NCBI GenBank assembly: GCA_022539475.1 | Contig: VCMS01000339.1 | Coordinates: forward strand, 1-57,853 | Length of the DNA stretch: 57,853 nt | Source: Gracilaria domingensis | Taxonomy: Eukaryota > Rhodophyta > Florideophyceae > Gracilariales > Gracilariaceae | Direction: 5' to 3' | Shown: positions 1 to 57,853 of the stretch, in pieces | Position numbering within the stretch: the first letter of the stretch is position 1 | How the letters are laid out: the number at the start of each line of letters is the position of its first letter | Translations under genes and position numbers: made by a program | Notes under the pieces: generated by a model | What the model was told of the DNA's origin: nothing | What the model saw: only the letters and a program-made list of their open reading frames with translations | Databases searched by the model: none

Positions 1-1272
1 AAGAAGCATAAAATTGAGGTGTGCGACGAGTTTCGAGGGGTTGCTCGAGCAGTGTATCACAACATGCTGACGTGGGCAAGGAGAGAAACAAGTGAGCTAT
101 GGCTCGAAGGTGAGTCGCTCACCCGAAATTGGGGTAACCGTGCCGAGAAGGTGGAAGACGCAACTGAGAGTGGGGAAGGGCTTATTGAGCCGGAGGAAGG
201 TGGTTCATACATGGTTCCTAAAAACCCCGTGGAGCTCTTGGGCAGTTTTGGCATGTTCACACCGTCGGTAGAGGGGGGACCAGATGCTTTGCTGAAGAAA
301 ATGGTTGAAAGCGAGTTGAAGGAGTTGAGCTGGGAAGGTATTAGAAAAGCATCTCTTACCGACAGGTGTATACTGGAACTTTGTGCAGATATGTGCCTTA
401 GGCAGAGAATGCGGCAGACCATGAGTGACGTCGTGGGCGTTCGTAAGAGAAATACGAGGGATAAACTATTTCTGCTCCTGGGGTACGATCTGATTTGGAG
501 AAGAACAAAGCTGGTAGAAGAGAATGCTGACGAACTCACAATGCAGTTGAAGGAAGCGCAGGAGAACATACTGCGTTTTGACGAAAATGGTGTACCGAAC
601 ACTTCATGGTGGAGAAAAGCCCCATTTGTTCGTCTAAAGTACTCCAATGCGGACAATGTCGAGGATATGCCGACGGAAGATCAAGACTTGTTCTTCCGAA
701 ACCGTGTCGGGGTACAAGTGCTGAAGGAGTTTATTGGGTATGATGTGGAAGACAAGGATACGGGCACCTTTTTAGATGGCACAATACTGTTGCTCGCACG
801 TTTGGACGCTTGGGTGTTGACGGTTGTGAGCCTTCTAAGTACGGATGTGTCAAGGGGTGGCCAGAGACAGAAACTGTTTACAAAGAAGTTTGCTGAACTG
901 CTACCTCTGTGTTTAAAGAATGTTCTGGGGGATGTTAGGCAACATGTCTTGAGGACCAATTCCAGCGAGTTTCATAATTTTGGAACGACAACGGAAGATT
1001 GGACTAAGGTTCTTGGTAATGACATGAGAGAGGCTACATTTGGATATCGAATGCCGTCGAACGGAAGACTTTACTTCACTGTGAAAGAACAATTTTTTAT
1101 TGACAGTGTGAGCCGAAGATTGGGGTCTATTAGCGATTGCTTCGTTGGTGAATGCGAGGAAGGGGATATGGAGTTCAAGGAAATGGACATGAACGATTTC
1201 GGAATTAACACAGGATCACAAGAAAAGGCACCACAAGGTGAACATGTAGAAGATGGAGCCCTTAATGTTTAA
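1..1272 (+). CDS. Coiled-coil element protein, C-terminal part (left copy, truncated by window)
   Basis: The frame is open from base 1 and matches the C-terminal ~420 residues of the complete 798-aa copy at 55288-57684. Only two substitutions were noticed (Leu/Val and Phe/Leu). GTG at 19 is an internal codon, not a start. The visible part is a mixed helical, charged domain with no motif I recognise and an acidic tail. It converges on the transposase ORF, their stop codons overlapping around 1269-1272. Conservation between arms argues that the protein is still functional or very recently so. A role as transposon accessory or DNA-binding partner is inferred from linkage only. Confidence 0.7.
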   Translation, partial: KKHKIEVCDEFRGVARAVYHNMLTWARRETSELWLEGESLTRNWGNRAEKVEDATESGEGLIEPEEGGSYMVPKNPVELLGSFGMFTPSVEGGPDALLKKMVESELKELSWEGIRKASLTDRCILELCADMCLRQRMRQTMSDVVGVRKRNTRDKLFLLLGYDLIWRRTKLVEENADELTMQLKEAQENILRFDENGVPNTSWWRKAPFVRLKYSNADNVEDMPTEDQDLFFRNRVGVQVLKEFIGYDVEDKDTGTFLDGTILLLARLDAWVLTVVSLLSTDVSRGGQRQKLFTKKFAELLPLCLKNVLGDVRQHVLRTNSSEFHNFGTTTEDWTKVLGNDMREATFGYRMPSNGRLYFTVKEQFFIDSVSRRLGSISDCFVGECEEGDMEFKEMDMNDFGINTGSQEKAPQGEHVEDGALNV

Positions 1273-4200
1273 GGCTGTACAAGATCAACGTGCTCAGTTG
1301 GTCCTTCATCTGAATCATGATAGAATCGATTGATGTAGAATCGGTGTTGGAACCATTGAAGTGGAGGACAAAAAGGTGGAGCAGGGTAGTTTGATCGAAC
1401 AACATGGACAGTTCCCTGTAGTGCAGAAGCCGGAACCATCCCGTACCAAGGAGTTAACTCTACGATAGTCTCCGCTTTGGAATGACGAGGGAACGGAAGA
1501 GTGTGGTTCTTTTCATCGTTTGTAGCCCACCGTAAAGATATGCATTTCAATATGTGGTCGATGTTTGTTGCGGGGGGTAAAACCTCGAAATACCGGACGA
1601 ATGCCACCTCTGGTGCGGTAAGTGCAGAATCAAGGAGAGATATTCGAATCAGAGCGACTACCTGGGCAACCCAAGTCTCTGAATCTTCTCCGCTTACCAA
1701 TACAGTGGAAAACTTTGGCTTTCTACTGGGACCAAATGCTGGAGAAGCGAAGACACGTTGGATGATGGGGTATTTGGGTCGTCCCAGCTTAAGTGCCTTA
1801 GAAGACGAATCGAAGTGTTCAAGAGTCGGAACGAAACCGCCTTTCACGACGGCCGAATTCACCAGAGTTATCCTTGTCTTTTCTGGGAAGTATGTAATAG
1901 AGTGCTCATCCAGTGTTTCTTTCACGAGACTGAGGAAAGGAGGAAGGGCCTGTTCACCAATTTGATCAAGAATCGACCTTGTGTCCGTACTTGAGAACAT
2001 TTCTTTAACAGCAGTCCATGTTTTTGAACTGGACATACTTGAAACACAATGTTGAAGAGCTCGTAAAGTGAAAGAACGCCCTCTCATTGCAAACCGAGGA
2101 AGCTGTGTGGAAGTTCCTGGTAAACCTGGATTACGCTGGTAAGGAGTATTGCCATTCCATTGCTTTCTAACATGTCCGTGCTCAATGGAGCGAATAGTCT
2201 CCTCCACAGCCGTTGCTGTTCTTCTGGACGTCTTTTTGTAGTGTCTTTTAAATAGCAGGTGTGCATGTTCGTATATGCCTGCGTCGTAATACTTGATACT
2301 TCCCAGACGGCGAATATCGTCCACGAGATGATCGAGAAGATGAAACTTCAGAGTTCCCAGTCTGGAGGGATGAAAATCCGCCAGAGTCTTTGTTGCGGAA
2401 CGCTTGAAGGCTTCAATCTCCGAACTAAGACACAGGAGAGAGCTTTCAGTCCAATACGGGTCACGATTGTATCTGAATAAGGTCGAGAGCAAGTCCGAAT
2501 ACTGAGAGAAAACGGTTGTGATTGGGGCAACGTCCTGTTCTCCACAGCATATGTCAAAGAATGCTCCTATGCAGGGAAAGACCATGTCAAGTGCTTTGTA
2601 GTTTTTGGCCTCCAGCATTCCACGGAGACCGTCTTTCGTGAAGATACCATTCAAAGATTTGCCTTTCTCCTGCGTGGAGAAATCGATATGTAAACCTTTG
2701 GCAGGAGAATCGCGTTCTATGGCAGCTAGAATTGCGTTTGCATGGTTGAGGAGTTGGGTGCGTATCGTTCGAAATGAACGCGATGCAGATGTTCCTAATG
2801 TGGTGCACAGGGTGTCTGACTGCAGTCTCTCGATTGTGGCCGTTTTTATCAACTTTGAGATGCCGAGATGCAAGTTGTGTAATGGTTCGAATGAGAACAG
2901 ACTGTATGGAGACAATCCCGGGATCATTCCAAGGCTTACGGAAGTTTCGAGGAACGAAGGAATGAGAGATATGGAATTTGAACGCATCAGAGTATCCGCT
3001 TGAGATCTCCTCTCCCTCGCACGACGTGGACGTCTTTCCGCCTCGTCTTTTTGTGCATGTTGCAAGATAGCTGTGTATGTCTTTCGGATGCTTTTCGTGT
3101 GCTTTTGAGAACGTCCGTTGAATGAGGTGGGAATAGGACTGCATAAAGATGAGCGAGGGGCTTTGCATCTATGACACGGGCTTTCCGTTTTGGTGCCATC
3201 AAGAATAGACAGAATGTCCTTAGCCTCAGGAATATCCGCACAATAACTTGCAAGCAGAGGATGGCACACTCGACTTAGTTTGTCTTCGCCGATGAACTGA
3301 AAACCTTTCTGCGTGAGATTTAGAATGGACTCCAGGACTTGACGAAGAGATTCTTGAAGGATTTGCATCCTGGACTCGCGTAGAGACTTGCTAGAAACAA
3401 ATGGCATTGCGTCTGCTTCAGATGCGGAAACCTCGATCAGTGTGGTAGGGAAGTATGCCACTACTGTGAGGTCATCACGGATACACTTACGGCGAAGCTG
3501 GTCGGAGAAGTTGAGAAATATGAGGTGAAGAGGATAGGCGGTAACCGATGTTTGCTTTAGAGTTGTTGAAGACTTATCGGTGTATACCTGCAGAAGACCT
3601 ACGAAAGATTCACTGTAACTTATTTCTTGGGAGTACCACACTATTCTACTATCCAAAGAGCCCATGACCATTTCCTTAAGTTTTGAGGTGGCGTCTCTTG
3701 CGAGAGAGCCGGACATGGGGTGAGATATTTTCGTGGAGTGGGTCTGAGGTATAGGGTGGAAGAATGTGTTTTCGTTGTTAGCCAACTGGAGCTGTTTCAC
3801 AAGTGTCTGAACGGGGTCTCTCGTGTAGAGGGTGGCGCTGAACTTACATCCTTCTGGCGAGACAGTTCTGCGATTGAAACCGTCCTTTGAGGCGTATCGT
3901 TCGAAAATGGCCTTCTTCAGTTCTGTACAGCGCTTGGAACTTGTTATGGTCTCGTTGAATCGCTTTTGCGAGAATCGCGGGTCCCGAAGTAGCCCAATTA
4001 GCTCGTCCGCCTCACGATGACCAAGGTTGGAAGCTACTGAAGCCAGACAAACCGTGAGATAATCCATATGCAAATCACCGAGGGCCTCCTCAGAAGGCAC
4101 TGGGCGGGAACTGCTTCCGTGTTCTCGCTCTAATGACGCGGGACCCGGGGAAGGAGAAACACAATGCGAAGTTTCCGGAATGGGAGGGGCGCACGGAGTG

Positions 4201-4544
4201 GGGTCGACGATGTCCTCGGACACTGGAGGCTCGGGAAGGCGACAAGGGGCAGTGACCGTTTCGGAAGATGCGGGCGCGGGTGCGGAAAGCTTGAGACGCT
4301 TGCTTCTCCGAATGGGCCGGCTATTGTCGTCTTCCAGCGCTGCTTTCAGACGAAACGGGCAATGGTTGACATGCTGTTGAAGGGATAAGACTCCTCGGCG
4401 AGTAACGAAGGGGCACCCACGCTTCTTATGTGTACAGTAGTAGACCATGGGAAGAAGAACTGAACGAGAAACGACGACAAAGACTGCAAGGGAAGGGCGT
4501 CCGAAGGGAGAAGGAGGTCGAGCGACAGTCAAGATCGACGTCAT
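1269..4544 (-). CDS. Plavaka/KDZ-like transposase, 1091 aa (left copy)
   Basis: An intact 1091-codon ORF. A CCHC-type finger near the N terminus (Cys37, Cys44, His58, Cys62) suggests that Met33 may be the real start. A basic stretch RRSKRLK follows around residue 80. Around residue 435-460 comes an ADIPEA segment and a CHRC pair, then PLHNLHLGIS near 553, then a C-terminal block near 737-790 (LLDHLVDDIRRLG, YEHAHLLFKR, TSRRTATAVEE). This order resembles the large transposases of Plavaka and Kyakuja/Dileera/Zisupton elements, which cut and paste DNA. I did not assign the catalytic acids. It differs from the right copy at about seven residues. Confidence 0.65.
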   Translation of the reverse strand: MTSILTVARPPSPFGRPSLAVFVVVSRSVLLPMVYYCTHKKRGCPFVTRRGVLSLQQHVNHCPFRLKAALEDDNSRPIRRSKRLKLSAPAPASSETVTAPCRLPEPPVSEDIVDPTPCAPPIPETSHCVSPSPGPASLEREHGSSSRPVPSEEALGDLHMDYLTVCLASVASNLGHREADELIGLLRDPRFSQKRFNETITSSKRCTELKKAIFERYASKDGFNRRTVSPEGCKFSATLYTRDPVQTLVKQLQLANNENTFFHPIPQTHSTKISHPMSGSLARDATSKLKEMVMGSLDSRIVWYSQEISYSESFVGLLQVYTDKSSTTLKQTSVTAYPLHLIFLNFSDQLRRKCIRDDLTVVAYFPTTLIEVSASEADAMPFVSSKSLRESRMQILQESLRQVLESILNLTQKGFQFIGEDKLSRVCHPLLASYCADIPEAKDILSILDGTKTESPCHRCKAPRSSLCSPIPTSFNGRSQKHTKSIRKTYTAILQHAQKDEAERRPRRARERRSQADTLMRSNSISLIPSFLETSVSLGMIPGLSPYSLFSFEPLHNLHLGISKLIKTATIERLQSDTLCTTLGTSASRSFRTIRTQLLNHANAILAAIERDSPAKGLHIDFSTQEKGKSLNGIFTKDGLRGMLEAKNYKALDMVFPCIGAFFDICCGEQDVAPITTVFSQYSDLLSTLFRYNRDPYWTESSLLCLSSEIEAFKRSATKTLADFHPSRLGTLKFHLLDHLVDDIRRLGSIKYYDAGIYEHAHLLFKRHYKKTSRRTATAVEETIRSIEHGHVRKQWNGNTPYQRNPGLPGTSTQLPRFAMRGRSFTLRALQHCVSSMSSSKTWTAVKEMFSSTDTRSILDQIGEQALPPFLSLVKETLDEHSITYFPEKTRITLVNSAVVKGGFVPTLEHFDSSSKALKLGRPKYPIIQRVFASPAFGPSRKPKFSTVLVSGEDSETWVAQVVALIRISLLDSALTAPEVAFVRYFEVLPPATNIDHILKCISLRWATNDEKNHTLPFPRHSKAETIVELTPWYGMVPASALQGTVHVVRSNYPAPPFCPPLQWFQHRFYINRFYHDSDEGPTEHVDLVQP

Positions 4545-4817
4545 GCTGAGAACGGAGAATATATTTTGAGTTCAAATCACGTGCTTTCGTTCAAAAAGGA
4601 ACGTAGGTACACGTCGACCTCAACACAAGGGTGTACTTCTCGTATTATCTACCACTGGTTATAAACCTGTGGTTTCGCAACGTTGTACGCTGTACACCTG
4701 TCCAATCTCGCACAGAAAAATAAATCTCTTCCCTCCGCCGCCGCCGCCGCGCCTCTGACGTCCGACCTTCCCTTACCGTCGTGATCCGTGCCATCCACAT
4801 CCTCGCGTTATACTCCG
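4545..4817. other. Upstream region of left transposase
   Basis: The sequence between the transposase start and the 35-bp hairpin contains a run of CCG/CGC triplets near 4735-4755 on the plus strand. No TATA box or other clear promoter element is visible. The mirror region on the right arm is 51743-52015. A 100-aa ORF overlaps it, but the hairpin it spans makes coding unlikely. Confidence 0.3.
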
Positions 4818-4892
4818 CTCCGTCCTTCTTTTTTCCTCCCTGTACTTTATGGAGGTTCCTTAAAGTAGAGGGCGGAAAAAAGTAGGACGGAG
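4818..4892. repeat. 35-bp-stem hairpin (left copy)
   Basis: Mirror of 51668-51742. Two 35-base arms pair with four mismatches around a 5-base loop. The stem includes CTCCGTCCT and its complement AGGACGGAG at the outer ends. It sits about 270 bp upstream of the transposase start. It could be a cruciform recognised by the transposase or a transcribed precursor hairpin. Confidence 0.85.
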
Positions 4893-5269
4893 TCATCCGT
4901 ATCTCACGGATGTATTCCGTGCAGTCTTTTCGTAGGTTCTCTTCCATATTCTTCTATGTATCTTTGCTCTAAACTAACCCATCCTCACCACGTTTTTTCG
5001 CGCTATTCGACATGTAAACGGCAGAAAATAAGCTTTGGGTTACCGGGTTCCCGTTTTCAGCCTCCAACTCGTTCCATTTGTTCAACTACGTTCTGCTTAC
5101 GATATGTTCCATCTTGTTCTACGTCTTGCTACTAACATTGACGTGATTGAAGGTAACCACTATTTGACGTGCGTCCTTTGTATTTCTTCCGACGTCCACA
5201 ACGACTGTAAGTACGCAACCAGTTTCATTTCGTCTCTCAAGATCGATCTCTGACTGCTCGTGTAACCTA

Positions 5270-5710
5270 TCACGCGGTATTGCCGATCTTGGTTCACTTT
5301 GTTGCGCCATAGGCGTCTCTAGCTTCTCGCATCTTGCGCTACTTTTGGTTTGTTGGCGATCTTGGTTCCGCCATAGACTCTTCTCTCTTCTCGCGTCTTG
5401 CGCTGCTTTTGGTGTATTGGCGATATTGGTTGATATTGGTTGACTGGCTCGGGCGATAGGTTCATCATTGGCAATCTTGGTTGACTAGGTTGCGCCATAG
5501 GATGGTCTCTCTCTTATCGCGTCTTGCGTTACTTTTGGTGCATTGGCGATATGGTTTGACTTGGTTGCCTCATAGACTCGCCTCTCTTCTCGCGCCTTAC
5601 GTTGATCTTCTTGTATTGGCGATCTTGGTTGACTGGCTTGCGGGATAGTCGATTCTGGTACTTGGTTGCGACATAGGCTGCTCTCTCGTTTATCGCATTT
5701 TGCGGTATGT
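5270..5710. repeat. Degenerate ~75-bp tandem repeat array (left copy)
   Basis: Key words recur in order: TTGGCGATCTTGG, GCGCCATAG and TCTCGCGTCTTGCG. The GCGCCATAG-like word recurs at about 5304, 5368, 5492, 5567, 5639 and 5668. Read on the minus strand, the units translate to related peptides such as IANTPKAAQDARREKR and IANKPKVAQDAR, so this may be a decayed repeat-coding exon. The right-arm mirror is 50850-51290. Confidence 0.7.
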
Positions 5711-6013
5711 TTGCTGCATGGGTATTCTTGGTGTCGTTGCTTGTGAGTTCTCGCTTCGACACCTTTCGCGGTTTACGATGATATGGTGGGCTTGTAATCT
5801 AACCGATCCCTTTCCTGCTTCTTCTTCCGTTTGCGAGTTACCAGGTCCCTCGACTTTTCTAGCGCAACGTTTCTGTTTTGTTTTATCAATGGTACGTTCC
5901 ATCGCATTTCAAATGTATCTAACGGATCATTGACTAACTTATGGATACTTTCGGCTTGCGTATACAGGTAAATGACTTTTGATGCGTACGTAGCTCACGA
6001 GTTGCAGGTGCAG

Positions 6014-6065
6014 GTTCCTCAAGTAGGGAACCATGCATCTGGGCATGGTTCCCTACATGAGGAAC
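6014..6065. repeat. Long palindrome 1 (left copy)
   Basis: Arms of 23 bases (6014-6036 and 6043-6065) pair with a single mismatch around a 6-base loop. The inner part contains GTAGGGAACCATGC. The mirror is 50495-50546. Confidence 0.9.
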
Positions 6066-6066
6066 G

Positions 6067-6099
6067 GAGAGGATGAGGCGCTTCGCGCCTCATCCTCTC
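6067..6099. repeat. Palindrome 2 (left copy), perfect 15-bp stem
   Basis: GAGAGGATGAGGCGC, loop TTC, and the exact complement. The right copy (50461-50493) has one base change in the outer stem. It starts two bases after palindrome 1 ends. Confidence 0.9.
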
Positions 6100-6146
6100 G
6101 GAGTGCGTATGTGTTCTACCGATCCAGCACTATGGTGCAGGTGCCC

Positions 6147-6166
6147 TCTGCGGCATCTGCCGCAGA
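6147..6166. repeat. Palindrome 3 (left copy)
   Basis: TCTGCGGCA, spacer TC, TGCCGCAGA: a perfect 9-bp stem. It is the third in a row after the two longer palindromes. The mirror is 50394-50413. Confidence 0.85.
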
Positions 6167-6464
6167 TTGCGCCTACACCCGATCCATCATGGGGAAATGG
6201 TACATGTAATATAGCGAAGTAGTGGTTAGCAAAAGCGGTCGATAGAAGAATAGATACGAATAAAACGGTATGATTTCATAATGGGCATCATCTGTACTAG
6301 CACTAGTATTCCATGCGTTGCAGGGTATCATTCCGCAGAAGGTATCGTGTAATGTGCACCTTAATGGAAACTGAACCTAGACTTCGCGAAATACAGTTCA
6401 GGTAGCCCTCGACTAAAGAACTAGCACGAGTGGAAAACCCACCAGTATTTACTGCACAGCGATT

Positions 6465-6564
6465 CTGGACGACCCAAGCAATTATCTGCAGATTTTGAAA
6501 TAATTGATCTCGATATTTTTTCAAAAAATTTACTGGACGACCCTTGCCAATTTCTGGACGACCC
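6465..6564. repeat. Three GGTCGTCCAG subterminal iterons (left copy, minus orientation)
   Basis: CTGGACGACCC occurs at 6465-6475, 6533-6543 and 6554-6564, all in one orientation, within 140 bp of the element terminus at 6598. Short direct repeats close to a transposon end are typical transposase-binding sites. That role is inferred. Confidence 0.75.
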
Positions 6565-6598
6565 TCGCCAAAAACTAGCATCTGCAAGAGACAGACGA

Positions 6599-6948
6599 AT
6601 TGAAGGCCCAGGCAACTGTATCAATATCTTCTTGGTCTTTTGCACGACTTTCGTGTCCACAGCAAAAGACAGTAAGTTCCCAAACAGCAAAAACAAGACG
6701 AATAATGCTGAGGGGGAAAGTAATTTTAAGTTTGATAAAGACTTGTGCGGAATCCAATACCTTGCTTGGGTGATGATTTGAATAACTTCAGGCACTAAAC
6801 AAAGTTTTTCATTGCGCGAATGAAGTTGCGTGCAAATCTGAGCTGTTATCCTGGTGATGACTAAGGCGAAAATAACGATAAACAGTTCAGGAACCAGAAG
6901 AGTGATGAGGTTCACGACCCAAATCTTAACGTTAGATAGGTCAACCAT
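6599..6948 (-). pseudogene. 5' end of a two-helix membrane protein, cut by the left arm
   Basis: ATG at 6948 opens a frame of about 117 residues before the element boundary. The frame then runs on for about 58 residues into element sequence and stops at 6421. The flank-derived part has two strongly hydrophobic segments (around residues 11-32 and 78-94) and no recognised domain. Loss of similarity to the right arm exactly at 6598 shows that the tail is not native. Either the element inserted into this gene, or the junction is a rearrangement. No 3' part of the gene is seen beside the right arm. Confidence 0.5.
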
Positions 6949-8400
6949 AGCTAATGTCAGTTAGAATGTTTCGCAAATGAGCAGATCAGTGCTTTATAAT
7001 GCCCTTAGCAGACGGCATTGAGGGCTTAAACGCCTTGGCAGCGAGTACTCCACGCGTTTATTCGTTTAGATAGGAAACAAGCACAGTGGCTCATCTGCGC
7101 TTAACTCCTTTAATGTCTAAAGCAAGCTCTGATTCATAGCATCAGGTAGTTACGCCCATAAACAGAGAGAGAGAGAGAGCATCAGGTAGAACTTTCGCTA
7201 AAAAGAAGCTTTCTATCGAGAAAGGCAACTACTCTATATGAATGTTGTCTAACATTCTTGGAGACTAAGTCGTTCAGCTATGGAATGGGGTGTCTCGCAA
7301 CGAGGGGCGTTTGAGAAATGGCTTGTTAAGGCCACACGCTGTGCGCCCTTGTTAATAAGTGTCACATATTGACGCCGTTCGAACTTTCTGTTCATGTGGG
7401 ACGGGACGAGAAGCTCAGGAACGTGCCCTGCGAGAACTCGAGTTAGAACGGCTTTCGGTTTGTGCACAACAAATTCATTTGTCAGGCACTCGAGCCATTC
7501 TGGGGCTCCGTGAACGGAGCCTAGGGTGTGTAGGCAACGGAAGGTGTGGTCCTGGAACAACAGCATTAGAATTTTGCTTCAGCTCTACCTAAGAAGCTGA
7601 TGCAAAAAAGGGGCACAGAAAAGCTGGATGTCTATGAATAGATTTGCTCTTTTATATAAAGTCCGATAGGTGAACCAACCTCACAAGAGTAAGGCCCGTT
7701 CCACATCGGGGCAATCGCATTTCCTGCAAACGACAAGAATCGTTTACGAAGGTAAGAGGGTTCTGGGGCCAACTTGATTGGGGATGATCTGATGCTCGCT
7801 GCGCGTGGGTGCCAAGCCATTCTGCGGCATTCTTCTTCGCCATTGATCTGCCTCTGATGAAGTCTTCCGGCGTGGGCCGTCTCTCAAGCTGCGTAGACGC
7901 TGTATGATCCATGCTAGCCTCTACTTCTTTCGGCCGTACCTTCGGCGGTGGCGAGGTCGTCAAGTTTGCTTGCATGCGCCATAGAAATCGATCGCGGTTG
8001 CCAAGAGGACGTCGACTGACGCATTCTACTGTTGCACAGAACAGTGAATCTGATGCAAGTGACCAGAGCGATGCCGTTTTCGCAATATCCGAATATAAAG
8101 AGCTGTCTACAGGCTGTACGTTCCCTTGTGCGAATGACGCGAGTTCCGCGTTGCCTGCGCCACTTTCCATTACAGTTGCACGCTTCCCAGCCTAGTTCAG
8201 ATTCGGTCATGTATCGAATACATGAATAGCATCGAGCCGAGCCGAAGACAATCTCCAACATAGATCCCTCCCTCGAGAGCTAGCAACGAATATGCGCGGG
8301 TTGAAAGTTTCAACTTGAAACCATGTCACGGAGCAACAAAGCTACACGTCTCTAGTAGATACATAGCCCTCTTACTATCTACAGCTGCTGTAGCTATACG
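6949..8400. other. No recognised gene; microsatellite
   Basis: I recognise no gene here. An (AG)8 run lies at 7164-7179, and the 11-base word GCATCAGGTAG occurs on both sides of it (7139-7149 and 7179-7189). The longest open frame is 172 codons on the minus strand at 7652-8170, with no motif or family resemblance that I can name. Confidence 0.3.
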
Positions 8401-8458
8401 TGTGCACGTGGTCGAATAGAGTCGGTTTACGATTGGTATCCGAATCCGTTGATGTACC

Positions 8459-8837
8459 CGTCTACCCGAAGCGGCGCACGGCGGCGGCCACCACGGCGCC
8501 GCCGATGCACGGCAGCCGGCGCGAGCAGCACACGCGTGCCGCGCCCAGCACCGCCGCCACGCCGTCGCTCTCGCCCGCGCCCAGCCGCAGCCGCTGCAGC
8601 CGCAGCCGCGTGAGCATCTTCGAGCACTACGGGCACTTCCTCAAGTGGAAGGGACCGCGGCTGGCGCTGGACCGCTTCGAGGTGGTGGGCGGCGACGTGC
8701 CGGGGCTGGCTCACGTGGCCGCCGTGAGGCGGCTCAAGAGCGTATCAGCGCTGCGGCTGCGCGAGAGCGCGCCGCTGGCGCGCCGCCTGGGCGCCGACCG
8801 CGCCGCCGCCGGCGCCGCGCCGCAAAACGCCGTGTGA
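8459..8837 (+). pseudogene. GC-rich coding fragment, unidentified
   Basis: GC content rises abruptly here compared with both flanks. The plus frame that ends at 8837 reads as protein-like sequence rich in Ala, Arg and Leu, with SIFEHYGHFLKWKGP in the middle. No upstream exon is visible and the frame enters from AT-richer sequence that looks non-coding. I do not recognise the family. It resembles the other GC-rich islands in this window, several of which are pieces of known genes. Confidence 0.3.
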
Positions 8838-9013
8838 CTCTGACTCAAGAGTGAGCAAACAAAAAGAAAGACAGCATGCGTACCAAGGGGATGCTTATAC
8901 CATAATGGTAGTACCATTATCGCTGCAATTAACAGAATCGAAGGCATATAGGTCTCTCCTTCCGAGGTACACAAAAGAAGCCGAGCTCGCAGCGGCGGCA
9001 ATCCGCCTCAGCA

Positions 9014-11221
9014 TTATCCGTCGTGCCAAGCCACAGACGGTGATGCGAGTAACTGAGCTCCATCTTGTAGCTGCAGGGACCGGGTGCCGGCGAGGAATGC
9101 GGTGCGCAAGTCCAGCGCTCCAAACAGCACAAGGGCACGCTCCCATCCGACACCCAAACATCGGCGCTGCGGTTGTGCAGCGAAATCAACCGCGGACGGT
9201 CGATCACATACCAAGGGTAGCCTGGAAGGGATCCGATGCGTGGCCGCGTGCGCCACCACGTCCCACACGCGCATCGTGCCGTCGATGGACACGGACGCCA
9301 CGCGCGTGCCGTCTGCGGATAGCGTCACGCACGTTACTTCTCTAGTATGGCCACAGAACGGCTCCCCAACAACCGCGCCGCGCCTCGCGTCCCACACGCG
9401 GACGTTCATGACGTGCGACCCCGACGCGCCGACGCTGCCGTCCGCGTTCATTGCAACGGCCGCCACGGACCCGTCATGCCCAGGCAGCGGCCGGCTGACG
9501 GCGCACGAAAGGCGCACGTCCCACGCGCGTACCGTCATGTTGGAGCCGCCGGACAAGAGCCACCGCCTGTCTTCGCTCAACGACACACAGGGCACTAAGC
9601 CGATGTATCCGCGCAGCACGATGGGCAGCAGAGTGCCGCTCTCTCCGTCCCACAGCCGAATCGTTCCGTCCAACAACGCCGTCGCGATCCGCTTCCCGTC
9701 CCCACTCACGGACGCGCTCGACATCTTCGCATCATGCGCGTTTTCGCCGCAGCTTACAATTTGCGCCTTCCCGACTCTCATATCCCATATCTGAACTGTT
9801 CCGTCCATACCCCCACAGAGTCCCTCTGAGCCATCGACAGACACACCCACGCACGAAACGTTTTCACCACCGCCCACAACTGTTTTCACGGCGCCTCCAT
9901 TCTTCACCCACACGCGGAACGCTTCTCTGTACGAGCCCCACAGAATCTCGTTCCGTGGACCAAACGTCACAGTTTTCAACCAGTCTCCAATCTCAATCTC
10001 AGCAACACGTAAGCATTTTCCAGTCTCTGCAATCCAAATTCGAATACTGCTATCCAACGAAGCGGACGCAATCATCTTCCCGTTCGTACTAAATGCTACA
10101 CACTCCACGTGACTTTCATTTTCCGTTTGCGCATCCCAAATCGCTTCACCGCTTTCCCAATCCCATACCCATATCGTGCTTGCACCTAAAGGGGGAGACA
10201 AGACACACGCAACCTTTCTTCCAATCCTACTCACAACGACATAATGAGCATCCACTTCTCTACCCGTCACCAGCTCGCGAGGGGCGTGAACGCCCTGCAT
10301 GTCCCGTACTATCACCTTTCCACAGTCTGAGAGCCCACATCAAACCCATTTCGAATTTTCGCTCAAACAGATACACATAGCCGATGTGATATTTTGTGCA
10401 ATCACGGTCTCTGCAGTCAACATAGCGTCCGACATCTTCACATTACCATCCTCGTCCCCAGTAACAACTAGTTCTCCATCTCTTGACATTGCCCCTATTG
10501 CCAGTGCTCCATCACTTCCTGCCACTTCGACGATGTTTCGACGGCCGTACTTCGCATTGCAGTTCACTCTCTGGAGCGCTATGCGGCAGAAATCGGAGTA
10601 GTAGAACGGCACCATCATAAACACCCTTAGATCTTTTCCCTTCTTCGCAACCCCACAAACTATTCCTTCTACTGATACCCTCTCCTAAACACGCCCACAC
10701 GCGGCTGCTAAGAAACCTTTCCTTGCTTTCAACCAAGGTCTCTCTGCAATTTCTTCTACTTCCTCCACAAACCTCGTTATAGTCACGCACTTTTCCGAAT
10801 AGCATAACAGACGTCCACAAAGCTGAAAGTGAGCTTCTCGAGAATTCTCCATTACGGCATGATGACTTAACCGTGCTGCGCTCTCTATCGCTTCCAGGGC
10901 AGTCTTCTTGTCCTCCTTCTTTTCCATACCAGAGCCATGAAGAGTTTCATTGCCCGTGAAAAAACCATCCTCAACACTAATAATTCCACCACTCTGCAAA
11001 CGCTTCACCACCCATTGCGGTTTCAACAACAACCAAACCAATTCTTCGTATTTTCCGGCTCCCCGCAGCAGTCGACAAACGTTGTTTGCGAGAAACTCAT
11101 CATCATCCACCACATTCCACCACTCTCTTCTCTTCCGAGGTCTAGTACAGTCTAGGACTGCAGGTTCACCTACAGTTACTCCTTTATTCTCGTGCGGCTC
11201 CCAAAAGCTCAATCCCTCCAT
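9014..11221 (-). pseudogene. NLR-like WD40 protein, C-terminal part, two in-frame stops
   Basis: Three minus-strand segments (11221-10685, 10624-10340, 10315-9014) lie in one continuous frame, broken only by TAG at 10685-10687 and TGA at 10340-10342. The first segment is helical (LLRGAGKYEELVWLLLKPQW), like the linker between NB-ARC and beta-propeller domains. About ten WD40 repeats follow, eight with clear endings (IWVWD, IRIWI, VQIWD, IRLWD, VRVWD, MRVWD). Such proteins are STAND-type sensors, with the propeller as ligand domain. No NB-ARC precedes it here, but an NB-ARC fragment lies at 17411-18701 on the opposite strand. Two nonsense codons make it a pseudogene. The long intact 3' half could in principle still be made from an internal start. 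Confidence 0.75.
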
Positions 11222-11229
11222 ATTTTAGC

Positions 11230-12081
11230 CGAGAGTGAGAGTCCTTCTCCTCTTTCTCATCAGCATTCACAGAAACCGTCATCGGTTCAGGTCCAGCATT
11301 ACCCTAAGTACCCTTGTAGTAACTGTCCAACAGGCGCTTGAAATGTCCTAACAGCTGGTTTTCTTTCTTCTCTTCAAATATGAGCATGTCAAGGAGGTCG
11401 GGAGAAGCATTCGATTCCATAGTATCAGAAGGAACATTCAAATCCAGCACGCTCGCAGACGGAGACGGTGGTTGGTTGGCGGCTGGACTGAGAAGGACTT
11501 CGACCTTAAATTGGCGGGGAAAAGGATTGGATAGAGCGATATTACAAGGAAACAACCTCTTCACCAAACAGCGCATTCAAGAGTCTTCATTGTCGCTTTT
11601 AAGCTCATTAGAAGTGGACAAAACACTTACATAATGATAGGAAAAAGAGGAAGTCCTCTTCCAGAAAACTGTGGGGATCCCACCATTACATAAAGTTCCA
11701 TCATCATTTAAAGAGACTTTAAACAGTAAAAAGACAGTTGATACGCCGTAGAAGAAGATTCTGTTCCTTGCAACTCTCCGCCATTCCAACCGATACCCCT
11801 CTCTCTTTGCCGCTTAAGTCCCGTAATCGCCAGCCATTGTGGAGTGCTCTAAAGCACACGATGGATGTGACGATCCATTTGCAAAGACTGCTGGCCCATC
11901 CTCGATGGATGTGACGAACCAAAGATGAGCACTTGATAGGGTGCTCATGGCGCTCAGGTTGACGAACCTCTGCCCAATATCCTCTTTCAGCTGGCGTGTA
12001 TTTCGTTATTTTCGGGCCAGCCACTTGAAGCCTCAGACGTACTCTCTGAAATTTTGCCGTCTTCGCCAACAGATCACCAAA
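11230..12081. other. No confident gene
   Basis: Only short overlapping frames are present. A minus frame at 11719-12069 is in register with the ORF at 12082-12672 through a TGA, and may be its decayed continuation. Confidence 0.25.
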
Positions 12082-12672
12082 TCACCCCTGCTTGGGAAAG
12101 GTATCGCAGAGGCACTCCCTTGAATATCCTGCAAGCTCGAAGACGAGTTCAGAGAAGCTTCCACACTCGGCATCGGAGAACACATCTGTTTCACCTGCCC
12201 GGATCATCGAGAACATAAACGGTGTCGCTATGACATTGCTTGGCTCTTCCGCTATAGTATCCATTACATTGGAGCGTGCCGTCATGTCTGTCCTGCTCAC
12301 TAAAGGTGGCGCTGTTGGATCAGATGAAATCATTACAACAGCTGTAGAAGAGAAAAAAAACGAAGTCAGTAACGCGACGCTCCACCCATCCTGTAGAGCC
12401 ACGACGGTTGATTTCATATTTGGTAAGCGCATGGCAACAACACTTACAACGTGGCTCTCATAGTGGATCTTCCCAACGACATTCTTCGCAGCCCAATTTG
12501 TATAACGCGGAGCTGCTGGCGATGTCGCTGGGGGTCCACCATGGAAATGGCTAGGTGCCGCTTGGCGCAAAAAGCGGGTCGACAGAAGACGCTGAGTAGA
12601 TCTTGGTTTATACCTCCAAGCTTCGAGCAGTGGAAGCAATGAGCCCCACGTGTCCACACATAGTTGATTCAC
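12082..12672 (-). CDS. Unidentified 196-aa ORF
   Basis: The longest minus frame in this interval. It has one hydrophobic stretch near residue 105 (ALLTSFFFSSTAVVMI) that could be a membrane segment. After its TGA stop the same frame stays open for another 116 codons (12069-11719), so it may be a broken longer gene. No homology recognised. Confidence 0.25.
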   Translation of the reverse strand: MNQLCVDTWGSLLPLLEAWRYKPRSTQRLLSTRFLRQAAPSHFHGGPPATSPAAPRYTNWAAKNVVGKIHYESHVVSVVAMRLPNMKSTVVALQDGWSVALLTSFFFSSTAVVMISSDPTAPPLVSRTDMTARSNVMDTIAEEPSNVIATPFMFSMIRAGETDVFSDAECGSFSELVFELAGYSRECLCDTFPKQG

Positions 12673-12679
12673 AACGGAT

Positions 12680-13950
12680 CAATGGACAAGAATCGGGCGA
12701 CCTTTTCACGACCCTGATTCCACGTAGATTAGAAGTACACGTCCTCGTTCGCGAATGACGCACCCGTTGAGATGATTGAAAACTGAGCTGCGCCTGCCGC
12801 TCAAACCACGTCCGCGAGACGCACGAAATGCACGTCATCGAGAGCACTAACTTAGAGAGGCCCCACTCTGCTGACAACGACGCAGCGCCTGTCGCAGAGA
12901 TCAGCTCCGCGAGGCGTGAATACGTGCTCCAGAGCCCGAATTCGGAGAACGTTCACTCAGCTGGCAATTGCCCAGCACCTGGCGAGGTGGAAATGACCAA
13001 GGTGCGCGGGGACACGCGCGTCGAGAACGAAGATGTTGTGGTGGGGTATGGCTCGCGGTGAAGCGAGGATGAAGAGACCTCTTCAAAGATGTAGTTGCCT
13101 GAAAGAGGGATAGCGCCGATGGAGGGAGCGCTGTGGCTGGGAGCGATTTAACGAAGGCATCTGGGCAACAACGAGCGGTTGGTCGCGTATTTTTCACTTA
13201 CGCTGCGTTCTCCTGACCAGGAGAAGCCGCTGTCGCTGGTGCTTGTGCCAGACGGACCTGGAAGTGGGTAGCGGTGAAGGGCAGTGAGCGGTGGATGGCT
13301 GGATCGGGGGACTATCGAAGAGCTGGGTGGTTCGACGCTGAGGCAAGCGTTGGTTTCGAATTGGGCACGACAAAGATTTGGAATGGTTTCATGGATAGAA
13401 GTTGCATGATGAAGGAGCATAAGTGCGCAAGAGATTGGGCCTCTTGTATCTCCCAAGCCAAGAGGCTGCAGATGTTATGCACGAGACTACCGCTGTAATG
13501 TAAGGAACGGATAGTCTCCCTGGCCGGATTATATCTACACGATTGAAGTCTGGTCCACAGCAGCAGCAGCAGTGGCAACAAACTGCTGCCCTCGCCGCCG
13601 CCCTCGCTGCCGGCGCCGCCATCTTGGCTACCCTCCTCGGCACTGCTGCAGACTTTACTGGCTGCACTAGCAGCCACCATACAGCGAGCTGCCACCATCG
13701 TTACGCGCCCTGTTCGACGCCGCTCCGTACACTCTCCCGTTTTCCTCTTCCTCCTCGTCGCCACCGCTCGTAGCGCCACGGGCATGTTCCAGAACCGCCA
13801 GGCAGACAGCATTTGGCGGCACTGAGCCTGTCGCAGTGCGTAAAGCAATTCTGGCGAAAGTTCTACGACACCTGATCTGCGCAAGAGAGTTTGGTGTAGG
13901 CAAGAACATCACAGGGAAACAGTGTATCAGCTTTACTCAATAAATGGAGG
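12680..13950. other. No recognised gene; CAG-type microsatellite
   Basis: Overlapping short frames on both strands, none convincing. A short CAG repeat near 13557-13572 leads into a CGCC-rich stretch. It has the composition of a decayed low-complexity coding region. Confidence 0.25.
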
Positions 13951-13958
13951 ACAGAAAT

Positions 13959-16037
13959 TCAATCGAAGCCTTCTCCTAAAGTCATGCCAAAGTACTTCAA
14001 AGCGATCTTTGCGCCTTCCTCGAAGTCTTTGCGTAGCAATAAAACGTAAACCTCTTTCAGCATTGCGACTGATGTGTTCATTTTTCGAGCAACATGCTTA
14101 AGAAAATCTTCCTCCGATATACGGTTCTCAAACTTTTTGTTTCGAAACTTTTGCACCATAGAGGTGGCGTAGCTCGTGCGAAGATTCATCGTCGTGATTG
14201 AGCTAAACCTCGAGCTGATGTTTCGCAAGAACGCTCTTATCGATCTTGTTATCAAACGCGGCGTCAGATATTTTCCATCTTCTGTGTGTAGAAAAAGACG
14301 CTGTTCACCTTCTTCAACTTCCTCTTCAGAAATCCCACTGTGCTCAAGAACTATCTTTCTCACCATATTCACGTGAAACCTCAAAATCCGTTTCAGATCT
14401 ACAGGCACCATAACCACCGGAAAGCGAAGGTCTCTATTACGCTTTTCGAACATAGTTCGTAACGTAACAAACTTGACAAATGAAGTCGACATCACACGAC
14501 TTACCTCCACGTTCGTTGGTACGCGAAGGTTAGCAAACGCTTCCGGACGTTGACCTCCCCCATGCAGAACGATGGCCGCCAAGAAGTTAATACCCCACTT
14601 CTGTGAAAGAGTTTTCTCACCTCGATAGAAGAGTTCCTTAAACTTCGCCCGATCTTCATGACAACGCATAAAAAAAGTATTCATAACGTCCTGGCAAGAA
14701 CTGATAGCGCGCTTGAAAGCACTCCAGAGTTCTTGGTCGGTTAGAAACCACGTTCGGTTTTCGTTGAAGTCAAGAAGCCGACGCTTATACGTCTCACGGG
14801 CGGCGGCATTCTTTGCGTTCGACTGAAAAGTGTGCAACGACCGCAGCACTCGTTTAACCTCTTTTTGCTCTTCGGGATCTTTCAAGTAGTTCATCGCAAA
14901 GTCGGCGAGCAAAATAAACGAGTTGCACTTCGAGGCGGTAGTGTTATTTGCTTATATGATAAAAAAGTGTCGAATAAGACAAAGCATAACTTTGTACTTA
15001 GCGAAGAGAAAGAAAAGAGATCCCTCTTTCCAGCCATTTTTTTTTGGAAACTGTTTGGATACGATGCCTCACCTGAGTAACTGGCCTGCAGCAACTCGAA
15101 CAATGTCGTACGCAGAACACTTCTTTTGACCAACAGAATGATCTGTGAGAAACTTCTCTTCGTATACGAGCTTTATGTCGAGACAGTTCCGTTCGGTTAC
15201 GCTAAGAGAATCATAAAGCGCCTTTCGGCGCCCTTCCGTGGTTCGTGTTTTGTTCTTGAGTTTTGCGGTGTCGCTCGTGAAGAAGTCTGGATACAGATTT
15301 TCTTTGGCCGCCAGCATTCGTTCCCAAAGCTCTCACGGTGAGTTCATATCCTCTCTTTGCTTTCGTTCACGTGCTCGTGATGACGGGCGAAATATGTCTG
15401 GAATTTGGGTCCGAAATGATTGCGAAAGGTGCGCACTCTGCTCTTCCAGAAGATTGTCGAGGTCGAGATCAAGAGAATCATTCTCTTGGTCTTCATCATT
15501 TTCGTCGTCGTCCTTCCCGAATTTGGAGAGTAAGGATCTCCGCACCGGAGGTAAGGCAGAATCATGGATCGCGGAATCGTCGTCATTGAAATTGTCGAAC
15601 GAGATCTCTGGAAGATCTTTCGCCTTCATAGGTTTTCGCCTTTTGATGCAAATTGACTCATTTTCTGAGTCGGATTCCTCGGAGTCTTCAGCCATTCTTC
15701 GCAGTCTCTTATTTTTAAGACGAAGCGATGTAGAACGCGTCAATGACCTGGAAGTTGAACGTGTAGATAGACCAGCTGGTGGACTTTGATCTTCATCGTC
15801 GGAGATCAAGTCGATTAATTCCGGCCTTCCGGCAATTTCTCTCTCATTCTGGGGGTATCGCGTGCGAGAGTCATTTTTGCGCGAAGGAGAAGCACTCCGG
15901 AAGCGATGCTGAACGGTTCTGATGGAACGAGCACTGACTCGAGAGGCAGGTGAAGTATGGAAGAATAGAGCCGTTCTAGACGAAGATGCGGGCTGTATTT
16001 CATTCCAATCGTCCTCTTTGTCATCGCCGTGATTCAT
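13959..16037 (-). pseudogene. Crypton-like tyrosine recombinase gene, interrupted
   Basis: From ATG at 16037 a Ser/Arg/Asp-rich N-terminal region runs to a TGA at 15333-15335, then stays in the same frame to 15069. A further segment in the same frame, 14912-13959, has tyrosine recombinase features. GGQRPEAF places the box I Arg at residue 122 of that segment. MNLRTSYAT holds the box II Arg245, with Met-Asn where HxxR usually has His. EVYV provides a nucleophile candidate, Tyr289. AG|GTGAGG at 15072 looks like a splice donor, but I found no acceptor in the right phase. Cryptons are DNA transposons using such a recombinase without terminal repeats. The first TGA reads like CGA to TGA. Either a decayed copy, or an unusual intron structure I cannot resolve. 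Confidence 0.55.
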
Positions 16038-16384
16038 TTTGGTTTAGGATAGGATGCAATGAACGCCTGTTGGATTCGTAAAAATAGGAGAGTACAGGTT
16101 TTTCGAAGTTCAGATGGTAAACGCTTGAAGTTGCGTTTCTGGCGTAGTTTAGGACATTTAGGATTCTGTGGTAGGTAAAGAGAATGAAAAACATCAAAGA
16201 ATACACCGTTTATGAAAAGTGTGCGAACTGTAGGAAATATTGGATCTCCCCAACCTCTTTCGACTTGCAGGACGCCGAACACATCGTTCTTCTCTGAGAT
16301 GGAACCGGTATCATCCTTACATGGGTTCTTTAACTCGGCGAGGAAAGAAGAAAGTAAGGTATACACGATCTTGTGGCAACTCAC
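16034..16384 (-). CDS. Small ORF directly upstream of the recombinase, overlapping by ATGA
   Basis: A 116-codon minus frame whose TGA stop overlaps the recombinase ATG in the sequence ATGA. It is basic at its C terminus and contains WGDPIFPTVRTLFINGVFFDVF. I do not recognise it. It may be an upstream part of the same element or chance. Confidence 0.25.
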   Translation of the reverse strand: MSCHKIVYTLLSSFLAELKNPCKDDTGSISEKNDVFGVLQVERGWGDPIFPTVRTLFINGVFFDVFHSLYLPQNPKCPKLRQKRNFKRLPSELRKTCTLLFLRIQQAFIASYPKPK

Positions 16385-16489
16385 TTCCCTATGCGCTTTG
16401 CTCGTAAAAAAGACTGTTGACTCGATTCATGTGCTTGGTACCCTTCCTAGTAGTAGCGGCTTTGAACCTTGTACACAAACCAGTCCCGA

Positions 16490-17250
16490 CGGAATAATAC
16501 TGCTGCCGCTGACGTGCGCCGGCAGCTCGACGCGCGCCATCCACTGCAGCGCGACGCGCTGACAGTGCGCGTCGCCCACGGCTTGCGCGGCGCGGGGTGC
16601 CCGAAGCGCACGCGCAGGATGGCTAGCGCGAGCGCGGCGTGATGCGGCAGCAGGTGCGACGCGTGTGTGTCGAAGTTGCGTGGCGCGGCGGCCAACACCG
16701 CGGGCAAGTCGGCGCGGCGCGCGGCCTCCAGGTGGGCCATGATGAAGAGCGGCGACGGGCCGTGCGTCGGACCGGACAGGTTCGAGAAGACGTTGAGTGG
16801 CAGCGGCTGGCTGTCGACCAGGCACGCGGCGTGGCATGGTGCGTCAGGTCGAAGGTGGGCGGGCACTGTTGGCGCAGCGCGCGCTGCAGGTGCAGCAGCG
16901 ACTCGAACGAGAGCGAGTGGAAGGCGACGACGACTTTGCGCAGGAAGAGCACGACGCGCGAGTCGCGTTGGTACGTGGCGGGCAGTTGCGCACTGTTGTG
17001 CTTCGACAGCAGCGCCACGAGCAGCAAGAGCGCGTGCGACGACGCGAGCGCGCGGCGCAGCAGCGCCGCAAGCAGGCGCAGCGCGGGCACGGGGCGCGGC
17101 GGCAGCGGGGAGCGATGAAAGGCGCGACGGCAGCGGGAGTGGGCTGCACGTACGGCGCGGCCATCGCGGCCATGAGAGCGACGCGCGGCGTCGGCACGGC
17201 GATCGGCGTGCAGCCGTGGGTGTAAGGGCGTCAGCGGGCGCGCCACGGCC
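16490..17250 (-). pseudogene. APC5-like (anaphase-promoting complex subunit 5) fragment, frameshifted
   Basis: A very GC-rich block. Three overlapping minus frames together give a consistent protein. LLHLQRALRQ lies in one frame, LPHHAALALAILRVRFGH in the next, then QAVGDAHCQRVALQWM. The block around AALALAILRVRFGH resembles the conserved APC5 motif (AALNLA-H-RFGH), in the TPR region that helps scaffold this cell-cycle ubiquitin ligase. At least two frameshifts separate the segments. The identification rests on that motif and is moderate. Confidence 0.4.
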
Positions 17251-17410
17251 GACGACTCGGCGGCCAGCGCCAGCACAAAGTTGTGCGCGGTGAGAAAGCG
17301 CGCCGCCGTGCGCGCCTCGATCTCGGCGGACGCAGGACGCGGGCGCGCGGGACACAGGCGCGCAGGACGCGGGGGCGTACGAAGCGTGGGACCAGGAATG
17401 CGCGGGACAA

Positions 17411-18701
17411 GTGGAATTGAGGCAGCGCTCCAGAATATTAGACTCGCGCACGAAAGTCATCAAAGAAGCGCTTGATATTTTGGGCAAAGAACTTTCGTCT
17501 TCGTCTTCAGACCGCGTGGAAAGAACAATTCTAGGTTTTGGCGGGATGGCAGTGTCCCGCCCAATCCCCCTCGCCTCACATTGGACTACAATTCCTCGCA
17601 TACCTTCGAAGGACAGCTAAAAGCAGCCGTACTGGGGCAATCCGCCCACAGAGTGTTGGCGGTTGTAGCTGCGGGTAGCGGCGGAGTTGGGAAAACCTGT
17701 GCGCTCTGGGCCTTAAACAATGCAAATGATGTTTGGTCAAGGTCTCCGGATGGTGTGCAGTTTTTGTAACTGGGAAAGGAGGCCGTAATAGAGGATCTCA
17801 TCAAGCAGATTGCGAAAATTGTGGAAAGAACTAGAAATCGAACTCTGGGAAGGACATTCGTGGACAGAAGCACTTGCAAGGGACTGTAGATAAGGCAAGA
17901 GAGTGGTTTGTAGATCGCAGATGTCTGTTTTTGGTTGATGATGTATGGAAGGCGAATGGTTTCGACCTCGATACATTTTACGTGCTCGCTGAGATGGTTA
18001 ACGGAGGCCACAAGGCCGTCTTGTCTACACTACAAGAGAGACTGTGTTTGCGTTCAAAGCTGACAAATCGATAGATTTTGCACCGAGAAACGAGAAAGAC
18101 TCTCGAGCAATATTTATGAGACACTCCGGTCTGGAATCCTGCACGATTTTGAAGAGGGCCAACACTGAAGCGTTGGAAGGGATACTGGAAGCATGCCGGG
18201 GTGTTCCATTCCTGTTGGGCGTTACTGGGTCAGGTGTTCGAGAGTATTTCTCATCATTGAAGGGTCCCAAGAGAGATGGACTTAAAGAGTCTATCACGAG
18301 ACACTGAAACGAGAACCAGATGCAATCATTGAGGGTGATTTCGAGGGGTATGGTGTAGTGCGGAATGTGACGGTTTGGAGTCCAAATGCGACGTTTATGA
18401 AATGGACCTCTACCATGTCGCCAAAGATGTAACAGCATTGGCAGAATACGTGACTGAGGAAGAAGAAACTGAACTTCTAGAGTTCGCCTTGAGCTTATGC
18501 GACGGGAGATCTCCATACATACATCTTTATGGCGGCCGGTCCCTTTCACCTCAGTTCCAAGGACTCTACGTCAATGAAGTAGTCAACATTGCCTCTGACG
18601 TATCGTCCATGGATCGAATACTATCTCGTTGTTTAATAAGGCGTATGGAGTTTGGGAACCCAACTGCCTTTCAGGTTCTTTGGAATTCACATCGCGAATG
18701 A
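17411..18701 (+). pseudogene. NB-ARC ATPase domain, multiply frameshifted
   Basis: GSGGVGKTCALWAL near 17675 is a P-loop of NB-ARC type. LFLVDDVWK near 17930 is the kinase-2 motif. GVPFLLGVTG near 18200 fits the GLPL region. The pieces lie in different plus frames with stops between them, so several indels have broken the gene. A helical segment continues to about 18701. NB-ARC proteins are STAND-class nucleotide switches used as immune or apoptotic sensors. It may be the N-terminal half of a protein like the WD40 half at 9014-11221, on the other strand 6 kb away. Confidence 0.7.
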
Positions 18702-18963
18702 GTTCTGGAGGCCTTTAAGATTTACGGATTCGATCTTTCTCTGTTAATCTTGTCTATTCTGATGGGTCAAGATGCGTGGCGAGGAAACTTTAGGGCATGC
18801 GCGAACGTCATGGTGACTGTGATGCAGAATATCGAATCGCATTGGTACACCTTGAGAGTTCCACGTCTCTTTTCACTGTTTATTTCATCACTCTGTCCAG
18901 CTATCGGCTCCATAGGATTGGCTGCCTGAGCCGCTTGCAAAGAACGCTGCGTCTGTCATTCAG

Positions 18964-19740
18964 ATGGTTAGAGGTATCGGTTCTGATTATAAATCTCTTG
19001 GACAAGAACTTGTGCGAAGAACGAGCAAGGCTCTGACTGAGGCAGCAAAGCGGGAATGGCCAGCTTCAGCCTTTGTTCTCGGCGTGATCCGAAAGTTGCT
19101 CATCATTTGGAGGTCTCCAAAAGCTGTTGAGGATTGGCTCAAGGGTGAGTGTGAGATTCTCGTCAAGGAGAACACAGGACTTTTTGACAGCAGTGAGACC
19201 GAGGCAGGAGTTCTTAGTTCCCTGGCGCAGGATTCTACACCCAAAGAAATATCCCAGGACTCCCAAGAAAGCGGATACGCTTCAGATATACCAGCGTTTT
19301 CTGTGCAGGGTATGTTGCTCGCCTTGATGCGGCATGAGAACTCCCGTGTGCGGTATGGTTGCCTCAAGCTGTTGCGAAAAGTACGCAAGGAAAGCTTATT
19401 TTTGTTCTTCTTTCCTTCAATTATGATGCTCCTTCAAGAAGAAACGAACGGTCTAATTGTAGCAAGTTATTTACGAGAGATCATGACATCTCCAGCTCTC
19501 ATGTCTCGAGTTGAAACATGTAATGTTGTTTTCAGTACTTTGATACGTTTTTGTCAATCTCACATCAATTCAGAGGCTTATGGAGTCGTTTTGGTGGCAT
19601 TCGCATAGGCCTCAGAATAAGCGCCATCAATTGGTATTCGTCCTCTTGTGAGAGAGCTTGAACCACTCAAGAATTCTTTTGATTTAACTGGAGCTCAAGC
19701 TCGTACGGCAGCTGCCGTGGCAATTCACAAACTGGCAGAA
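18964..19740 (+). pseudogene. HEAT-like helical ORF, broken
   Basis: A 214-codon open frame ends at 19608. A further piece with similar character (LEPLKNSFDLTGAQARTAAA) follows from about 19648. The sequence is Leu-rich and amphipathic, with RHENSRVRYGCLKLLRKV typical of HEAT/ARM repeats. Specific family not recognised. Similarity ends where the GC-rich amylase-like fragment begins. Confidence 0.4.
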
Positions 19741-19789
19741 GTGCGTCTGTCGCGGTGCACGGATCTAATTCCTTTCATGAGTTTGTGTA

Positions 19790-20235
19790 TCAGCGCATCA
19801 GCTGCCAGTCGCTGCGCACGCCCAGCTCGCTTCCTTCGTACATCATGGGCGTGCCGCTCGCCAGGTACAGTGCCACCAACGCGCCGCGGATCCGCTCCAT
19901 GAGCCGCCGAGGCTGTCGGCGAGCAGCCCGCCGGCGCTCATGCCTTTCTTGAACACCATCCCGCCGTGGCTGCGGATGTACTCCGCCATCCATCGTCGAA
20001 CCTCTCTAGGGAAAAACCCCATGTAAGTCTCATCGTGATCTTTCAGCAGGTTCAGCCACTCCGCATGCTTCGCCAGCACGCTCGCCTCGAACGTCGCGCG
20101 CCAGAACGGCCCCACTGTGCGAAAGTATGTACTTTCTCGCAGCGCCGCCTGCATCTCGAACGCAGCAAGCAGGTCCCCCTCGCTCGCGCACGCCACCTGG
20201 TTCCAGTGCGTCTCTGTCCCGCTGTAGCGCGCCAC
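19790..20235 (-). pseudogene. GH13 (alpha-amylase-like) fragment, frameshifted
   Basis: Two overlapping minus frames join to one protein: LLKDHDETYMGFFPREVRRWMAEY in one, ALYLASGTPMMYEGSELG in the next. The His-Asp-Glu block followed by GTP-M-Y-G-E-G resembles the last catalytic region and following loop of glycoside hydrolase family 13 enzymes, which cleave or transfer alpha-glucans. A frameshift lies near 19910. Its GC content is well above its neighbours. Other GH13 subfamilies fit equally well. Confidence 0.45.
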
Positions 20236-20239
20236 AAAC

Positions 20240-20910
20240 CGGCTGTCACGCGGTCGACATTACCGATGTGTGCAAAAACAGCGGAGCGCATCGCTGCAGT
20301 ATGGCCGTGCGGGGGCGCCGGCGCGTGTGCGCATGAGCGGCTATTGCGGCAAGCAGCAGCAGAGGAGCTGCCGGGGCATGTGCACGCAGCTGTGTGCACC
20401 GCACTTGGTGCCAGGGAAGTGGCGACGTCAACGCTCCGAGGCCGAGGCAGTGCGATCACCCGCGGCGCGCGCGGACCTGCGCACTACAATAGTGCAAAGT
20501 GTGCGACGCACACACGTGGACACAAACTCCGCGCCGTTTGCCGTTCTCAAGACGCACGCTCCCAATTTGGGAGCGTGCGTCTGGCACAATTTGCACTGTC
20601 ACCTTGACAGCTCTGTTTTTCCACGCAGCCCCCCTTCCCAGACCGCCCACAGCCGCCACGCTTGCGTGGCGTGTCATGCACGACGCGCTTGTTCGTGCGC
20701 CCGCTCTACCAAGACTTCTTCGCCGCCGCACGCTCTCTGCACCGGTCCCTCCTCGGGGACACCCTCTGCTCAGCAGGTCCCTGCGCCCCGACATCCTTCT
20801 CCCTGCTCGCTCGTGACGCCGCCTAAGGTTTTACCTTGATCAGATAGCCCGTCCATCGCACCCAATCGCACGCCTTTTCATTCATTGTTAGGGGCTTAAA
20901 ACGTAAGGCA
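20240..20910. other. GC-rich upstream region with a 33-bp palindrome
   Basis: Upstream of the amylase-like fragment. No confident coding frame. A 16-bp-arm palindrome lies at 20550-20582. Composition and CpG density resemble the islands at 22500, 38900 and 48150, which lie at the 5' ends of reading frames. Confidence 0.4.
20550..20582. repeat. 33-bp palindrome
   Basis: Arms of 16 bases (AGACGCACGCTCCCAA and its exact complement) flank a single central T at 20566. It could be an operator-like dimer site or a hairpin. Confidence 0.85.
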
Positions 20911-21110
20911 GATGAGATGAATGTGACGCAACCGTGTGTCAACGACTACTATGGTAGCTGTGATGATGAAACACAGATTACTGAAGCTGATCTGGGCGAA
21001 GGAATAGATATTCGTGGCCCCTTCTTCCTTAATTTGGAAGGGTCAGTAGACGCCCTTAGTTGTCTTTGTAATGCCTGTGGAATGCGATCCGAGAATCATA
21101 TCGTCATTAG

Positions 21111-21415
21111 TTGTTCAACATGCCGAAAAAGATCTGGGAAAGCATCAAAAGGGACTCTTATTTGCTTTGTCGGCATCGAGACGCTGTTTATTTGTGTTCG
21201 TTGCTATTGGTGCAGAGCAAAACTACCAGTAAGCAATCGTATATAGCGATCGCGCACAGGATACTCCAATCTAGTCAGCTTGGCTTCAATGATCACACTG
21301 TCAGAAAATTGGTGACGCAATTGGGCAATCCGCGTTTGGCTTATGATAGTTATCGCTGCGTCTTTCAGATGTTTGGAGATGTCGTTATGGGATTCTTCCT
21401 CAATCTAAAGATATA
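21111..21415 (+). pseudogene. Pyruvate phosphate dikinase, N-terminal fragment (part 1)
   Basis: The end of this frame reads GFNDHTVRKLVTQLGNPRLA, then YDSY and MFGDVVMG. These are hallmarks of the ATP-grasp domain of PPDK, which interconverts pyruvate and phosphoenolpyruvate. The upstream part (KIWESIKRD) fits PPDK weakly and appears to have lost the Gly/Met-rich loop normally just before. The fragment stops after the MFGDVVMG block. The central swivel domain of a PPDK appears 8 kb downstream at 29221-29880 in the same orientation. Confidence 0.75.
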
Positions 21416-21659
21416 ATGTGCTATCACAAGAAAGTCAGTGGACTTTTTTTGCACACGGAACTCACGGTTTATGATTGGAACTGTGCCTTTGGCGACGCTT
21501 GCTACGTTGCTTGATCTTGTGATAACTTCTAGTCTGAAATCCTCATTTTTGAGCCCCAGTCCTCTTGCTTACGCCTTGAACGACACGGGTTTTTCAGATC
21601 TTCGGGAAGCCGTCTTAAACGCCCGAATTCCAGGGAAAGGGGATGTGTGAGTCTTAGCC

Positions 21660-22100
21660 CTTCGTATTCGTCGTGAAAGCGAAGTACAGGACAGATCGTG
21701 AGTAAGGGAGCCGAGTAACGCATGAATGCCTGGAGAAGGCTTTCGGGATTTCTGCGCTGGATTTACCAGTCAAGAGAATTGGGAGAGTGATGGAGGATCA
21801 TGCAAAGAGTCACGGGTTCACTGTCGCTCGCAACTTCTGTGGGCATGGCGTCAACTCGATTTTCCACACCACACCCAATTTCATGCATTTCAAGAGCAAC
21901 GAGCCTGCTGGTATTCTCAAGCCGGGAGTTAAATTTTCGATTGAACCCATGATTAACGAAGGAAATCATCGGAATGTCACATGACCTGACGAATGGACAA
22001 CTACTACATTGGATGGAAAGCGAAGTGCTGAATTCGAGCATACGCTGCTAATCACTGATAACGGCGTAGAACGATTGACCAAAAAGTTGGCGTCCAGCCC
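21660..22100 (+). pseudogene. Methionine aminopeptidase type 1, C-terminal fragment
   Basis: KRIGRVMEDHAKSHGFTVAR and FCGHGVNSIFHTTPNFMHF, then KPGVKFSIEPMINEG and [18 protein letters not shown]. These are the C-terminal motifs of MetAP1, the metal enzyme that removes initiator Met. Metal-ligand candidates His (GHG) and Glu (IEPM) are still there. TGA at 21982-21984 sits where the family has Trp (NVT-stop-PDEWT). The N-terminal half is absent, and the frame shifts near 21750. Confidence 0.85.
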
Positions 22101-22109
22101 AAAGTGCCC

Positions 22110-22790
22110 GGGACTCCTACTTCGATTTGTGCCGTTTTCGTGATATTGTTCCTTTTTTCAGTAGTGCACACTCTCTCAGAAGGTCTTCTCGACCCTCTTC
22201 TTCACGTAGCTTTTGAGCGTATTGGTCGGCTATATCCCAGCCTCTGCCATGCAAAACTACCTCAGCCTCTATGAAGCCGTTCTCTCATCACTTCGGGTGT
22301 GCTTTCCCGCACTACAATTGTAACTAGGTTCAACCTGGAACTGATAGTGGTACGGAGGTTATTTTTCCGTTACGTGAATGGCTGTCCTCCGGGTGAAACT
22401 TTGACAGCAACCTCAAGGAGTGTAAAGTTTATTTTTACCGATAGTACAAAGGTATAAAGGGGCTTCGAGAGCGATTTTGTCCCAATAGTTGTGTACCCCC
22501 TTTACGTTTATTTGAACATCACACGCGCTGACGCGTGAGTGACGCGCACGACGCACACGGCGAGCACTGCGCGCGCGCCACGCCGCCACGGTGCCGCCGC
22601 GCCGCGCCGCCATCGGCGCCGCGCGCGGATGCAGCCGCTGTATATCTGCCCGCGCGCGCGCGCCAAACTGCCAGCGCGCCGCCCTCAGACGCGCGCGCCT
22701 GAGCGCGCCCGCGCGCGTTTGAGACGCCGCGTTTGAGACGCGCCCAAACTGAGAGCGCCGCCGCCCCGCCCCAATTGAGCCGCTCCGCGC
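22110..22790. other. Intergenic stretch ending in a CpG-rich island
   Basis: To about 22500 I see nothing recognisable. From 22510 to 22790 the sequence is extremely CpG-rich (repeated GCGCGC and CGCCGC words) and abuts the ORF at 22792. It looks like a CpG-island promoter or 5' leader, but no specific element can be assigned. Confidence 0.4.
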
Positions 22791-22791
22791 C

Positions 22792-24570
22792 ATGACCACC
22801 ACGCGTCTATTTAACGCCGCCGCGTGCCGTGCGTCGCTACTCTCACGCCACCCCCCCGTGCGTCGCTTATTCCCCCCGCTTCCTCCGCGCCCAACCCCGC
22901 CACGCCTCCTCTCTCTCCTTATCAAACTTTGTTACATTTACGAAATGGTGGTCGACGTTCCGCGACTCGGCTTCTACAAGCAGCCCTTCTGCTACAGCTG
23001 CGCCCACGGCGGCCTGCCGCGCTCCTGCTGCTATGGCATCTCCATGACGCGCACCATCACGCCCCGCACCAACACAGTCGCCCACCCCACCCGCTGTCGA
23101 CCAGAATCGCTGCACCCCCCCGCTCCCTCCCAACGCAACGCCTTGCAACGCACCCTCGCTGTCATCTCCGACATGTTCGCCCTGTACAACCTCTACTTCG
23201 TCATGGCTGTGCTCGAGTTGGAGCGCCTTGGCATATACTCGCTCCACTCCGAGCGCCAGGTGGCCGCCGGCTGGGAAACCTTGCGCCAGGAACGCCTGGT
23301 GCCGCTCGTCATGACCGCCGTCAACTCGCTCGAGGTCGTCGTCCACGATTTCGACGTCGTCGAGCAGTGCGGCCGCGATGACACCGCCGACTTCCTTGCC
23401 GGCCAATTGGACCGCGAACCGGGCACCCTCACAATTTTCATCACCTTGATCAAGCTCATCAACCACGCGCCGTCGGATGAGCATCTGCCCTCCAAACTAG
23501 AGACCTCCGTCTCCAGATGGATGACATACAGATTCCGTCATTCAGCTCACCTCGACAGCTTGTTGCGCATTGAGGTCGACCGCATGGTCCAAATCATCAA
23601 AGAGTGCGACATGCCCGTGCTTCACTACCTCGACGTACGTGACAGCGTACGTCGCGATCTTGGAGTCAACGATCTCGACCTCATCGCAATTGCCATCCAG
23701 GCCGCCGCAGAAGCCAGCTACGAGGCTGTCGGCGACAAGTGGATTCGAGAAATCACCGTGCAGTTGTCCGCCGTGGGCAGGGGTATCCTCATCACACCCA
23801 CTCCCACACCGCGGGGCATCATGCTCGGTCTGCTCGGACGGATGAACGTCGTTCATGGAACCTCCATACATGGGCTCCCAACTGGCGACCGCTGGTTTGC
23901 GGAAACAGAGGCGGAGTACTGCACAGATGCGCAGTCGCGCTTGAGCCTGTTGACCGAATTCCGATGTAGTGAACTTCATATGATTCGCAAACCAGTGCTC
24001 AAGCACTCCATCCGTGAAGTTCCTCGTTGGATGACAAAGTTGTTGACAAGTCTTATTCGAGGGGAGCATGAAGCATCGGACAAGGCCTACGCGGAGATGA
24101 TGGCCGTCTAGAATTCCGATGCTTCGCCGGATGGTCGCGAGAGCGCAGTGGTGTACGAACGCTTCTTTCGACGACTAGCGGATGAAGAAAGTAGTGGCAG
24201 ATCCGGTATGCTGCGCAGGGTCGTGTCCATGAGGTCAATGGTGCGAATGGCTGTCCACGTGGAGAATGCGAAGCAGTATAATCTGTTACTGGCAGGCAGA
24301 ATCATAGGCATGTTTGAGATAGACCAATTGGTTATCAGAGGTCGTACGTGGCAGATGATCATCGATAAGAACGAATAAGGACTTATTGAGACGCAGATGT
24401 CAGGTACGGACATGCCGTCAGACCTCATTGACGCCATCTTGACAACGGTCCACGATACTCAACCACTGCACAACATTCAGGCCATTCCCAGTGGCAGTAG
24501 CATGGTATATATGTGGCCAATGACCCGTGTAGATAAGGGGGCGCATGCTGCCTGGCGCACGGAACCGTGA
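22792..24570 (+). pseudogene. Unidentified gene, 439 codons plus in-frame continuation past two stops
   Basis: A 439-codon frame (22792-24111) ends at TAG. The same frame continues through 24112-24378 (stop TAA) and to 24570 with protein-like sequence throughout (AKQYNLLLAGRIIGMFEID). This implies one gene of roughly 590 residues with two nonsense codons. It is largely helical, with a Cys-containing N-terminal region (FCYSCAHGGLPRSCCYG). No family recognised. The first ATG lies at the end of a CpG-rich island. GC content drops along the gene. Confidence 0.45.
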
Positions 24571-24654
24571 TTCCGAAGGCTGTCTTCCAACTGTTATCTT
24601 ATCACTATTGTAAATCTTACTTGATGCACGTCTCCGCGACGAGTTGGGCAAGCG

Positions 24655-25140
24655 ATGCAGCACGATCCGCCTCGAGCGCTGCTTCGCGGCTGCAACGTCC
24701 CCTTAGCCGCACTGCGCGCTGCCAGGCCGCGTCTCCCGCCGGCCGCGCCGGACGCGCCACAGCTGGACTTCTTGCGCAGAAAGCCGTCACCACATGACGC
24801 CGCCTCGCGCGCGCTCTCCGCGCCGTTCCAGAAGCTCGTCGCGAACGAAAAGCTTCGAAAGGCGCTGATCAGCATGCAAATCACGTCGCCCACCGTCGTG
24901 CAGTAGCGCGTGATCCCCTTCATCCACGCCAACGACGTGCTGGCCGTGGCGCCCACCAGCTCCGACAAGACGCTCTGCTACGTGCTGCCGCTGGTAGTGG
25001 CGCTGTTGGAGGCGCGCTCCGTCAGGCAGCCGCACGCGCTTGTTCTGGCGCCGGCGCGCGAGCTGGCGGAGCACATCTTGGCCGTTCTGTCGCGCGTGCT
25101 GCGGCTGTGTCACCTCAAGGCGCACGTCCGCACCCTCACT
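24655..25140 (+). pseudogene. DEAD-box RNA helicase, N-terminal fragment with ruined Walker A
   Basis: FQKLVANEKLRKALISMQIT followed by SPTVVQ is the Q motif. A TAG at 24904-24906 follows. Then come VIPFIHANDVLAVAPTSSDKT (GSGKT has become SSDKT) and ALVLAPARELAEHI (motif Ia). Both Walker A changes, at 24958 and 24964-24966, are consistent with G to A. RNA unwinding activity is lost. Coding similarity ends near 25140 and gives way, with no gap, to PAN2. Confidence 0.85.
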
Positions 25141-26129
25141 ACGCTTACATTCACGTTCCACGAGTTTATTCTGAAAAAGGAAACGAACTTGGAGAGAAAA
25201 GTGACAAGCCGGAAGTTGATGAGAAGCATGCTGATGCCGCATGGTGGTGCTTTAATGACTTTGTGATCGCTTCATGTGAAGGCTTTGAAGAGGTGGCAGC
25301 ATTCCAAAAGTTCTGGAAAAAACCTTGCATCCTTGCATACGTGCGCAGAGATATCAACAATCGTGTAGGGATGGAGATCAATGACACATCAGTGGACGTG
25401 CGAGAGGTCATTGGCGAGGAGAAACATAACGAAGCAATTGGTCTTCAGCCGGACGAAGAGGTTCCTGGTACCGTACTGGCCCTAAACTGCGAATTTGTCA
25501 CGGTTTCTCGAGATGAAGCGGATGTATTCGGGCACGGAACTTGGCAAATCGTTGTACCTGCCAGAATAGCGCTTGCTCGTGTTTCTGTCACTCGGCGATA
25601 CGGAAGGTTGAAGGGGGTTGCGCTGATGGATGATTACGTTGTTGTGAGAGAACCGGTTGTGGATTACCTAACGAGGTTCTCAGGTTTATCGGAAGGGGAC
25701 CTTGACGCAACAAGATCGCCTCATAAGGTGAGCAGTTTAAAAACCGTGTATAAGCGATTAAGATGTTTGGTTGACGCTGGTTGCATATTTGTGGGACATG
25801 GATTGAAATCAGACTTTCGTATGATCAATTTTGTCGTTCCTCCTGAGCAAGTTATTGATACAGTGACTTTGATCCGTGTGAAGAACAAGCGCTTGTTGGG
25901 GTTGCGCTTTCTGAGCAATGCTTTGCTCGGAGGTGATATTCAATCTGAAACGCATGACTCAATAGAAGATTCGGACGCTGCGCTTCGCTTATACGATGTG
26001 TATCTGAGGCTGAAGGCAGGTGAGGACGGAGAGGATCGATTTGAACAAACTCTCAAGGAGTTGTACGCGTATGGGTACGCTCATGGATGGAAAGCTGACC
26101 CAAAAGAGCCTTTTGTGTTACCACAGTAG
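25107..26129 (+). pseudogene. PAN2 deadenylase, C-terminal fragment with catalytic Asp changed to Asn
   Basis: True similarity begins near 25140 (HYAYIHVPRVYSEKGNEL); the first ten codons are read-in from the helicase. WWCFNDFVIASCEGFEEV is the end of the UCH-like domain. The RNase-T-type exonuclease follows: ALNCEFV (residue 127), ARVSV, VVDYLTRFSGLSEGDLD, CIFVGHGLKSDFRMINF, HDSIEDSDAALRLY. This domain of PAN2 trims mRNA poly(A) with PAN3. The first DEDD acid, normally Asp in D-x-E, is Asn (AAC at 25485-25487), so the enzyme should be dead. The frame is open to a natural-looking end. The WD40 and linker parts of PAN2 are absent. Confidence 0.9.
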
Positions 26130-29100
26130 GCAGTGCGCAACATGCATGACGTGTAGCTTTCGTGAAGAGAAGTGTACAGAGTACAGAGAAGCACGCAATG
26201 TAAATTTGAAAGCGTGATTCAACAAAGCAAACGGTTCGTTGATTATGATGTTCTGCTACGGTGGCTAAAGATGGTGACCTGGTGCTTGCAAATGAGTGAG
26301 TACTGAAGCGATGGTTAGCCTACTACAACATGATTTTTAGCATACCTGCTACTCACCGCTCAAATCAACCGATACTGGTGCTGGAACTGGCTAACTCTTT
26401 CACTTTTGCGCAGGTGATGATTTCGTATGGTTACGCCGAAGATAGCTCTCACATTGCGAAGCAGTGAGTTGCGTCTGAAGGAAAGGGACGCAGTTATTCC
26501 GGGAGCTAATGAGTTGTTAACGCGTGCGCTGTATTCCTTTTTATTCGTGGATGATTCAAGAATGCAAGCGTGGGAGAGAATGAGGTGGACGAATATGGGT
26601 TGTGGTTGTGGTTATTAAACATGACGTAGACTGCTCACCTGCTGGATCGTCTGGGTATGCTGATACGTACAATAAACAGCTGGCAAAAGAGTGGGAAGCG
26701 CAACAAGGCAGTCTACAGCATGTAGAGTAAGGGCGGAGCTTCGAAAGAGAAGCTCACTCCTCGTTTTGGCACAGTAACAATGACAAGATGGCACCGAGGC
26801 GGAATCTGGAAAGCCGGTGAAGACGCGTCAGAAGAAACCGTGGTGAAATTTTCGGATTTCGGAAATTATGGCGGAAGAGGCTGGGCGCAATGCTTTTTTG
26901 GCATTGGCGGGGCAGTCAAGAGTACGAGGCGCAAGAGGATCGAAGATAAACAAGAAATTGGGCAACGAGGATAACTGATGTGCGAGAGAACACAGTGCAC
27001 TTGACATGACGCATTGATGGTACTGCTATTTGGGCTGGAGGAGAATTACGGTACTGGCAGCGGGAAAGGGGGCCGATAAGCATTGGTAGCATTTGTGCTT
27101 GCATGCCCCTCAAGCTGCGGTGGTCGCGGAGCCGTGCGCGGGGGGCGGCTGCGCGGCGCGGGAGCGGGTACGGGACGGACGTGGCAGAAGGGGGCACGAC
27201 GTGGCCAGAAGACGCAGCGGTCGAAGAGAAAAGGTGCCGGCGCGGGATGGGAAGCGTGAGGGGGAAGACAGAAGCGACATCGCAAGCATCCTGGCGCGTA
27301 AAGAGAGCCAGCCATAAAGTATCAGAGAGAAATTTTATGATAAATATAGAAGCTTACTTGTGCTCTAATTTCGACCGGAAGCACTACATTGTTCTTCCTC
27401 CAAATGATTGCGGTCATTCTGCTTTCGTATAAAAGGTCATGGCGCAGTCATCGGGAACCAGAATATTTTGCGCCACACTCAAGTCGTATTCAGCTTGTCT
27501 TGCACTCGAGATCTACTTTCACAGACGATATTTGCTCCAGTTCGACTATGAAGATGGTGTTGCTTTTTACGTTGGTGGTTTTGTTCAGTGTTGGCATCTG
27601 CTTGTTGGTTCCTAGTTCTCTGGCGGAAAATGAGTTAAAATGGCATGAAGGGGTGCATGGTGTAAACAGGATTGAATCAAAACAAGAACAAGCTTCATTG
27701 TGTCGCCCTGCGTTGATTTAGTTGGTGGTACAATGCGCGTGTTCTCTCACAATTGATGACGAAGTAGTTGGTGAGGATTTAAGGCAGTTATGTAAAGACA
27801 AATTGGAATAATCCAACCGTACTGCAGAGACGCCATGGGCACCGTTTACGAGGGGACCAAGTGGGATGGTTGACGAAGAATTGGTGACGCAGCTCATTTG
27901 TCAAGTTTAAACGGTCTGTCCAAAATTTGGACTCCAAATAGAGATGGCTGCGAAATGAGCGGTGTGGTGCGTATGTTAAGCTTTGAGGCTGAACCGAGCC
28001 TTGAGTATGAAATTATCTTGGGGTATCACTGCTGAGCAATTGTTGTCTGTAGGGGAAGCTCGAAGACAATCGCGTTGCACTAGCTGAGCAAGCGATTCAT
28101 GAAAAGTAGGTGAAGCGCATGGCACTTGTTTGAGCTTGCGGTCATCTCTCCGAATATATAGCAGATAAACGTACTTTTACGCACATGTGATACAGCCGAG
28201 CAAGACTTGACGCATTTGCGCCAGAGTGATCGATACAAGCTATCTATGTTTGTATATCTCGATTCCGTGTCAGACATACGTTTAACAACTGTGTACACGT
28301 ACAGTCAGCCTGCGAGTTCTGGTTTGGAGAATGTTCTGCTGTGACAAGGCTTGTTTATTGAGCTCCGTATTGTACCAAAGGTAACGACGGTAACCTTCCT
28401 ACCTACAGTCTTATTTTACACTGGCCGTCGTCGTACCGTGTCTTGTCTCGCCTGGTTCGTTCAAGCGCGCTTTCCTTCTCTTGGGAGTGATCTCTGTGGG
28501 CCTGAGCACTCATTCTCTAGTCGTAAATATTGGCAATGTTCAAGTGTTTCGAGCGCGCAGCCAGAGGCATTAAAGCTTTTGTACGCTGCATAGGGCGCAA
28601 AGCGTATATGATTCGCTACGGCCAAGTACGCATGAAATACTCAATCATATCAATATTTAAGGGCTACGAAAAGGAATGCTGGGTCTTCATCACGATTACT
28701 GCCGTGATTAGGTTTTATGTGCCGCTGACAAATTTTGAATAGCTTTCACATCATCTCGAGACTGGACGTCGAGGATAGTCAGCCCATTGTGAGGACCAAG
28801 TTCAGGTGTGTACAAGGGCGCGGAGATTCGCTCACTGTGCCGACGAGGGTGATTGGACCACAAAAATGCCTGAATAAATGTCTACGTGACAACAACGATC
28901 TCATCACATAATGCCAAGCTGCAGGAGAAGGTAATGACAATGGCTCTCAGTTCGATGATTTCTTGGCGTTGCCTAATGACTTTGAAGTGGGTCGTTGCAT
29001 GTATCGAAGCTCAACTGAGTGCTCTTCGTGATGCTCGCGATGGAAGCAGCGCAGTGATCGCCACTACGTCCAATACGCGCTTGTTGGGAGGGACGCGGAG

Positions 29101-29220
29101 TCAACCTTAATGGTGCTTCTTGTAGGTAGCAACCGTCGACGGTGGTGACTGTCGACGGAGTCGCTCTCAACTTGAGGGTGGTATCGATGAAGATCAGGCT
29201 ATTATGAGAGTCGAACCAGG
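26130..29220. other. Three kilobases with no recognised gene
   Basis: Only short frames on both strands, with many stops. A plus frame at 27548-27721 opens with a signal-peptide-like segment (MKMVLLFTLVVLFSVGICLL) but ends after 57 codons. A GC-rich patch lies at 27110-27300. Nothing else could be identified. Confidence 0.3.
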
Positions 29221-29880
29221 CTCTCTCCATCCGCTGCTGCATCCGAAATTGGATCCGAAGGCAGAGCACCAAATCATCGCGCGTGGGCTCCTGCTTTATC
29301 AGGAGCAGCTTTAGGACATATCGTTTTTAGTGCCGATGAGGCCGAGCGACTTGCGCATGCAGGCGAGAAGGCGATACTGGCCCATGCGGAAACTTCACTT
29401 GAAGATATTCATGGCATGCACGCTGCAGTGGGAATTGTGACTACAAGGGGTGGTATGACAAGTTATGTTGCTGTCGTGGCTCGATGCATGGATCGACTAT
29501 GTGTGGCAGGCGCATTAGAGATCAGTATTGACTACAAGGCGAGTATGATGAACATTCGTAGATGGATGTTCAAGGAATCCGATTTAGTGATGCTTGATGG
29601 AGGAAGCGAAGAGGTGATGGTTCGGTTTTTCCCAACCATTGAGCCCGAGCTCTTTGAAAATTTCTCAAGGTTGGTTGGATGGGCAAAACCCGAGGCGTAA
29701 GCTGGGCGTGCTTGTTAATGCTGCCATTCCCACGACTGTCGCAAGGCGTTGGAGTTTGGTGCGGAAGGTATCGGACTGTGTCGCAAACCGATGTGGTCGT
29801 TCCCATTCAAGTGGCGTCAAAAAAAACGGAGTACGCAGCACGAGCATTCGTCCAACCATAACTCGGGCTTTAAATGACTA
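29221..29880 (+). pseudogene. Pyruvate phosphate dikinase, central fragment (part 2), catalytic His lost
   Basis: LHPLLHPKLDP is followed, after a frameshift near 29305, by AALGHIVFSADEAERLAHAG, then TSLEDIHGMHAAVGIVTTRG and GMTSYVAVVAR. The last is the phosphohistidine loop, whose family form is TSHAAVVAR. TAT at 29464-29466 replaces the catalytic His codon. LVMLDGGSEEVM and PTIEPELF follow before a stop at 29698. A decayed GVLVNA piece of the PEP/pyruvate barrel comes after. Same strand as part 1, 8 kb upstream. Confidence 0.9.
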
Positions 29881-30199
29881 CTTGGTTCCTACCTGAGAAA
29901 TAGAACTAACTCAGCAATCCTTCTGTGACGTAAATAACTGTATCAAGTCTGTGGACCTTGATATGAATGTCTTGATTTGGATGAGATCGATGCTGCATTG
30001 GAAAATGTAGACAGAATAGATCGCGGAGCGCCTCGAGTCCGCTCTTTTTGTGGCGCAAGAATGAAGCACAAACCCGTCTTGAGCATTTTCTCACTAGGAG
30101 GCTGAGAGAAAATATGGATCAGGGTCCTGATCAGCACGAAATGAACCTGCCAACAGATACAATCTGATCATAGCCCTTTTCTTCGAGCAGGTTTCATTA

Positions 30200-30735
30200 C
30201 CCATTGAAATTGCATTGCGCACAAAGAAACGTGCACGAAAGAAGTCATCTATGAAGGAAAGCTTGGAGTCGTTCTTAGAAGAGCTCATCGTGCGTCGTGA
30301 ATTAGCCCTTAATGCTTGTTGGTTCCACCCGAAAGTCTACGAAGTTTATGAGAATATTATCCCCAACTTTGCAAAAGAGTCACTCGCAGGGCATAAGAGC
30401 GAAAAGAGAGGCAAGATTCACGCATACGAGGAACTAGAAGCAGCTCTCACTGCAGATTCTTACTGGAACGCTGAGCAGCTGGAAATGATTGTCAGAGGCA
30501 AAATGCTCGGATTCATGAGATTTTACTCGGTGAAACGTATTATAGGATGGGTTGAAGACCCAAACGATGTCATGGACTACGACATACGACTCAACAATAT
30601 ATGAAAGCTGGACGCTGTCGATCGTAATTCGTACACTGGTTCTATACGGTGTTTCGGACTTTACGATCGAGATTGGACTGAAAGACTGATATAGAGCAAG
30701 ATACGATACATGAACGAGAGTGGCTTGAAAAGAAA
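30200..30735 (+). pseudogene. Class II CPD photolyase, C-terminal fragment
   Basis: FLEELIVRRELALNACWFHP, YWNAEQLEMIVRGKMLGFMR, then, across a TGA at 30602-30604 in the same frame, FGLYDRDWTERLI and, after TAG at 30692-30694, KIRYMNESGLKRK. This matches the FAD-binding helical domain of class II cyclobutane dimer photolyases, which repair UV damage using light. GKMHGFMRMYWAKKI-type residues are altered (GKMLGFMRFYSVKRI). The N-terminal antenna domain is missing. A short Lys/Arg-rich frame runs on to 30919. Confidence 0.85.
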
Positions 30736-30919
30736 ATTGACAAGGCGGCACACATTGGACAAAATGATTACCAAAGTAGGGCTGCCTTCTCACATTGCTA
30801 ACCTTAGGCAACAGCATGGGAAGGGAAAGGGACAGCTATCCATTGAAGACACTCGCAAGCGACGTATAATCGCAAAGCAGCTTCGAACGCTTCAAAAGTC
30901 ACAAAGCGTTCCAAGGTAA

Positions 30920-33900
30920 CTCCGGTCATAAGGAGACTCAAAACGAAAATCCTTGGGAAGGAAGTATCCGCGTATTAGGTGTAGTCGTTCGCACTACTGC
31001 ACAATTAGTGTGCACCCTTGGCAAACTAGCTTCCTTTCTTGCAATCTCACTCAACATGTCTCTGTAGCATCCACACGCTCACCTCTTAAGCACCTAACCC
31101 TCTTTAGAAGTTCCAGCACACAGAAGACAATCGTACAATCGAAAACTATTCAAAGTACTTTAGATAGATGTCTATCTCAGTCCTTCGCCGAAGGGCGCAG
31201 TATCCAAATCATCTCAGTGAGATTCATCATGAATGGTCCAGATTATTTTTCCCGAGATCACTATACAGAACTCGGCATAAAGGTGTCCTGATTTCAAACA
31301 AAAAACTTCGTATCATGAGTCATGCCGACCCTTGGTAGTACGAACGCTGGTACAGAACTTCAAATTTTTCGTTCAGCAACGGCATCCTCCAATGCGTATG
31401 AATTTCTATCCCGTATCCGAGGAAGTAAGGACTAGCGTTTTACCACCGTGGATTCCAGCTCGTGCTACTTTCGATCCATCTCAACTCGAAGAGCCCACAA
31501 TGTCCCTTTCGTGCTTTTCTTTCCGCTTCTTGCCTCTCGGTTTTTCTGTTTGTCACCTCTGTGTGAGTTTGACACCTGCTCCCGACTGAACACTGTTTTG
31601 ATCCGAGTTTAATGATTGAGTTTTGTTTTCTTTCGTTCGTTTTCTTTCATTGGAGGCACTCGTTGCTGTCGCACTCGAGCGAGTGATCGTGTCTAATTAA
31701 TCGGGTACCTTTGCTCATCTCAGACAAGAATTCAAGCTCTTGACCAATACAGTCATCGGTTTGCAGAAACAGATTCCAGGTTTGAATGACATCGTTCAGC
31801 ACTTTCTTGGAAATGTCTCGGGTGAGATAAGTCGTTTTCGCACTGTTCGTGACAATGATTGCAGTCAATTAGGCCGTTTCGACCCAACGCTGATCCATTT
31901 TGCCACGGAACTTGTGGCGTCGTTGCTAGAGCACCAAACCCTAGGATTTCAGCTCCAAGTTCAGGCATCGCGCGTCCGGTTACGAGCAGTCCGACTTCGT
32001 AGTCGTTTTGGGAGCAAGCGATACTGTTGCTCAAAATCCTCAGCGTTCAGGAGCCTTCTTCGACCGCTTAACTGCTTTCAATGACGTTATGCCAATGTCT
32101 AACCTTGAGAAGCCGACCATAACTTTGAATATGGTCGGAGCAAGCGGCGCAGATTTCAACCCTTGTGAACTTATGCGATAGGTCCTGTATAGCTACTGTA
32201 GCTTTCCTTTAGGGAATATTATGATACAAAAGAACTATGAACAAAAGCCATGAAAGAGTTCTATTCTTTTTCTCTCAATGTTGAGCGAAAATACGAAGCG
32301 ATCTAAAAATTCAGTAGACATTCACGCATAGGACTACCCAAGACCCGAAGACTGTAACGCATGCCTCGCAGCCATCGATCACTACTCAATAGCCGTACTA
32401 TGCTTACTGTGCTATGATGTGCAAGTTTTAGATATCTGAGGTGCTTTCGGCCTATCATTCTCTTCTTCCACTCTTCAATAACTTATCCGATGTGAAAATC
32501 AAGGTTTACAGACTGGCTGAACCCTACAAGACTGTTATTCGCAGACAAGAATTTGTAAAGGATCACTTGTTTGGGCACCGATGAACCCTAATCCCCTAAT
32601 ACCCTCGTGTATTCTTCTTGTGGCAAGAAATTGCGACATTTCTCCAACCTCGAGAGTCGTTAAGTAGTGGCTGTCTCAAAAGTATGTACTGCAAAAATCA
32701 CATCTCCGAGAAGAATACAGAAGAACAGGAAGCCGCAGGCCTGTCAGGTTGAGAAAGCAGCGTTTGAGCATAGTGCATGGCAGTTGTCAAGGAGCGGCAC
32801 ACAGATTGGAGAAGCGACATACCCACTTCCACTTCCACAACGACCCATAGTCCTGCATGGGCAAAACTCCGAAGGATAGCATGTAACATGGTTCTTCGAC
32901 CAAATCATGAGCAAAAACGCTTCTGAGTGTATAAAGTCGCCGAAGATGGGCAGATACATGGACAGGGAGTGCCTCTGCTGCAATTCAAGAGCCCAGGCGA
33001 TAGGAACCCCCAGCAGGTGTGTGAGAGGGCCAGTGAGAGAGCTCTATAGCAACTGCAGTTGCTATAGAGCTCTCTCTCTCTCTTTCTCTAGACGGGGGCG
33101 GTAGTCTAATTCCTACGTCCCACATCGTGTTTTTGTAGAGCCTCGGACTGTAAAGGACGAGTAAACCATTGAAGGGCAGGACTTGTTGCCCAGACTTGCG
33201 CTGGCCCTCTCTTGCCTTTCTTTACGTACTCCTTCTGCTCCATGCACCATTCATACCCCGCCTTCTTATCGCCTCCTCTCGCTGTGGAAGCGAGCCGTTT
33301 GAACTCAGTCCGCTCTCAGAAAGTAGACTTGCCATTTTGCACCAACTCCTTTAACATGTCCAATGAGAACGGAATCAGGCGCAATACATACATCGTTAGC
33401 TTCATGTCGTTCCGCGTACCTCTGCAAATCGCTCGCAAGCGCTTAGGCGCCGCGAGATTGTGGAGTCTCCGTCGTTGTTACGATAAGGATGCCGTAAGAT
33501 CTGTCTTCTGTTGCAAGGCAAACACAAGAGGCAAACGTAGATAAGTCGATATATGCGTGTAACAAGTGGGTACGCAGCGAACTAAAAAGTCCATGTTGTC
33601 TTGCCTTGAGTACTTGCCGCGCTTTTTTGATTCTAAGCAGAGTCTTCCGCTGTCGTCGTCGAAGCTTAACGTACTGAATGAAAGCAAAGGAACTGTTGAA
33701 CTCAATTTTGGGTTTAAGATGCCCGACGCAGCAGCCTAGCAGCGTCTGCAGGCGCTCAAGTCAGCCATGTCTACTGATGTTCTAGGATCTGAAATGCTTT
33801 TGATCGTGTGATCTTTTAGCTCTAATTCATTGATGACGGAGCTTTGGACCGTCATGAAGGCACCAAAGGCTTGGCGCTATTCTCTTTCCCTCTGTTTATG

Positions 33901-34376
33901 TGTGTAACAGCCTAATTGCGGCATGCAACAGAACGCTTTTCTTGAAAGAAACGTTATCCCTCTGGGGATGCGAAAACCTTTTCCTCATGACTCTGATCGT
34001 TAAGCGGTACAAAGTTTGTACTACAAACTCCGTGCTGGAGTACAACACAGTACTCCGAATGGAGAGTACTGTACTTCAGTACACTGAGGCCACTGTAAAT
34101 CAAAAACGTCTTTTGCCTACAACCGTCTGAAAAACGGTCGATAACACCCCAGTCCGTTCAAATAATGCCAACATCATCATTGAAGTCGTCCCTATGCTTG
34201 GACGGTGACAACAGTACCGTCATATTTTTTGGAGCTCTCTGCGTTCTGGAAACAAAACGCTAAGAGCTTTGGCGTCTTTATCTCCTTAAAAGCTTTGAAT
34301 GAACTTGTTTTAAAGTGGGGCTATTTACTGTTAAGTTTTAACACCTCTTGAAAGTCAACGAGTTTTACTTTCAATA
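30920..34376. other. Long stretch without recognised genes; palindrome inside
   Basis: Short frames only. The minus frame at 31753-32034 (LGAEILGFGALATTPQVPWQ) looks protein-like but I cannot name it. A piece near 33670-33740 on the plus strand (GTVELNFGFKMPDAA) also looks coding. A perfect 42-bp palindrome occurs at 33035-33076. Confidence 0.3.
33035..33076. repeat. Perfect 42-bp palindrome
   Basis: Twenty-one bases on each side of the CTG|CAG centre pair with no mismatch. The arms contain GAGCTCTATAGC. The right side continues as a CT-rich run. Function unknown. It is close to TAGTCTA and TTCCTACG words that recur near 42810-42840. Confidence 0.9.
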
Positions 34377-35483
34377 ATGAACTCGAAACCGTTGGCAAAA
34401 GAGGCCCCAAGGAAGGGGAAAATTGCCAAGAAGACACCACGCAAAACCAGCTTCTGCCGCTTTCGATTCATCCAAAACGAGGACGAAGTTTTGGATGAAG
34501 GTGGTCCAATGTTCGATTCACGAAAGACAGTAGTAAAAGGCGTGCAACTACGATGGAAAGAAGATCTAGAAAACAATAGTGAAACTGATGAGGACGATTG
34601 GAACATTGCACAATTGGTTATCGGGGATGGGACTCAGACGGATTTCAGAACACTTCAAAAGGGAAAATTATATGCGAGTGGAGGACCGCATGGCGATTTG
34701 AACTCGTTCTTTCCCGTAGAGGAAGAAAGTCTTGGGCTTCATTATATAAAAGGACGTTCTGTGTGTGTTAAAGGTAGGTACATCACAGAGAAGGGTATCA
34801 GCGCTCATGGCTCAAGTGCTATTATTGTGCGCTTGGATATGAATATTCTGCGAAGCGACGGATCTACAGGATTTACAGACGAATGCCTGAGGCATCTCAA
34901 GCTACACCCAGGCCACAGTATGAACATAAACTTTCCCGGGCGCCGTAGGAGATGTGAGAGGTCACGAAGGTTTTGGAAGATGGATGAGACAGGTCTTTTT
35001 ATGTCGGGTTCCAATCACAATTGTTTGGTGGCAAGTGCAGTGAACATTGTTCACGCTATGATTATGTGGAAGACATGCTCACTAAAGTCAGCCATCGAGG
35101 CGGCAGAAAGAGCAAAGCGAGTATTTGCGGGCAATTGTGATTTAACGCTCTATACTGTGGCGTCACTTAAGCCTTTGTTTCATCGTATGAAACTCGGTTT
35201 TGATGTGAAGAAGTTTGATACCCGCACGTATCAGTTTGAACCATTTCTTTCAATAACGGAACCGCGTTTTTTCATTGTTCGATTGTCTGGAAGAAGAAAA
35301 CTGGATCATGTGATAGGAGTAGATTTGGCTAGAAAGTGCCTCCTTGATAATTACGAGAGCTATCCTATGTATCCATCGGAGCAGGGATTCAAAATTGCTA
35401 CAGGAGGTACACCACGATCAAGAATAATTGAAGTGAGAGAAATAGTCTTTACAAGAAAGGAATTACTTTCATTTGACAATTAA
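34377..35483 (+). CDS. Intact 368-aa ORF with a possible cysteine-protease-like fold
   Basis: The only long undisrupted frame in the interior besides the finger gene at 36407. The N terminus is basic (KGKIAKKTPRK), then acidic and variable. The C-terminal half contains NHNCLVASAVNIV (Cys216), a run of helices, then KLDHVIGVDLARKCLLDNYE (His311, Asp324, Asn325). A Cys before a helix followed about 95 residues later by His and Asp/Asn in beta strands is the order of papain-like folds, including transposon-borne proteases. This is an inference from motif order, not a family match. ATG at 34377 is preceded by AT-rich sequence. Its open frame among decayed neighbours suggests a younger or mobile gene. 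Confidence 0.5.
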   Translation: MNSKPLAKEAPRKGKIAKKTPRKTSFCRFRFIQNEDEVLDEGGPMFDSRKTVVKGVQLRWKEDLENNSETDEDDWNIAQLVIGDGTQTDFRTLQKGKLYASGGPHGDLNSFFPVEEESLGLHYIKGRSVCVKGRYITEKGISAHGSSAIIVRLDMNILRSDGSTGFTDECLRHLKLHPGHSMNINFPGRRRRCERSRRFWKMDETGLFMSGSNHNCLVASAVNIVHAMIMWKTCSLKSAIEAAERAKRVFAGNCDLTLYTVASLKPLFHRMKLGFDVKKFDTRTYQFEPFLSITEPRFFIVRLSGRRKLDHVIGVDLARKCLLDNYESYPMYPSEQGFKIATGGTPRSRIIEVREIVFTRKELLSFDN

Positions 35484-35542
35484 GACCTTCATGAAGAGAC
35501 CGCAGTCGTTAACCTACTCTGACCATGAATGTAACGAGCAAG

Positions 35543-35875
35543 TTAGCTGACCGTCATGCATAACTTCATTCCACCGACGACATGATCCGCAACTATGCAT
35601 ATGATCGGCCACATTCCTCTGTTCACTGCTTTCACATCCACCGTCTCCGCATTAAACGGCATGATCTGCACTCTATTTGCCGCGTTTCCCCTGTAAACTA
35701 TCCTTTGCACAATCTGACGGCTCCAAAACGGCGAATGCATTGATGCTTGGCTGCCGTATCCAAACACGTAGAAGCAGATAACCGACGGAGCCTTCGCTCT
35801 TATCAGAGGATTTTTGCTGTACCGGTACCCTTTGATACTATGCGTAGCATTGCTTTCCAACCAATCCTTATCTTC
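35543..35875 (-). pseudogene. Multicopper oxidase, last cupredoxin domain fragment
   Basis: HSIKGYRYSKNPLI, FYVFGYGSQASMHSPFWSRQ and VNRGMWPIICIVADHVVGGM. The order matches the C-terminal domain of ceruloplasmin/ferroxidase-type multicopper oxidases, where a G-W---HCH--DH---GM block binds type 1 and type 3 copper. Here the Cys is present, but the flanking His positions are Ile (ICI), so copper binding should fail. Only this domain is present. It abuts the 3' end of the preceding minus-strand sequence. Confidence 0.6.
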
Positions 35876-36257
35876 CGCCAGCTGCTCCAGAAGCGCCGAT
35901 GTGGCATTTTACAGCCGTAGATGAACGTTTCTCGTCCGGAAACATTTCCTTGCTACTCTTCGCCTCGTGGGATCCAAGTGCTAGTTCTTCCAATGGTTGT
36001 GATAAGCTCGGTTTAAATCTAGATTGATAGTTTCTTCCTGTGAACCCGGTGATTGTGCTAAAGTTCTCGACTGTTTGATATGATTCGCCGGTGTTGGACG
36101 ATCCTAATTCTCGCGGTCCATGAACGCCGTTTGATCTGTGCGCGTCAATGCCTGGGACAGACCCATTCAAAGCTGGTTTTTGCTTTAGCTGGCCGAAGGT
36201 CTTCCGGTCAAGGCCCATGTCAGGATGTATCACCGGTCCCGCAGAGTTCTTCCCCAA
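35868..36257 (-). pseudogene. Probable frameshifted 3' continuation of the finger gene
   Basis: A 129-codon Ser/Pro/Gly-rich frame. A bridging segment in the frame of the upstream gene (FPKRRSPMDSSAPNGLSASE) leads into it through a one-base frame change near 36270. Low complexity, with no domain. It stops just before the multicopper oxidase fragment. Confidence 0.35.
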
Positions 36258-36406
36258 ATTTATTGCATTTCGTTCTTAAGGACCAGAGACATAGGCTCGC
36301 TTGCAGATAGGCCATTTGGCGCAGATGAGTCCATCGGAGACCTTCTCTTTGGAAAGGCGGCTATTTCATTCCTGTGACAGGTCGACATTGAACCGAGCTC
36401 AGAACC

Positions 36407-38887
36407 TCAGCCAAATGTTGAGACTCCCATCCTCGCTCGTTCAGTATCTCGCCTTTGATAACCGTCATCGCAATTCATGTTGCTGAAGGCAACACCAAGA
36501 TCGTATAGATCTTGCGAACGCACAGGACGTTCTGATCGTTCTTTGCCCCCTCGATAAAAGGGTTCAACCCTGCCGGGTAGGGACCCTCCACCATCTTCGC
36601 TGGTGAAGGGATTGCTGATCAAGTCATTATCCACTCGGTCCTTTGGGAACCACCCGGCTGCGAATGGAGGTACGACGGACGAAGGGATTGGTAGCACGCT
36701 TGGTGTCAATATCCATGGCAGTGGACCTACGCGAACGCTTTTGATTGACTCGCGCAATCCGTCCGAAAGCCGATCGACGTAAGTTGAGGATAGATTTGGT
36801 GCAACCCCACACGAAAGGGTGCGACAAGGGGTGCAGGTAGATTTGTCTCGGTCATTTAGAGCTGTACATGCCCAACATCGCCGCCACCCCGCTGTTGACA
36901 ATTCCTTGGCTTGCTCGTTAGACCCTTGATTTCCTCTGGTTAAGCTTGCGGACTGGGCTTGTATCATGCAAGCGTCCCAAGGATTTGTTTAACGCAACAA
37001 ACGACATCGGTGCTTATCTGTTGGGCGCTTGCTTCATCACTTACCCAACTCTTCTATGCGGGGAATTAGATAATGGATCTCTCGAAGCAGCCACTGACGA
37101 TGTGCCTCAGTGGGAAGGCTGTTAGGCTCATGATAGGCTGTGGGACGAGTGGATGTTTGCATTTTTGCGATAGAATCACATGCTTCCAGAAGAGTACGAT
37201 GCAAATGACTCGCAAGGTACTGATGTCGCAAGATCTTGGCAGATAAGTGCTGGCTTCGTTTGAGCCACGAAAAAGAGAATTCTGGCTGAGAGGCTCTTAT
37301 TCGGTCGCTGTACTGATTTCGCGTATTAGCACGGTCAATTGATGTTAAGCTGCGACGAAGCGCTGTTGCGGTCATTGGATGCGCTTTTGCCACTGAGTGA
37401 TCGGGATCATGACTGGACACGTCAGCGTGGTTTGCCGAACTGGGAACACCATGTAATTCGCGTGGGTCGGCCGATTTGTGTGACGGTGATTGTTCGGATC
37501 TCGTGGTTAGCTCTGGATTTTGCGCTTCATTTAAATCGGTAGCACTTTCGGAGGCTGAATCCAGCGTTTGTTTAGTCGACTGAGTGGGGTTTGAAGTGGT
37601 GGTCGAACGCATTGGGTGTCTCTGTTGCGTTTCGAATGGTTGAAGCACGTGATGTTGCAAGTGCGCCATGGCCGAGGACTGAGTCGAAATTAAGGTGGGT
37701 GAATGCGCTTCGGGTTTGCCTCCTGTTCGACTTGAAGCTGGTTCGCCCAAGTCATTTTCTTGAGGTGTAAGCTGGTTTGTGCTCACTAAAGCAGTGTTTG
37801 TAGTGGTTGGCAATTCGCCAGATGGCGTAGAGGAAGAATGAGAACGATCTGCATAAATCCATGTCGAGGCTACTGATGATGGGACAGAAGGAGTATCTGA
37901 AAGCAGTGGGGTTGACAGGGGTTGAAGTTGTTGCTTTGTCGGCTGAGGTTGAGTTGGAGGTTGCGGTTGATGTGACAAGATGGGCTTTGGCGCTGGCACT
38001 GACTGCCAATCCTGAGTTATATTAGCAAGGCGGGCTAGTTTGGCGTACAAGCGACGCAAAGAGGAAAGATTTGATATGGAGTGAAGCAGGGAATCAACAT
38101 GGGCAGTAGTGACAACATTTGGATTACTGGCGAGCGCTTGCAGGTGAGCAATGTTTTTGACGGTTCGCAGTAGCTGTGTCCATGCGTCGCGGACGATGTT
38201 GCAGAGCTTAGCTATTGGGACTTCGATAAAGTCTGGCTTCGGAGGCAGCCTGAGCTGTACAGTGCGATTTTGAACGTTGTGATCGGCGACAAGAACGAAA
38301 AAGTCTGCGCGCGATATGGCGACGACGTCAGGCAGAAGCTCCGGGATGATAGCTGTGCACACGTCTGTGACGGGATGTTCGAATTCGGTCTGAAGAAAGC
38401 CATGCACGCCTTTGGCGGCTAGCGAACGGAGAATGATGTGGGCGTGAGGGAGGAGGCGCTGGGGTGATCCTGGCAGAACGGCGAGCTGGAGGGTTGGGTT
38501 TCGGAAGGTTAGGGCGTAGCGGGAGGCGGTGGAGGCAGCCTGGGTGAAAGCGGAAAGGGAAAGGGGGAGAGGGGGCGGCGGCGCAGGGGTGGGGATGGTG
38601 GGCTGCGGCTGCATGCCGAGGGGCGGGCAGCGCGGTAGACGTTGGCGGAGGCGGAGGAAATTGGTGGGGGCGTAGGGGGGAAGCGGGGGTGGTGAGGGTG
38701 GGAGAGGAGGGGGTTTTGGGTTACATAAGCGGGGGCGGGGGCGGGGGCGGGGAAGGGGAAGGGAGGCGGCCGCTTGGGAAGAGAGGGATGGCGGGCGAAC
38801 AAAAAGGCTGGACGTTGGCGAGCGCGTCGTAGTGGAGGCGTGGCGGCCGCCGGGCGTTTTGGACGCGGGCAGGGAGCCATGGGACAC
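36407..38887 (-). CDS. Proline-rich protein with a C-terminal RanBP2-type zinc finger; one intron
   Basis: Exon 1 (38887-37045) ends G|GTAAGT. Exon 2 (36957-36407) follows an 87-bp intron ending ATACAAG. Joined length is 2394 nt, exactly 798 codons with stop, giving 797 aa. The N-terminal 110 residues are Pro-rich and encoded by a GC-rich island. Residues 110-310 look globular and are followed by a Ser/Thr/Gln-rich linker. At 639-659 a RanBP2 finger is complete: Trp639, Cys642, Cys645, Asn649, Cys656, Cys659. Such fingers bind ubiquitin, Ran or single-stranded RNA. After the TGA at 36407 the same frame stays protein-like, so the stop may be premature. Family not recognised. Confidence 0.5.
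36958..37044 (-). other. 87-bp GT-AG intron
   Basis: Donor GTAAGT at 37044, acceptor ACAAG ending at 36958. Splicing removes an in-frame TGA at 37037 and restores the frame into the RanBP2 finger. It is the best supported intron in the window. Confidence 0.6.
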
Positions 38888-39170
38888 ACGCTTGTACCGA
38901 CCATTGGTCTACTGTTGAAACGGCGCCTCTCTGGCGCATGCGCGCGGCGCGCGCGTGGCTGCACGTGCCTCACCGATCCGTTCGGGGCGCGCGATCAAGC
39001 GTCGCCGCTGACAGCGCGCTGTAAACGGGACCGCTTGTCGGCTGCACGCGCGGAAGCGCGCATAAAGCGATCCGCAATAGATCGCCTCGTGTGCGCGTGG
39101 CGCGCCGAATTGTCCCAAGAGCGGCTGTGGGTGCACTCGTGGCGCCGCGCTGCTTGCGGCTAACGCCTCG
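38888..39170. other. CpG-rich 5' region of the finger gene
   Basis: A dense run of CGCGC words directly upstream of the ORF start at 38887, ending at the 3' edge of the SEN1-like fragment. Probably a promoter island. No conserved box recognised. Confidence 0.4.
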
Positions 39171-42060
39171 TTGCACCTCCTTCGGCAATGCTTTTATACG
39201 CATTAGATGGAGCACACACGAGCTCACGTATGGCAGGAATTCGTATCCTGAAAGGCACGTCATCCACAGACACCCGGACGGCGCGCGGAAAAGAGCGATT
39301 CTGTGAAGTAGTAATGAATGCAGAAATCATGGTCATGGTGGTTGACGTTTTTCCTGTACCTGGTGGGCCCTGGATTAGGCTCAGAGCTTCATGATTCTTC
39401 TTAAAGAACCTTTCATTTGCTTCTGGCCCATAGTATTGGAGTAACAGCCCCGACGACCGAACCACATTGCCTATGGCATCGGCTTGAGAGTGGTTGAGGC
39501 CTCCGATTTTCTCAAGATCACAAATGAATTCAGATGAAGCAGCAGCAAGACCGGTAGACGTCTCTCGGTTACTGACATAAACCCTGGCATTTACCGACAA
39601 GCCCTGAGATGGGTCAAATATCGGCCATAGTATGCCATCTGGAAGATTAGATATCCACCACAATGCTTCAATCTGCCTCTGAAATGTGACCAGGCTGGAT
39701 AGACGACTTATCTGAATGCGTCGTCCTTTCCTAAGAACCTTATCAAGCCCATCGTCAAAACATATTTGTAGGACCAGCTCATGAACGTCCTTTTACACCT
39801 TCGAGGTAGAGACGAGTGCTATAGCTTCCGCTTGGGTTGCTCCATCGCGTTCTGTACACCTTGCCGGAGGTATTCGAAGGTATACTAGGTCTGTTGACTG
39901 AGCTTGAAAAACGGAGAATTGTGAACTCGATAGGTCCTGTCCAAACTCTTTCGGAATTCCTCCTTGGTCCGGACAGAAGTTTAAACGCAGCTGATGAAAG
40001 TGTCCAAGACTTGAAGGTGGTTCTTGCACCTCAAAAGCAGTGCGGCAATACCTGTAACCGTTCGAGTCGTGCTGAAACTGCGAGGCAAAGTTATTTTCTT
40101 CCCTTACTGTGTTTTGAATCGAAGCGCGGCACTCTGATATAAGCAGTGGCTCCCAGAATTCCACGTACTCTTCAACATTTGCGTATGTCTTACCAAATTC
40201 TCTGAAATCGCCTGATACCGACACCTTCGGCTCTGTCTTGTGAATAAGAGCTCGATACACAAGATCCATATCGCGTGGTGGCAGATTACTAACACTTTTC
40301 AGCAGTGTGCACTCACGAAAAAGCTCTTCTTCTGGATCTAGGCTTGAAGTCACCTCTCGTGCCGCAGTCCCTTCTAGTTCTACAGGTGGTTCCTTAGATG
40401 GGCTTCCACTGCTTAGTTTGTCATTGGCATCCATGGACTGTAGCACCCGATTACTCTCTGCAACCAAGCGAGCAGCTTTCTTTGCCCTTGCTTGCTTAAT
40501 CTGAATCTCAAATGGGGTTTTGGTTGGCTGGCTTTCTGGTTGCAGCCCGCGACGAGCCTTTGGCCGTACAGGTGCATCGCCGAGCAGCTCCTTTCTCAAG
40601 TCACTCAAAGGACCATTAGCCCTCACAGGCTTCAATATAGTTCTAGCCAGCGGAAGTCTGGGTCGTGGATTAGGAATAGGTCCCCGAGTGATCGTGTTGT
40701 TCCTGATCGCGTGGATTTGAGTATGTCTATCCCTGCTCGATTCAGGTGCTTTCCGAGGGAAAAAATGATCAATCCTCGTGCTGTTGAGGACCTTGGGCTT
40801 TATGTCATTGCCCGTCACCTTATCAATTTTTGACCACCCCTTCAAAAACGACTTCGCTGCATCAAAACCCCCCTTCTGAACAAACATTTCACATTGCTCG
40901 AATGTCATCCGATTACCTTCTGAGCTAACCCTTACCGTTACCATGTGATGCGATAATTTTGCACATGGCAGAACGATGCCCCTCCGAAGTCTTCCACTCA
41001 GAAGCCATTGATGCCATTGTGTATGCCCAAGAAGCGAGGACACCTGAATCTTTCATACAGTGCATGCTAAACAGTCCTTTCGTCGCGTTGCGAACTACTA
41101 CCGCCTGTGATTGAGGTGAGGCTTTGCGATTCGCGTCAGCGTAGAGTATACTCCATATCTCTCGCAGTTTGGTGAATAATTGACAGCACCTTTGACGATA
41201 CTCCTCTTCCGCGATGTTCTTCTCAAAACTCTTCCAGTTCACAGAGAGACATTGAACTACAGCCATCGCCCAGTGCGATGTGGACCTAGCACGCAACAGA
41301 GAAGTGTAGCATGAATCATGAAGGATTTGGAACCACAGGAAAAAAGCAGCATACGTCCTTGGGGAGACCATGTCGCCAAGAGCATACATGATGCGCAGTT
41401 AAGAATAGACCCCATCAACAAGCATGGATTCCGCCTCTGGATTCTTGTTAACGGCAGTAGTAAGAAGCTTTGACTGACTACTATAATTCGAAGTACTCTG
41501 AAGTCCAAACGATCTCCGCATTGCAGCCAAGCATTGCACACTGACGTCCTTTTTCGCGCTCGATAACAGATGAGCCGCATGAAACGGCCATAGACGCATC
41601 CAGGTTTGGGTCGACCTCATATCGCAGATCCGTCGAAACCGTGACCAAGGAAGTTCCTGAACGGTGTTGATAGATTCTACAAAGCGCCTCTTCTGCTTCA
41701 ATATCATCGAAGGGGAGGATTGTCCATAAGATTGGGAAACACCCTCTTCGTCAACAAACGTTGCTTGAACCATTCTGTTGTCTAGAATCCTGATCACTCA
41801 ATGCAAGTCCAAGAGAACAGACTTTTCTCTATCCATGAAAGCGTCACTATGAGAATCGTGACTTCTGATATGAGTCCCGGATAACACTTCTCGCCATAAA
41901 GGTCCCACCCATGTCCTTTTGGGGTTGCTTTTCCCACCGATGTTCAATAAGTCCGACAAAAGATGTTCCTCGTCCCCACGCATTTCTCCAATTGTAACTC
42001 TTTCGTCGAGAAACGTTGAGGGGTACTTTCTCTCTCTGCGCTGTAGACTTTTTGATTTTC
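39160..42060 (-). pseudogene. SEN1/senataxin-like SF1 helicase, truncated and broken
   Basis: Successive minus segments 41983-41798, 41797-41399 and 41389-40925 share one frame across TGA and TAA stops. A shift near 40930 leads to 41043-39793, and the same frame crosses TAA at 39793 into 39663-39160. YVEFWEPLLISECRASIQ is the SEN1 pre-helicase signature. LNHSQADAIGN and SLIQGPPGTGKTSTTMTMI are the Q motif and an intact Walker A. VCAPSNA is motif Ia. Sequence then ends, so motifs II-VI are missing. SEN1 resolves RNA-DNA hybrids and terminates transcription. At least three nonsense codons and one frameshift make this a pseudogene. Confidence 0.8.
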
Positions 42061-42069
42061 ATACTGGGA

Positions 42070-43926
42070 GCCTTCTTGACGCTCCTCCAGGAATAGTCGT
42101 CATTTTATGGACTCTATGGCGCTTTTAGGTCTCTCAGTGGATAGATCCAAAAACAGAACGCGGCAGTTCAGCGAGAAGCAAAGAGCATAGCCCACATTAG
42201 CAAGCCAGGACAGATCTACATTATGTGGGTACTAAGTACTGCGGTGCGAAAGAGAACGAATCTGCTGATCGACTCGTACTGTCAGTACTGAGAATTGCGC
42301 TTGCAGAACAATTCAAAGTCAGGCTGGATTATCTGGATGTTCGTTCCACTTTGCACAAAAACCCAAAGAGCAAAAGTCCCCTTAACACTCTACTAGACTT
42401 CGTGAAGAGCAATGCTGAAATTCGCAAAGCGGAAGTGAACTTGCCTAGTTCTTCACTGGACATGTTTCATGTTCGAGCGTTACATCCTGTTGCCTAATAT
42501 CTAGATAAGATAGTTTTAAGATGTGAATGCGAAACAGAACTTGAGAAAATCGTAGAACGCTAAGTTCTATCCTGGCTCAACAAACGCGTCGCAGAAGGAA
42601 GAATTACCAATGCCGAAAAAACGAGAAGAGAAGTCTTTCTTACAAATGAGTAAAAAGTGGCCTCAAAAGTTTTGGCCTTCCTGAAGAGAGAGAATTATCT
42701 AGAATAAGTAGCTCTCTCTTAGTTTCGTAATAGGGAACTTAGGACCACAGTGAAGAAGAAAGAAGAGGAAAAGGGATCATCTGCTCAGAGCTTCCCATTC
42801 CCCTCACTCTAATACGGGCCCAGTAGTCTACTAGTTCCTACGGGCGGCAGAGTGTTCCTGTTGAAAGAAGCGCTCTAAGGCCAACACCCTCTTGGGCTAC
42901 TTCTCAATCCTCTCTGCAACATTCATTCGTCGATGATCTTGGCGAAGTGATGAGCATACAATTGTTATTCAGAAGACGTCATAAAACGTAGTGTTCTGTA
43001 TCGTTAAATACCCCAGGTCGACATTGGCAAGCCGCTCTCTTCCCAGTCATATACGTTCCGAGCGGGTGCTAACAAGATACATGTCTCACAGACAGTTGCC
43101 ACAACTTTGTCGACAAAGTCACCTCCGCGTGTCGCAGAGAAATCAGATTTGCAATGTTCGGGGCTGTTGAGTGTAGTTCCAGCTCGAATTAAAGGCCTAG
43201 GATGTCTATGGCCATTGCTTAAATTGATCTCCAAATCTAAAGATTAGAATGCTATTCATGTCTTGGAGGTTGACAAAGATGTCAAAGCTTAGATACGCAT
43301 CGCGGCAAGGGTAAAGTAACTCGAAATTGTTTCGAGTTGGGGGGATAGGAGGCGATACGGATCGAGTGTCATCCAAAACGAGTGGCTGCATTTTTATTGC
43401 TTTGGCATTTACAGAATACATAGCACGTCTGGTGCGAAGTAAAAGTCATGTCTGTGCACTACCGCTTTAAGGAAGGAGAGAAATGTGCTCAAGAGAAACT
43501 TTTTTGTGGCTTCGACAACGCTACTAGAGTGTTTTCCTTTGTCAGGTTTGCGCTATACGGGCGACCACGTTTCGAGCAGAGTATGGCGTAGCCATGAATG
43601 ACAGCTAGATCTAGTTCATGCTGTTGTCAAGCCAGCTGGCTGGGCAAGTAGTTGAACAATAGGAAGTGCTGCTGTCCATATGAGTTAATTCTAGTTCAAA
43701 ACGCATCTGGATGTCAACTCCAAAAGCTGATCGTGAAACTAAGGGAGACAAGAAAGAAAGTTAGAGATACATACCAATTTCAGGTTTTCGAAATGGAGAT
43801 TCTCTTGGAACAGAGCACATCGACGACGCCACCATGCTTGGTGAGAAATCGCAGGAAAGATGGCAATGACTCAAAATCAATAGAAGTTCCTTCCAAAGAA
43901 CGGATGGGAACTTCTCTTGTTGGAGA
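42070..43926. other. No recognised gene
   Basis: Short frames only. Two partly overlapping minus frames at 43004-43421 look protein-like but frameshifted (RAGTTLNSPEHCKSDF) and could not be identified. A CT/GA-rich patch at 42690-42850 has words in common with the palindrome region near 33035-33110 (TAGTCTA, TTCCTACG). Confidence 0.3.
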
Positions 43927-44490
43927 ATGCAAGGTGCGCACATTCAAAACCAGATTGGAAAAGTGCTTGTAAACTATCCTCTGCATGACTATGTCACTGA
44001 TAACATGTCGACATATCCGAGTCCCATGCGGCTACTAATTGCTTTTGATCTTGCATACAACCTATACTCTGGCTTTGGGTGCTGGATTCCAGGGATGAAG
44101 CCATTGATTCAGCGTGCCCTCGCGAAGATCAAAAAGGTCAACCCGGCTCTCTACGTTCTCCGCGAAAGAATCAGGAAATCATTACAACTTTACTCCTCTG
44201 AGCCAACGGAGCCATACTTGAATAGCCAGAACTATGGTGAGCTCTTTGGCATTCAAATCATATGTTTCGTCGATGACACTAATGTGTATCGGGTTACAAT
44301 CCACAAAACATTTGAAAACATTTGAGGGAAACCTTGTAACGAAGCCCATGAATGGGGCAGTCTTCATCTTCAATCCGAGAACTGGACAACTGTACTTAAA
44401 GATAATCCATACATCTGTATGGCAGGGACAGAAATGTCTCTCCCAGCTAGGAAAATGGAAGACTGCCGAAGAAACGGCGTCCTGCATCTC
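43927..44490 (+). pseudogene. Prp8 spliceosome core protein, internal fragment
   Basis: [90 protein letters not shown] and GKWKTAEET follow in the order found in Prp8, the scaffold of the spliceosome active site, around its endonuclease-like domain. The match is very strong. A 10-base tandem duplication (AAACATTTGA twice, near 44306-44325) shifts the frame in the middle. The remaining 90 percent of this very large protein is absent. The fragment is followed within a few bases by catalase. Confidence 0.92.
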
Positions 44491-44491
44491 T

Positions 44492-45379
44492 TAACGGTCC
44501 TGTTCTTCTTCAAGATATCTACATGCTGGAAAAGGTCCGCCGTCTCAATCATGAACGCATCCCAGAACGAGCTGTACACGGAAGAGGAGCAGGTGCTCAC
44601 GGCTATTTCCAACCAGTATGAATCCCTGCCTCATCTTACGAGAGCGAAAGTTTTCAACACCGAGGCCAAGACAGAAGTGTTTGTCCGCTTTTCAACTGTG
44701 ATCCATGGAAAAGACTCGCCGGAGACTGTCAGAGATCCGAGAGGGTGGGCAATCAAATTCAAGAAGGAGGAGGGAAATTGGGATCTGCTCGGAAACAACT
44801 TGCCGGTGTTCTTCATTCGCGATGCCATTAAGTTCCCGGATAGGGTGCACAGCCTGAAGCCCGATCCAGTCACAAACCCGCCGGACCCGAACCGTTTCTT
44901 CGATCTCTTGTCCGCATTGGGCGGAATGGCAACCAACATGCTCACTCACGTGTATTCGGACCTTGGAATTCCGGCTTCCTATCGGTTTATGGATGGAAAC
45001 TCCGTGCATGCGTTCAAGTTTGTTAATAAGAATCGGGAGGTCACATATGTGAAGTTCCGGTGGTTCACTAATCAAGGTGTTCGAAACCTTACTCGCAACG
45101 AGGCGGCACGCATTCAGTCTGAGAGTTTCAGCCACGCTAAGAAGGATCTCTACGACGCTATTGAACGGAAGAATTTCCCATCATGAGAGCTGGCCACTCA
45201 GACCATGAAACCGGAACAGCTTGACGACTTTGAGTTCAATCCCCTCGATGCGACAAAGGAGTGGCCTGTACATCAGTTCCCTTTCACGCCAATCGGCAAG
45301 ATTGTGCTTGATCGAATCCAGGCAAACTTCCACATCTTCTCAGAGCAATCTGCGTTCGACCCTGGAAACTTCCTCCCAG
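44492..45379 (+). pseudogene. Catalase fragment, frameshifted, Trp to stop
   Basis: [16 protein letters not shown] and [18 protein letters not shown] (active-site His at 44577-44579) lie in one frame. After a shift near 44605 come VFVRFSTVIHGKDSPETVRD, GNNLPVFFIRDAIKFPD (active-site Asn), GIPASYRFMDGNSVHAFK and YVKFRWFTNQG. TGA at 45184-45186 stands where catalases have Trp (FPSWEL). The frame then continues to EQSAFDPGNFLP. Catalases break down hydrogen peroxide using haem. The C-terminal part with the haem-ligand Tyr is replaced by an aldo-keto reductase. Confidence 0.92.
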
Positions 45380-45935
45380 CAGCGATAGAGCAATGTGAGG
45401 ACTCTCTCAGAAGACTCAATTTGTCCACAATCGATCTCTTCTACTTGCATCGAATTGATCCCGATATCCCTATCGAGATCACTATGACCAAAATGAAGAA
45501 GCTCGTGGAAGAAGGCAGAGTGAAGTATGTTGGCTTGTCCGAAGCGCCCGCGGAGGTTATCGAACGAGCGCACAAGATCCACCCCATCACAGCAGTACAA
45601 CTGGAGTATTCGCTGTGGTGTCGCGGGATTAAAGAACGAATCATACCAAAATGTCAGGGTCTCGGAATTGGTATCCTTGCATATTCGTCGCTTGGACGCG
45701 GCTTTTTCGGAGGCGCTTCCTGCAAAAAGTTGGAAGCAGCAAACTGCCGAGCGTCACAAGCGCACTTCCAGGGCGAAACCGGGCAGAAGAACGATGAGAT
45801 GCTGCAGAAAATGGAAAGGATCGCTGAGAACAACGGGTCGGCACAGCGCAATTGGCACTTGCTTGGGTGCTGGCTCAGAGTAGTCGACTTGGCGGCGCCG
45901 GACTGACGAACGTCCCAGTCTCCGTGCAATACGTT
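45380..45935 (+). pseudogene. Aldo/keto reductase, C-terminal fragment fused in frame to catalase
   Basis: CEDSLRRLNLSTIDLFYLHR, MKKLVEEGRVKYVGLSEAP, HPITAVQLEYSLWCRGIKE and GLGIGILAYSSLGRGFFGG are the C-terminal barrel motifs of yeast-type NADPH-dependent aldo/keto reductases. The catalytic Tyr and Lys region upstream is missing. The single frame 45205-45906 starts in catalase and passes into this sequence at about 45380 with no stop. A frameshift near 45843 moves the last part (QLALAWVLAQ-like) out of frame. Confidence 0.88.
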
Positions 45936-45969
45936 AAGCATGTCCGAGAAATCAGTAGAGACAACCTAG

Positions 45970-46365
45970 ATGGATGATTTGTCTCGACTCCAGAAGAAAC
46001 TTTAGGAACTTGGTGTAAAATTCTACGAATGCTTGGAGGTTCTGCAACACGATGCTCCTCCTACTTCTCGTGCTCCTGATGAGAAATAAGAAGTGGGCAA
46101 TGATGAAGCAGCTCGGAGACGACTTGCTTCACAGATACCAGAATTTGCGACGGATATCGTTAAGTGTAGCCGCGACGTTGACGCCCTTATTGACGTCATC
46201 GAGGGCAAAATGAAGCAACAGGAAAGACAGGAAAGATCTTTGTTGGATACTGAAAACTTCGAGAGCAATCAAGCTGGAGAAGAAATGGTGGAAGCTGTGG
46301 ACGATGCACAAAAACTACTTACTAGCGTTCGAAATCTTGTAGCTGCAAGAGAACGAGAATCCTGA
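45970..46365 (+). pseudogene. Mediator subunit 21-like coiled-coil protein with two in-frame stops
   Basis: ATG at 45970 opens MDDLSRLQKKL. TAG at 46003 and TAA at 46087 interrupt, but the same frame then runs to 46365. DDLSRLQ at the start, FATDIVKCSRDVDALIDVIE, and a long C-terminal coiled coil ending in LLTSVRNLV give about 130 residues, the size and layout of MED21, a Mediator subunit linking regulators to RNA polymerase II. Both stops sit where Gln would fit. The identification is by layout and is moderate. Confidence 0.5.
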
Positions 46366-46599
46366 GGTCTACGGTGTTTTTGAATCATCTAAGGAAGATG
46401 TCGGAGCATAAGCACTCATCAGCTTCAAGTCACACGCCGAGAGATGTAACGCAGGTGCGACGCCCAAACTGCTTTCTTCATGAAGAGAGAATCGTTCTAC
46501 TTCGACGTACAACGCAAAAGCAGCATATGAGGAAGAGAGGGGAGATTTGCCTCATGATATTGTGCAGCCTGATGCCACATTATGAGAGGCAGACTTCTT

Positions 46600-48172
46600 G
46601 TTTTTACTGGCATTCATCATTACTGAAGCAGTAAACGATGTGATACCTCAGCTGTTGATGACGATGTGCAGCAAGCGATAAAGTGTACGCACCCATATTC
46701 TCAAAGTGAAGCCCGTCGCCAGCCTCTAGCATGGGAAGCTTCAGATCTTTGGCAATGACATCCGCAGAATCGAGCGAGGGCCCATAAAGATCATATGAAC
46801 ACAGTTTTCTAGCTACGACGCTTTTGGTCGACAAGAGTTTTGCCTCAAAGCTCGAGTTCAAAATGAATGCATCGCGAAAGGAGCCGAAAATGCCATCAGC
46901 AATGTAACATCTTTTCCTTTCAGCGTTCAAAGTGAGAACGACCTTAACCGCAAGGTTATCGGCACTGGAAGCAAAAATTCTGCCTGGTTCCGCGATGACT
47001 CTGACGTGGGGAGGGAACAAGAAACGAATCAGTTGCCGAATTGCATCAGCAATTTGTCTAAACGTCACATTGGTATCACTGTCATAACCGGGGAACCCAC
47101 CTCCAATATCAAGAACCGTAGGCTGGATACCTTCTTCCGCGGCATCGTCAAAGACAGCACGTGCATCATGCACAGCCTAAATGTATGATTGCACCTGACC
47201 GCAGGCGGAACCAAATTGGAAGGCAACTCCAACGAGATTGAGTGAATAATTGCTGACGGCTTGCAGGATTGAAGAAATCTCTTTACCACGGTTTGCACCA
47301 AACTTTTGAGCTGAGCGGGCACAACGAATGTGAATCGTCAACAGTAATGCGCAGTAGCAGTCTGGCGTGCGGATATGTTGCATGAATCTTCACAAGTCCA
47401 TCGACGCTGTCAAAGATGCACCCAAAGAACGTACGTATTTGATATCTTCAACAAGCTTGTAGGGGTTTGCAAATATCATGCGTTGATCAAGCGTTTAACG
47501 TCTAACTACCGTGTGGAGCGCGCAGTGCATCTTTAACGAGGTCAATTTCTGTCGCGATGCACAATCGAAGGATAATCGAATACGAGCCGAAAAGTTTACA
47601 AGAACTGGATCAGGATTACATTTGACAGCGTGGTATGGAGTGATATCTTGCAACAAGGTTCGAAACAGATTGACCTGCCAGAGAACGACAGATAGATCCG
47701 CGGCATATATGGCAGAATGCGTACGATGTATGAGAGTGGCGAGTAGCTGCTGAGGTGAGGCAGAGGTGACCGACGGGACACAAAGTTGGTGGAGAGTTGG
47801 CAACGCGTGATGCGTGCGCTGAGAACACGGCGATAACCGCGGAGCAGTCATGGGGATATAGGAGGAAGGGAAAGCGAGTTGGTTAAGACGCTGGTGATGG
47901 CGGAGATGAGGAGCAGACGGAGCGGAGCGCGTCCGGCGGAGCGACCGGTTGCGGGAATAGGAGCGGCGGGCTGGGGAGGGAAGGGCATGGAGACAAGTTG
48001 GGCGGAGGCGGCAAGGCGACGAGGCGGTGCAGGCGATGCCGTGCAGGAGCGGAATGGCTGGCACGGCGGAGTGGAATGGTGCCGGTTGGCATCGACAGCC
48101 GCGCGGCGTGTGCGCTGAGTGACGCACATCGGCGCGCGCGACGCGCGCGGCGCGCGTGCGCGCGCTTGCCAC
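46600..48172 (-). pseudogene. Ornithine decarboxylase, full-length but frameshifted and missing key residues
   Basis: LLQDITPYHAVKCNPDPVLV carries the PLP Lys. After several frame changes come IFDSVDGLVKIHATYPHARL, VGVAFQFGSACG, then LDIGGGFPGYD, VIAEPGRIFA and GPSLDSADVI, and LHFENMGAYTLSLAAH near the end. ODC makes putrescine for polyamine synthesis. Gln replaces the His that stacks on PLP (family FHVGSGC), and Leu replaces the catalytic Cys (family GPTCDS). Frameshifts near 47430 and 47310 and a stop at 47495 are clear. The presumed start lies beside a CpG-rich island at 47860-48200. Confidence 0.92.
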
Positions 48173-48209
48173 GCCGCGCTCCGTGGCGCGTGCCGTGGCT
48201 CAGCGCACC

Positions 48210-48707
48210 ATGCAAGTTGGAATTTCCAACTTGGAAAGCGCGCACCACTTCGCAGAAGTGCAGCGCCGTCACCCCGTTGTCCACCGCGCCCTCGCCGCCG
48301 TCTTCGATCCTGCGCCTCAGTTCGCCGCCAATGTCCGCCACCAGCGCAAACGTCCTCATCGCCACGCTGCAGAAGATCGAGTCCTGCACCGGCAGCACCT
48401 CTCGGCTCACCTTCGTCGCCCGCGTCCTGTCCGCGCTCTTGCGCATCACCATCAGCTGCTTCACCACGTTCTGCGACAACCACTCCACGTGCACCCCAAC
48501 GTTCCTGCCCTGCGCGAACACCGCCTTGCATCGCGTGCAGATCGCTTCCATCATTGCGTTCCAGCCTAGGTCATTGTCGCCCCCAAAGGTAGCCACATGC
48601 TGCGCCACTGCCTGCAACGACGCGCACTTTGACGTCAGCATGCGGCAAAGCAGATACTCTCCATTCTGACGCTGCGTGCTGCATGTTGTGAGCGGGGGAG
48701 GACGCAA
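48210..48707 (-). pseudogene. GC-rich unidentified coding fragment
   Basis: A minus frame with protein-like sequence (VEWLSQNVVKQLMVMRKSA, LVADIGGELRRRIEDGG). It ends in low-complexity CpG island sequence upstream of the ornithine decarboxylase. It could be a 5' fragment of another gene. No family recognised. Confidence 0.35.
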
Positions 48708-48899
48708 GTCGCTAAACGCTAAACGGTGGGCGATGCGAAGAAGTCAACGTATGCATGTCACAACTTCTCAAGTTCGGTCGTTTCACGATTGCGGCTTTTT
48801 AGTAACGAATTTCTCTTTGCAACGTTCTCTCTTGCTCCTCGTGCCTGGTCTAGCCTAATCTGTAACACAGCACACCCAGGCCCTTCTTAAACAGACATT

Positions 48900-49440
48900 G
48901 TGCACTGCTTATTCTTTTCGAAATGGTGGCGAAAAAACTTTGCTCTAGAGCCCTTTGAGGATATGCAATGCTCTAGTCTTCTATACTGGGCGATATCAGG
49001 TGGAGTAGCTGCACTTGCTGACAGAGGGTTTCATCCGACCAAATCCGCCATATCAGCAACCCAATTTGATCACGGGCAGTCGATTCTGACATACTTGGTA
49101 ACAATAACGAATGTTGATCGCAAAGCAGACGTTTTCAAGCGTGCGATCCGATCACAGCTAAAAAGAAAGCTTCTCAAGGGTGCCCATCGCATTGATCGCG
49201 ACTTTCGTGTTCTTTCCGCTCTGGCTTTCTTGCCTGTCTTGTCCCTCAGGTATACGGATTTTTTGAACACAAATCATTGCTGGGGGTACCGTTTTATGCT
49301 ATGAGCTATGTAGAAGGTCGCATATTCAAGGACATAAGCTCAAGTGAAGTTCAATCTGCGGCTGAAAGGGCTGAAGTATTTAGTGAAGCACTGCGAGTTT
49401 TGGCAGCTCTGAGACAAATGGATGGAGGAAACTTGCGAGC
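48900..49440 (+). pseudogene. ACAD10/11-type phosphotransferase (APH family) fragment
   Basis: ATQFDHGQSILTYLVTITN and LLKGAHRIDRDFRVLSAL lie in one frame. AMSYVEGRIFKD is in the next, after a shift near 49280. Together they match the ATP-binding N lobe of the aminoglycoside-phosphotransferase-like kinase domain found in ACAD10/11. The HGDxxxxN catalytic loop is not found, so only the N lobe is present. Confidence 0.7.
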
Positions 49441-49936
49441 CTGAGAACGAAGTATGGTGGGAGGAAACTAAGCTGGGAGATGCATTGTGTGACAATGGAG
49501 AGGCTTCGATATGGAGCGTGGCAACTAATCTGCTGGCCAAGAAGATGTTCTTCATGAACGATGGGGTATACATGATGACAAAAATGTCGAACAGTGTGGG
49601 GAGGACGGAGGCGATACAGCTGTATGTGAAGCGTGCGGAAAATGACTGGAGTTGGAGGGTGAATTGAAGAGTGAAGTGCGACGGCGGCTGTTCTGCGCAA
49701 TCTGCGAAAGCGTGAGCACTGTACAGTTACTAACAGAACTACTAGAGTGGATACAACCGCGAAGCAACGAAGACAGGACGGCTGTGGTATGCGTTGTACA
49801 AAGGTTGCTCCGAGATGGTTGCATACAACGGTTCGGTGTAGAGGAAGGCGACGTGACCGACGAGCAGTTTGCTGCGTGGCATGCAGTGTCGTTAATGCGG
49901 CACAGTCATCAACTTTTACGTCGTGATCGCTTCTGA
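49441..49936 (+). pseudogene. Unidentified fragment next to the right arm
   Basis: Two plus frames overlap near 49660 (ALCDNGEASIWSVATNLLAK, then LLTELLEWIQPRSNEDRTAV). They look like one helical protein with a frameshift. The second ends at 49936, 25 bp before the element boundary. Not recognised. Confidence 0.3.
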
Positions 49937-49995
49937 ACTGGGCTGCTGGTCTTGCTACTACTCGTCTGTCTCTTGCAGATGCTAGTTTTTGGCGA

Positions 49996-50095
49996 GGGTC
50001 GTCCAGAAATTGGCAAGGGTCGTCCAGTAAATTTTTTGAAAAAATATCGAGATCAATTATTTCAAAATCTGCAGATAATTGCTTGGGTCGTCCAG
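49996..50095. repeat. Three GGTCGTCCAG subterminal iterons (right copy)
   Basis: GGGTCGTCCAG at 49996-50006, 50017-50027 and 50085-50095, same orientation, 34-134 bp inside the terminus at 49962. Confidence 0.75.
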
Positions 50096-50393
50096 AATCG
50101 CTGTGCAGTAAATACTGGTGGGTTTTCCACTCGTGCTAGTTCTTTAGTCGAGGGCTACCTGAACTGTATTTCGCGAAGTCTAGGTTCAGTTTCCATTAAG
50201 GTGCACATTACACGATACCTTCTGCGGAATGATACCCTGCAACGCATGGAATACTAGTGCTAGTACAGATGATGCCCATTATGAAATCATACCGTTTTAT
50301 TCGTATCTATTCTTCTATCGACCGCTTTTGCTAACCACTACTTCGCTATATTACATGTACCATTTCCCCATGATGGATCGGGTGTAGGCGCAA

Positions 50394-50546
50394 TCTGCGG
50401 CAGATGCCGCAGAGGGCACCTGCACCATAGTGCTGGATCGGTAGAACACATACGCACTCCAAGAGGATGAGGCGCGAAGCGCCTCATCCTCTCCGTTCCT
50501 CATGTAGGGAACCATGCCCAGATGCATGGTTCCCTACTTGAGGAAC
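50394..50546. repeat. Cluster of three palindromes (right copy)
   Basis: Mirrors of the left-arm palindromes at 50394-50413, 50461-50493 and 50495-50546. The middle one has lost one outer pair by a base change. Stem lengths are 9, 14-15 and 23 bp. Confidence 0.9.
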
Positions 50547-50849
50547 CTGCACCTGCAACTCGTGAGCTACGTACGCATCAAAAGTCATTTACCTGTATAC
50601 GCAAGCAGAAAGTATCCATAAGTTAGTCAATGATCCGTTAGATACATTTGAAATGCGATGGAACGTACCATTGATAAAACAAAACAGAAACGTTGCGCTA
50701 GAAAAGTCGAGGGACCTGGTAACTCGCAAACGGAAGAAGAAGCAGGAAAGGGATCGGTTAGATTACAAGCCCACCATATCATCGTAAACCGCGAAAGGTG
50801 TCGAAGCGAGAACTCACAAGCAACGACACCAAGAATACCCATGCAGCAA

Positions 50850-51290
50850 ACATACCGCAAAATGCGATAAACGAGAGAGCAGCCTATGTCGCAACCAAGT
50901 ACCAGAATCGACTATCCCGCAAGCCAGTCAACCAAGATCGCCAATACAAGAAGATCAACGTAAGGCGCGAGAAGAGAGGCGAGTCTATGAGGCAACCAAG
51001 TCAAACCATATCGCCAATGCACCAAAAGTAACGCAAGACGCGATAAGAGAGAGACCATCCTATGGCGCAACCTAGTCAACCAAGATTGCCAATGATGAAC
51101 CTATCGCCCGAGCCAGTCAACCAATATCAACCAATATCGCCAATACACCAAAAGCAGCGCAAGACGCGAGAAGAGAGAAGAGTCTATGGCGGAACCAAGA
51201 TCGCCAACAAACCAAAAGTAGCGCAAGATGCGAGAAGCTAGAGACGCCTATGGCGCAACAAAGTGAACCAAGATCGGCAATACCGCGTGA
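50850..51290. repeat. Degenerate ~75-bp tandem repeat array (right copy)
   Basis: Reverse complement of the left array. In one plus frame the units read IANAPKVTQDAIRE, IANTPKAAQDARREKR, IANKPKVAQDAR, separated by YGGTK or YEATK words. Stops and shifts interrupt the frame. Confidence 0.7.
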
Positions 51291-51667
51291 TAGGTTACAC
51301 GAGCAGTCAGAGATCGATCTTGAGAGACGAAATGAAACTGGTTGCGTACTTACAGTCGTTGTGGACGTCGGAAGAAATACAAAGGACGCACGTCAAATAG
51401 TGGTTACCTTCAATCACGTCAATGTTAGTAGCAAGACGTAGAACAAGATGGAACATATCGTAAGCAGAACGTAGTTGAACAAATGGAACGAGTTGGAGGC
51501 TGAAAACGGGAACCCGGTAACCCAAAGCTTATTTTCTGCCGTTTACATGTCGAATAGCGCGAAAAAACGTGGTGAGGATGGGTTAGTTTAGAGCAAAGAT
51601 ACATAGAAGAATATGGAAGAGAACCTACGAAAAGACTGCACGGAATACATCCGTGAGATACGGATGA

Positions 51668-51742
51668 CTCCGTCCTACTTTTTTCCGCCCTCTACTTTAA
51701 GGAACCTCCATAAAGTACAGGGAGGAAAAAAGAAGGACGGAG
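51668..51742. repeat. 35-bp-stem hairpin (right copy)
   Basis: Arms 51668-51702 and 51708-51742 pair with four mismatches around the loop AACCT. Located about 270 bp upstream of the transposase ATG. Confidence 0.85.
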
Positions 51743-52015
51743 CGGAGTATAACGCGAGGATGTGGATGGCACGGATCACGACGGTAACGGAAGTTCGGAC
51801 GTCGGAGGCGCGGCGGCGGCGGCGGAGGGAAGAGATTTATTTTTCTGTGCGAGATTGGACAGGTGTACAGCGTACAACGTTGCGAAACCACAGGTTTATA
51901 ACCAGTGGTAGATAATACGAGAAGTACACCCTTGTGTTGAGGTCGACGTGTACCTACGTTCCTTTTTGAACGAAAGCACGTGATTTGAACTCAAAATATA
52001 TTCTCCGTTCTCAGC

Positions 52016-55000
52016 ATGACGTCGATCTTGACTGTCGCTCGACCTCCTTCTCCCTTCGGACGCCCTTCCCTTGCAGTATTTGTCGTCGTTTCTCGTTCAG
52101 TTCTTCTTCCCATGGTCTACTACTGTACACATAAGAAGCGTGGGTGCCCCTTCGTTACTCGCCGAGGAGTCTTATCCCTTCAACAGCATGTCAACCATTG
52201 CCCGTTTCGTCTGAAAGCAGCGCTGGAAGACGACAATAGCCGGCCCATTCGGAGAAGCAAGCGTCTCAAGCTTTCCGCACCCGCGCCCGCATCTTCCGAA
52301 ACGGTCACTGCCCCTTGTCGCCTTCCCGAGCCTCCAGTGTCCGAGGACATCGTCGACCCCACTCCGTGCGCCCCTCCCATTCCGGAAACTTCGCATTGTG
52401 TTTCTCCTTCCCCGGCTCCCGCGTCATTAGAGCGAGAACACGGAAGCAGTTCCCGCCCAGTGCCTTCTGAGGAGGCCCTCGGTGATTTGCATATGGATTA
52501 TCTCACGGTTTGTCTGGCTTCAGTAGCTTCCAACCTTGGTCATCGTGAGGCGGACGAGCTAATTGGGCTACTTCGGGACCCGCGATTCTCGCAAAAGCGA
52601 TTCAACGAGACCATAACAAGTTCCAAGCGCTGTACAGAACTGAAGAAGGCCATTTTCGAACGATACGCCTCAAAGGACGGTTTCAATCGCAGAACTGTCT
52701 CGCCAGAAGGATGTAAGTTCAGCGCCACCCTCTACACGAGAGACCCCGTTCAGACACTTGTGAAACAGCTCCAGTTGGCTAACAACGAAAACACATTCTT
52801 CCACCCTATACCTCAGACCCACTCCACGAAAATATCTCACCCCATGTCCGGCTCTCTCGCAAGAGACGCCACCTCAAAACTTAAGGAAATGGTCATGGGC
52901 TCTTTGGATAGTAGAATAGTGTGGTACTCCCAAGAAATAAGTTACAGTGAATCTTTCGTAGGTCTTCTGCAGGTATACACCGATAAGTCTTCAACAACTC
53001 TAAAGCAAACATCGGTTACCGCCTATCCTCTTCACCTCATATTTCTCAACTTCTCCGACCAGCTTCGCCGTAAGTGTATCCGTGATGACCTCACAGTAGT
53101 GGCATACTTCCCTACCACACTGATCGAGGTTTCCGCATCTGAAGCAGACGCAATGCCATTTGTTTCTAGCAAGTCTCTACGCGAGTCCAGGATGCAAATC
53201 CTTCAAGAATCTCTTCGTCAAGTCCTGGAGCCCATTCTAAATCTCACGCAGAAAGGTTTTCAGTTCATCGGCGAAGACAAACTAAGTCGAGTGTGCCATC
53301 CTCTGCTTGCAAGTTATTGTGCGGATATTCCTGAGGCTAAGGACATTCTGTCTATTCTTCATGGCACCAAAACGGAAAGCCCGTGTCATAGATGCAAAGC
53401 CCCTCGCTCATCTTTATGCAGTCCTATTCCCACCTCATTCAACGGACGTTCTCAAAAGCACACGAAAAGCATCCGAAAGACATACACAGCTATCTTGCAA
53501 CATGCACAAAAAGACGAGGCGGAAAGACGTCCACGTCGTGCGAGGGAGAGGAGATCTCAAGCGGATACTCTGATGCGTTCAAATTCCATATCTCTCATTC
53601 CTTCGTTCCTCGAAACTTCCGTAAGCCTTGGAATGATCCCGGGATTGTCTCCATACAGTCTGTTCTCATTCGAACCATTACACAACTTGCATCTCGGCAT
53701 CTCAAAGTTGATAAAAACGGCCACAATCGAGAGACTGCAGTCAGACACCCTGTGCACCACATTAGGAACATCTGCATCGCGTTCATTTCGAACGATACGC
53801 ACCCAACTCCTCAACCATGCAAACGCAATTCTAGCTGCCATAGAACGCGATTCTCCTGCCAAAGGTTTACATATCGATTTCTCCACGCAGGAGAAAGGCA
53901 AATCTTTGAATGGTATCTTCACGAAAGACGGTCTCCGTGGAATGCTGGAGGCCAAAAACTACAAAGCACTTGACATGGTCTTTCCCTTCATAAGAGCATT
54001 CTTTGACATATGCTGTGGAGAACAGGACGTTGCCCCAATCACAACCGTTTTCTCTCAGTATTCGGACTTGCTCTCGACCTTATTCAGATACAATCGTGAC
54101 CCGTATTGGACTGAAAGCTCTCTCCTGTGTCTTAGTTCGGAGATTGAAGCCTTCAAGCGTTCCGCAACAAAGACTCTGGCGGATTTTCATCCCTCCAGAC
54201 TGGGAACTCTGAAGTTTCATCTTCTCGATCATCTCGTGGACGATATTCGCCGTCTGGGAAGTATCAAGTACTACGACGCAGGCATATACGAACATGCACA
54301 CCTGCTATTTAAAAGACACTACAAAAAGACGTCCAGAAGAACAGCAACGGCTGTGGAGGAGACTATTCGCTCCATTGAGCACGGACATGTTAGAAAGCAA
54401 TGGAATGGCAATACTCCTTACCAGCGTAATCCAGGTTTACCAGGAACTTCCACACAGCTTCCTCGGTTTGCAATGAGAGGGCGTTCTTTCACTTTACGAG
54501 CTCTTCAACATTGTGTTTCAAGTATGTCCAGTTCAAAAACATGGACTGCTGTTAGAGAAATGTTCTCAAGTACGGACACAAGGTCGATTCTTGATCAAAT
54601 TGGTCAACAGGCCCTTCCTCCTTTCCTCAGTCTCGTGAAAGAAACACTGGATGAGCACTCTATTACATACTTCCCAGAAAAGACAAGGATAACTCTGGTG
54701 AATTCGGCCGTCGTGAAAGGCGGTTTCGTTCCGACTCTTGAACACTTCGATTCGTCTTCTAAGGCACTTAAGCTGGGACGACCCAAATACCCCATCATCC
54801 AACGTGTCTTCGCTTCTCCAGCATTTGGTCCCAGTAGAAAGCCAAAGTTTTCCACTGTATTGGTAAGCGGAGAAGATTCAGAGACTTGGGTTGCCCAGGT
54901 AGTCGCTCTGATTCGAATATCTCTCCTTGATTCTGCACTTACCGCACCAGAGGTGGCATTCGTCCGGTATTTCGAGGTTTTACCCCCCGCAACAAACATC

Positions 55001-55291
55001 GACCACATATTGAAATGCATATCTTTACGGTGGGCTACAAACGATGAAAAGAACCACACTCTTCCGTTCCCTCGTCATTCCAAAGCGGAGACTATCGTAG
55101 AGTTAACTCCTTGGTACGGGATGGTTCCGGCTTCTGCACTACAGGGAACTGTCCATGTTGTTCGATCAAACTACCCTGCTCCACCTTTTTGTCCTCCACT
55201 TCAATGGTTCCAACACCGATTCTACATCAATCGATTCTATCATGATTCAGATGAAGGACCAACTGAGCACGTTGATCTTGTACAGCCTTAA
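52016..55291 (+). CDS. Plavaka/KDZ-like transposase, 1091 aa (right copy)
   Basis: Intact. It has the same finger (Cys37, Cys44, His58, Cys62), CHRC pair (457/460), PLHNLHLGIS block and C-terminal YEHAHLLFKR block as the left copy. Differences noticed from the left copy: Ala for Gly in the Pro-rich region, Pro for Ser, His for Asp, Phe for Cys, Arg for Gly, Arg for Lys, Gln for Glu. Both copies are open, so either could supply transposase. Convergent with the 798-aa ORF, stops overlapping at 55288-55291. Confidence 0.65.
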   Translation: MTSILTVARPPSPFGRPSLAVFVVVSRSVLLPMVYYCTHKKRGCPFVTRRGVLSLQQHVNHCPFRLKAALEDDNSRPIRRSKRLKLSAPAPASSETVTAPCRLPEPPVSEDIVDPTPCAPPIPETSHCVSPSPAPASLEREHGSSSRPVPSEEALGDLHMDYLTVCLASVASNLGHREADELIGLLRDPRFSQKRFNETITSSKRCTELKKAIFERYASKDGFNRRTVSPEGCKFSATLYTRDPVQTLVKQLQLANNENTFFHPIPQTHSTKISHPMSGSLARDATSKLKEMVMGSLDSRIVWYSQEISYSESFVGLLQVYTDKSSTTLKQTSVTAYPLHLIFLNFSDQLRRKCIRDDLTVVAYFPTTLIEVSASEADAMPFVSSKSLRESRMQILQESLRQVLEPILNLTQKGFQFIGEDKLSRVCHPLLASYCADIPEAKDILSILHGTKTESPCHRCKAPRSSLCSPIPTSFNGRSQKHTKSIRKTYTAILQHAQKDEAERRPRRARERRSQADTLMRSNSISLIPSFLETSVSLGMIPGLSPYSLFSFEPLHNLHLGISKLIKTATIERLQSDTLCTTLGTSASRSFRTIRTQLLNHANAILAAIERDSPAKGLHIDFSTQEKGKSLNGIFTKDGLRGMLEAKNYKALDMVFPFIRAFFDICCGEQDVAPITTVFSQYSDLLSTLFRYNRDPYWTESSLLCLSSEIEAFKRSATKTLADFHPSRLGTLKFHLLDHLVDDIRRLGSIKYYDAGIYEHAHLLFKRHYKKTSRRTATAVEETIRSIEHGHVRKQWNGNTPYQRNPGLPGTSTQLPRFAMRGRSFTLRALQHCVSSMSSSKTWTAVREMFSSTDTRSILDQIGQQALPPFLSLVKETLDEHSITYFPEKTRITLVNSAVVKGGFVPTLEHFDSSSKALKLGRPKYPIIQRVFASPAFGPSRKPKFSTVLVSGEDSETWVAQVVALIRISLLDSALTAPEVAFVRYFEVLPPATNIDHILKCISLRWATNDEKNHTLPFPRHSKAETIVELTPWYGMVPASALQGTVHVVRSNYPAPPFCPPLQWFQHRFYINRFYHDSDEGPTEHVDLVQP

Positions 55292-57684
55292 ACATTAAGG
55301 GCTCCATCTTCTACATGTTCACCTTGTGGTGCCTTTTCTTGTGATCCTGTGTTAATTCCGAAATCGTTCATGTCCATTTCCTTGAACTCCATATCCCCTT
55401 CCTCGCATTCACCAACGAAGCAATCGCTAATAGACCCCAATCTTCGGCTCACACTGTCAATAAAAAATTGTTCTTTCACAGTGAGGTAAAGTCTTCCGTT
55501 CGACGGCATTCGATATCCAAATGTAGCCTCTCTCATGTCATTACCAAGAACCTTAGTCCAATCTTCCGTTGTCGTTCCAAAATTATGAAACTCGCTGGAA
55601 TTGGTCCTCAAGACATGTTGCCTAACATCCCCCAGAACATTCTTTAAACACACAGGTAGCAGTTCGGCAAACTTCTTTGTAAACAGTTTCTGTCTCTGGC
55701 CACCCCTTGACACATCCGTACTTAGAAGGCTCACAACCGTCAACACCCAAGCGTCCAAACGTGCGAGCAACAGTATTGTGCCATCTAAAAAGGTGCCCGT
55801 ATCCTTGTCTTCCACATCATACCCAATAAACTCCTTCAGCACTTGTACCCCGACACGGTTTCGGAAGAACAAGTCTTGATCTTCCGTCGGCATATCCTCG
55901 ACATTGTCCGCATTGGAGTACTTTAGACGAACAAATGGGGCTTTTCTCCACCATGAAGTGTTCGGTACACCATTTTCGTCAAAACGCAGTATGTTCTCCT
56001 GCGCTTCCTTCAACTGCATTGTGAGTTCGTCAGCATTCTCTTCTACCAGCTTTGTTCTTCTCCAAATCAGATCGTACCCCAGGAGCAGAAATAGTTTATC
56101 CCTCGTATTTCTCTTACGAACGCCCACGACGTCACTCATGGTCTGCCGCATTCTCTGCCTAAGGCACATATCTGCACAAAGTTCCAGTATACACCTGTCG
56201 GTAAGAGATGCTTTTCTAATACCTTCCCAGCTCAACTCCTTCAACTCGCTTTCAACCATTTTCTTCAGCAAAGCATCTGGTCCCCCCTCTACCGACGGTG
56301 TGAACATGCCAAAACTGCCCAAGAGCTCCACGGGGTTTTTAGGAACCATGTATGAACCACCTTCCTCCGGCTCAATAAGCCCTTCCCCACTCTCAGTTGC
56401 GTCTTCCACCTTCTCGGCACGGTTACCCCAATTTCGGGTGAGCGACTCACCTTCGAGCCATAGCTCACTTGTTTCTCTCCTTGCCCACGTCAGCATGTTG
56501 TGATACACTGCTCGAGCAACCCCTCGAAACTCGTCGCACACCTCAATTTTATGCTTCTTTCGACCTGTCTGCCCAGGTTCACCAGCACGTGTACTCCTAT
56601 CTCCCTCCTGTTTCAGTGCCCCTCTTAGCCCTTCAATGACTAGATCCTTCTCTTCAAGCCTCTTTTTCAAAGCCGTACTCTGCTCTTGGGCGACCTTCAC
56701 TAGAATTCCCCGAACCATCAAGTCCTCTTGTAGCGTCTTAACCTTTTCTTTCAAGCAATTCAGTTCATTTAAAAGATCAGGTCTGTTCATAGAGCTTGAA
56801 TTCACACCAGTTTGGATATCTTCCGTTATTTCCCTAGCTTCTTCGGCGACAGGCCCCGGTAATGCCGCAGGATTCGGTGTTATTTCGTTATCGGAACTAT
56901 CCTCATGTGCCATAGCCTTAGCCACGAGAGGCTGCAGGCGTTCTGTGTCCACCCTTGGCACGGCTCCGAGCTCCAACTCCCGTGTATGTCCTCCTCCATG
57001 GCATGGTATATCAGATGAATTGGGCCTCGTACGAGCTGCAACGGCCCCCGTTCTGGAAAGAGGGGAAGGTCGAAAAGTAACTCGTCTATCAGTTGTCTCT
57101 CGATTTCTTATTGTGTTTCTCCCTTGTCCGGACCCATTGCGAGGCATGATACGATTCATAGCGGCCCCAGTTCTAGAAGAGAGGGATGGACGTGACGATC
57201 TTAATATACTAGGACTCTCACGACTTCTCGTCATTGTCCCTTGTTGTCCAGATCCACTGGGCGGCGTAACCCGCGCCCCAGTAGCTCCGGTCTTCGATAT
57301 CGGCCGGGGACATGAAGGTTTTGGTGTCATACGAACCTCTTCGGTTCCAGTTGTCATGCCCTCCTGTCCTGACCCGCTGGGCCGAGTTACCTCATCTTCT
57401 TGAGGAGCAGAGACAGATGCACGATTTGCATTATCGGCAGTTGACGGCACGACATCGTTCGCTGATCCACGAATTCTTGACGCAATCCCGGAAGACGCTC
57501 CGCTGCGAGATGGGCGAGAGAGTCCTGTAGAAGGACGCCCACTGACTCTCTCCTTCGTCGAGGACGACTTCCGTTTAGGAAGTGCGGTGCTTGTAGCCTG
57601 ATTCGTATCATCCGATGCTCTTCTCTTCTTCTGTCCACTCTTGTTCCGCTGCGTACTATTTCGCTTTCTCGGCGTTATACCCAT
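55288..57684 (-). CDS. Coiled-coil protein with three 40-aa repeats, 798 aa (complete copy)
   Basis: ATG at 57684. The N terminus is strongly basic (PRKRN, KKRRAS), likely nuclear. Three tandem 40-residue repeats span Val99-Arg138, Val139-Arg178 and Ile179-Arg218. Each starts with a GSGQ block and ends SRTGA or KTGA. A coiled coil covers about 303-360 (LKEKVKTLQEDL, LKKRLEEKDLVIEGL). A helical C-terminal domain and acidic tail follow. No enzymatic motif seen. Linkage to the transposase in both arms suggests a second element protein, perhaps DNA-binding or scaffolding. That is an inference. Confidence 0.7.
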   Translation of the reverse strand: MGITPRKRNSTQRNKSGQKKRRASDDTNQATSTALPKRKSSSTKERVSGRPSTGLSRPSRSGASSGIASRIRGSANDVVPSTADNANRASVSAPQEDEVTRPSGSGQEGMTTGTEEVRMTPKPSCPRPISKTGATGARVTPPSGSGQQGTMTRSRESPSILRSSRPSLSSRTGAAMNRIMPRNGSGQGRNTIRNRETTDRRVTFRPSPLSRTGAVAARTRPNSSDIPCHGGGHTRELELGAVPRVDTERLQPLVAKAMAHEDSSDNEITPNPAALPGPVAEEAREITEDIQTGVNSSSMNRPDLLNELNCLKEKVKTLQEDLMVRGILVKVAQEQSTALKKRLEEKDLVIEGLRGALKQEGDRSTRAGEPGQTGRKKHKIEVCDEFRGVARAVYHNMLTWARRETSELWLEGESLTRNWGNRAEKVEDATESGEGLIEPEEGGSYMVPKNPVELLGSFGMFTPSVEGGPDALLKKMVESELKELSWEGIRKASLTDRCILELCADMCLRQRMRQTMSDVVGVRKRNTRDKLFLLLGYDLIWRRTKLVEENADELTMQLKEAQENILRFDENGVPNTSWWRKAPFVRLKYSNADNVEDMPTEDQDLFFRNRVGVQVLKEFIGYDVEDKDTGTFLDGTILLLARLDAWVLTVVSLLSTDVSRGGQRQKLFTKKFAELLPVCLKNVLGDVRQHVLRTNSSEFHNFGTTTEDWTKVLGNDMREATFGYRMPSNGRLYLTVKEQFFIDSVSRRLGSISDCFVGECEEGDMEFKEMDMNDFGINTGSQEKAPQGEHVEDGALNV

Positions 57685-57721
57685 GCTGTGGAGATAAACA
57701 GGGTAATGAAACGAAATTGTT

Positions 57722-57749
57722 GGGGAGGGGGGAGGGGGTGGGGGGGGGG
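57722..57749 (+). promoter_or_regulatory. G-run array upstream of the 798-aa ORF
   Basis: Four runs of 4, 6, 5 and 10 G separated by single A, A and T, about 40 bp upstream of the ATG on the opposite strand. This can form a G-quadruplex and could act in the promoter or 5' leader (as C-runs in the transcript strand). Confidence 0.5.
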
Positions 57750-57853
57750 TGCATGGTTCAGATATTCCGGGAGACTCCGCAGTTCCTGCTTTTTAGGAAT
57801 TTGAGGTGCCCAATGGGTCGCAAATACTCGCGCGTTACAGATGAGAGCTCCAG

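Follow-up and report, generated by a model that had tools for sequence, protein, structure and literature searches.

Two near-identical inverted copies of a transposon bracket 43 kb of gene fragments in the red alga Gracilaria domingensis, and the question is whether this arrangement is a single unit or several unrelated events that resemble one. An earlier note on this DNA had offered two readings: a composite or Pack-type giant element that has collected gene fragments, or two insertions into a decaying region. The window, i.e., the whole stretch of 57,853 nucleotides analysed here, forms the start (bases 1-57853) of a scaffold of 80,429 bases.

Two outward-facing copies of one element

The inverted repeat arms of the window lie at 1-6605 and 49955-56559. 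An end motif common to 28 other genome copies places the inner element ends at 6597 and 49963, in agreement with the earlier note, which had paired the arms as x + y = 56560 with a boundary at 6598/49962. Both inner ends are intact, and the element bodies face outward from them, with the interior outside both elements. The inner terminus, which reads CGTCTGTCTCTTGCAGATGC on the minus strand in the left arm, is identical and intact in 30 loci, these being the best matches to the element end region and including the window's own two. The outer end of the left arm is the contig end and that of the right arm an N gap; since the contig start cuts the left arm and 4508 N begin right after the window end, neither arm is complete.

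The claim that both arms carry open transposase and partner frames holds for the 1091-residue transposase; the partner is whole (798 aa) in the right arm only and is cut in the left. The right-arm transposase belongs to Pfam PF18759, Plavaka (E=1e-18; 68.1 bits versus a cut-off of 26.3), and the 798-aa partner protein has zero Pfam matches. At E<=0.001, protein searches gave no relatives of the transposase among 7996 candidates scored and none of the methylase-SET protein among 6464.

In the excerpts of PMC12730594, Plavaka DNA transposons (CMCT group) have in common with the arm element the PF18759 domain and extra genes alongside. Plavaka insertions are flanked by a 2-3 bp target-site duplication. 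According to the same excerpts, fungal PlavakaA termini are TGT..ACA and PlavakaB termini CATCA..TGATG, whereas the arm terminus is CGTCTGTC.., and the Plavaka comparison has TET/JBP where the arm element carries a fused DNA methylase-SET protein. Given its inner end, the element is therefore filed only as one with a Plavaka-family transposase, and not as PlavakaA or PlavakaB. The Plavaka giant repeats of Amoebidium are likewise large, with intron-poor genes beside the transposase, but the excerpted account (PMC11244446) presents tandem clusters of repetitive genes, whereas the DNA bracketed here is a gene-fragment patchwork. For transposons with a methylase and a SET domain, searches of open-access literature listed nothing on point.

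The arms compared with other copies in the genome

The two arms are identical at 6580 of 6597 positions (99.74%), i.e., 17 mismatches, and the copy on C108 differs from them by 18 and 17 mismatches, much as one arm differs from the other. Within the stretches retrieved for other copies, the left arm shows 2 mismatches over 2238 bases to C246 and C158, versus 6 to the right arm, and the right arm shows 5 over 3500 to C50, versus 10 to the left arm. Over these stretches, each arm thus has a distant copy that is nearer than its partner, so that the arms are not each other's closest relatives, whereas those of a composite should be. On these counts, the idea that the arms were made alike by local conversion, or arose as an inverted duplication, was rejected, and the homogenisation by conversion envisaged earlier is unnecessary.

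The genome search for other arm copies proposed in the earlier note found the element end at 563 places in a genome of 77.9 Mb; the element is very abundant and was probably recently active. Under a model of uniform random insertion, 563 termini are expected to form about 38 outward-facing pairs within 43 kb by chance. Gypsy-like DNA, 1273 bases long and contiguous in the 39 other places scored, lies between another such pair, on C262. One frame apiece from 20 of the 28 other arm flanks gave retroelement domains in seven cases above cut-off and one below, host genes in two, a DNA methylase in one and no match in nine.

A giant palindromic element with both ends alike was considered and dropped: the longest inverted repeat on C178 measures 100 bases and encloses a shorter palindrome, forward and reverse termini were never neighbours at constant spacing among the first 100 of the 563 places, and a candidate element pair on C42 has no target-site duplication.

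A patchwork of gene fragments between the arms

Of the 43,365 interior bases, 87.7% are tiled by 45 best matches on 32 contigs (Table 1). Merging collinear tiles whose sources are separated by less than 2.5 kb leaves 41 fragments, and a 10-kb rule leaves 36; a best match is not proof of source, as the genome may have lost a closer one or the assembly may lack it. The interior is thus a real mosaic with pieces of unrelated genes, as previously proposed. "At least a dozen unrelated host genes" stands if DNA sources are counted; by named Pfam family the number is nine, each scoring above the curated cut-off; the hits fall in 10 of the 74 interior frames scanned (a few of them twice, and one crossing the left arm end).

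Table 1. Features of the window, in order of position (C followed by a number: source contig)
Feature	Position	Strand	Remark
Left arm, Plavaka-transposase element	1..6597	-	terminus at 6597, remainder lost at contig start
Left-arm partner gene	1..1272	+	cut at contig start
Left-arm transposase gene, 1091 aa	1269..4544	-	open frame
Mosaic, 36-41 segments from 32 contigs	6598..49962		genome searches with whole interior
C160-like fragment (91%) with WD40 piece	6598..11395	-	match up to arm end
C40 peptidase M24 locus, three collinear pieces (source 168355-171732)	19793..22105	+	
C7 segment, first half (598420-600592), RNase_T exonuclease frame	25142..27305	+	
PEP-utilising enzyme domain fragment from C62	29173..29785	+	
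C98:97006-102189, three collinear pieces (84-90%)	31446..34003	+	
C7 segment, second half (604104-600627), inverted	35907..39179	-	8.6 kb from first half
C30 fragment (95%) with AAA_11 piece	39199..42021	-	
C126 fragment (96%)	42629..43988	-	
C25 fragment (95%)	43984..44483	+	PRP8 domain IV start about 44209-44316
Catalase fragment	44484..45405	+	in-frame TGA and frame break
Open frame fusing catalase piece and aldo/keto reductase piece	45187..45903	+	
Orn/Arg decarboxylase fragment, C113-like locus (95%)	45904..48089	-	
C14-like fragment (90%)	49660..49962	+	abuts right arm; C14 element-free there
Right arm, same element as left arm	49963..57853	+	ends in 4508 N
Right-arm transposase gene, 1091 aa	52016..55291	+	Pfam PF18759
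Right-arm partner gene, 798 aa	55288..57684	-	open frame

Identity of the fragments to their best sources ranges from 65 to 96%, versus 99.7% between the arms, and the fragments are indeed far more decayed than the arms. In the two intervals 18.4-27.3 kb and 36.6-49.9 kb most values are 93-96%, the exceptions being 72-90%, and over the remaining interior most are 65-92%. Such uneven identity fits several bouts of assembly better than a single event. An assembly artefact, in which reads from many loci were misjoined, is highly improbable. The scaffold does start in a repeat, the 4508-N gap also lies in one, and the C108 locus has indel-rich sequence, but the window itself contains zero N, and the fragments are not misplaced source reads because even their best identities fall short of 100%.

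Of 22 junctions between fragments displayed, 18 were scored, J1, J10, J12 and J16 being omitted for unclear register or unmatched bases. Four of the 18 look like internal deletions of a single source: at J7, J11 and J19 both sides derive from the same contig and keep its order, and J21, a weak case with a right-side identity of 0.39 in ungapped register, is deletion-like relative to C242, C425, C345 and C461. A match on C298 crosses J21; for the other 17, no genome match among those listed crosses the junction, in a search that scores best candidates only. The same fragment mosaic flanked by arms, which the earlier note had suggested looking for elsewhere, thus did not appear, and no second copy of the patchwork was seen among the listed genome matches. 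Although tabulated overlaps of up to 17 bases had pointed to a microhomology signature, base-by-base scoring gave 0-5 shared bases at the joins, with a mean of 1.56 versus 1.09 in shuffles (P=0.09; 18 junctions), and the claim was dropped.

Some pieces do retain the order of their source. In the C40 locus, upstream DNA and gene are both present; between its first two pieces, C220-like and C62-like pieces and unmatched DNA replace the source stretch, and 829 source bases are absent at 21711|21712. A second C62 piece, at 21279-21478, lies 570 bases off in the source from the PEP-utilising enzyme piece. Non-collinear pairs of pieces with sources less than 5 kb apart number three under the 10-kb rule, versus 0.08 expected from random draws; the 2.5-kb rule had counted six close source pairs. 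C128 is the best source of both the catalase and the aldo/keto reductase pieces, on the same strand, in the same order and 5.5 kb apart; as the two sources are neighbours there in that order, their join may be a deletion. Catalase genes are open over 458 of 458 residues at C124 and 457 of 458 at C128, with partial matches at five other places in the genome.

Such runs would be expected if a few larger gene regions had been duplicated and then broken by deletion, inversion and insertion. Gapped collinear runs extend over 3.4 kb of C40, 5.2 kb of C98 and two stretches of C128, a 5.7-kb run of C7 is split with one half inverted, the catalase and aldo/keto reductase sources are neighbours in matching order, and C242 has pieces of three sources in common with the window. 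Decayed segmental duplication nevertheless appears quite unlikely: even 36 segments are still spread over 32 source contigs, and at 14 of the 18 scored junctions the two sides come from different contigs, with no same-source alternative in the listed matches.

Possible capture by a transposon

Pack-TYPE transposons, in the excerpts of PMC8903248, likewise carry fragments of several host loci joined at the DNA level, but their cargo is enclosed by the ends of a single element, whereas here it lies outside two elements whose bodies point outward. The mosaic, or blocks of it, could instead have been built inside another transposon or a Helitron whose ends have decayed. In fragment size, in having both orientations and in drawing on many loci, the mosaic is like Pack-TYPE cargo as excerpted there, and there is a likeness to the stepwise Helitron capture described for maize (PMC3288121). 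We nonetheless consider this route unlikely, as no repeats of at least 24 bases were found bracketing the interior and the interior frames that gave Pfam hits above cut-off, 10 of 74, include no transposase or Helitron model.

The DNA next to the arms has element-free paralogues. The C160-like match reaches the left arm end, and C160 itself is without the element there; the C14-like fragment stops exactly at the right arm. For the 1491 bases of C160 past the left junction, the sole other match is also on C160, and the C14 continuation is matched neither in the window nor in the 3.6 kb that follow the N gap; the expected sequence beyond either arm was therefore not found. A composite transposon, whose inverted elements travel as one with the intervening 43 kb and have gathered gene fragments, would explain this missing continuation. 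The arms are inverted and near-identical with open transposase frames, and capture by Pack-CACTA has been proposed, in the excerpts of PMC8903248, to proceed via tandem insertion and re-mobilisation. Against this, each arm has, over the stretches compared, a nearer relative among other copies than in its partner, 17 of the 18 junctions scored are uncrossed by any listed match, the fragments are more diverged than the arms, and outward-facing pairs are expected by chance, one being known around Gypsy-like DNA. A composite is accordingly very unlikely, and the earlier suggestion of a composite or Pack-type unit is not borne out.

Probable insertion of two elements into an older patchwork

The likely explanation is that two unrelated Plavaka-type insertions, in opposite orientation and by chance 43 kb apart, lie in an older patchwork of gene fragments. 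The earlier alternative of two insertions into a decaying region fits the distant copies nearer to each arm in the stretches compared, the 563 element ends and the element-free paralogues of both flanking fragments. In this scenario, end-joining or template switching would have linked copied pieces at the DNA level, whether in a single bout or in several, before the elements inserted. Internal deletions and at least one inversion within the patchwork would have followed, and the abundant element would then have inserted twice, in opposite orientations. The patchwork presumably has no function as a unit.

End-joining mosaics of gene fragments are known from B chromosomes and filler DNA. As here, truncated gene copies of unrelated origin are numerous in them, and intact relatives lie elsewhere. 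For fragment mosaics, chromoanagenesis or pseudogenes in red algae, searches of open-access literature listed nothing on point, and the terms 'gene fragment' and 'Plavaka' are absent from a paper on Gracilaria sex chromosomes (PMC12502185). The five partial catalase matches, together with shared pieces on C242, C181 and C128, hint at more than a single patchwork event. It is conceivable, though still rather doubtful, that a transposon-independent process in G. domingensis copies parts of many intact genes together with flanking DNA and welds them end to end into patchworks of tens of kb. Its setting would perhaps be an accessory or non-recombining portion of the genome, and it would occasionally yield in-frame fusions such as that of catalase and aldo/keto reductase.

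Altogether, the locus comprises two features that resemble one, the inverted arms being what chance would produce when an element is present hundreds of times. The oddity is the patchwork, in which dozens of gene pieces from a red alga are joined without recognisable transposon ends. Red algal genes are compact and mostly intron-poor. If patchworks of this kind are common, they would offer red algae a route to new gene fusions, and gene counts in such assemblies would need checking against fragment mosaics.

Composition of the interior

The mosaic between the two arms is a real structure. Five genome searches over all 43,365 bases returned, as best matches, 45 tiles from 32 contigs covering 87.7% of the interior, or 84.5% when tiles are limited to at least 75% identity; a 2.5-kb merging rule reduces these to 41 fragments (25 on the plus strand, 16 on the minus) and a 10-kb rule to 36 segments. 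Identity to the sources is mostly 93-96% at 18.4-27.3 and 36.6-49.9 kb, with exceptions of 72-90%, and mostly 65-92% for the remaining tiles, an unevenness which suggests either more than one bout or uneven evolution of the sources. Pfam families scored above the cut-off in 10 of the 74 interior frames scanned (nine families; see the table). In the case of the in-frame fusion, the best source of both pieces is contig C128, where they lie in the same order and on the same strand, 5.5 kb apart, so that the fusion may have arisen by deletion.

Features of the interior, of the arm element and of related catalase sequences (C, contig of the same genome; L, locus excerpted from it)
Feature	Location	Strand or position	Remarks
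Pfam families	interior		WD40, RNase_T, AAA_11, catalase, aldo/keto reductase
Pfam families, rest	interior		PEP-utilising enzyme, Orn/Arg decarboxylase, PRP8 domain IV, peptidase M24
Catalase/aldo-keto reductase in-frame fusion	frame 45187-45903		catalase piece, then reductase piece
DNA methylase-SET protein, 1045 aa	L058:1080-4217 (C597)	-	N6_N4_Mtase and SET domains (Pfam); third gene of element copy C597
646-aa open frame	L114:61-1998 (C178:92391-94390)	beyond methylase gene	without Pfam match
Open catalase genes	C124, C128 (C128:161393-162763)		full-length
Distant open catalase gene	C216		43%
Partial catalase matches, five places besides window	C181:42663-43538, C128:157309-157659, C356, C68, C139

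Joins between the fragments

Forty parental stretches, of 121 bases each except one, were compared; 22 junctions were laid out, most with a sudden switch of identity between sources, and 18 were scored. At the join, the two sources share no base in eight cases, one in three and two to five in seven, a mean of 1.56 against 1.09 after shuffling, which is not clearly higher (P=0.09). Different contigs are joined at 14 of the 18; source DNA has been dropped within one contig at J7, J11 and J19, while J21 is deletion-like and is also spanned by a C298 match. Bases 27306-27312 and 39180-39198 are unmatched. Among the pieces derived from C40 are DNA from upstream of a peptidase M24 gene and also a later section of that gene, and 829 bases of the source are lacking; their template is thus best read as genomic DNA, not mRNA. 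A contiguous C7 segment is present as two halves, one of them inverted, and non-collinear pairs of pieces with sources less than 5 kb apart number three (C117, C62 and C7), where random draws would give 0.08.

The earlier note had proposed a search for the same arm-flanked mosaic elsewhere; among the best candidates scored, no listed genome match spans any of the 17 scored junctions other than J21, and the arrangement therefore looks unique in the assembly. Fragment scattering as such seems to occur outside the window as well, given the partial matches among the ten genome stretches matching the catalase protein (two of them inside the window) and a contig, C242, on which pieces from three of the window's sources are arranged in another order. 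Over all 458 residues, the C124 catalase is 100% identical to that of a Gracilaria domingensis database record.

The arm element and its copies

Both arms are members of one element. Across 30 loci, the window's two and 28 other copies picked because they matched the end region best, its inner end has the sequence CGTCTGTCTCTTGCAGATGC; this common motif places the ends at positions 6597 and 49963. The 1091-aa arm protein carries a Plavaka transposase domain (Pfam), and its 798-aa partner had no Pfam match at E<=1. One protein search found no relative of the methylase-SET protein at E<=0.001; judged by position, its gene would fall within the right arm's N gap. The 646-aa frame may belong, as an additional gene, to a larger element. 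The distal end was not found in the distal loci examined (C178 and others). Past the methylase gene, these loci show several hundred bases of GC-rich palindromic sequence (e.g., L067 4225-5005, C178), near which several contigs stop.

A genome search for other arm copies, as the earlier note proposed, gave 563 occurrences of the end pattern with at most three mismatches, 300 of them forward and 263 reverse, and none of its reversed control. The assembly comprises 77.9 Mb in 680 contigs, and a genome size of 78 Mb is given for the species (PMC10388701); scaffold C339, of which the window forms bases 1-57853, has 80,429 bases, with 4508 N directly after the window. In the C108 copy, sequence past a single N (L055 from 8592 on) is indel-rich relative to other copies, 86.6% identical to the window arm, as if from uncorrected long reads. 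On different contigs, the arm flanks of L017/L018 and of L028/L031 are identical over the 50 junction-adjacent bases compared, which suggests redundant contigs or copies of a larger repeat.

Two insertions or one composite unit

The arms differ at 17 of 6597 sites, and the C108 copy differs from them at 18 (left) and 17 (right). The left arm's first 2238 bases show two differences each to C246 and C158 and six to the right arm; over 3098-6597 the right arm shows five to seven to six other copies and ten to the left arm. Having, in the stretches compared, closer kin among the other copies than in each other, the arms are most readily taken as two independent members of a young element family.

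C160 carries a 91% counterpart of the interior sequence that adjoins the left arm, and continues without the element, the break falling right at the arm end; a 90% counterpart of the right-arm flank on C14 likewise continues without it. These element-free paralogues and the intact inner ends indicate that the arms are insertions. Counting against insertion, the C160 sequence expected beyond the left arm matched, apart from its own locus, just a second place on the same contig, and the C14 continuation was not found in the 3.6 kb past the N gap; the two continuations may be missing from the assembly.

Random placement of 563 ends would yield about 38 outward-facing neighbour pairs no more than 43 kb apart. 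Among the first 100 places, 50 same-contig neighbour pairs comprise 22 ++, 13 --, 11 -+ (outward) and 4 +-, and four of the 11 outward pairs lie within 43 kb. Another outward pair, on C262, encloses 1273 bases (L021:228-1500) with a reverse transcriptase domain above the cut-off and an RNase H domain that narrowly misses it; this DNA is unbroken, at 89-90% identity, in 39 other places scored of 683 candidates. The C262 arms sit as opposite-direction insertions inside Gypsy-like DNA. A Pfam scan of one frame from each of 20 of the 28 non-window flanks gave retroelement domains in seven above the cut-off and one below (L022), two host genes (FPL, HECT), one DNA methylase and no hit in nine. As far as this sample shows, the flanks and the C262 pair point to no general tie between arms and gene-fragment mosaics.

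Of the two origins first considered, a composite or Pack-type giant element collecting gene fragments is contradicted by arm kinship, by orientation and by the lack of a second copy among the matches listed. Two insertions into a decaying region agree with the independent kinship, the intact inner ends and the C160 and C14 paralogues. Most likely, copied DNA pieces would have been joined, in a single bout or several, via end-joining or template switching, then partly deleted and inverted, with two copies from an abundant transposon family inserting later. The bracketing of the mosaic by two arms is probably a coincidence, and it is the patchwork of gene fragments, not the bracketing, that merits a genome-wide survey.
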